From Dysidea avara (taxonomy: Eukaryota; Porifera; Demospongiae; Dictyoceratida; Dysideidae), in contig NC_089275.1 of assembly GCF_963678975.1 (NCBI RefSeq), positions 14,353,682 through 14,417,681 of the forward strand: a stretch of DNA of 64,000 nt, given 5' to 3'. The notes under the pieces are model-generated. The model was not told the origin of the DNA. It saw nothing but the letters and a program-made list of their open reading frames with translations, and made no database searches. Below, piece after piece: positions 1 to 64,000 of this stretch. Each line of letters opens with the position of its first letter. Within the stretch, counting starts at the first letter, position 1. Position numbers and translations under genes: made by a program.

Positions 1-1503
1 GTCATGTGACTTGGGAAGCCTTATGCAAACTGTACAGAGCACCCTTAATCAGTCCTTGTGTCTATAAAGCTATGCATGCATTTCTTTAAGTGATATCTGA
101 ACTGCTTTCGACTTCAATTATAGTTACTTAATAAGCTAAAAAGTGGCATGACTCTTATCTGGAGATGCTATGACTTGTGAGCCTGTTATACAGGGAATAA
201 GAAATATGTAACCAATATTATTTAAAACTCTGTGGAATGCATACAACCCAGTTGTGACTTGATCCCCAGCAACATGCAATCTAGGTACGTATGAGTGCCA
301 AAGGAGCCAGGAAAGACAGGATTTGGAATCTTCACTGCATTCAACCTGTGTTTAAACATTGACTTCTCGCCAGCTAAACTAAAAACGGTGTTCTATGGCA
401 CCCTTGGAATGTTATCATTTACAAACTCATTCATGCTGTTAGCATGGTTTTGAAGTACATAGTATAATTGCTAATCTATTATACAGGAAGGGTATAATAT
501 GTGTGGAAAGATGCTTAGTGACTGTTGTAATCTTAGCGGACAATGCCGCATTGCCAGAATTATATGCTATGCAAAACTTGAGTAGGGTATATATACATAA
601 TGTATGATTGTAGATTGTGTAAAAAGTGGTATATATCCATAACTTATCATGAGTAGAGGAAACAGAGTTTAGTTTGTAAACTGTAAATGATTCAGAAAAG
701 TTAAATTGTTTAATAGATTTAAATATTTTTGGACAGGTTCTGGGAACAACGCAAGAGTCTTATGGAAACCAAAACAAACTATACATCACTATTGAATCAA
801 AACAAGAGTACAGTGATGTAAAGTAAGGTGCACAAACAAGTGAAACCTACACATGTATATACTGTACATGCACAATTACATATACACAGAGACACTCATG
901 CACTATAGCTACAACATCTAGTAGTGGTGATCTGCTCATGATCAAAGTATACTCAGCCAGTATGACTTTCAATCCTTATAGTTATTTGTTAATCACACAT
1001 TTTGTGATGAACTTCTGAAATCTTACTTTGATATAAATGACACTATTTCTTTGATGGTGAAGATCTAATCTCACACCTATAAATATTTTATATATAAATA
1101 CATATTGTGATCAAGTCTTCATTATTTCTTACATTTTAATGAGACTAATGAAATCTTAAAGTGTGTACATGTATAACAAAAAGATTATATCTCTTAACTC
1201 TTGTACTAAAATTATATCTTTGTTCATATTTCTTCACCTTAATAAAACTAATATATTAAGGCATGAGTTGATGACCAGTAAGTGTCATAACCTACCCACA
1301 CAGGCCATGTGTGAAACTTTTCACCATTTTAACAGTATTACACTTTTATTGCCTTCATAAATATGGATAGTTTATTGTCTAATAGAAGATGGTCCAGTGT
1401 TAAGATAAATACCAGGAGACTATCAAGTATTTATGAAGTTAGTATTTATGTAGTTGTTCATATCACAATTTGTGTGCATAAAAATTACTGATAATTGTAT
1501 TAG
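1..1503. other. Non-coding stretch upstream of the first certain RGS exon
   Basis: No exon can be supported with confidence here. The best candidate is 737-822, which has an acceptor-like cag before it and a gtaagg donor after it. It is open in one frame, but that frame ends in phase 2 and does not join the phase-0 exon at 1504 directly, so another exon would be needed. The remainder is AT-rich intronic or intergenic sequence. RGS22-type proteins are much longer than the part seen here, so 5' exons probably lie to the left of the window. Confidence 0.4.
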
Positions 1504-1674
1504 CAAAGTGAAGATGACAGTGCTCTGCTGGAAAAATTCTTTTTTGATGTTGGCCATAGAAAAACTTCAGAAGACCAAGGTCAAGATATTTCTCATTCAA
1601 ATTCAAATGATTGTGAGCAAGTATGGAAATTGCATGACTTGTTAGAAGATAAAACTGAACTTGAGCACTTTAAA
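1504..1674 (+). CDS. RGS copy A, exon a
   Basis: Exon of 171 nt (57 codons, phase 0 to 0) with acceptor attgtattag and donor gtaagc. It is acidic and ends in LLEDKTELEHFK, the entry helix of the first RGS bundle. The matching exon in copy B ends in VLADSTELQYFK. Confidence 0.85.
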
Positions 1675-4001
1675 GTAAGCACTGATTGTATGTATGTAGC
1701 TAGATACAAAGAAATTAGCCAGAAATATGGCTTACAGCTAACATGGTTTTATATAACATAACACCACCAGTTATACTGGACTTTGTAAATTTTAGGCTTA
1801 CTTTCATGGAACAGTGGCAGTACAAGATTTAAGATGCTGGGAGGAGATAGAGCATTTTCAATCTATTCCACTTTCTCAAAAGGACTTTAAGGACACTAAA
1901 GCTAGACTAATTGAAAAGACTTTTCTTCACAAAGACTACTATCTTGGATCACAAAGTCCAGCGGCTAGCAAAAAACAACAGCTAAAAGTATGCTTGCACC
2001 TATGGCTGGATTTGAGAAAAGGGCCCTTCCACACACATCCAATTCTATAAATTTGAAAGACCATAACTCTGTGTTCCAAAAGCACAGAGCCCAGAAAATG
2101 TCTCCATCTCTTAAGCTGTGTTGGTGCTAACTACTGACTGAAGTTGATGTCAATGGTCTTTTCCATCTGAAGTTATGAATAGTCAAAGTTAGAAAATTGG
2201 ATGTGTGTGGAAGACCACATTATGCAAATCCAGTCACATTTTATTATGCATATTTTTATAGGCTATTACCTATATTCCACAAGTATCATTACACTTGACA
2301 ATTATACTGCCAGGCCAGCCATCATTCCTCAGAATAAAACAACTGTATAATATTATACTCAAGCATCAAACATTTAAAGAATAACTGCACAATTAAATTC
2401 TTCTTTACTTTGTAGGTGCATGTCAAGCTAAATTTTATTAATTAGTACTGTAGCTTGGTCAAAGGTGTGCTTGCCTTGTTGTAAATTTAAAAGAATAAAA
2501 GCCATAATAAACATTGTTTAAAATCAATGTTATTATCCAGGTTGTTAGTGTTGGAGGAGGGATGTATGGGCAAAAGATCCCTCCACAGTTTTCATCAGCC
2601 ATACTCAGTGATGTACAGAAGTGTGCAAGAGATAGGCTAGAAAAGAAGTGGATACCTATTTTTATGAGATCACCACAATTTAGAATAAGACACAAAGACT
2701 CTAAAAATTTGGACGATAGAAGAACAAGCATTAAGGTATGTATGAGAATATAGTGCAAAATACAACATAATATTTACAGATGCATACGTAAATGATTTTC
2801 AGATTGCAGAACTGGTTAGCATGACAAACAATGACCTTGTATGTGGTAGTTTTTACAAAGTACTCCAGGATAAAACAACACATACCAATTATATGGAGTA
2901 CTTGAGCATAACACAAGAGTCAGGACAGTACAGTGTTAACAATTTGCTATTTTGGCTTGAAGTTCAACGATTCAAGGTAACAGTATAATAGAGCATAGCT
3001 ATATCTATGATGCCTCCTTTTATTGATCACAGGAAATGTGTTATCACAGAATCACAGACACCATACTGATAAAGAAGATGAATGCTATTATCAACTGCTA
3101 CTTTTTGTCCCCTGTTCTTCCACAACTTCAAATTAATGTCACTAAAGAGATAGCTTCAGGCGTCACCAAAACTGTAAAATTGAGTTCGCTGGTTTTCAAG
3201 GATGCTGAGGTTAGCTATAGCTATTACACTAATGATTATGCAACTTCTCAAAGCTATTCTCTGATAAAGTATAGCTAGCTAGATGGCTACCCAGGACCAT
3301 GCATGGTAAGAACTTGGAACAGAATGTCTACGGTCTTGCATCCCCTTGACATTAAAATTGCACTGTTTGGGTGATTATTGCCAAAAAGAACTTAACCAAA
3401 TTTAATTTAACAAAGTTTTTAATTAATTAGTCAAGCCAAAATAAATGTTTGCAGATGTTGTGCAAAATATGCTGCATGAGGTGAAGAATATACTACTCAA
3501 CTTTATTATTGAATGAATCTTTATCTTTCCCACGGATGTACTTTCTCTTAGAGTATTGATTACTGTATTAGAGCTGCACAAATAGTATTTCTTGCTATAT
3601 ACATGTATTCCAACAGACTGCTGTGATCAAAGATTTGATAAGACAGTATGTGTCATTTCAAGACTTCAGTGCTGGCTATGATCAAGATATATTGCCATTT
3701 GAAAAGTTGCAAACTGAATGCATTGCACGGAAGGAAAGTTTGCAGAGAAAGCAACAATGTCTTGCGTCAAACAAAAAAGCTTCACAAATACCAAGGTGAC
3801 TAATACTTATTATGTAACATGTGCAATAAAATGGATGGTTTGTACAGATTACAAAGGAACTACAAGGAATTAAACCAGAGTGATAGCATTAAGCCAAAGA
3901 TTAATGTCTCAATTCAGTTTAGACTGTCCAAGCCAAGTGTATTATATGAGATATGTGACATTGTAGCAGTCGAGTGTACTCAGTCTGTCACTTCAGATTA
4001 A
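1504..4001 (+). CDS. RGS-domain protein, RGS22-like, copy A (3' part of gene, 7 exons)
   Basis: Seven exons (1504-1674, 1796-1987, 2541-2735, 2803-2976, 3033-3209, 3617-3795, 3848-4001) join in one frame to give 413 residues and a TAA stop. All introns are GT-AG. The first six exons start in phase 0 and the last joins in phase 2. The product carries two RGS-type helical bundles. The first, about residues 45-185, contains DLRCWEEIEHF and a closing helix ARDRLEKKW. The second, about 190-365, contains NNLLFWLEVQRFK and a long FKDAE-type helix. RGS domains bind activated G-alpha subunits and can speed GTP hydrolysis. Tandem divergent RGS bundles with this spacing resemble RGS22, and G-alpha GAP activity is not shown by the sequence. 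The 5' end is missing. Introns are short, with one MITE at 2001-2239. Copy B at 17842-40101 has the same exon plan. Confidence 0.85.
1796..1987 (+). CDS. RGS copy A, exon b
   Basis: Exon of 192 nt (64 codons), acceptor aaattttag, donor gtatgc. It encodes the core RGS helices, including AVQDLRCWEEIEHF and the IEKTFLHKDYYLGS region. It pairs with 20906-21088 of copy B. Confidence 0.88.
2001..2239. mobile_element. MITE in RGS copy A intron (TATGTGACCGGATTTG family)
   Basis: The left end CTGGATTTGAGAAAAGGG is the inverse of the right end near 2225-2238, and both arms continue into a shared CTTCCACACACATCCAATT stretch. The same sequence with the same inverted ends is found at 41487-41712. It is non-coding and lies within the intron between exons b and c. 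Confidence 0.7.
2541..2735 (+). CDS. RGS copy A, exon c
   Basis: Exon of 195 nt (65 codons), acceptor attatccag, donor gtatgt. It starts VVSVGGGMYGQKIPP and carries the amphipathic helix CARDRLEKKWIPIF that closes the first RGS bundle, followed by a basic linker. Confidence 0.88.
2803..2976 (+). CDS. RGS copy A, exon d
   Basis: Exon of 174 nt (58 codons), acceptor gattttcag, donor gtaaca. It opens the second RGS bundle: a helix ending YMEYLSITQESGQYS, then VNNLLFWLEVQRFK, the typical RGS alpha-4 type helix. Confidence 0.88.
3033..3209 (+). CDS. RGS copy A, exon e
   Basis: Exon of 177 nt (59 codons), acceptor gatcacag, donor gttagc. Its central 31 codons encode the same residues as the copy B exon at 31763-31939, with a long run of identical DNA. 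That is much closer than the other exon pairs. Confidence 0.88.
3617..3795 (+). CDS. RGS copy A, exon f
   Basis: Exon of 179 nt, acceptor ttccaacag, donor gtgact, ending in phase 2. It encodes the last RGS helix (AVIKDLIRQYVSFQDF) and a polar tail. The copy B counterpart is 39578-39750. Confidence 0.87.
3848..4001 (+). CDS. RGS copy A, terminal exon g
   Basis: Terminal exon of 154 nt after acceptor ggtttgtacag, completing the split Arg codon from exon f and ending at TAA 3999-4001. It shares an FRLS(K/Q)P motif with the terminal exon of copy B at 39990-40101, which fixes the frame and the splice site. Confidence 0.82.
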
Positions 4002-4096
4002 AGCTATTATGTTTTCATATAATGATAATGTATAGATGTTTGGCTAATATACATTGTGTATGTATACATGTATGTGTATTAGTATTGGTTTAGTTA

Positions 4097-4640
4097 ACTA
4101 TATAACTAAAACTAAAAGTACTTCAGGAGTGGATCTAGGATTTTTTGAAGGGGGGCTAAGCTGGACAGGGACATAGGTAACCACTGAGCCAGCTAGTTAT
4201 AACTAAAACTAAAAGTACTTTTAGTAAGACAAATATGTATTGGTTAACTAAAACTATAACTAAAAGCAAATCTGTGTTGTAACAAAAACTAAATCTATAA
4301 CTAAAATACAACAGAATAGTTTACTAAAACTAAGGAAAAGATTACTAAAACTATAACTAAAACTAAAAGATTTTCTTATGTACAACTAATACTATAACTA
4401 AATAAAACTAAAACATTTTTAGAAATGTTACTAAAACTATAACTATATAACTATAAGATCTTAACATTTTTAACTAAAACTATAACTAAAACTAAAACAA
4501 CACAGAGAATATAACCATAACTAAATCAATAGCTAAAAGGAATTAAGAAAAATTACTAAAACTAATATTATTGACGAAACTGACTATGACTATAACATTA
4601 ACTAAAACTAAAAGTCCTTACTAAAACAACACTAATATGT
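4097..4640. repeat. Degenerate AACTAAAAC / TATAACTAAAAC tandem array
   Basis: About 540 bp of imperfect repeats built on ACTAAAACTATA. It is interrupted near 4123-4195 by a foreign insert that starts CAGGAGTGGATCTAGG, like the end of the CAGGGGCGGATC transposons elsewhere in the window. It has no coding potential. Confidence 0.75.
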
Positions 4641-4890
4641 ATGATATTCATGTGCATCTGGGTCGTAAATTGTCATCTTCCATTAGTGAAGACATTACGA
4701 GCAGCTTCTACACTTTTATCAACTACAGGATGGCGTATAGGCTGAAGATACTGTAGCAGTCAGACAGTAGTATTCATTGCAAACAAATCACTTGCTACCA
4801 GCAAAAGTAAACTCCTGTAGTAGCAGCCAATAGAAACAAGCAGCTACATACCAGCGGTTTTATAGAATATATTTTATAGTAGCAACAAAT
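4641..4890. other. Spacer, nothing recognised
   Basis: Unique-looking AT-rich sequence. I see no exon, repeat or regulatory site that I can support. Confidence 0.4.
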
Positions 4891-4904
4891 TAATGTAGTC
4901 TGTT

Positions 4905-5227
4905 CTGAGCCCTCATTTCTAGTTAATAACTTTTGTTACATGGGCCTGCTGCCCAAACATTTAAGGAGCACTGTGAAGCCCTTTAAATCCCAGAACTGTT
5001 TATCAAAAAACCAATTTGATACCATGACAAGCAAAAACAGGTGAGATTTAAAAATATCTCATACATTAAGTAAGTATGGATAATTCAGGCATGCAAACAT
5101 GTTTACAACATGAAAACATGCCTGTTCCAGTAAAAAACCACTGGGAGTGAACATGTACATGTGTTCATCTCTTTGATAGTAATGTTTTTAGTGGGGGGCT
5201 CAGGTGAATGCGAACCAAGTATAGTAT
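4905..5227. mobile_element. MITE, CTGAGCCCTCATTTCT family, copy 1
   Basis: It starts CTGAGCCCTCATTTCT and ends GGGGGCTCAGGTGAAT, so the ends are inverted repeats. A second full copy with clear similarity along its whole length is at 43480-43816. A related inverted-repeat element at 30920-31294 has similar ends. Confidence 0.65.
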
Positions 5228-5570
5228 ATGGAGCAAGTAGTAAAACTGTGTCTTTATTGCTTGGTCATTGGGCTGCACTGCTCTCCAAATCACCTGCCAT
5301 AATATTATTATTCATGCATTATTGCTCGTATCTATACACTTGTGCCATAGTTAGTGATTGATAACTAGCCGTATGGAATGTGACTACAAGAAGTTGACAA
5401 AACCAGGCTTCAGGGCACAAAAAGACTCACCAGCTCTGGAAAAATATAGACAGCATCATTAGACTGGCAGCTCATTTGTGATAAAACCATGAGTTTGATT
5501 TTCTTTTTGTGTTCATGGAAGTTCGGTTATACATACATAGGCATATAGCATCTGTATGAAGTATTATATA

Positions 5571-5828
5571 GTAGACATATTAAAAATTTAAAATTATGGA
5601 TCGCTGAAAAAAGCCACGAAACAAGAAGGGATTGCTGGGGGTGGTAATGTAAACCACAAATCCCTATTTTGACTCTCTGTCATAAATTGTTAGTTACATG
5701 GTCTGTCAATTTGAAGTGAGTCAAAATAGGAGTTTGTGGTTTACATTACCACCCCCAGTGATCCCTTCTTGTTTCGTGGCTTTTTTCAGCGATCCCTATT
5801 TCTTATTTTAAATTTTTAATATGTCTAG
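5571..5828. mobile_element. Palindromic MITE with TAGACATATTAAAAATTT ends
   Basis: Arms of about 110 bp (5571-5680 and 5718-5828) are near-perfect inverted repeats joined by a short loop, so the transcript would fold into a long hairpin. The ends TAGACATATT / AATATGTCTA contain a TA dinucleotide, which fits a mariner-type target but does not prove one. Non-coding. Confidence 0.75.
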
Positions 5829-6164
5829 TTTGTGTACTTTTTTCCAAATCCATTTATGGATTACAAGTTAATTGGCACATTAGTGTAGTAAGCTAACAGA
5901 CATTCCTCAGTTTAAAAGGTTAACTCAATAACTAGATATCTTAACGCATTATTAATTTCGTATTTATAGAGTCAAAATAGGGATTTGTGGTTTACATTAC
6001 CATCCCAGCGAAATTTTTAATATGTCTAGTTTATGTACTTTATTCCAAATCCATTTACGGATTATAAGTTAATTGATACATTAGTGTAGTAAGCTAACAG
6101 AGATTCCTTAGTTTAAAAGGCTAACTCATTAGATATGTTAATGCAATATTAATTTTGTAATCTA
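5727..6164. repeat. Direct tandem duplication that includes the right half of the MITE
   Basis: The stretch from GAGTCAAAATAGG through AATATGTCTAG and on to TAACTCA(T/A) at 5727-5968 is repeated at about 5969-6164 with an internal deletion of part of the MITE arm. It is a local duplication that postdates the MITE insertion. Confidence 0.65.
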
Positions 6165-7883
6165 TGATAAAGACTTTTCATCCTGATTAGTGCACACACA
6201 AAATATAAGGCAGGATACATTAATTCCTAGTCTATACTCAGTGTTTGAGCCATCATTGTCACACTTGGTGCCGTTGCTGAAAACACACTGCTATATGAGC
6301 TACCTATCTGTCAGAAGAATTACTGATTGCGCACCTATCATACAGGAGACAGTGTTGATGACAGCACAGGAGACTTGAAGAAGAATAAGATGTCTTAGGT
6401 GTTTATTCTAACACAAGGACAAGAATGAAACTCTATGATACAATTTATAAGAATGGTAACTGTTAGTGTTATAATTCCTGTATAGTCCAATTTTTTTTCA
6501 AAAGAGAAGATAAATTTTTACGTGATATAACGATGCATACATCAAGCACGTGCACTATAGGTGTAGAGTTGTCTAGTAGAATAGGTAGTGAAGAGATAGC
6601 TATACATTGTAGCTGTAGTGCTATTATTGTAGCGATGACGCTTTACAACACCTTTGTATAAATGCACATATGAACAGGGCTGAATACAGCAGCAACACTG
6701 TGAGTTGGTATTAATCAAGCAAATAGGAGATGGCTTGGCTTGGCCGAAAAGTCTTCCTATGCCGGTGTCTGCATGTACAAATCACAATGTCACTACTAGT
6801 GGCCAGTGCATGGCGTAGCCAGTCTTACATGATTACCAGGGATTTGGCAGTCATTAACCATGCAGGAGTACTTTAAACTGGCATATTGAGTTTTAATTGC
6901 CAGGACTTAGACTGGGCTCTAGCCCTGGAAAGCCTAGGTTTAGCCTGCTAGCAGCAATGTGTCATAAAGTGGAACACCATAGGTATAGTCAGCAAAATCT
7001 GGTTAGCATGTGGTCATAGCTAAATGTTTGCAACTGTCAATGTCACTAGCTGATCGGAGAATGTGCTAAAATAAGTATAGTAGCTATATAGTTACAGTGA
7101 CATAAGCACAGTAGCACACAATCCTCCCATATAAGACTGTCAGGCTTCACACTCTGTAAGTTGTTTATGACATGGACACCATATGGGAGGGTTGTTGATG
7201 ATATGTGGTTAGACCACAAAATATTTTAAATGGTAGGGTTGTAATAAACACCCCACCCAACCTTTTTTGCGTGTGAAAAGCAGCCATGATATCAGCGCTA
7301 CCATTTATCTTCCACCTACAATGGACAAACAAAGCACTCACTGTGATGGCTAGGAAGAAGAATAAACTGGATGCCTTGCATGCGCGCTTGAACGGCTTCT
7401 TGTAGCGAAGACGGGCAGCTCACTAGAGACCCTATTATGGCGATCTTGTAAGGTTAAAGAGTGCTGCACAACTTCAATTTGCCATCTATTAACGTTATAA
7501 ACACCATAGTTGAACAATACGCATCCTGAGCACACAAGATCCCGTAATTTTGTTCTTCTACGGCTTCTTCCGTATACGGAACAGCAGGCGATGGCGAAGA
7601 ACTTAGAAATTTATCGAGGCGGAGGCCGGTTAGTGATCTGTGGAGTACGGGTTAATTAATGGGTCATAGACACGCGGAAGGACTCGGTGAGTAAGGTTGT
7701 GTAGTTTTTATCGCGAAAAAATGGAAGCCTTGGGCTGTACACGAGTGAAACAAAATAATAAATATTCGTAAATAGCTAGCTATTATGAACAATTCGCGTA
7801 AAATTCGCAATTTTTGAATGTTTCCAAATTTCGTCTAGACTATCTATATCACAATTTTTCTGAGTTCAGTGTTTTGATAATAA
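6165..7883. other. Intergenic stretch with a weak candidate first exon
   Basis: There is no supported gene. Around 7540-7690 the sequence becomes richer in CG dinucleotides and ends at a good donor, gtgagt, at 7687. This could be an untranslated first exon of a plus-strand gene, but I found no exon that clearly joins to it. Short ORFs here look random. Confidence 0.3.
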
Positions 7884-8640
7884 GCATTGGGTGACCTGCA
7901 GTTCGATTCCGACTAGACATTGAGTGACCTGCAGTTCGATTCCTGAGGTTGGAGGGATTTTTTTTCCTTACTTTGGCTCCTTTTCTGTTACACCTTTTCA
8001 GCTATAAGTCACTAAGTCTAAGTCCTTGAAATTAGGTTAGGTAATCCTAAGGCTGCAGCACATGTTACTGTCAGACCTTCAGTGCTGGTCACTGTAAAGC
8101 ATTAATACAATAAATACTTTAGGATTAAGGAAGAAAATCCATCTCTCCTGGAGGAGACTGAGTGTGGCCCCGACTAGACATTGGGTGACCTGCAGTTCGA
8201 TTCCTGGGGTTGGAGGGATTTTTTTCCTTACTTTGGCCCCTTTTCTGTTACACCTTTTCAGCTATAAGTCACTAAGTCTAAGTCCTTGAAATTAGGTTAG
8301 GTAATCCTAAGGCTGCAGCTCATGTTGCTGTCAGACCTTCAGTGCTGGTCACTGTAAAGCATTAATACAATAAATACTTTAGGATTAAGGAAGAAAATCC
8401 ATCTCTCCTGGAGGAGACTGAGTGTGGCCCCGACTAGACATTGGGTGACCTGCAGTTCGATTCCTGGGGTTGAAGGGATTTTTTTCCTTACTTTGGCCCC
8501 TTTTCTGTTACACCTTTTCAGCTATAAGTCACTAAGTCCAAGTCCTTGAAATTAGGTTAGGTAGTACTAAGGCTGCAGCACATGTTGCTGTCAGACCTTC
8601 AGTGCTGGTCACTGTAAAGCATTAATACAATAATACAATA
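7884..8640. repeat. Three-unit tandem array of a 260-bp SINE-like repeat
   Basis: Three copies about 260-261 bp apart start near 7911, 8172 and 8432. Each has TGACCTGCAGTTCGATTCC, which holds a tRNA-like B-box (GTTCGATTCC), and ends TCAGTGCTGGTCACTGTAAA before an (AATACA)n-type tail. The same 3' end appears alone on the other strand near 31519 and 58527, so the unit is dispersed as well as tandem. I infer a tRNA-derived SINE. No clear A-box was confirmed. Confidence 0.65.
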
Positions 8641-8774
8641 CAATACAAAAGCCTTCTGAGGGTTATTTTATGCTCGAGTCTGCTTTCTAAGGCTGGTTTT
8701 AGGTGACTGCTCTATTAGGATTTTCAAAAATTCCACTACGATCCTTATTAGATAAGATGTCTCAGTATTACCAT

Positions 8775-9369
8775 TAGTGTTGCACCGATATGCATTTTTT
8801 CACATTTACCGATACCGATTATTTGCCTATTCCTGTAACCGATATGCCGATATTTACCGATATTCTTCAATTCTTCAGAACAGGAGAGGAGGAGCAGAAA
8901 ACCACCTAGTGTATAAACTGTATTTGTAATATCAATGTAATTAATCGCGTGGGCGGCAGACTTTTACTATTTTTTTACAGTTTTGCAACTAACTCCTTTC
9001 ATGGAAAAGGAAGCCAAGTAGTTATAAAACAACTAAGACAGCTTATCAAACAGTGTTTTTAGTGGGACTCCAGACCCTTTGTGAAGAGTGATCAACTAAT
9101 TGCGTGGGCGGCCGATAAATATACACAGCCTACTATAGCCTTGCAACCATACTTGTGCAAACAAACAAGCCAAAACAGTTACAACCACTTACTGCTACAT
9201 TCACCACCTTCTTTCTTTACTTTCACCTGTTCATTGCCGTCATTAATGATTGATTGTGGGTTTCGGTTAATCGGCAAATTATTTCCGCTTCGTAGCCGAC
9301 ACCGATACTTGTAAAATTAGCTAATATCGGCTGTTACCGATAATTCAACCGATTATCGGTGCAACTCTA
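8775..9369. mobile_element. Non-autonomous hAT transposon with perfect 8-bp TSD
   Basis: Terminal inverted repeats TAGTGTTGCACCGATA and TATCGGTGCAACTCTA bound a 595-bp element. It is flanked by ATTACCAT at 8767-8774 and 9370-9377. An 8-bp duplication and TAG...CTA ends are hallmarks of hAT. The inside holds further CCGATA repeats and no transposase. Confidence 0.88.
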
Positions 9370-9377
9370 ATTACCAT

Positions 9378-10128
9378 GGCAATCCTTTCAAAACATATAA
9401 TAGCATCTTCCTATTATATTCAAGCTGAAGTAAAAATGACTTAATGCTTTTTTTTTTCAAAACTGAACTTTTGGAATTTTTTTTAAAGTTAAAGTTTTGA
9501 AAAGAAATTAGCTAAATGATTGTCAATCAACTTTGCTCACTCTAACAGCAAAAAGTGGAACATCATTCTGCCAGTATAATAGCTATATAGCTACACTGCA
9601 CATTACAAGGTGTTTCAGTACAAGCAGTTGATGGGTGAGAAAAATGAACATTTTGAGAAACTGAAAAGAAGTGCAACTCCACGGTAAATAGCAGGTGGTA
9701 ATACGAGAGCCGCCATGTAAATTTTAGCATAACACTCTGATATGCACCGTGTAGCTATCAGAATCACGTGACAGCTACTGTACTTCACCATAGATTATAC
9801 CCAGGAGTATATAATCTCATAGCGCTAGCTATGACTGTGACTCAAGTTCCGACTGAGCTGCTATAGAGCATCCGGTATTAAAGGCCGTTAAACTGTATCT
9901 CAGTTATCCCTGAAATCCACCTAGAAGCTTTTGTCACTGTATCCGTTATTTTCCTCGAAGGGTTCCCTCTCCTGCGTGCGGCGCCTGCTCTGCATTTGGC
10001 GTGACCGGTGGACCCCGTGAACTGATTGCTTTAAATAATGCACGTTTTCGAGAGCATTGCTTAGTACAACGTAAGTTGTTCGCATCTCTGTTGGCATGTT
10101 TTACTGACTTGTATATTCGCAGGCTCGA
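9378..10128. promoter_or_regulatory. Upstream region of the TRAF-type gene
   Basis: It contains a T-rich tract near 9450 and a CG-richer segment at about 9940-10080 just before the start codon. This is the likely former promoter and 5' UTR of the TRAF-type gene. No TATA box was identified. Confidence 0.35.
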
Positions 10129-12581
10129 ATGGCACTGAGTAAACCATCGATCAAAGAACAGGTTTCCTTTGTACTATCACCTTCAGAGGAATTTAATTGC
10201 CCGATTTGTTTAAGCATTCTATCTGAACCATATCTTACTGCTTGTTGTGGCAACCATTTCTGTGAGCCATGTGTTGTCTCGGTGAAGAAGAACAGTGGAA
10301 AGTGTCCCATATGCCGAACTACACCGTTAAATGGATTCATCAATAAACATTTTAGGAGAAAATTACACGACCTACAGGTTTCTGTATTGCGTGTATAAAG
10401 GAAAGGGCTGTGAGTGGATAGGGGATTATGGAAAGATTGAGAAGCACTTAGACCTAGAGAAAGAAAATGGTGAGTGTCAATTTGTTACGGTAAAATGCCC
10501 TCTGTCAATACATTAATTCCAAGAAAATCTATTACCAACCATGTTAATAAGATTTGCAAGTATCAGGGGCGGATCCAGGGGAGGGGCTTTGGGGGCTGAA
10601 GCCCCCCCCCCTTCATATTTAGGTTTTACTTGATCAATATGCTGAGTATTGTAATGAAATTTTGTCTTAGCATAATTATATGATCACTAATAATACAAAT
10701 ACTCATAAAACCACCTTATAAACATCTTTCCAAGGTATTATCAGTGGATTTATGCTAAAGTTTATGCAACAAGGACCCGGATCAGCATTGGAGGTGTACA
10801 AGATCGAGATACTCTAATAGAGCAGTCAGCTAACTACTCTAATAGAACATTCACTAGAAACATGTAGTTGGTTCTGTTATGGAATTTTTCCAAATCTGCC
10901 TGCACCTATACATACAATGAAGTGCATTGGTCTGTTTGAAGGGTTTCATTCATCTACTTGTGTAGTTAATATGTATGGCAATACTTAATTTGTGCTCTCA
11001 GATTCAATCTTGTATTGTTCAAATTTCAAAATTTTCCACTTTCGGCATTCTTATTCTAACATGCACCTATTCAGTGTTGTGCAATTGTGAGAGGGGTACA
11101 TCATGTACTTGGTTGTCTGTACCTACCCAAACTTTTCCATTAGCAAAATGCTTCAGAGAGCCACACCTATAATCTAAAGGCAGTATATAAAATATCTACA
11201 GGTGTGAATTTTATGTGGAAAAGTCTCCCAATTGCAGTATTTTAGCATCTATTTTTCAAAATTTTCCTGGGGGGGCATGCCCCCAGACCCCTCTAGTTCC
11301 AGCACGCTTCACATGCTGGGAAGTGTGCTTCACACACCTATACCCAAGAGATTAGTACCTTGAGTTAGCCCCCCCTTTTATAAATCCTAGATCCGCCCCT
11401 GAGTATCGTCAGTTTTCTTGCAAATTCTGTGGTTTCCTGTCAACCTATGAGGTAGTTACCACTCTGCATAATGATGACTGCTTGAAGTATCCAGTCCCCT
11501 GCCCTAATCGTTGCTCAAATCAACATATCCTCGTATTGAGCTTAAAGATCACATTGATGAATGTCCAGAGCAAGAAATACAGTGTACATTTAGTGAAATG
11601 GGCTGCAAAGAAAAGCTTAAGCGTCGAATGTTACAGCAACACTTGGTGGATGGTGTAATTTTGCATCAAACGGTGATGTGTGCAGTGTTAACTGAAAAAG
11701 TCAAGCTGTATGCCAATGACAAAACTGCCCTTGAGAAAAAGCTTTCTGCACAAGATGTTATAATCAAGAATCTACGAAAAGATAAAGAAGAACTTGAACA
11801 AAAGGTTGATCATCTCACAGAGGAGATAGATAACCTAAAGCCAAAAAAAGATTTTTGGCTTGAAAACCTAAAATTTATGGCATCTAAAATGCGAGTAACA
11901 AACTGGCCACTCTATTTATGTAAAATAGTTGAGGTAGCTACTATTGAGCCATTTGTACCTGTTGTCTTGAAAGTTCAATTACATATTACTAAAGAGCATA
12001 GGTTGAACAACAGTGGCCCTACGTATCACTATATATCAACGCTCTATAACTGTATGCCCTTTTATAGCCATTCCAAAGGCTACAAACTGCAGTTGTCTGC
12101 AAAAGTTGCCTGTCACTGTCCTACCTGTCCAAAAATGTGTTTTATTCATGGTTATAGACTAAACAATCTGAGCTTATCGGTTGAGGTGCATGTTATACAG
12201 GGTGAGCATGATGTAGACCTCAAATGGCCTTATAAAAAGATGATTAGAGTAACCCTTTTGAATAAAGAAACTGATGATGGTCACTGCACACTTATGCAAG
12301 AGTGCAAGTCAAATTGTGAAGGATTTGAAGTTTCACAAGGTAAAGCTAAACAACCTGAACAGCTTTTGTATATGCAGTTGGCAACAGCACTGTCAACACA
12401 TGGCATTTATCTGCCTCAAGATTTTGATGGTTCAAGCAACCATTCTGATGAGATACTTTTTCCTCTGAACTTAAAAGACGAATTTGTGAATTGTAGGCCA
12501 CACGTATCTGCTGAACAATATTCAAGCAGCAAATATATTGGAGAATGTCAAAAGGATTTTTATGTACAAGTCACCTTGTAA
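10129..12581 (+). pseudogene. TRAF-type gene (RING, zinc fingers, coiled coil, MATH), disrupted
   Basis: TRAF proteins are cytoplasmic E3 ligases or adaptors in receptor signalling. The start at 10129 gives a RING finger (CPIC...HFCEPC...CPIC, residues 24-65). TRAF-type zinc fingers follow, then a coiled coil (11680-11860) and a MATH-like fold with SHSKGYKLQLS and GEHDVDLKWP, ending at TAA 12579-12581. The reading frame is broken. There is a one-base shift near 10380, a TAA at 10514-10516, a second shift near 10520 and a third near 11521. An 838-bp transposon lies at 10564-11401. Removing that element and one AGTAT copy restores the local frame (ICKY then RQFSCKFCG). The shifts fall in short A or T runs, so sequencing error is possible, but the stop and insertion favour a decaying gene. 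There are no introns, unlike its neighbours. Confidence 0.82.
10564..11401. mobile_element. Non-autonomous CAGGGGCGGATC transposon inside TRAF coding sequence
   Basis: The ends CAGGGGCGGATCCAGG and CCTAGATCCGCCCCTG are inverted repeats. The flanks AGTAT (10559-10563 and 11402-11406) are a perfect 5-bp target duplication. Inside are two copies of the ATACTCTAATAGARCAGTC motif (10810, 10836) and a GGGGGCATGCCCCC palindrome. There is no transposase. Ends of this type occur in hAT-like MITEs. The 5-bp duplication is shorter than the usual hAT 8 bp. Confidence 0.85.
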
Positions 12582-13566
12582 ACTAGCTATACTATATTAT
12601 GCATATTAGAGCACACTGATTTTATACTAATGTACAACATGTACATGTGATCATGTGTACTGTGAACAAAGTATTTTGATTGTGATTCGTCAGCATGTGC
12701 CAGTATGCATGATTTCTTAGCTAACCATACAACAATGTGTTTCAGCATGCGATAATGAGAATAGTTCTTTTTCTCTTTTCACACTTACCACACTGTATAA
12801 TATGTGTAGTGCTATGTGAACTAGCTGTTACATATGTTACTAGTAGCTAATCTGATATAGCTACAGTGCATATTGTCCCACTGATAAGTACGTACACATA
12901 CCTGTGAATACTATAACAGTAAAATTTCCAGTATATTGGCAAGCATGTATTGATTCAGCCATGGTAAAAATGCAATGCTGATCACTTTCTGCAATTGTAA
13001 AGCCAGACTGTTGAGTGATGAACTGGATTTATTGTTGACACCAAAAGTTGTCCTATAAGATTGCAAGTATACAGGACAGAGATACTATACGTAAGAACAA
13101 AAAGTTGAAGTATTCTGTGTAGAGCTAAGCAGGCAGTGTGAAAGTTACTGGTATAGGTTACATGATAATTTGGATCCATCCTTTAGAGGATCTCAGTCAA
13201 CATTACATCAGACCTGGCATAATTGAAGGGTACAAATGTACTGTAGTGAGACAGAAGCTAACTGCAGAGTGCAGAATAATATGGAGATGTTTGATGCTGT
13301 CAGGGTGTTTGAGCTAGGATAAGTGGTATACAACAGTGCAACATGTTCACCCTTCAACAGTATTTTTATTTCCACAAGGAACATATGGCTGTAACCAACA
13401 ATTATGGTACTGAAAAGAGAAAGATGAGATTTATAACAAATTTGTGTGTGTGTGTGTGTAGTTGTGTATGTATTTAGTATGTGGATATATGGCATACGGG
13501 TTTACAACTTACAGCTAGGATAATAGACTGCACCTTCGTATGTAGCTAGCATTATAACATTCACAT
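12582..13566. other. Spacer after TRAF pseudogene
   Basis: There is a short (TG)n tract at about 13441-13460. I see no exon here. The minus-strand ORFs of this stretch lack recognisable domains and splice context. Confidence 0.4.
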
Positions 13567-14101
13567 TGTAAAAAGTATCCTGTGCCAAAAACAGCCCAGC
13601 TGTAAAAAAAGGCGAGGCCAAGAATGCACAAGTACATGTTCATGGAGTGCTTGCAATAAAAACAATACTACTGAGATGATAAAAGATGATTACACTGCAT
13701 TGTTACCAAACTTAGTTTAACTAAAAATTTACAATTGGTTTCTACTTGGCCATCTTTTAATTTTAATATACAGTGCAAGAAGATGGCCAAGTAGAAACCA
13801 ATTGTGAATTTTTAGTTAAATTAATTTTGGTAACAATGCAGTGTAATCATCTTTTATCATCTCAGTAGTATTGTTTATATTGCAAGCACACATGCACAGC
13901 TAGTTGGATGTGATAATGTGAAGCATATAGAAAATGAATGCATAAAAGTGCCTATACTGTAAATGCTTTCTTGGCCAGATTTTGATATCATGTCTTTTGG
14001 TTGTAGTTACTCCATGAACATGTACAGTGTACTTGTGCATTCTTGGCCTCGCCTTTTTTTACAGCTGGGCTGTTTTTGGCACAGGATATCACTACTTTTT
14101 G
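13567..14101. mobile_element. Long palindromic MITE (ACAAAAAGNAGTGATATC family)
   Basis: Two arms of about 200-250 bp are inverted repeats. The left reads TATCCTGTGCCAAAAACAGC and the right ends GGCACAGGATATCACTAC. Next to each end is the family signature CTGTAAAAAAAGG / CCTTTTTTTACAG. Relatives are at 27418-28351, 38850-39285 and 46213-46552. Non-coding. Confidence 0.8.
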
Positions 14102-14386
14102 TAGAATGGAGAGCATACAGTTACTGAAGATTGGCTATTATATTACATAGGAGACACTGCATGCATGCATGCATAATAACAGCTTCAGTATGAGATTAGC
14201 TACGTAGTTAAATCAGTAGCAAAAGCTTCAAGTTCAGTGTTTAGAAGCACTACTAAAAGTGACTTGCTAAGAGAAAACTCGTTCAAACCGTTCAAATTTC
14301 CCTCAAGGACTCACGTGATATTTTGCGTGATGTTCACGTGAAAATAAGAACCGGGGATAGTGTGAGGGATAGTGACAAAGTTGAGG

Positions 14387-14662
14387 CTACCATCTTAATG
14401 TTTCTTCCTGAAGCGGTGGATTGGTGATATAACTATAGTCTGTGTGCGTAACAAGTGGAGGCGAATCGGCTGCGAGTTGTTGCTGAATGGCGAGACTAGC
14501 TGAATGTATGCCTCGGAATGGACTTGACTTGAAGGCGCTGAATGCATCACACTGATTCTCCCAATGAATTTCCAAGTAAGTTCGTGTATAAGTCATTGTA
14601 AACAGATATATAACTACCGTCGTAATCAGTTTTAGACTGGAATCCCCCATGGGCCACGCCAT
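14387..14662 (-). CDS. Uncertain 91-residue reading frame with hydrophobic N-terminus
   Basis: The frame starts ATG at 14662 on the minus strand and has a hydrophobic stretch (LITTVVIYLFTMTY) near the start that could be a signal or membrane segment. A GT-like donor (AAGATG then gtagcc) sits at its end. No domain is recognised and no second exon was found. It may be a first exon or chance. Confidence 0.2.
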   Translation of the reverse strand: MAWPMGDSSLKLITTVVIYLFTMTYTRTYLEIHWENQCDAFSAFKSSPFRGIHSASLAIQQQLAADSPPLVTHTDYSYITNPPLQEETLRW

Positions 14663-14737
14663 AGTAGCTTCCTGGGATTATATGTATATGCTTTTCGGTA
14701 GGCCAGATCCTTGTAGCTGGCTTGTTCTAGCAGCTGT

Positions 14738-15046
14738 GTGGGTCAGACCGCGAACAAGTTGAGCTGAACCCTAGTGAGAAAACAGCTAAAAATGAAAGAC
14801 TTTTTCTCAACAGTTCAACCAACCAGATGGTTGGTGATGACAACGAAGTTGTCAAGAGCAGACAATTGCTTCCATCAACAGTTCAAGACTATATACTTTT
14901 ATGGCTTCCTCTAATGTATGATGAAATCTTTGGCTATAAATAATGTGTCAGGCATTTGAATGATTAGCAAGTAAGTCAATACTACAAAACTAATAAGTTA
15001 ATATTTTTGAGGGCTCAGCTCAATGCGTACATACAGTATACCATAA
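14738..15046. mobile_element. Probable inverted-repeat MITE with GAGCTGA...TCAGCTC ends
   Basis: The left end has GAACAAGTTGAGCTGAACCC and the right has GGGCTCAGCTCAATGCGTAC, which are diverged inverted repeats. They resemble the ends at 30920-31294. No target duplication was resolved. Confidence 0.45.
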
Positions 15047-15394
15047 TTACTATGCATCGATTGATTGATGTGATAATAATATAAGCAGATCTGAGACAAC
15101 CATGGACCCTACTATATAGTAACTGGGCAGACATATAGAGTTATGTATACTCTGATGTAATTGCTGAGCATTGTAGTTTGCCAATGGTCAAAGCTAAATT
15201 AACCATTTTAGATAGCTTTTTGTGATGTTGAAGGTGTTAGGCAAACTCCAGTTAGGGGCAGGCAATAAAAGATTATTTTTCAAAACAGGAGAGGAACATG
15301 CTTAGGCCCGCAAAGTACAGGCTTAGTCTACTTACCCCAGTAGATGCACCATATTATATATAATTATAATGCACATATCAACATATTTCCCTAC

Positions 15395-15680
15395 TAACCC
15401 CCTCTTCGGGCATATATAGATAGGGCTATAGTGGGCACAACTGAATGTTAAATGCCCCATGGTGGGACAAACCTATTGTGTTAAATCCCCACCATTGGCT
15501 CCAGTTGCAACGTGGGAGATTTGACAGCGTAGAAAAAAATACTTGGGTGCTTAATGAATGATTGTCAAATGTCCCATAGTGAAGCAGCAGTTTTATGTCA
15601 ATTCACCTTGTGAAGCCCCACTTACATCCAAGGGGAGTGGTAGGGTAACACATTGGTAGGTGCATAATGGGTTTGCATCA
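15395..15680. repeat. Dispersed repeat, copy 1 (CCCTCTTCGGGCATATAT)
   Basis: A block from CCCCCTCTTCGGGCATATAT to GGTAGGTGCATAATG is found again at about 22553-22850 with clear similarity throughout. Within it AATCCCCACCATTGG and TGCCCCATRGTGGG recur. No coding frame and no clear terminal repeats. Confidence 0.65.
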
Positions 15681-16635
15681 TAAACCTTGTGTTGAAATGT
15701 AGTCTGTCTTGCTTTTTTCAGCTAATGTGCTTATCCTCAAACAATCAGGACTGGAAAAACTACAAATTGTCTTCTACTTTTATCTATCAACTATCCAATC
15801 ACTGCTAGTTTATTAAAATTTCCTTTGCTGTTGTAACTTGATTACCATTATGCTATAACCATGAGTCCCTCCTAGTTTATATGTCTCCTAGCAACAAATA
15901 TTGTTAACAATGTAGGTGAGAACCACAAAAGAAGTCGAGTAATATACTCCAAAATTGGTCATCAATTGCTGCAGTATGCTGAATACATCTTGGGAATGAC
16001 TATGTTGGATGCTCACTTTAACAATAATCATAATAGTGGAAGAAAGACATGTTCGTCTGACTATGATTACACATTTTTAGTTAGCTGTACCTTACCATAC
16101 TGTGTCCCTTTCTGTATATGCAGGGTGGATACTGATGTTGTGACTGTTGGCGGGTGAGTTTATGGTCAATGGACAAATCACGCAAATGGTGAAGAAAACA
16201 TAATATGTGGTACCAAGACCCCACTACTATAATATGAACTCTTGGTGGTACTTCATAGTCAAACACTAGTGTATCTGGCTTCTTGTGCTATTGTAGTCTT
16301 TTTTTTTTATGGGATTATCATAATGTAAATGTTTACTATTACAATATATCATGCTATCATTAAAGAGTTTCTATAATTATGGGTGGTTGCATGAGTGTCT
16401 ACGAAGTGCTGTGACTGAAAGGTGATACGTTGGTGCTGCATGGCTTTTTAAGTCAACACTGAAGTTTCACAGGCACTGAAGAACTGGAGCGGAATTAGAG
16501 ACGTGCACGGGTAATGTAGCAGTAAATTACTTCAACTGTATCACTACAGCGGGTATGAAACAGCTGGCTATAGCTAGCTATGTACGGCCCTGCATGGGCC
16601 GGAGTCAGGTCACGCCGACGAGTCAGTGGAGGCAT
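15681..16635. other. Spacer with weak exon candidates
   Basis: A frame from about 15917 to 16155 is open, and the stretch 16124-16153 has a pyrimidine-rich acceptor (ctttctgtatatgcag) and a strong donor, gtgagt. Its phase does not join the first certain exon of RGS copy B, so I do not assign it. Confidence 0.25.
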
Positions 16636-16757
16636 AGTCTCGCGTGGCCAGACCACTATTTTCTTCGGGGTAGCGCTCCCTCGAAAAAGGGAGCGCTTAT
16701 AATCTCTAATCGATAAGCGCCACCCCGAAGAAAATAGTGGTCTGGCCACGCGAGACT
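16636..16757. mobile_element. Short palindromic MITE with AGTCTCGCGTGGCCAGACC ends
   Basis: Inverted repeats of about 36 bp (16636-16671 and 16722-16757) contain the sequence GTGGCCAGACCACTATTTTC and its complement. The loop holds a second small palindrome, GGGAGCGCT. A flanking TA on both sides fits a TA target. The total is 122 bp. Confidence 0.75.
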
Positions 16758-17841
16758 AGTGAAGGCATACCGCGGCGAAATTAAAACAAATCAGTGACTG
16801 CTCACAATTAAACCAAGAGTTGACAAATCGGCCAGCTCGCTATGGCTAATGACCTTACCCACTTCCACACTGTTTGGGTTTGGGAAATGAGGCGGGCGCC
16901 CACACCTCGACGTCATGGTGGCAAGTTTGAATCTTCAAAGAGCACAAAAGCGATCTCATAAATTAACAAACAACTTTTAGCGAATAAATGTACAGATACA
17001 CTGTGTAAAAAGCCCCTAATAGCCGCAGCCTTTTTACAATACGACTTCATGGTTGAAGGAAAATCGCTTCAATGGGATGCGATGACGAAGAAAATGAAAA
17101 AAAGAACGATGCACATTTGAATAAATAATTTAATTAACGCATGGTAAATGGGTGGGCGATAGAACAAACTACTCCAACAATTCGCCTGACTTTTCGTGTG
17201 GTAGTTACTCATTATACAAAGGTTACATCTGGTTTCGAGGTGGAATCTTTTAGTAAGCCTGAGATTTCGCCATGCGGATTTTAAAAGATTGCGTAATAGA
17301 TTCCTCATGTAAATGACTCACAGTAGTGGTCGCGTGTTTATTAATTTTGTGGGCGCGCGCTTTGTGCTTCTCATTATCGTGAGTCTTGATAAACCTTCTG
17401 TACCAGATGAAAATTATTGAGTATGAAGTACAAAACAAAGGAGTTTAAAATGTACAGATACAGTGGCAAACACTGGCAGAGAATTACACATGCATACTTG
17501 TTAATGGCACATGCTTTAGAAGTCTTATAATGGTCACAAATCACAGTATTTCTTTGATGATATTTTACCTATGTATATATAATTTTTGGCTTGTGAAATG
17601 TTGTTATATAATGCTTTCTACCCTACTGTATATATTTGCTTGATAATGTGTGTTTACTATGGAACATGAAATTGATACTGACGCCTGTGGTTTTGGTACA
17701 TAGCAGCTATTACTATATGTGCCAGTTAAAAGATAAGTGAGATGAAGACTAGGAAAGTGTCATGTCCTGCCCACACCAACTGGTGTTCATGTGTGAAAAC
17801 TTCATCATTTGTTTAGCATATACTATACTGTTTTTTTATAG
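16758..17841. other. Spacer upstream of RGS copy B
   Basis: No supported exon or repeat. If copy B starts at the 45-nt exon at 17842, its promoter would lie here. I saw no clear core promoter. Confidence 0.3.
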
Positions 17842-17886
17842 ATGGATACATTTTTTTCTGTTAGAGAACGGTCAAGTGTATCCAAG
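17842..17886 (+). CDS. Possible small first exon of RGS copy B
   Basis: Between acceptor-like ctgtttttttatag and donor gtacag, 45 nt encode MDTFFSVRERSSVSK and join the next exon in phase 0. If a transcript starts upstream, the ATG at 17842 could be the start codon. Length and isolation keep this tentative. Confidence 0.4.
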
Positions 17887-20800
17887 GTACAGTGCTGTAT
17901 CACAGTTTTGTAATATATATCTGGTGAATGTTGGTAAAATTTTATCTGTTATAGCTATTTGGGCACTTACGTAATATATGTAATATTTTGTGAATTTTGC
18001 CAATACCAGGAGCAAGAGTGTTCTAATGAATGGTTAGGTTGTCCCACTCTTGACTGTGCCAACCCATTATATAAAGAATTTGGGGGGAATGCTCATCTGT
18101 TCTCTGCTGATTATGATGGGCGTTGGACACTGCCAGATGTACTAGCAGATAGCACTGAACTTCAGTACTTTAAGGTAAATTACAGGTACATTATATTATT
18201 ACTATCATATGTTTTTTTACTGAACATCCAAAGTTTCTTGCCAGAATATACATGTAACTCACTTCAATGATTCAGTTACAATGAAGCTGCTGAATGAACA
18301 TAGATTGTATTTTCATCAGTGACTTTAATTATTGGGACACTCCTTTATATGGGTCTTGAAGATTTTCAGTGGTAGCACTACTACAGTAGAAGTCATGCTG
18401 GCAATATCTGCATACTAGTGGCTGGCTTTAGTTGATTATTCTGGTGTTACAGATTGTTATAAAATTTAGATGACGTTATTGAAATGTGCTCATTAGCAGA
18501 AATTTGTTCAAACTTGAACGCTCTATTAGAGAGTTTTATTATAGTAATTTTGTGGATTTCAGTTAATTGAAGGTAAACGATCATGTTACAGTAGCTTACT
18601 ATACCACGATCCATTAGAAGACTACAAAATGCACCATAAGTGGTAATAAATTCATTGGTGGTATGATTCACGTTAAGAAAATCCTCGGCGATAGGTATTT
18701 ACCACACATGACCACGGATGTCGCCGAAAGCCATATGAACACGCTTAGCATTTCTAAGGATTTAATTAAGCAGACATACCATAATGAACCACCACTCAAG
18801 GATCCACTGTATACTGAAGTTAGATCTACAACTATACTGGAGATGCAAGTTGAATTACGACAAAACTCCCTAATAGAGTAGTCACTTCATTTCTGCTAAT
18901 GTATATAAAGCTTGTTGATATTGCTGTGTGGATTCTTCAAGAAAATACATTTTAATTTGAAGGAATCCAGCAGCAAAAATAGTGAAACAAAGGATAGTAT
19001 TATAGCATAGCTATTATATGTGACAAAATTTGACCTACATACCACCATTTGTAAAACTAATTTAAAAGTAGGGATTTTCCACATAACTATGTTGTAATGA
19101 TCATCATCATTCATAATGACCACTGCTTTTTGTTGCTGGATTCCTTATTTTATTTAATCATTTTAAATGTACTGTTTTAAGGCTATGATACTACATGCAT
19201 GTGCGCCATGCTGTTGCCAAGTTAAGAGTTTGTAGTAGGTATTATTTGTAAGAGAAATTGTCTAACTAGAGTGTGGCTGTCAAACTTAGTACTACAGGTC
19301 AAATACCAATGTTCCACTCTGTTCTCCACAATGATACTAGGCTTCGTCATATGATAACTGCAGGACTTAAAGGTGCTGACCTGTGTTAAATATGCAAAGT
19401 CTTTGTATTCAAGAAAAAACAGCAAGGTGTTGATTCTTTACTTGTAACAGTGGGATATACTGACAGTAAGACATTCTTCTCCATACAAATATTATAAACT
19501 CTTAATTGGCATGGATGGCTGTTGCAATATGATGGTGACTGCTTTATTAAGAGTTTCACTGCTTATGTCGAGTCAGTTATGCAATAGATTAAGGGGTGTG
19601 GTTGCCATCAATTGTCTTGCAGCTAGATAGTTTAAAGGTACAGTCACAGAGGTCTGGTTATTTAAGGGCAGGGTTGATCCCCAAATGTAAGCAGTATATT
19701 GAAGCAAGATACTCTGGATCAACTACTGTACTATAGATTTGCACAAAGATACAGTGTCAAATTTTTCATGGAACTAGTGTTGAAATGAAATGTAACGTAT
19801 ATCAGCTACTGTAGTTATACCTGTACAAGTAGTTGCTACATTCATACCAAGTAGTGCAATGTTGTACCACTACCTTGTTTGTACACATTGGCTTAGTACC
19901 ATCATACATGTCATAATTATTATCTGCAAAATAGAAGGATTTAGTAGAGAAGGCAACAAAGAGGCATTTCTAAACAATGACGTGAAATTGCAACAGGAAA
20001 AAAAACTATCTCGCCAATACCATAGCTAGCACAATAAACTTGGGACATTCACATTTACATTCAAGCAGTTATGACTAAAAAATGCATTGAAGAAAGTGTA
20101 ACAGCCAATATTCCTAACACAAGTGTTGAAAAATGCAATTAAAAACCAAATAAACAGTAGTCCAGTTCAGTGACTGGGGATGCACTACAGTTTTATTTAG
20201 CCGATGGTGTTGTGACTGGTTTTGGCTAGTAGGCAGACTATAAAATTGGATTATCTATAGTGATTTTAAAATAGCCAATACTTAATCTTCTAGAGGCAGA
20301 TCCAGAGGGAGGCACAGGGGGCACATGTCCCCTCCCCCAACTCCTTCCTTCATCTCTTTCAAAAAAAACATTCCATACAAGATTAAGATACTCTAATAGA
20401 GCAGTCAATCACTCTAATAAAGCTGTCTTCATGAGGCAGTGTAGCTTAACTATGAAGCTATAATAAAAATCTTTACAATATATACATTTGGTAAAGGACA
20501 GCCGTTCAGCCATTATTGCTATGACCTTTTTTTTGCTCTTCAACTTTTCAGCGATGTGCCCCCCCTTCTCCAAACTCTGGATCTGCCCCTGCCTTCTGTA
20601 AGTGTTTTCTTGTTTTTATCGATTTATGTTAGATGCACTAAGACTCTTCTGTAATATACTTTTCATCATGTGTAATGAATATTTCTATAATGCTTTTTGT
20701 TGTTTTGGTAGATGACCTTTATCCCTGCTATATTAAACATTAAGTATACCATGCTGTATGATAGTAATACTTTTTTATACAGAATAATTTACCAATGATT

Positions 20801-23800
20801 TAAACATATATATGTAAAAATGCTACTTGCATCTGTCAGCAAACTAGTAGCATATGAACATAAAATATTCTGCACTAATTCTCATTAGCACTACATATGT
20901 TTTAGATGTTTCTTAATGAAGAAAGCGCCATACAAGATTTAAGATGCTGGGAAGAAATAGAAAAGTTTCACTCAAGTATGCATCCAGAGAAAGAAGAAGC
21001 AACAGCAAGACAGATTGAAAAGAGATTTCTTCACAAAAATTATTTATTTGACTCACAAAATCCTGCAAAAAGAGAGTTACAATTAAAGGTATTGAGCAGT
21101 TTACATTTATGGTGTATGGTATGTTCTTTTTAAATACATTTTGGAATTCCAGTATACATATATATCTAAATGTATAACTGTGTATAGTAAAGATCAAGTT
21201 TTAGTTTTTGTTTTACTAAAGACATGCCCTGTACTACTGTATTTGTGAAATGCATACCTTTTTAAAGGTTATCAGTGTTGGAGGTGGTATGTATGGGGAA
21301 AAAATACTACTATTACAACATTTGTCGGATGTACTCAGAGAGGTACAGATGTATGCAAGGGACAGACTAGAAAAGAAGTGGCTTCCTGAGTTTCTTGAGA
21401 CACCAGAGTTTAAGAAAAGACACTCAGTTAAAAGACAAACCAACAATAGGAGATCGAGCATCAAGGTAAGAAAATAAAGATTTACCTAGTATATAGGTAT
21501 TACTGATTATGGAGTAATCTATGATTACATATGTGTCAAAATCTTGGCATCTTTTCTAACTGTTGTACATGTACTAGTTGTTACTAGCTATGTTTGTTAC
21601 ATACTACTATTACATACATTATCTCAGTATGTCAATGTACATATAAACTTCACATTGTACAGTAGCCTTCATATGCCTGTTGCATTTTGTAGGTGTCAGA
21701 GACAAATTTGAACATAAGTAAGTGGAATGTTAGCAGTATCTATAAAGGACTGCAGGATGATGTAACTTATGTAAATTTCATGGAATATCTGACAATAACA
21801 CAAGAGCCAGGACAATACGATGTCAACAATGTATTGTTTTGGATAGAAGTTCAAAGATGTAAGGTAAACATCCTTGGTCATGTTATATTAAGACTCACGG
21901 TAGTGAGGCGCGCGGCCAAGAAACTATGAAGCGCATGCCCAATTAAAAGACGCGGCCACTACTGTGAGTTATTTACGTGTAGGGTTGGTTTCGCAATATT
22001 AGCCCTGGATTATGCAACATCTCTCAATGGATTTGTATTGGGTTACGTAATAAAAAAAATCTTTAGTCGTCGCTTTCTTGCGACCTTGCTAAAATAAAAA
22101 ATATAGCCGTATTTAGACATATTTCACTTTATTTCTCTACCTTGTATTACACGTATTGTCATGTTATACCAGTCATCTTACCCGTGTTTGTACCAGCCAT
22201 CTAGGCCTGACACTATCTAATTCTGGTTGGCCCTACGCGTATTTTCTCCATTCAAACCTCTAATCCCTACAATAACTTTTGAAGACACGATGTGGACACA
22301 AGCCCTAATGTCTGACAAACAAGTTGTGAAAGCGTGCAGACCCGTAAGTTCCCTAGGGAAGGAATTTTAAGCAGAAATCTTTTAGAGTCCATTTAGTGCC
22401 ACACCCCATGTGAGCATTTATAATCGGCAGATGTCTTATAAATAAGGTGTGAAAGCGTGATAAAAGAACGTACAGACACTAGGGAAGGTGTATAAATCGT
22501 TAGTCAATACTCCATTTAGTGCCATGTACCACTTATGCAACTATCAATGTATTGCCCCACTACCCCCCTTCGGGCATATATGGGATTTGACACAGCCGAA
22601 TGTCAAATGCCCCATAGTAGGGCAAACCTATCGTGTCAAATCCCCACCATTGGCCCCAGTTGCAACGCAGGATTTGACATAGCGAAGGAAGTTATAACAA
22701 AAAAATATTTGGGTGCTTACTGAACGATCGTCAAATGCCCCATAGTGGGCAGCAGTTTCGTGTCAATTCCCCCTGTAAATCCCCACTTACACCCGGGGGG
22801 GGGGGGGGGTGGGTGGGTGGGGAAATACATTGATAGGTGCATTATGATACAAGAAATATTTTGCAAGTTGTGTGGAATAACCAAAACTCATGTACATGGT
22901 CACAAACCACATTCCAGACAAACAATTGTTGTCCTACATTACATACATAATGAAAGCCACAACACAAGCTCCGCCTTACATTGATGGTGCTTTGTGGAAG
23001 TGTGAAACTGCCGTGGAAGTGTGAACTGCCGTGACAGCTACTAATAAGGCAATTCTAATTGTGGATAAAATGGCTGCAGAATTCATGAAAATTTCTTGCA
23101 GTAGAGTAAACATGTAACAGTGCTATTACAACACATAACAAAAATTTAATAAACATCAGTTTAACACCAAGTGATTATTTCTTAGATGTCTTCATGATGA
23201 CACAAGATTAAGTGAGCCCTGTAAAAGAACAAGCATGCAGGCACTGAATTAAACATTAAAAATTATATTCAAGGCTATAAGTGAATCTGGTGTACCAGAG
23301 GTAATGTAAATGTGTTTTGGTGCCTAAGTATGTAAACATGAACACGAGGAGACCTGTCAAACAACAAGTGGCCACCAAACAGAATGTACAACATGTTAAA
23401 TATATTTTGTAGCTATACAACAGGAAAATTCAGGATTGCAATTGTTGCAATTCCCACTTTTAAGCTAAGCAAATACCTGATATATTGTTTAACCCATTTT
23501 ACAACCAATACCTGATCTTAAGTAACATTAAGTTACACTTGTGCATAAAAGTACAACTTACAAAGCAATTGCTGTGAGCTTGTGCACATATATACCTTAA
23601 GTTAAAGCTGCTAATCAGACAACTGGCCAATTATCACTAGGGCTGGGCTTGTGGTCACCGCAAAACACATCTTGCTTGGTATTCTGACAACACAAGAGAC
23701 CAGTCCTGTAAAACAACAAGCAAGGCATTTTTCCCTGGTCAAACGTGACTTACCATGGCTACATCTGGCTGCTAGTACGTGAACTGCTATGACCAGATGG

Positions 23801-26800
23801 CGTCTGCAAAACCGACGGTGTCATTAATACGCACAATACACCAAAAAATCTGGGTACTAGGAAAACATTAATACTATACGCACAACACGTAAACTGACCT
23901 GGTTATTAGTTTGTTACCATCATATGAGATAGTACAATATCAACTAATCATGTAGAAATTCATGACACCTTTTGACGTCACAATATTGAGCACTACAAAA
24001 AGAAAACACCATATAATTCCTCAAGTTTTGTATGTAAACTGATCCGAAATTCACAATACTAATAAGGGTCCTACCTGGTCCAGAGTTAAGTATCACAACC
24101 ACATCCACTGTTGGTGGGTAATTAAATCACTATGACTAGATTGCCTGTAAAAACAGATAGGTGAGCATTAAATGCAATACACTTAAATTTGTCACTTTTA
24201 CACAAAATAAACATTTGGGGATTTTATTCGTTTAAACAGTTGACATTGTTACACAGAGACTTAATAGACAGGCATATCAAGAAGTTTGCGGACATTTGCT
24301 ATACTTTTGTTCATGGCAAAAATTCCATCTGGAACAGGCATGACCAATACATTTCAATCGAAAAATTATTACAAATTTAATTAATTATCGTATACCGCCT
24401 ATCTCGAGTCTGTTTAGTAACTTTCTGAATTTGATACATGTAGAACAACTCTCTGCAAGTACAATGATGCCAAACGAAGTCCAATTCACGGAAATTTTGG
24501 CTCGTCAAAATGGCCTAAACTGACCAGATTTCCCCATACATTTTGTATTGAGTGTTTTGGAGTCATGCAATAAAAGGCATAATAACTAGTGCTGAAACGA
24601 GTAGCAATTTTTACTATTCGAATAGTTGTGAACAAAATGACCGAATATTTGATTATTTTTTAAGCTTATACTTCTATTTGAATAAGTACTGAAACCTTTT
24701 GTTAGAGAGCAAGGTAAAGCCTAAGAGCTATTTCTATCTTTTCTAAAATAGAATTTTCACGGCATAGATACATCACTTCATTCACAATCTTAAGTTTCAA
24801 TGCTGGCTTTTCTATCTGAATACAGTGTACAAAGTGCTAATGATTATTCGAATAGTGTGGTAACGAATCGAATAGTGTCATACCAACCGAATAGTCAAAT
24901 AACCGAGTAATCGTTTCAGCACTAATGATAACCCATGACACGTTATAGATACCTCAGATTCGAACCAGATTTGGAAATAGATGTGAATAGCGATTAAGAT
25001 AAGCTATAGCAGAAGGAAATTTAGCTTGTCATTTTAAGGTTGAAAATCACTTACTTTTTCTGTGGCAAACTGAATGCCGGATATTTGGAAAGGAACGCTC
25101 TGATCTATTTCGATGTCTTAACAGCCATTGTTAACCTTCACTACATTAGTGTTACAATGAAACAAAAGCACTGTGAATTAGTTCTGCAGGTTAGTTTGTG
25201 AAAATTACAGTGTTCCGTGATTAAGCTAAATAATGTCTGTGCCATGTAGCAAACTTCTTCATATGTTTCACTGTACATAAATTCAGTAATTTAGACCAGA
25301 ACATGTGACTCATGATGGGTATACCTTTTCATACAAACATTGATAGCTGACACAGATTCGCCTACTGACTTTCACCTGCAGCCAAAGTTCCAAGACTTCT
25401 AATGATGATGTAAGTGGAAAATGACAAGATACCCAGGTTTTTTGGTAATTGGTCCGTACACCTTGTCAACAATCTCGCCATGAGATAATACGAGCTAGTG
25501 GAGCTACCAGGAGTTTTTGCCTGGCGGGTCTCTAAAATACCGTAAATTCAGTTAATCAGTGTGTGTTGATGATCTAATCCTCGATATAATCAGTTTCGTT
25601 AACCTCCACTCCAGACTCTTATTCTTTCATACTTCAGCAATGGTGTTCGGCCTCTGCATTAAAGTATACCTCACCATGACATGAAATCCAGTTACAATAA
25701 GACTTAATGTAGTCTCGTTACTTCTCTCTCCTTCTTGGACTGCCATTTTAAACAACATTAGTTCAATTTTAACGAGAATTTTAATTAAAACCGCATATCA
25801 CGTGTCCGCTTGGGACATTCCAAGAGACTTTACCTAAATAGATCACATGATAATTGTCAGTCTTGTGTGGTACTTGTCCTTAGTCATAGCACAACAATGC
25901 GGTACGTGTGTACTATATCCTAGCTATATATAGGATTGTTTGTGTGCTGCTAATTTTTTGTGATGATGCATATGGTCACATAGAACACGTGATGGTAGGG
26001 CAAATGCCCACCCCTAGCTATGCCTATAGCTTTTTTTATAGCTACTCTATTATATGTTACTGATACATCAGGGGCACCAGAGTAAGGTGAAAGTGGTAGC
26101 TAAGACTAAGTCAATTTTAATTAAGTATACTGCAACTTTTAGTCCTTCAGTGACCAAATTCGCTTCATCAAATTTGAAAGTTTAATTCCAGTCAGAAAGG
26201 CTAGGATCTCAATGCACTGGTTGTATCTACTGTATTGGCTCTGATGCCCTATATTTACATTGTCCAAAAGATGGTTAGAGTTCCATATTAAAATGAACTC
26301 TTGTTATATGCTTGCATGGACTCTTGATAATAATGGTTATACTGATGTATTTAGCTTTCAGGTTGTGTATACAAGGTATTCTTTCATCTGCCAGTATAAA
26401 TTGCTATTCCATGCACTATGAGGCCTAAGGCTCTATATGCTACACACTAAGAATCAAATTATATAATGTTCTACACAATGATAAGATAATTGCCAGAGCA
26501 GAGTTCATGGTTATAATATCAGCAAAGAGTTTTAAATATTAATTGAGATGTTTTATTTAAGTGCATTTTGACTGTTCCTCCTATAATTATTGTTCAGTTA
26601 TCGGATGTCTTGTTGGTTTCCCTCCATCCTCTTTACTGATCCCTCTTTATTGATTCTATATGACTAGAAAATCTGTACACCTTGTCAATCCAGTTGCAAC
26701 AGTTGATCTAAATATGATGATGATGCAGTTATTGAGACGAAGAGATGCATAGTGTTTCCCTCAGTGCCACAACACACAAACACTTGAAATGTAATCTGAG

Positions 26801-29800
26801 ACTTATGTGTATATAGCTGCAGTGAACTAAGTAAGATCACTATAGCTGCTGGTAAGCATTGCGTCGTATTATCATCCATCATGATCAGTGCTTGTGCAAT
26901 AAATTGTCTTTATTATGAATTCAGTCAAAATTATGCATAGCTAGCTGTGTAGTAATTTATTAGGCACCCAGTTAATGCTTAAGTTTGAGCATAAGATGCC
27001 TGAAGTATTTACCACAGATATATTTTGTAAATAATATTATTTAAAAAAAAGATAAATATACTCTAATAGAACAGTCAGTGACCAGCTGTGTAGTAATTGT
27101 GAACTAATTAGGCACTTGCTAAGTATGAGCATAATCTAAAGCATTTACCACAGATATTGTAAAATTTTGTTAATAGTAAATGAATGCCACAGTAAACATA
27201 GATCTATACTCTAATAGAACAGTCTGTCTATTCTACACTGTAAATTCATACTTCCAAATTTACAGTGTGAACAGTGTCTGTAATGTGCATGCCTTTGTCA
27301 AACACAATGATAGGTGCACATGTTTGACTCTCCAAGATAATAATATTATTCCAAATATCAATCATCTAAATGTTACCATTTTAACAATTTTGTTGTTCCA
27401 CCAGTGAGACTATCATTATAACAAAAATGAGTGATATCCACCCCAAATACACCTTTGCTGTAAAAAAAAGGTGCGTCCAAGAAACTACAAGTACCTGTAG
27501 CTAATCCAATATAATTAAAGACAGCTCAGTTGTAGGGAAAGACTTCATGAAAGTACGGGTAAAAATAACTGGTAACTTAAAGAGCTGATATCTGGAGCGG
27601 CCAAGAATCAATCTTAATCCAACTACTTATACAATTTTTTTTAATCCGTGCAAAAACACCTAGCATTGGCTGTAAAAAAAGTGCACCCATGAAAGTAACT
27701 GGCAATTGAAATAGCTGATATCTGAAGCGGCCAAGAATGAATGCTGATATACAACTAATTGGAATTAACAAAAAGTTTAACATTGAACCTTTATCTTTCA
27801 GCTGTGTTCTAAATTCGCTCTTGCTGCATCATAAATTGATATATTTTAACTCTATAAGCTAATTGGCTGGTAATTTGGCCGCCTTTTTTTTGCTCTATAC
27901 ATTGAATATTAAAAAAAGCGGCCAAATTACCAGCCAATTAGAGTTAAAAGAAATCAATTTATGATGCAGCAAGAGCGAATGAAGAACACAGCTGAGAGAT
28001 AAAAGTTCAATGTTAAACTTTTTGTTAATTCCAATTAGTTGTATATCAGCATTCATTCTTGGCCACTTCAGATATCAGCTATTTCAATTGCCAGTTACTT
28101 TCATGGGTGCACTTTTTTTTACAGCCAATGCTAGGTGTTTTTGCACGGATTAAAAAAAAATTTGTATAAGTAGTTGGATTAAGATTGATTCTTGGCCGCT
28201 CCAGATATCAGCTCTTTAAGTTACCAGTTATTTTTACTTTCATGAAGTCTTTCCCTACAACTGAGCTGTTTTTAATTATATTGGATTACAGGTACTTGTA
28301 GTTTCTTGGACGCGCCTTTTTTTTTACAGCGAAGGTGTTTTTGGGGTGGATTAATTTTACTGTTCACTAATATATTCACTATTAAACTACTAGTCAAGAT
28401 ATGACGCCATTCAATGGCTATGGCTTGTGTTGGAGTAGTGTTTGGTGAAGTGAAGTGTTGAAGGTATCCAAAAAGTTAATCATTCCTTTTCACTAAAAAA
28501 AAGCTATTTTATTGTGAGTAGAGTCTATGGAAACCACAATTAAACCTCTGGCCTTCACTATACTAACACACTCACCACCATTATTACTACCACATGTAAT
28601 CTTATTTCCTGTGCAAAGGTGTTGTCTAAAAAGCAGTGCTTATTCAGAAGCTTATTAGTCTTCTAACGACAATCAGATCAGTATCATATCAGAGCTGGTA
28701 TTTGCTGTTTCAGTATTTGAAACTCATTCCAATTATCGTCATCATCATTAATGCAATACAAGCAAAGTTAGGGCATAAAGGCTGGAAATAGCATTAAGCA
28801 TGAGATGATATGAACATTACATATTGGGTAACAGCACCTCGTCACATTTGCACAAAATTCTAATAGAACAGTCATTGCAAAGTATAATTCTATGATACTA
28901 GATGTCAGACCAAATACAAATTTGCGACTCTACACTGCACCACTTCAATGAAATTATTTGTCTTCATAAAAGCAGTATTTTGGGGACCATACTTCTACCA
29001 CTGGCAGGACTGCCAAAAGACTTTAGGGGGCCGAGGACAAATTTAGAATTTGGGGCCTCTGTAATTAATATAGCTAGGTAAAACCTTTGCATGTGAAGCA
29101 TGCCAATCTAGAGGGGTCTAAGGGCAGTGTTGGGCTGCTATTTTTAAAAAGTAGTATATTACTTATTACTCGTTACTGCCACTGCAATTAAACATGTAGT
29201 TATTATATTAACAGTAACTAGTAATATGTTATTATTACATATGTGACCGGATTTGCGAAAAGGTACCTTTTTCACACACAAAATTTGACTCATTTTTGAA
29301 CTTTATAGCTTCATAACATTTTAATCATTTCATGTAATCATCTGAAATTTTGCATGAGTGTAGCTACAGTATCTGGCTGCGTTTTGATGTACAGAGCAAC
29401 TTAATCAGTATAAGAAGGAAACAGTTATGACATTTTGTTTGCTGGTATGTAAAATGTGTGGAAAAGGTACCTTTTCGCAAATCCGGTCACATATTACAAA
29501 ATGTATAAAGGTACTTCATTAGGTAATAACATTACAATAATGCGCTATAGTCAAGCAACACGTTAGCACTTCGTTAGGTAATAATATTACAGTAACGAGT
29601 AGTTATGCACTACTTTAGTAACGCATTACTTATGTAAACTAACAATCCGTTACATATTACTAGCATAAGAAATGTAGCGCGTTATATTACTTCGTCACTA
29701 CAATAGGTAATAATATTACATAACACATTACAAAAATAATGCGTTATGCCCAACACTGTCTGGGGGCATGCCCCCAGGAAGTTTTTGAAAATTAGACCAT

Positions 29801-32800
29801 CAAAGATTGAGTAATTTCAATAGTTTATCACAGTATAATCAGGGGAAGATCTAGGATATCCCAAGGGGGTGCTGAACTAAGGGCATTTTTATAATGGGGG
29901 GCTTAAGAGGATGATACAACTATAATAGTGCACACTCAGCATTTGGAGCATGCTTGGTATCTGGGGGCATGCCCTCACAGAAAAATTTTGCAAATTTAAC
30001 TTTCTGAAATTGAATTTGGCAATAATGTTGATTGAACCTCACAATGCTTATTGACTAAGCGTCACTTAAAGTAAATAATATCATTATATTATCTAGCAGT
30101 GGTACCAACTCCTGACCCCTTGAACTTCAACCTTGAACTCAAACCATACTGCAGTATTTATGCTGTGCCCTTTAATATAATATGAAAGCTAGTTATATAC
30201 TTATAGTTTAATGATGATTGTTCTATTAGAGTAGTTGACTTTAGGAGCTTTTTCTGAATCAGCAGTTTTACCACCTTTGATCCCCTTTTGTTGTTTCCTT
30301 GGAGAGATCAGCTGTTCTCTTCTCACTCGTTATTGCCCATGTATGCTGTAGATGCAACTGCACCTGTACTGTAGCTCTGTAGCTTCTACTGTCTTTCTAG
30401 CTAGCACATACAGACTGTAGTAAAATTTCAGAGGAGGATGCTTTAGTCCCCATGCACTACCATATCCACTCTTGGTATAATTAATGACTGTTGTATTAGG
30501 GTATCTCATTATTTTTATAGTAAACTTTCTGCCAGCATATCACTTAGGAAATTTTTAAACACCATACCATATGCCAGACTGATTTTAACAGTTTGTTAGA
30601 GTAGGTACTATAACTGAATATTTGCCTGACTGCTGTATTAGGGTGACTGTACTATTAGAGTATCTCAATCATGATGCACTGAAATTACACTCTATTATAA
30701 GCGCCTTATGCACCTGGAAATCTACTCATTACTTATTGAGTTTGCTAGCTAATACATGGTATCTCTTACTGACAGTGGCTTTAAATTCCTGTCTTTGAGT
30801 CTACAGGAAATATTTACACTGCTCTTTGTTCATTTTTAAATGTGTAGATAATCAAGGTATTAGTCCTGTTTCGCTTTAGGATACTTTACTCAAAGCTGAT
30901 TTTTGCTTAGGTTCCTAGGCTATAGTATGTTCACGTTGAGCTGAATCCTCATCAAAAACATATAATAACTCATGGATGCAATTACACACTATCTTGAAAT
31001 TTGGCTTCTTTTGTAGTACTGCTTGACCCGCTAAAATATTTCAATGTTTGACATAATATTTACGGCCAATCAAAACTTTCACAATACATTTCCTATGGGA
31101 AGCCATATAGACACAGTGTCCATTACAGCCCTTTCCCAAACTTGTAGTGGAGCCAAACTGTACGTGTCTGTTGTTGACGCCTTTGCTGTTACCAATAATC
31201 ATCTGGTTGGCTGAATGTTAACTCTGTTGACAAAAAATCCACTTTTAATTATTAGCTGTTTTTCAGGATCCAGCTCAATGTGAACATACTATAGTGGTGG
31301 TAAATATCTTGTACAGACTCTAGCTTCTGTGTTTGCTATCCAGTGCCTAACTGGTGAAGTTGATAATAAATAAAAATGTAGCTATTGGGCAGCTATGAGG
31401 CCCTCTTGGACAAAGTGGAACCCAGGAAAAAATGCTCCAGTTGTCCAAATCCTCCCCCCCCCCCCTAATTACTGGCCTTACCATATTGTTATTATTACCA
31501 TAGATTTATTGTTATTAGTGCTTTACAGTGACCAGCACTGAAGGTCTATAACAGGCTTCCTCCAATTTTGCTGGCAAGAGCTACATGATGTGAAATGACT
31601 TTGCTTGGTTTACTTTGTTGTAGTGCTCATTGAATGTTACCTTAATTCACGTGGCTTTAGACATCAAGAAAATTACTGCTTAACGTTGCCATATCAACTA
31701 AATTGGTTTATAATGTCAAGTTGTCAATTCACTTATTTAATGTATATCCACCATGACCACAGGAAATGGAAGCTGGTGGAATCACAGACATCATCCTGAC
31801 AAAGAAGATGAATGCTATTATCAACTGCTACTTTTTGTCCCCTGTTCTCCCACAACTGCAGATTAATGTTACTAAAGAAATAGCTTCAGGTGTCATCAAA
31901 AGTGCAAGAGTGTCAGTACAAACTTTTAAAGATGCTGAGGTTTGTTATAATGTACAGTACAGTATATGTTGGTCTTCGCTAAAGTCTACTTAGTACAGTA
32001 GAACCTCAATTATCCAGACCTCACTTATCCAGATCTCGGTTAACCAAACCATGGAAATGACTGCTTTATTAAGAGTTATTGCGACTGTTCTATTAGAGAA
32101 GTTGAATAATACTGATATTCTTACCATGCTAGTTTAAGATTATTTAACACAGTTTCAGGGATACGACTTATGGATCATCCCTGGCTCCAAGGAGTTAACA
32201 TAACTGAGGTACCACTGTAGTGACCAAAGACCTAATTTACATATACAATGTAATAATAATATTAATAAACACAGACCATGTAAACAATGCAACAAAGATA
32301 AATACTGCAGTGGAATTTATCTAAACTAGTCATGTTTGGATGACTTATTTTCTTGTTCAAATTAAGTTATTTATTACTTTTCAATAGTTTTGTTTTGTTG
32401 TTGTAATATAACTGAAGTTACTTTCGATCACATGTCATTGGCGGAGTGGAGAAATGGAATACGTTACATATACCAAGACTCACGGTAGTGAAGCATGCGG
32501 CCAAGAAACTACAAAGTGCATGCCTCAATTAAAACACCTGCTACTACTATGAGTTATTTATGTGTTGGGACAGTTTCATAATTTTAGCTCTGAATTATGC
32601 AATCATCCTCAATGGAAATGTACAGTACAGCAAGCACCGGAATTGTAATTACATCGTTTTCTTGTTGCAACTGCGAAAATAAGAGTAGGTTCACTTTATC
32701 GTGCTGATATCTCAGTTTGTGTTAGTGTTATCACCATAATCATAGAACATAACTGTCTTTTTGTGGATCAATACTGGCACAGGAGTTTTCTAGTACTGGA

Positions 32801-35800
32801 TTTCTTGTACAGTGGATTTTACTTACCAAGCGCCTAATCTAAACAATAGATTTTAAAGACACCGCATGGACATAATCCCTGCACTCATATAAACGTATTG
32901 TGAAAGTGTGAAGAATGTAAATTCGCTGGAAAAAAAAAATCACATTTGTGCCTGCAGTGCATATTAAACAAGCGTTACATTCACTTATATTCTAATCATA
33001 TTTGCTCTAGACTAAATGTGTTATTTGCTTGACATTTGTTGTTGAGTGTTGGAGAAGATAAACCAGATTTGCAGCACATGTGGCCTGTATTTGTGCAATT
33101 TCACACGCATGGACAGATGTAGGATAGATGCTATGAACCTGAAGTGCATGTATAAGACATATGTAGCATACACATGGCAAATTTCACTTACAAGCTACGT
33201 AGTTTAATTTGATTTGACTATTAATTTGATTTGAAAATAAAACATGAAAATAATTATACAACTCCAATAACAGTTTTCTACTTTTAGTTTAAATGAGTTT
33301 GTCAGTCACTAACTGAAAAGTTCTTAAGGTGTTGGTATTGGTATGTGGATTCTCCAACATAGCCCTGCTTCTTGTGCTATGACATCTATTTTGTTGTTAA
33401 GAGACTTCCACAACCTGTAATTTCAGCTTCTTTTTTCCGGTGGACGATTAGATGTCTTATCTCTGTCCGTGCATTAGCTGCCACCAGAAGTTTACCCGAT
33501 ACTTCATCGGTTGCTCCTAGTACTTCTTCATACGTTCATTTTGATTCTGCGCCAATAGTTGAAGAATTCTGTAGTGCTTTACACACTTTCTTTCTACAAA
33601 AATAATATCTGTAACACATTGTAATACAAGCCACAGTAATTCTTACAATGTGCCTTCTCTGTCTTCTACTAGAATTGCAGTGCAAGCTGACTGTTGTTAT
33701 GTTTTTCATTTTGATTTTGCGCCAATAGTTGAAGAATTCTTTAGTGCTTTACACACTTTCTTTCTACAAAAATAATATCTGTAACACATTGTAATACAAG
33801 CCACAGTAATTCTTACAATGTGTCTTCTCTTAGAATGGCAGCGCAAGCTGACTGTTGTCATCTTTCTCTCCTGGCATGGGTGGCCTTTCTGAAGTCACTG
33901 CTCCTATCAGAAAATGGATAACTGTACACACAGAACACACATTTTTGGAACACACGTTCAATAGTAATAGTTAATTCTGTCAATACTACTTCATTTGTCA
34001 TGTTATCAATAACTGCTTGTACGTTTTCTTGATTACCATCCAATGAAGTCTCTGGCAACATTATGGGAGTAAATTAAGTTTCTCAAGTAACATGTATTCA
34101 TACTTGAAACTGAAATACTCGTGTGTTTCTTCTACAATCTTATCATCATCCAATACGATATGTCATGGACAACTTCCTATGATCACTGAATGATTACTTT
34201 TAAGCAGAAAATGCAACTTACTATATATACACTATTAAAGTATCTTGGTTTGTGAACAGTCCTTGTCACATCTTTACCATAGTTAGAATAAACCTTTGGT
34301 CTATAGTCTGGATACTTCTTGTTGTACTAGATTCAACACAAGTTGGCCTTCTTGAGATGAAATATGAGCACTGAAATGTTATCACATAGCCCAGTAACTG
34401 AATTGGTTACATCGTTAACTTACGAGTCTTCTCTATGGTTGAGTTAATGGCTTTGTTATAGCTTGCCCCAGCGTTGTTCTAACCGATGGGCATCTGTCAC
34501 TAATAGAACATTACGGCCGCCCTGACGATGACAGTTTTTCTCAGCGGAGTTCCTCTGGAAGTGACAGTTTTTCTCAGCGGAGTGCCCCTGGAAGCATACT
34601 GGGAGTGACAGGGATTCTGGGTTTCTTCCATGATTTTCACACAGCACCTGTTTGTCACTCGCCCATGCTTTCCTGTGACATGCAGCACGTGAGCTCTTTT
34701 CTTCATGGAGTCCTAACACTCTAGCAAAAATTATGCCGAAACCATGAGGAATCATTTGCTGTTTGGGCTTAGATGATTAAGCTGCTAGCTATACATAGTA
34801 CCCTGGATCTAATGTATCAGTTCTGAATATCAGATATTCTGAGGGACTGTATGGATGCTAGCTGTGCTGTTTCAAGAGATACGATGGTATTTCCCAATGT
34901 GCAAACAAATAATCAAGTTGAAATTTGGTAGTTACCTACAACATGTTAACAGTGATATAAATTTATCTTTATTTGATTAAAAAACTTTTAGTACTTCATC
35001 AAAGATTTTACTAGAGCAAGATACCTTTCCTCCAAGCAACTTACCAATATTTTATCTCTATATACAGTACCATACAGAGATTTGTGCAATGCAGTATTAT
35101 TTGTTAAACCTGTACCACTGTATACTCACTACATGGATTTAGCAGTAGCTAATAAAGTTTCTTGCCTTAAAACTTTTTACTGCAAGTAAATCATCAAAAT
35201 TAATCCATTCATTGGTGGTTTGGAGAGACAGCGTCATGGTAGGAGGTATACATTCAACATGCATTGAAGCGTATATTGGATTGGAAATGATGGCCGTATA
35301 TTGATGTGGCCTGTTCTGTATGTTATAATATCAGAATCTGCTGATAGAAAATGAATACAAGGAAATTTGTATGACAAAAGTACAATGATTTGAAAATCCA
35401 CTGCCTCTATACCAGCTCAGCTCAGGCCAACTTATTTTGGTATGCTACACTTAAAAAGCCATTTGGCTAGCATCACTTCTACTAGTAATCAAATTATCAA
35501 AATCAAGCGTATTTCACTAAACACTGCTGTCCTTGCTGTGTCTGTCAGTAAAAAAGTTATTTTATATGCATGACAACTCAACATATGTTTGGAATAGCTG
35601 ATTTATACTTAATACCATAGGCGGTGGAAACGGGGGGGGGGGGGGCTAGGGGGCTGAAGGTCTGCTGAGGGGCTACCCCCCCTCAGAATGATATCACACC
35701 GAAATTATCCTTCTTGAGTGGGGCTGAAAACCGTGATAAAGATCAAGATACTCTAATAGAGCAGTCGCTCTAATAAAGCAATGAGTATGTAGCGAGCTAT

Positions 35801-38800
35801 GTAAGGATTTTTATGTAGTTTATCAGCTATAAATGTGTAGCTGGTGAGCTATTGTCAGTTGGTTGTGACTCTTTTTTTTGGTCTCACCTTACCAAACCAG
35901 AGATAAGTCTGGGTCAGCCCAGCCTCCCCTCATATCAACTACTTCCTCGGCCCCTGCTTAATACAGTGAGTTTTGTAAACATTTGTTCATATGATAGTGA
36001 GCTATAGTGCAAAGTGTATTTAGTTTAATGTGTAATTCGTATTCACTTCATATTTAAATCATATTCATATCATGTGTATCATACATGGGCCACACTAGTA
36101 AATATAAGGTACATATATATGTGCCATGGGATTGTAGATGAAGTAAATGTGTTACTAAATGTGCTGCACAAAACCACTAGCATACATATGTTGCAAATAT
36201 CACATGTGATCTTCAAATCATATTTGGGTTGTCTCACATGATGCACATATAGTATAGACAAATTCATAATTTTTTCCAGTGTTCCCTAGGGAGAGTGTTT
36301 TCAGGACAATTCCATTTAGCACCATCCATGTGGTATCAAGTGATTTGCCTTTACTCGTATAGAGATTGTCACAGATGTGGGGGTGAATAAAGTTAATGGT
36401 GGTCATGCGCAGTAAAGCCAAACAGCTAGCGATTAATTACTCATATCTCATGTCATGCAACTAAACACAATGGCTAATTGATACATGCAGCAATAGCTAT
36501 GGCCAGATATCTAGCATTTAATTCAATTGCTCATATCACATGTCATGCAAGTAAACAATGGCTAACACGCAGCAATACAATTCAATATTTCACAAAGTGC
36601 ACTTTTAAAAATAAACCACTGTCCCATGTTGACATAATTTATATACAATACTTTTCTTCTTAATGTTGTATCTGCAATCATCTGCTTCAGGGAATATCAA
36701 TCCTCAGTGCTTCCAGGGAGGGAGGGCATGCCCTCAGACTCCCCTAGAATGAGTGTGCTTTGTGCTTCACACACTATCCACCTTTGTGATAGAAATACTC
36801 GTAGTGACCTGATCACAAATATAAGCCAGCTAGGTAGGGGGCCCACTTTTACTTTTGGCCCCCTGATTTCTTTGAGCAGCATTGCAAATCCTCTACATGT
36901 CATCCAGCTGTCCAGCACTTGACAGCCAGTTCTGGGGGTGGCATTTTATCTAGCCTGGGAGAAAATCCTCCACTCTGGGTCACATACCTGGATTTAAGAG
37001 TAACAATATGAAGTTATATACAAAGTTATACTAGTACCACCAATATGAAGTTTGCACAAGCAATATATATGTTGTGTATGCATATACAGTTTACTGTATG
37101 TATATTGTGCTCATGTACAATGTGTGTGTGCGTGTGCGCGTGTGCATGTGTAAAGGTGCAAAAAAGTACATGTGCACATGCGTACCTGTTTGATCTTCCT
37201 TTACAAAAAACTGCAGTCCGTTTACCAACAACCTATGCTGCAAGTGGTAAACCACTAGTACTCCATGCCTTCCTCCAATAAAACCAATATCTCATTTTCA
37301 CTATGTAGACCTGCCAAGAAAACAACACCTTCAAACTGAAGAGAAGAGATCTTGGTAACAAGTTCGGCATGCACTATTGCATATTTACCATGCACAGACA
37401 GTCAAAAATGAGAGGTTCTACAACATCTCATTGCACATAAATGTACCTGGAAAACCAGGACTGACACCTTCATATCAGGGTAGTGTCATAATCTAGACAC
37501 TGGTGGTTAGTACCATTACTGGTACTGTAAAATAAAGCGATCTGGCCATGTGAAACTATTCGGACACCAAACATCTTACATACAGTAACACAAGCCTGAC
37601 TCTAAAATAGGCCTGCGCCTATTATGCCGGCATAATCTTGAGAATAATAGGTCACCAATTTCGTGAGAATAATTCCGGAATTATAGGATAGCTCCAGGCA
37701 TAATTTTAGAATAATCGGACGACCACGGGAATAATTGGTGGAATTAGGGGGCGTGCCTCTTCTTGATTACCTAGAAGAAAGAGTTAAGCTACTACAAATG
37801 ATATAAAGCTGACAGGAGTGCTGGCTGAAAGGAGCTGAAAAGCCTCTAAAAGATCGATATACTCTAATAGAACGCTCAAATACTCTAATAGAGCAGTCAG
37901 ATCGTTTCATGCTAACAACCTGCAGCCAGCATCAGGGATTTAACTGCATGGTGGTTATCTGCAATATTATTCTGAAACTTGTACATCTTATACCAGTGTA
38001 TCTTCTTCAAGTCTTTGAGCATTATTATCTACCTAACTTAGTAGTTACAGCATATTATTGTAATACACTAATAATTAAATACACTTGAATTATTACTGTA
38101 AATAGCTATTCTAAGCCTGCTGTAACTATTAATAAAGTCTATTATGGATAGAAAAATGATGTGTAAAGTGGAGTACTTCATATATGGCTATTAATAATTA
38201 GGACAAAACTACTTATAGTAGCATCTTGAAAACTAAGCGACTAGCCACAGATATATACTGAATGAAAATAATTATGGAATAATATGCTGGATACAAGAAT
38301 AACAAAAAGAATAACAGGAGAATTTTTTGGGAAATTCTGGAAAGAATAATAGGTAAAATTTTGAGCATATTAGGCTCAGGCCTACTCTAAAACACAAATC
38401 CAGTCATTTAGACCATTGCCGGTCAGCACGCAGCAAATATTCACTTGTGTTTATCTTCTACCTGTAGTTGAAGTTCCTGGGACTTCCAATGACACAGCTA
38501 TCCAACTCCACACTAGTTGTCCTATATAAATTCAGTCATTTAGAACAATACCAGTCAGTATGCAGGCAGTCAAAACTCACGACTATAGCAACATAATGCA
38601 GACTTCCGTGATATGGTTCCATCAGCAGCAGCAGTCATAGACCACAATGAGACCTTGAATAAATAACAAATGACCTCGTGCAGTGAAGACCTCATAGTAT
38701 AAACAACAAACTGGCACTAAAAATATGTAATACAATTTCTTACAGTTACACCAGGCAAGGCAAATTTTAACACCTGGCAAAACTTGGCCATGATCTTAGG

Positions 38801-40101
38801 AAACTTACTTCAGTTCTTCGACCTTTTTCAATAGTCAGCATAGAGAAAAAAGGTGACCAAAATATCAGTCAAATAGAGTTACAAAGAATTAATTTAGGAT
38901 GTAGAAAGGGAGAATGTATAGGACACAAATGAATGGTTAAGATTCAATGTTACAAATCCATTAATAATAATGTAATTAGTTGTAGCAATCAACATAAATT
39001 TTATTCTTGGCCGCTTCAGGTATCAGCTGTTTTGGTTGCCAGTTAGTTTATTTACCTGTTCTACAGCCAAGGTGTTCTTGCATGGATTTGGTAAAACTTT
39101 GATAATCATAGTTAGTTGTAGTAAGCTTGATTCTTGGCCGTTCCAGATATCAGCTCTTTCAGTTACCAGTTGATTTCATGGAGTCTTTTTCTACAGCTGA
39201 GTTGTTATTTATGTGGGGTTACAGTTACTTGTAGTTTCTTGGATGCACCTTTCTTTTACAGTAAAGGTGTTTTGGGGGATACTAGTTACTTCAACTGACT
39301 TGATTTGAAAAGTAATATATATATATATAAACTGCTAGCTAAAAGTGTTGGTGTTATAGTGTGATGGATGTACAAACGTTACTATACTGTGTGATAATTT
39401 TTCTCATTTTGGAATTTATATTCACCTATTTGAGAGGTAGTCTTTTATACAGGTGATCACTAGGATGCATTCCACTGTAGTTTCTTTTTTATGGTATGCA
39501 TTGATGGATCGTAGTGTAGTTTTCTACAAATATGGCACTATTATAAGCTTAAGTGTTTATACATACTGCTACAATAGGCTGCTGTATACAAAGATGTGAT
39601 GAAACTCTGGATACAATTTCAAGAATTTTGTTCTGGCTACAATGAAAATATATTGCCATTTGATAAATTACGAAAGCATTGTGACAGGCGTAGAGATAAT
39701 GTTTTAAGTGAGCAGCAGTGTCTTACAGTCAATCGAAAACCTATTTCAAGGTGAGCAGATTTTGCTGTACCTATATGCTATTTTAAAAATGTGACCCAGT
39801 CTGACAAAACCAGCTTTGCCATAACCTAACTTGTTGATGATAAAAATATGAAACTTGCACTGCTGCAAGTGTGGTCCAGTTGTAAGTTAATTGAATGAAG
39901 TTACATACTATGAATAATGTTTATGGATTTGGCAAGGGTAAGACTGGTTTTGTCAGACTAGGTCACAAATTAAGCAGTTTTTCATGCAGATTGCAACATT
40001 CTAAGCACAAATTATTTTACAAGAACAAAATCACAAGAGAGAATAAGAAAACAACTCTTCAGTTTAGACTTTCTCAACCATACAGTGTACATGTTGAATG
40101 A
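17842..40101 (+). CDS. RGS-domain protein, RGS22-like, copy B (transposon-expanded paralogue)
   Basis: Exons 18010-18174, 20906-21088, 21268-21465, 21693-21863, 31763-31939, 39578-39750 and 39990-40101 join in frame to 392 residues ending at TGA. A possible extra 45-nt exon (17842-17886, MDTFFSVRERSSVSK) adds 15. Each exon pairs with one of copy A, with the same phases and near-equal lengths, and the product has the same two RGS bundles (AIQDLRCWEEIEKF; NNVLFWIEVQRCK). Expected role: G-alpha binding in signalling, by family only. All frames are open and every splice site is GT-AG, so the gene looks intact. It differs in size, since introns of 9.9 and 7.6 kb are filled with hAT, pogo-like and palindromic elements. 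The true start is uncertain, and longer 5' parts may be missing or lost after the duplication. Confidence 0.83.
18010..18174 (+). CDS. RGS copy B, exon a
   Basis: Exon of 165 nt, acceptor ccaataccag, donor gtaaat. It ends RWTLPDVLADSTELQYFK, matching the end of exon a in copy A. The N-terminal half is diverged and Cys-rich (CPTLDC). Confidence 0.82.
18175..20290. other. Intron of RGS copy B, first part
   Basis: A 2.7-kb intron runs to 20905. It holds solitary copies of the TCTAATAGAG-type motif near 18520 and 18866, and a CTTTATTAAGAG variant near 19545. A short open frame at 18663-18881 has no recognised domain. Confidence 0.45.
20291..20591. mobile_element. CAGGGGCGGATC-family element, 301 bp, copy 2
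   Basis: The ends TAGAGGCAGATCCAGAG and CTCTGGATCTGCCCCTG are inverted repeats, flanked by TCTTC and CCTTC (4 of 5 match). It carries the pair ACTCTAATAGAGCAGTC and ACTCTAATAAAGCTGTC at 20391-20431. Closest in structure to 60904-61224. Confidence 0.8.
20906..21088 (+). CDS. RGS copy B, exon b
   Basis: Exon of 183 nt, acceptor tatgttttag, donor gtattg. It encodes AIQDLRCWEEIEKFHSS and the IEKRFLHKNY region, paired with copy A 1796-1987. It opens with ATG, but exon a joins it in frame, so I treat that Met as internal. Confidence 0.87.
21268..21465 (+). CDS. RGS copy B, exon c
   Basis: Exon of 198 nt, acceptor tttttaaag, donor gtaaga. It begins VISVGGGMYGEK and carries YARDRLEKKWLPEFLET, the closing helix of the first RGS bundle. 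Confidence 0.87.
21693..21863 (+). CDS. RGS copy B, exon d
   Basis: Exon of 171 nt, acceptor cattttgtag, donor gtaaac. It encodes FMEYLTITQEPGQYDVNNV and LFWIEVQRCK, the start of the second RGS bundle. Confidence 0.87.
21887..22370. repeat. Dispersed repeat with AAGACTCACGGTAGTG end, copy 1
   Basis: It starts AAGACTCACGGTAGTGAGG, then GCGGCCAAGAAACTA. A diverged copy at 32471-32950 matches along about 480 bp. The same terminal motif, inverted, ends the element at 50960-51785. I infer an old DNA transposon family with that end. Confidence 0.65.
22553..22850. repeat. Dispersed repeat, copy 2 (CCTTCGGGCATATAT)
   Basis: Second copy of the block at 15395-15680. It includes a G-run at about 22796-22810 followed by TGGG repeats, absent from copy 1, which suggests slippage at that site. 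Confidence 0.65.
22851..24578. other. Intron of RGS copy B, no feature recognised
   Basis: About 1.7 kb of AT-rich sequence. No exon, terminal repeat or tandem repeat that I can support. Confidence 0.4.
24587..24924. mobile_element. Non-autonomous hAT element, 338 bp
   Basis: The ends TAGTGCTGAAACGAGTA and TAATCGTTTCAGCACTA are inverted repeats. The flanks ATAATAAC and ATGATAAC agree at 7 of 8 positions, as expected for an older hAT insertion. Inside, TATTCGAATAG-type repeats are frequent. No transposase. Confidence 0.82.
24933..26944. other. Intron of RGS copy B, no feature recognised
   Basis: About 2 kb with no supported gene or repeat. A minus-strand frame at 26685-26882 has no domain. 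Confidence 0.4.
26945..27225. repeat. Tandem duplication, period about 147 bp, each unit with the motif
   Basis: GCTGTGTAGTAAT...TTACCACAGATAT recurs about 147 bp apart (near 26946 and 27093). Each unit ends with ATACTCTAATAGAACAGTC (27060 and 27207). The motif was duplicated together with its flanks here. Confidence 0.65.
27418..28351. mobile_element. Giant palindromic MITE, arms of about 450 bp
   Basis: The left arm (27436-27880) and the right arm (27905-28351) are inverted copies separated by about 25 bp, so intron RNA would fold into a very long hairpin. The left end ACAAAAATGAGTGATATCC matches the family end seen at 14085 and 46535. Arms contain two direct sub-blocks, each with CTGTAAAAAAA and GCGGCCAAGAAT. 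A single arm of a relative survives at 38850-39285. Non-coding. Confidence 0.85.
28352..29124. other. Intron of RGS copy B with one solitary motif copy
   Basis: TTCTAATAGAACAGTCATT lies near 28859. A degraded GGGGCC-rich transposon fragment lies at about 29000-29120. No exon. Confidence 0.4.
29125..29758. mobile_element. hAT-like element CAGTGTTGGGC...GCCCAACACTG, split by a nested MITE
   Basis: The ends CAGTGTTGGGC and GCCCAACACTG bound a segment rich in GTTACT / AGTAAT and TAATATTA strings. The flanks TCTAAGGG and TCTGGGGG match at 6 of 8. A second member with a perfect 8-bp TSD is at 61761-62279. A foreign element sits inside at 29240-29493. Confidence 0.78.
29240..29493. mobile_element. 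Nested MITE, TATGTGACCGGATTTGCG family, 5-bp TSD
   Basis: Perfect ends TATGTGACCGGATTTGCG and CGCAAATCCGGTCACATA extend through AAAAGGTACC. The flanks are TTACA at 29235-29239 and 29494-29498. This is the cleanest member of the family also seen at 2001, 41487 and 55678, and its nested position shows it moved after the host hAT. Confidence 0.85.
29840..30000. mobile_element. Fragment of a CAGGGG-type element
   Basis: It begins CAGGGGAAGATCTAGGATATC and includes GGGGGCATGCCCTC followed by AAAATTTTGC, as in the element at 10564-11401. No right end was found, so it is truncated. Confidence 0.5.
30200..30670. repeat. Cluster of inverted copies of the dispersed motif
   Basis: The reverse form (GACTGYTSTATTAGGGT or TGTTCTATTAGAGTA) occurs near 30218, 30484, 30634 and 30650. 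The last two are adjacent. No transposon ends surround this cluster, so the motif can stand outside the known families. Confidence 0.55.
30920..31294. mobile_element. Inverted-repeat MITE with CTATAGTATGTTCACGTTGA ends
   Basis: The left end CTATAGTATGTTCACGTTGA and the right end GTGAACATACTATAG pair, and AGCTGAATCCTCA / CAGGATCCAGCT extend the arms. About 375 bp, non-coding. The ends recall those of 4905-5227 and 43480-43816. Confidence 0.75.
31515..31560 (-). mobile_element. SINE-like 3' end fragment
   Basis: The reverse complement of the 3' end of the 260-bp repeat at 7884-8640 (TGCTTTACAGTGACCAGCAC) is preceded by an AT-rich tail. A similar fragment is at about 58527-58550. This supports dispersal by retroposition. 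Confidence 0.5.
31763..31939 (+). CDS. RGS copy B, exon e
   Basis: Exon of 177 nt, acceptor gaccacag, donor gtttgt, the same length as copy A 3033-3209. The central 31 residues around NCYFLSPVLPQ are identical between copies, while the flanking residues differ. It lies isolated between introns of 9.9 and 7.6 kb. Confidence 0.87.
31996..32217. mobile_element. Pogo/Tigger-like MITE, 222 bp
   Basis: The ends CAGTAGAACCTCAATTATCC and GAGGTACCACTG are inverted and flanked by TA on both sides, the typical target and end type of pogo/Tigger elements. It sits just after an exon donor. It carries the pair CTTTATTAAGAG and GACTGTTCTATTAGAG near 32060-32095. The sister copy is at 62745-62964. Confidence 0.85.
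32471..32950. repeat. Dispersed repeat with AAGACTCACGGTAGTG end, copy 2
   Basis: Diverged copy of 21887-22370, starting AAGACTCACGGTAGTGAAG and GCGGCCAAGAAACTA. Both lie in introns of RGS copy B. Confidence 0.65.
32951..33536. other. Intron of RGS copy B, no feature recognised
   Basis: AT-rich sequence without a supported exon or repeat. Confidence 0.4.
33537..33863. repeat. Tandem duplication, period 170 bp
   Basis: The block starting GCCAATAGTTGAAGAATTC at 33551 recurs at 33721 and is almost identical through AATTCTTACAATGTG. The high identity suggests a recent duplication. Flanking frames do not keep a shared long ORF. Confidence 0.75.
34456..34755. other. CG-richer segment with 33-bp duplication and open frames
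   Basis: GACAGTTTTTCTCAGCGGAG occurs twice, 33 bp apart, near 34530-34590. Both strands have open frames here, a plus-strand one that is Ser-rich and a minus-strand one of 99 codons, but no domain is recognised. It may be a fragment of a captured or decayed coding sequence. Confidence 0.25.
34756..35607. other. Intron of RGS copy B, no feature recognised
   Basis: AT-rich sequence with no supported exon, tandem repeat or transposon end. Confidence 0.4.
35616..35956. mobile_element. hAT-like MITE CATAGGCGGTGG...CGGCCCCTG, 8-bp TSD
   Basis: A 341-bp element is flanked by perfect CTTAATAC copies (35608-35615 and 35957-35964). The ends resemble CAKRGGCGGTGG. Inside is the motif pair ACTCTAATAGAGCAGTC / CTCTAATAAAGC at 35750-35780. 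A G-run follows the left end. A relative with an 8-bp TSD lies at 57582-57853. Confidence 0.82.
35965..37607. other. Intron of RGS copy B with fragments only
   Basis: Around 36716-36780 lies a GGGCATGCCCTCAGACTCC fragment typical of the CAGGGG elements. A (TG)n/(CG)n tract lies at about 37119-37150. No exon was found. Confidence 0.45.
37608..38384. mobile_element. hAT element TAGGCCTG...CAGGCCTA with perfect 8-bp TSD
   Basis: The ends TAGGCCTGCGCCTATTATGC and GCATATTAGGCTCAGGCCTA bound 777 bp, with CTCTAAAA at 37600-37607 and 38385-38392. The inside is rich in GAATAAT strings and holds two copies of the ATACTCTAATAGARC motif (37859, 37882), though its ends are unrelated to the CAGGGG families. 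No transposase. Confidence 0.88.
38850..39285. mobile_element. Degraded relative of the giant palindromic MITE
   Basis: From about 39000 the sequence follows the right arm of 27418-28351 (CTTGGCCGCTTCAGG, CTACAGCCAAGGTGTTC, then CTTTTACAGTAAAGGTG). The opposite arm is barely recognisable, so this copy has lost its palindrome. Confidence 0.65.
39578..39750 (+). CDS. RGS copy B, exon f
   Basis: Exon of 173 nt, acceptor ctacaatag, donor gtgagc, ending in phase 2 as in copy A. It encodes AVYKDVMKLWIQFQEF and ILPFDKLRKH, matching ILPFEKLQTE of copy A. Confidence 0.86.
39990..40101 (+). CDS. RGS copy B, terminal exon g
   Basis: Terminal exon of 112 nt after acceptor ttcatgcag. It completes the split Arg codon and ends in FRLSQPYSVHVE and TGA at 40099-40101. 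It is shorter than copy A's last exon. Confidence 0.83.
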
Positions 40102-41486
40102 AACATTTAACAGTCAGTGTTAAAGATAAAACGATGACAAGTTATACAAACATATTATGTATATTCATGCTAACCCAGTCATGTATTTATTTATTTCATT
40201 AATTAATTAAAATATATAACTACACCATAGGCTTTTCAGAGTATCTCCCCATCCTGTACTTGCCAAGTCTAAATTTTGAAAAGTTGTTTGTATAGGAACT
40301 GAGACTAGGTAATCAATTTTCTACCAGTCTATACCTACGTCCCTTAATTGTGATTGAGAGTTCTTGTCTTAGTTGAACAGTTATATATCTATTAAAATTG
40401 ACAAGGTAGTAATACAGGGGTGGATCCAGGAGGGTTTCTCAGGTTTCTGGAAACCGGTAAATGGATTTGCAATGTTAGATTGAGGTACTCTAATAGGGTA
40501 GTCAATCACTCTAATAAAGAACTCACAGTATTCAGAGAAGCAGTGTAGTGAGCTATGTAGCTATAAATAAGGATTTTCATGTACTTTATCAGTGATAATA
40601 ATAATTATATAGTTAGCTGAGGGCAGTTGTTCTCAGCAGGTAGTTACTTTTACTGATCTTCAACTGAAGTCTATAGCTAGCAATGCTCCTGATTAGAAAC
40701 CAGTCATGTAAAATCCTTGAGCCACTTATGTAATGATCAATATCATATGCTTCTATCGAGGAGATCTTCACCTGAAGTGCAAATGTAATCCCAGTCTTAG
40801 CCACAGTACAAATGTAGTTTATTGCTACAGAAAATTATTGGCTGGAGTGGGGATTAAACTTGCATGTCATGATGTATATAATTATGTTGCCAGTTTTTAA
40901 ATGATGAGAATGCTTTAAGGAGGAGTCATGTAATGTAGTATTTGTATTATTGCCTTGGGTAAATTACTGCTGTTGGACGCAACGTGTGAGTACAGTACCA
41001 TAAGCTCATGTAATTTAGTACACTGTGTCATAAACAGTACATTTCCTGAAGTTATGAATCGTAAAAGTTGGTATATTGGATTTGTGTGGAAGACCCCTTT
41101 TTGCAAATCTGGTAACATTCATTAATGTGGCTATATCATTAGAGTAGTTGGCCACTCCATTAAAGCACATCACTCTTTTGTTAACAAACAAACATGGACC
41201 GGTGAAAAGTAGTAAACCATGATCCCTTCATTTCTGCCACCAATATTTGCAGCTTCTTCAAAACTGGATCGGAATGGTGGGTGCTCAGCAGCATCATATA
41301 TAATTGTCATAAATGCAGTCAATATGCTACCATCAGAAATGTTGATGCACAATTGGATATTGTTTGTATACTAAGAATAAAAACAAACTATACATATATA
41401 GATGAAATCAATGTACTGTAATACGTATAATATCTGACGCATTATACGTAATTACTAATTCAGTGCCCACCACTAACAGTAGTCAA
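40102..41486. other. Spacer after RGS copy B with transposon fragments
   Basis: A CAGGGGTGGATCCAGG end starts at 40417 and carries ACTCTAATAGGGTAGTC and ACTCTAATAAAG at about 40486-40520, but no right end was found. A degraded piece of the TATGTGACC MITE family lies at about 41040-41118. No gene. Confidence 0.5.
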
Positions 41487-41712
41487 TATGTAACTGGATT
41501 TGTGAAAAGGAGTCTTCCACACACACCCAATTCTATGAACTCGGATGACCATAACTTAGTGTTCAAGAAAATTTCTCCATCCACTAAGCTATGTTGGTGC
41601 TCACAATTGACCAAATTTCAGGTCAATAGCTTTTCCAATTTGAAGCTACGAGTCATCAACTTTGGTAAATTGGATGAGTGTGGAAGACCCTTTTCACAAA
41701 TCCGGTCACATA
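41487..41712. mobile_element. MITE, TATGTGACCGGATTTG family, 226 bp
   Basis: The left end TATGTAACTGGATTTGTG and the right end CACAAATCCGGTCACATA pair, with arms continuing through AAAAGG and CTTCCACAC. It matches 2001-2239 along its length. Confidence 0.78.
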
Positions 41713-42184
41713 ATTATGTCAATAGGTTAGCCACTGGTATTAGCAGTGGCTAATACCAAATACTACTGGTATTATACCACTACTTGAATACCACTGGTAT
41801 TATCATTGTAGTAATTAGTCAGTCACCTTATGCTACTGACTACTGTACTACAATCACTACTTTTGGTGTAATTGTGTTTATAGACAGTAAAAGCCATAAC
41901 ACTGTAGGGCACTTTGTTCAATATCTGAAGCACATCTAAGCTTATGTACGTAGTCAAGTATGAACATGTTGTTTAGAATTAATTTTGTTATAATAATAAT
42001 GATGTTATGCATATCAGGAGCGTAGCTACAGTGTCGGCAAATGAGGTAGTTGCTTCACCAAATATTGGTGATTGAATTGAGAAACATTCGACCATTTTAG
42101 ATACATTGAAAGTTTGCATTAACAAAATTTATATCAATTTGTATGCTAATTAGTTCTGCATACTGTATAAAATATTAAAGAGTT

Positions 42185-42330
42185 CATCCGGAGGCAGCTC
42201 AAGGGAGTTTCTGAGGTTTCCATAAACTGGTCAAGCAAGATCGAGATACTTTTAATAGAGCAGTCATCCTAAAAGAGCACTCATTATAATATAACAGTCA
42301 AGCTGTGATGCCATGGTTTTATCTTGACTT
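42185..42330. mobile_element. Degraded CAGGGG-type element fragment
   Basis: It contains AGATCGAGATACTTTTAATAG and AGCAGTC, followed by a second diverged unit, in the same order as in intact family members. Ends are not clear. Confidence 0.4.
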
Positions 42331-42401
42331 TTAGCTGCATAAATAGCTACTACAAATGCTGTACTCCCAAATGCCAGCCTACATGCTAATTAAAACCCAT
42401 G

Positions 42402-42950
42402 TGTGACCAGATTTAGCAAAATGAACCATATGGGCACAAAAGCCAAAAGTGAGATAACACCAGCATGAAGTTGCTGCACTATCAGGCTAACAATTTCCAT
42501 ATCAAACTCACCTTCAACTTGTCGGGTCTGCTTTTAGTGGACTGTTCTCTGGCGACCTGTATAACCACCCCAGACGTCTATACAGGTTTGTGAACAACTA
42601 TTTCCTGCCTCTGACAGACTGTTTTGTGGTCTGGTGCCTTCAGTTAACATTCTCATCCATTTTTTAGTCTATCTCTTGCCTGCCCCACCACCCCCCACCC
42701 CTTTTTGAGGACGCGTGATACAGCAACACTGGTGAAAAAACCTATCTAAAATGGTGGGAAACTCTACTAGGATTACCTTGGCCACTAGCCACTCTTAAAG
42801 GTTGTGAATTGCTCCAACTTTGCTGAAAAATCCAAATGTGTAGCTGCCAAGGCTGGTGAGTAACAAAGCTTTAAATTATTAAAATACGTTTTTCTCTGAA
42901 TCAACAATGCGCCCATAAAGGTGATTTTCCAAAATCCAGTCACTTATTTG
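42402..42950. mobile_element. Possible diverged element with GTGACC...GTCAC ends
   Basis: The left TGTGACCAGATTTAGCAAAAT and the right TTTTCCAAAATCCAGTCAC are weak inverted repeats like those of the TATGTGACC family, and the inside (ATATGGGCAC / GCGCCCATAAAGG) also pairs. Age makes the call tentative. Confidence 0.4.
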
Positions 42951-43248
42951 AGTGTTGTATAAAGTACACAGCTAGCCGTGCATATCTGAGTGACAGTGTA
43001 TAAGTAAACAAAATTTCTTTAATACAAACAGCAACTTTCCTCTGATTGTTTTCAATAGCTTTAGAAAATGGCATACATAAAACCCTTTGATCTTTGGGAG
43101 GTAATAAGGCCTTTAAAATCATTAAGTCACTAAGAGACCTCTGGAGAGTTTCTCTAATATGGCTTAAGACCTCCTGCATATCCCCAGTTGATGGAGTCAC
43201 CACAATAGCACACCTCACTGATGTGTTGAGTAGCATTGCAGGTCTCAC
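42940..43248 (-). CDS. Uncertain 102-residue reading frame
   Basis: Minus-strand frame of 102 codons with ordinary amino-acid make-up (SDLMILKALLPPKDQRV, then NNQRKVAVCIKEIL). I recognise no domain, and no splice partner was found. It lies between MITEs and could be a decayed exon or chance. Confidence 0.2.
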   Translation of the reverse strand: MRPAMLLNTSVRCAIVVTPSTGDMQEVLSHIRETLQRSLSDLMILKALLPPKDQRVLCMPFSKAIENNQRKVAVCIKEILFTYTLSLRYARLAVYFIQHSNK

Positions 43249-43479
43249 AGATGATCAATGATCTGCTTGGAGGCATTGCAGATCATTGAATGCTCTTTCA
43301 TAAATAACAATGTGGAGAATGATTGTGGATTTACATTTTGTACCAGATATGATGACACGATGATGTTATACTCGACCCACAATCAATTCATCTATCATAC
43401 ACCCAAATCAGTTAGAGACAGATCTTTAATTTGTGGCTTTATGAACTCTCAGCTTTGCTTAAAGTTTTAAACCCTTATA

Positions 43480-43816
43480 GTATAGTCTGTTTGCATTCAC
43501 CTGAGCCCTCATTTCTTGTTAATAATTCTTGTTACAAGGGCCAGCTGTTCAAACATTTAGTAGCACTGTGAAGCCCTTCAAACACCAGAACTGTTTATCA
43601 AAAAGCGCTTTGTTATGGGCAAGAACAAGTGAGTTATGAGGCTTTTACAATATCCCATACATTATTTTAGTACGGACGATTCAGGCGTGCAAACATGTTT
43701 GCAACATGAAAACATGCTTGTTCCAGTACAAAACCATTGGGAGTGAACACATGTTCACCTCTTTGATATACTATATTTGGAGGGGGCTCAGGTGAACGTG
43801 TACTGACTATAGTAAG
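43480..43816. mobile_element. MITE, CTGAGCCCTCATTTCT family, copy 2
   Basis: It is similar to 4905-5227 across the full length. The ends extend outward as GCATTCACCTGAGCCC and GGGCTCAGGTGAACG, with TATAGT strings outside each, so the true terminal repeat is longer than in copy 1. Confidence 0.7.
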
Positions 43817-44448
43817 AGTGGCATAGTACAATAGTTGTGCATTTTTTGATACAATTATGAAACTTTCCATAAAAGTTGTATTCCTTGTGACATACTCTTT
43901 TGATACAATGCCATTGCATATTTGACCTTTGGTGACCTTTACAGCCATTTTTGTATTGAAAATTGTCTTTATCTCCCTGAGGCATCATTTTGCACAGTTT
44001 CATATTTAAATGTGCTGCTAAAACAAACTACTCCGCTTTTATTTGAAAGCCAATAGGTGATTGCATATGATTTATATTAGCCATGAAATTCTATGAATTA
44101 CTTGCCCATTAGTAATTTACACCCCAAGGGCAAAGAATTTTATGACTTATAAAAATGATCATAACTTTGTAGTGGAATGAGATACTAACTTCAAACAAAA
44201 TTCATAGATCAACATCTTTAATTTGATACCATGTTTTAATAGTGTAAAATAATGCCTCAGGGAGATAAAGACAAGAATGATTAATTTTAATGAAAAATGG
44301 TCCCCAAAGATCAAATCCGTGATGGCTCTATATCAAAAAACATAATGTCACAAGGAGCACAATTTGTGTGGAAAGTTTCATAGCATCACAAAGTGCACGA
44401 AATGCTCATTTTTTTGGTGCTATTCCGTTCTACTATAGTAGGTCTCAA
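43803..44448. mobile_element. Inverted-repeat element next to the previous MITE
   Basis: The arm around 43820-44000 and the arm around 44240-44440 are inverted copies (shared ATGCCTCAGGGAGATAAAGA, GTCACAAGGA and GGAAAGTTTCATA). The outer ends hold ACTATAGTA. It overlaps the end of the neighbouring MITE by about a dozen bases. Non-coding. Confidence 0.65.
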
Positions 44449-44923
44449 ACTATATCATAGCAATTCAATATTCAGAGGTTGTCAGCATTTTCAAGAGAAC
44501 TGATTTCTAAGATCCTGTCTATGTATTTATAATTATATAAACAGTACCTGCTAAAAACCTAAACAGAATTTGTACAGTGACAGTCATTACTAACTAATGT
44601 ACTGTAGCACATTTTAAGTGTAGTTAGGAGCTAGTAATTATGTAGTCAAATGGGAATAAAGTGTGTATCAGTGAGAAACAACTTAATTCTACACATGCAC
44701 AAAACTAATTTTAACAGTAAGAGTGAGCCATTTTGCTACAAAAAAAAGCAGAAATAACATGTACAACTAAATGTACTTGTTATATATTAAGCTTGTACTT
44801 TTCTAACACTGCACTATTAACTTTTGTAGACAAACATCTTGAACTCTGTACATGTTGTACTGTATGTAGCTATGTACAAGACAAATTGAGATGAAAATGT
44901 GCATAAAAGGAGAGTATTTCATT
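44449..44923. other. 3' flank of the collagen gene
   Basis: Presumed 3' UTR and downstream sequence of the minus-strand collagen gene. No AATAAA on the minus strand was pinned down close to the stop. Confidence 0.35.
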
Positions 44924-61596
<16,673 letters not shown>

Positions 61597-61760
61597 TAAT
61601 AATTACGCCTTGTAAAATACTGTATATACAATGCAAAGAAAATTAGAAATTTTAAGTTCAACTAGGGATAATGTAAATAAAAGGTAGTGAACAAGGGAGG
61701 TTGCCTATAGCTACAGCTAAAGACATACATACTAGTGGACATTACATACATACTAGTGGA
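61597..61760. promoter_or_regulatory. 5' flank of the collagen gene
   Basis: Presumed 5' UTR and promoter side of the minus-strand collagen gene. ACATACTAGTGGAC occurs twice at 61725-61760. No core promoter motif was identified. Confidence 0.3.
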
Positions 61761-62279
61761 CAGTGTTGGGAGTAACGCGCTACTTATGTAACGCGCTACG
61801 TAATATTATTACTTTTGTGGTAACAAAGTAATATAACGAAATACGCTATAAAATCAGGTAATATAACTCAAGTAACTTTACTTGCAAATGTAACGCGTTA
61901 CCTAAGTAATATAGTTACTGTAACGAATCTAATATTATGTAATATTATTACTAAAAGTAACGAAGTTACTAATCTCGTTAGTAACCACTGAGTAACGCCT
62001 GCCACAATGAAGTAATGAAGCCTACTAAGTGAGGCTTATTCACCAGCTACTTACTTATATCAAGACTTGCACATTGTCCAACAATGCAATCGTGTCATGT
62101 GATAAGGTGGTAGTTTTACACGTGACAGCTTAAGGCTATGGACACAAAGTAATATAATATGTAATATTATTACAGTTACTTTATTTTATGGGTAATATGT
62201 AACTGTAACTAAATAGTTCAGCTGCAAGTAATATGTAATATGTAACTAGTTACTTTTAAAAGTAACTTGCCCAACACTG
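61761..62279. mobile_element. hAT-like element CAGTGTTGGGAG...CCCAACACTG, perfect 8-bp TSD
   Basis: 519 bp between CTAGTGGA copies at 61753-61760 and 62280-62287. The inside is dominated by GTAACGCGYTAC and TAATATTA strings. Same family as 29125-29758. It lies directly upstream of the collagen start and may affect its promoter. Confidence 0.88.
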
Positions 62280-62410
62280 CTAGTGGACATTAAAGTCCTT
62301 ACTTCAGTCTATAGATTGAATGCATTATGTATATTATATCCATTAACGTATCTTTAGGTGTTCTCCCTTGTTTCACTACTTTTTATTTCTATAATTTCCC
62401 AAATCGAATT

Positions 62411-62640
62411 GTGACCAGATTAGTTAAAAGGGTCTTTCACACTCATCTAGTTTACCGTTACAAACATTTGATGATTCATAATATCAGCTTGGAAAAAGCT
62501 ACTGACTTGAAATTTGGTCAGCAGTGCACATTTAACATACGTAGCCTAATGGATGAAGAAACATTTGGATTGAACACATGCTCAAACTATCAATTACTGA
62601 AAGTACCAAGGGTTGTTTCCAGTTATGTTCAACCTGTTAC
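62411..62640. mobile_element. Degraded MITE of the TATGTGACC family
   Basis: A GTGACCAGATTAGTTAAAAG left end with AGGGTCTTTCACACTCATC resembles the arms at 41487-41712. The inner parts match only in pieces and the right end is lost. Confidence 0.4.
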
Positions 62641-62744
62641 ACAGTGTTACAAAGTATGAGAAGCACCTCTGCAATCAATCTAGTCACCATAGAGAGAAAT
62701 GGAACATAAAGGAGGACAAAGGTAAGTCCATGATGTGAACAGTA

Positions 62745-62964
62745 CAGTGAAACCTCAGTTATCCAGATCCCACTTATGCGGATTCTTGGTTAACTGAACT
62801 ATGGAAATGACTGCTCTATTAGAGTAGCGACTGTTCTATTAGGGTAGTTGAATGACTGGTATTAAAAAAAATGGTTATTTATAACACAGTTCCAGAGACA
62901 TGGACTTTTCAGACTTATGGACCACCCCTGGTTACAAGGGGTTTGGATAACTAAGGTTCCACTG
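62745..62964. mobile_element. Pogo/Tigger-like MITE, 220 bp, copy 2
   Basis: The ends CAGTGAAACCTCAGTTATCC and AAGGTTCCACTG are flanked by TA on both sides. Sister of 31996-32217. It holds GACTGCTCTATTAGAGTAG and GACTGTTCTATTAGGGTAG at 62810-62850. Confidence 0.85.
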
Positions 62965-63113
62965 TATGTACTGTACTGGCAGTATGCCAGAAAGCTACTG
63001 TCAGGCTGGAACAACATTTAACAGTAAAAGATCAAGTCTGTAGCCTTAGACATCATCACGTTACATGTAGCTATGCTTGTCTGAAGATATCAGTCAGTTA
63101 GTCAGTAGTCAAT

Positions 63114-64000
<887 letters not shown>

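Follow-up and report, generated by a model that had tools for sequence, protein, structure and literature searches.

MITEs of the hAT and pogo/Tc1-mariner types are short and have terminal inverted repeats (TIRs) and target-site duplications (TSDs) of 8 bp or TA; an internal block common to both types is no part of their definition, and transposon families are usually considered to depend on their own transposase. Short motifs inside transposons have nevertheless been described. In Caenorhabditis, m1m2 motif pairs inside the CERP2 and CELE2 MITEs are bound by HIM-17, a transposase-related THAP protein, as found by ChIP and reporters; they occur in thousands of copies with a spacing that varies by element type and have been co-opted as germline promoters (PMC9757741). 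TERM is a 13-bp motif of the Drosophila elements ZAM, accord and Tirant, to which the host protein RpL22 binds in vitro (PMC8872304).

The motif analyzed here resembles the HIM-17 system in that paired short motifs, fixed in position, are found inside MITE families and the spacing differs between element types; the HIM-17 system has a pair of distinct motifs, located in related MITEs of two kinds, with promoter co-option (PMC9757741), whereas in the present case, read from DNA sequence, a single motif is repeated and its more than 100,000 copies lie in carriers of hAT-like, pogo-like and unclassified types. The two may be regarded as conceptually close. Like TERM, the motif is short, repeated and common to several elements, but TERM, whose host-protein binding was seen in vitro, differs in its sequence and lies in the 5'-UTRs of three retrotransposons with several hundred genomic copies (PMC8872304). 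The carriers are short like hAT and pogo/Tc1-mariner MITEs and, like them, have terminal inverted repeats and target duplications of 8 bp or TA. The motif sequence was not found in the literature searched, and topic searches gave only these two precedents.

The 19-mer ATACTCTAATAGARCAGTC had 21 matches on the two strands of the window (the whole 64-kb stretch of DNA that was analyzed) with up to three mismatches, compared with a mean of 0.06 and a maximum of 2 in 100 shuffles. The first-pass annotation had reported the motif at 16 example coordinates and proposed a genome-wide search with up to two mismatches. Fifteen of the coordinates lie within 6 bp of a detected unit, and the remaining one (45793) is a weaker unit in which 4 of 16 positions are mismatched; the search of the 550.8-Mb genome gave 113,424 matches (56,541 and 56,883 by strand) versus 9 (4 and 5) for the reversed motif. 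These two controls rule out a chance origin, and an origin as a satellite or tandem array was rejected because the copies are dispersed. The motif density of the window is ordinary for the genome (19 copies versus 13.2 expected with up to two mismatches, P = 0.08). Collections of prokaryote and viral sequences gave 52 genome stretches and 2 viral contigs with a match, which is of the order of chance by our own arithmetic.

The 19-bp word is the core of a block of about 29 bp, AAGATCGAKATACTCTAATAGARCAGTCA, which ended sharply at -11 and +17 when 16 representative contexts were aligned; these were hand-picked, and columns outside the core played no part in choosing them. In the window and the blind sample, the 11-bp upstream part was present with at least 8 of 11 matches in 27 of the 41 scored clusters, compared with 0 of 41 at a control site 40 bp upstream, and 14 of the 41 had the core only. 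Sharp ends and many contexts would suit a tiny sequence that is mobile by itself and inserts into other elements, an option raised in the first-pass annotation. However, target duplication around the block was not found, as repeats of at least 5 bp flanked it in 12 of 112 clusters versus 10.6 with shuffled flanks (for repeats of at least 4 bp, 41 of 112 versus 31.5, sd 4.4), and its position is fixed within families, including the 248 genome matches of a pogo-like TIR plus motif, in which some elements were matched twice. We therefore disfavor this option and regard it as the most improbable of those considered.

In the window, carriers with checked ends differ widely in their termini (features are on the plus strand unless stated, and their units come from the motif search). 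An 838-bp element with CAGGGGCGGATCC ends of the CAGGGGCGG type and the 5-bp TSD AGTAT (10564..11401) holds two units with a spacing of 25 (10809..10852). A 341-bp element with a CATAGGCGGTGG left end and the 8-bp TSD CTTAATAC (35616..35956) holds a unit at 35748..35766 and a weaker one at +17, and a 272-bp element of the same CATAGGCGGTGG type, with a CATAGGTGGTGG end and the 8-bp TSD TGGCACCT/TGGCACTT (57582..57853), holds a unit at 57625..57643. Pairs with a spacing of 21 lie in a 777-bp element with TAGGCCTG ends and the 8-bp TSD CTCTAAAA (37608..38384, units 37859..37898) and in a 321-bp element with CAGTGGCGGATCC ends of the CAGGGGCGG type and the 5-bp TSD ATCAT (60904..61224, units 60988..61027). 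Two pogo-like elements with TA duplication contain the motif on the minus strand: one of 222 bp (31996..32217; units at 32059-32101, with the detected unit at 32083..32101) and one of 220 bp (62745..62964; two units with a spacing of 20 at 62809..62847).

Further pairs with a spacing of 21 were seen at 20388..20427, in a CAGGGGCGG-type element with its right end near 20591, and, diverged, at 40485..40524, with a left end CAGGGGTGGATCC at 40415; diverged units in 17-bp steps follow AGATCGAGA at 42247..42299. The motif search also gave a unit with 2 mismatches at 30486..30504 and two units with a spacing of 17 at 30628..30663, both on the minus strand. A large carrier is an unclassified repeat element of about 5.6 kb with a 31-bp minisatellite (46213..51790, minus strand), in which two units with the full block and a spacing of 17 are located at 50958..50993 (minus strand). 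Copies free of any transposon, as had been suggested, were not established: the unit at 30216..30234 (minus strand) is in a repeat also present in loci L065 and L079, the unit at 8705..8723 (minus strand, 3 mismatches in the 19-mer, from the motif search) shares its flank with locus L062, and the single units near 27060, 27208 and 28857 (27058..27076; 27206..27224, where the preceding stretch is repeated in tandem in diverged form; 28855..28873) are those for which the TIR finder gave no element ends. The finder gave none for 69 of the 112 clusters, and it misses known elements (both pogo-like ones and those at 35616 and 37608); most of the 8 TA calls that it made are doubtful.

The block is an integral part, at a fixed position, of every family examined closely, a hand-picked set of many non-autonomous families that includes hAT-like elements, types with 5-bp TSDs, TA/pogo-like elements and the 5.6-kb element; it reached its more than 100,000 places through transposition of these carriers. 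The hAT-like carriers have several TIR types with 8-bp target duplications. Those with TAGG, CAGGG and CATAGG ends have the 8-bp TSD and terminal inverted repeats of hAT-type MITEs, and the TIR finder added further carriers with 8-bp TSDs (L085, L087, L089, L093, L094, L110 and L124); TAGG, CAGG or CATAGG ends were present in 21 of its 27 calls with 8-bp TSDs, three of which repeat another call. L063 and L108 are one element with one TSD, as are L115 and L116, so that neither pair is independent, and L124 lists one element twice. In the window and the blind sample, 16 of 21 TIR-like ends have the motif within 350 bp on their inner side (ends of one element counted singly). The CAGGGGCGGATCC carriers have 5-bp duplications (AGTAT, ATCAT, GTATT, CAACA) instead of the 8-bp TSD and are therefore not filed as typical hAT. 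The elements at 31996-32217 and 62745-62964 have the TA duplication and CAGTGGAACCTCAGTTATCC-type ends of what we take to be pogo-like MITEs.

hAT elements typically have subterminal repeats to which the transposase binds, most of the ends found are hAT-like with 8-bp TSDs, and the first unit is about 65-120 bp from one end in several types. These observations favor the possibility that the block is a subterminal recognition site of one transposase for cross-mobilized hAT-like families, its pogo-like and unclassified carriers being accidental captures. Against this possibility, the first unit is at 152-250 bp in other families, the motif is near one end only, and it is fixed in the pogo-like matches and in the 5.6-kb element, whose ends are different; we consider this explanation improbable.

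The families had been called unrelated in the first-pass annotation. This does not hold for the CAGGGGCGG and CATAGGCGGTGG elements, because they have their whole interior in common, but the other carriers do differ: the pogo-like, TAGG-type hAT-like, CAGGG-type and large unclassified families have different ends and TSD lengths and their own motif positions and spacings. Since flanks, positions, spacings and ends vary in this way, the copies do not fall at one aligned position of a single family, and an internal segment of one repeat family is ruled out by the differing spacings and carriers and by the fixed position in each. Three TIR types have a common interior of about 230 bp downstream of the motif, indicating that modules were swapped; the motif-bearing interior was thus exchanged between elements with different ends, one of the options raised at the outset. 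Other types have nothing but the block in common. Because hAT-like carriers dominate the ends found, inheritance and swapping among them could explain much of the pattern.

This exchange is also the first argument for the main rival, in which the block is a functionless relic of an interior shuffled passively by recombination and template switching, and would owe its conserved appearance to inheritance by younger families and to copies that are still young. Within families, the motif unit decays nearly as fast as its flanks, in line with this rival; it was better conserved than the flanks in 26 of 31 pairs, the units having been chosen for similarity, and so slight a difference gives no sign of selection on single copies. 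The mismatch spectrum of the blind sample (10, 14, 4 and 10 units at 0, 1, 2 and 3 mismatches) would, in our reading, fit moderately young neutral copies. On the other hand, L087 and L088 have only about 50 bp in common, which is exactly the block plus the second unit, and information falls sharply at both block ends. Passive relics would have no need to keep identical ends or to double repeatedly.

Doubling is indeed frequent. A direct partner within 70 bp was found for 37 of 57 units in the window and the blind sample, an inverted partner for 0 of 57, and the control gave 2; nearest-partner distances were 17 (10 units), 20, 21 (12 units), 25, 27, 31, 32, 37 and 64. The second unit previously noted at +21, ACTCTAATAAAGCAGTC or a near-match, is real at 20411 and 61011, but other spacings are common. 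Genome-wide, exact close pairs amount to 6,493 direct matches versus 28 inverted sites, and among the 100 direct pairs listed, at least 17 spacers (0 to 11 bp) occur more than once in exact form, some of them being variants of one family. The families examined have one to four units, overwhelmingly direct, with family-specific spacing. Twenty-two of the 28 inverted sites have an identical 8-nt gap, and in 5 of the 8 retrieved the entire block is inverted, the arm match ending near the block ends. Doubling of the same block with many spacings, and also as inverted duplicates, argues further against a passive relic, which we consider possible but rather unlikely. Inverted pairs could fold as hairpins, and the motif length suits a small RNA, so that a small-RNA target or source common to the elements may be envisaged; however, inverted pairs are rare, a silencing target is not expected to be retained and doubled, and the window has no Rfam match at gathering scores, leaving this explanation very unlikely. 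An RNA gene was likewise rejected, as the window has no tRNA either.

We consider the best reading, with a probability of roughly 0.45, to be that the motif is a putative multi-copy protein-binding element maintained at the transposon level, which corresponds to the host-factor site among the options of the first-pass annotation. One sequence-specific protein, from the host or a resident transposon, would bind the block; amplification would have been better for elements with at least two good sites, so that the block persisted or was gained anew as the remainder of the element turned over. Such a protein would work on transposition, or on transcription in cells where transposition counts; because old copies decay, it presumably does not act on what becomes of each of them. 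In a bolder form, which we hold to be doubtful, transposons of different classes would rely on a single host protein for their amplification or activation and would have converged on the block by swapping and repeated doubling, so that this protein would govern much of the genome's mobile DNA. A block kept and doubled in carriers that differ in ends, TSDs and probably also transposase would suggest a trans-factor common to them, which, if true, would be one handle on many transposon families at once and would provide more than 100,000 ready binding sites as a reservoir for rewiring gene control. Even if the exchange was passive, MITEs would here offer a large example of modular evolution.

Helitrons and HINEs start with TC, have a 3' hairpin and a CTRR end, and make no target duplication; copies of the 5.6-kb element start with TCAAGACAC and finish close to a short hairpin that has ATTAG. 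With 408, 50 and 399 of 2000 shuffles reaching the score, the 31-bp minisatellite consensus shows no clear similarity to the motif as a whole, again at odds with a satellite or tandem-array origin. The second unit of this element does resemble the minisatellite (0, 1 and 3 of 3000 shuffles reached the score in three copies), suggesting that the array may have grown from that unit there. Collagen and TRAF open reading frames were also noted.

In the window, the word ATACTCTAATAGARCAGTC has 21 matches when 3 mismatches are allowed, of which 19 have no more than 2 and 8 are exact, versus 0.06 in shuffles, in agreement with the approximately 22 loci counted in the first-pass annotation. The genome search with up to 2 mismatches that had been proposed as a check, covering 550,814,596 bases in 108 contigs, returned 113,424 matches, equal on the two strands; the reversed pattern gave 9. 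A blind sample, made up of twenty 10-kb stretches placed blindly, held 38 matches at up to 3 mismatches, or 190 per Mb, with at least one in 15 of the 20, and the motif content of the window is not outlying relative to the genome. When k-mers of the window and blind sample were surveyed, sub-words of the motif ranked top by the count of distinct flanking contexts. The core sequence was not found printed, on either strand, in the literature searched.

The motif repeats as a 17-bp unit, ACTCTAATAGARCAGTC. The 11-bp stretch AAGATCGAKAT lies upstream of it, with at least 8 of 11 positions matching, in 27 of the 41 clusters scored in the window and blind sample (control stretch, 0 of 41), and 14 of the 41 are core-only. 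Across 16 representatives with differing flanks, the per-column information drops at -11 and beyond +17; units were chosen at up to 3 mismatches, so that the core columns are partly selected and the outer columns unselected. Within families, units were more alike than their flanks in 26 of 31 pairs, by a modest margin subject to selection bias, and not more alike in the other 5, which we read as no sign that single copies are maintained. The conservation is that of the block between families.

Among 57 units at up to 2 mismatches in the window and blind sample, 37 had another in direct orientation no more than 70 bp away and none had an inverted partner, and the reversed control gave 2 partners. 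Genome-wide, exact direct pairs with a gap of 0-12 gave 6,493 matches and exact inverted pairs 28 sites (56 rows, each site on both strands), with 0 in each control. At least 17 exact spacers of 0, 3, 4, 8, 10 or 11 bp recurred among 100 direct pairs listed, several being variants of one family. Copy pairs sharing a spacer were fetched for ten spacers and compared; most matched across 150-700 bp with element-like ends, and the AAGATCCAAAT pair matched over nearly the whole fetched stretch, its ends lying beyond view. The ACTT-spacer pair had only about 50 bp in common, corresponding to the block and second unit, and both copies sit in TAGG-type elements with an 8-bp TSD. An identical 8-nt gap was found in 22 of the 28 inverted sites, the middle letters being mostly different. 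All eight fetched inverted sites lay within AGCATAATAGG-type sequence; the entire block was inverted in five, the arm match stopping near the block ends, and three units were present in three. At the fetched loci L125-L132, the arms of the inverted block pairs are perfect and the central few letters vary by locus.

Inspection of ends and duplications in seven window elements gave two CAGGGGCGG-ended carriers with a 5-bp duplication, two CATAGGCGGTGG-ended with 8 bp (one with a mismatch), one TAGGCCTG-ended with 8 bp, and two pogo-like (31996-32217 and 62745-62964) with TA. An automatic end finder applied to 112 clusters called 8-bp duplications in 27, 5-bp in 8, TA in 8 and none in 69, and its chimeric-flank control gave 7 calls. 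TAGG, CAGG or CATAGG ends accounted for 21 of the 27 8-bp calls, three of these duplicating another row. The motif lay at most 350 bp inside 16 of 21 TIR-like ends in the window and blind sample (pogo 5/7, CAGGGGCGG 7/9, CATAGG 2/2, CAGGGYCGCCC 2/3). Exact genome matches of a pogo-like end with the motif 30-60 bp after it numbered 248, some elements being matched twice, and 0 in the control; the distance was mostly one fixed value among the matches listed. Two pairs of fetched loci, L063/L108 and L115/L116, carry an identical element and identical target duplication at two places on contig C1, which is segmental or assembly duplication.

The sequence AGAGAAGCAGTGTAGCAAGCTA ... TTTTTTGGTCTTCAAC, downstream of the motif, is common to the CAGGGGCGG, CATAGGCGGTGG and CAGGGYCGCCC types, which differ in ends and duplication lengths; given this common interior despite differing ends, interiors were exchanged. 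Visual inspection and BLAST of flanks found nothing beyond the block or core linking the TAGG-type, CAGGGCCGG, CATAGGCAG, pogo-like and 5.6-kb carriers to these three. The earlier description of the families as unrelated does not fit the three types. Passive exchange between elements is the simplest rival explanation and surely happened for three types, and the suggestion of a small insertion spreading alone found no support as regards self-mobility. Because the 29-bp block is sharp-edged, repeatedly doubled with varied spacings and kept while the element changes, it looks like a protein-binding site, and we consider it a candidate for one that would benefit its carriers. Its presence in a pogo-like type as well as several hAT-like ones argues against a single transposase and favours a shared factor, which may be host or resident. 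The HIM-17 m1m2 pairs in CERP2 and CELE2 (PMC9757741) and TERM with RpL22 (PMC8872304) are known parallels.

The unclassified 5.6-kb element at 46213-51790 (-) has related copies in the fetched loci L068 and L070, and a long 31-bp minisatellite occupies 46700-50650 within it. Its motif pair (50958-50993) adjoins the 31-bp array, and the second unit is similar to the array unit (score reached by 0, 1 and 3 of 3000 shuffles); the whole motif compared with the array unit gave no clear similarity.

An 8-bp tandem array at 62959-64000, with at least 93 overlapping register copies, adjoins a pogo-like element and reaches the window end. At 7909-8738, a 260-bp sequence containing a tRNA-like stretch (GTTCGATTCC) is present in three tandem copies, the third 67% alike; it is possibly a SINE. 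A long nested inverted repeat at 27559-28237, with 181-nt arms 96% complementary, is related to sequence near 39000-39280. TRAF and collagen ORFs mark the DNA as that of an animal, conjecturally a sponge: an ORF with a TRAF-type zinc finger and MATH domain lies at 11508-12581, and collagen ORFs at 45141-45527 and 56878-57318.
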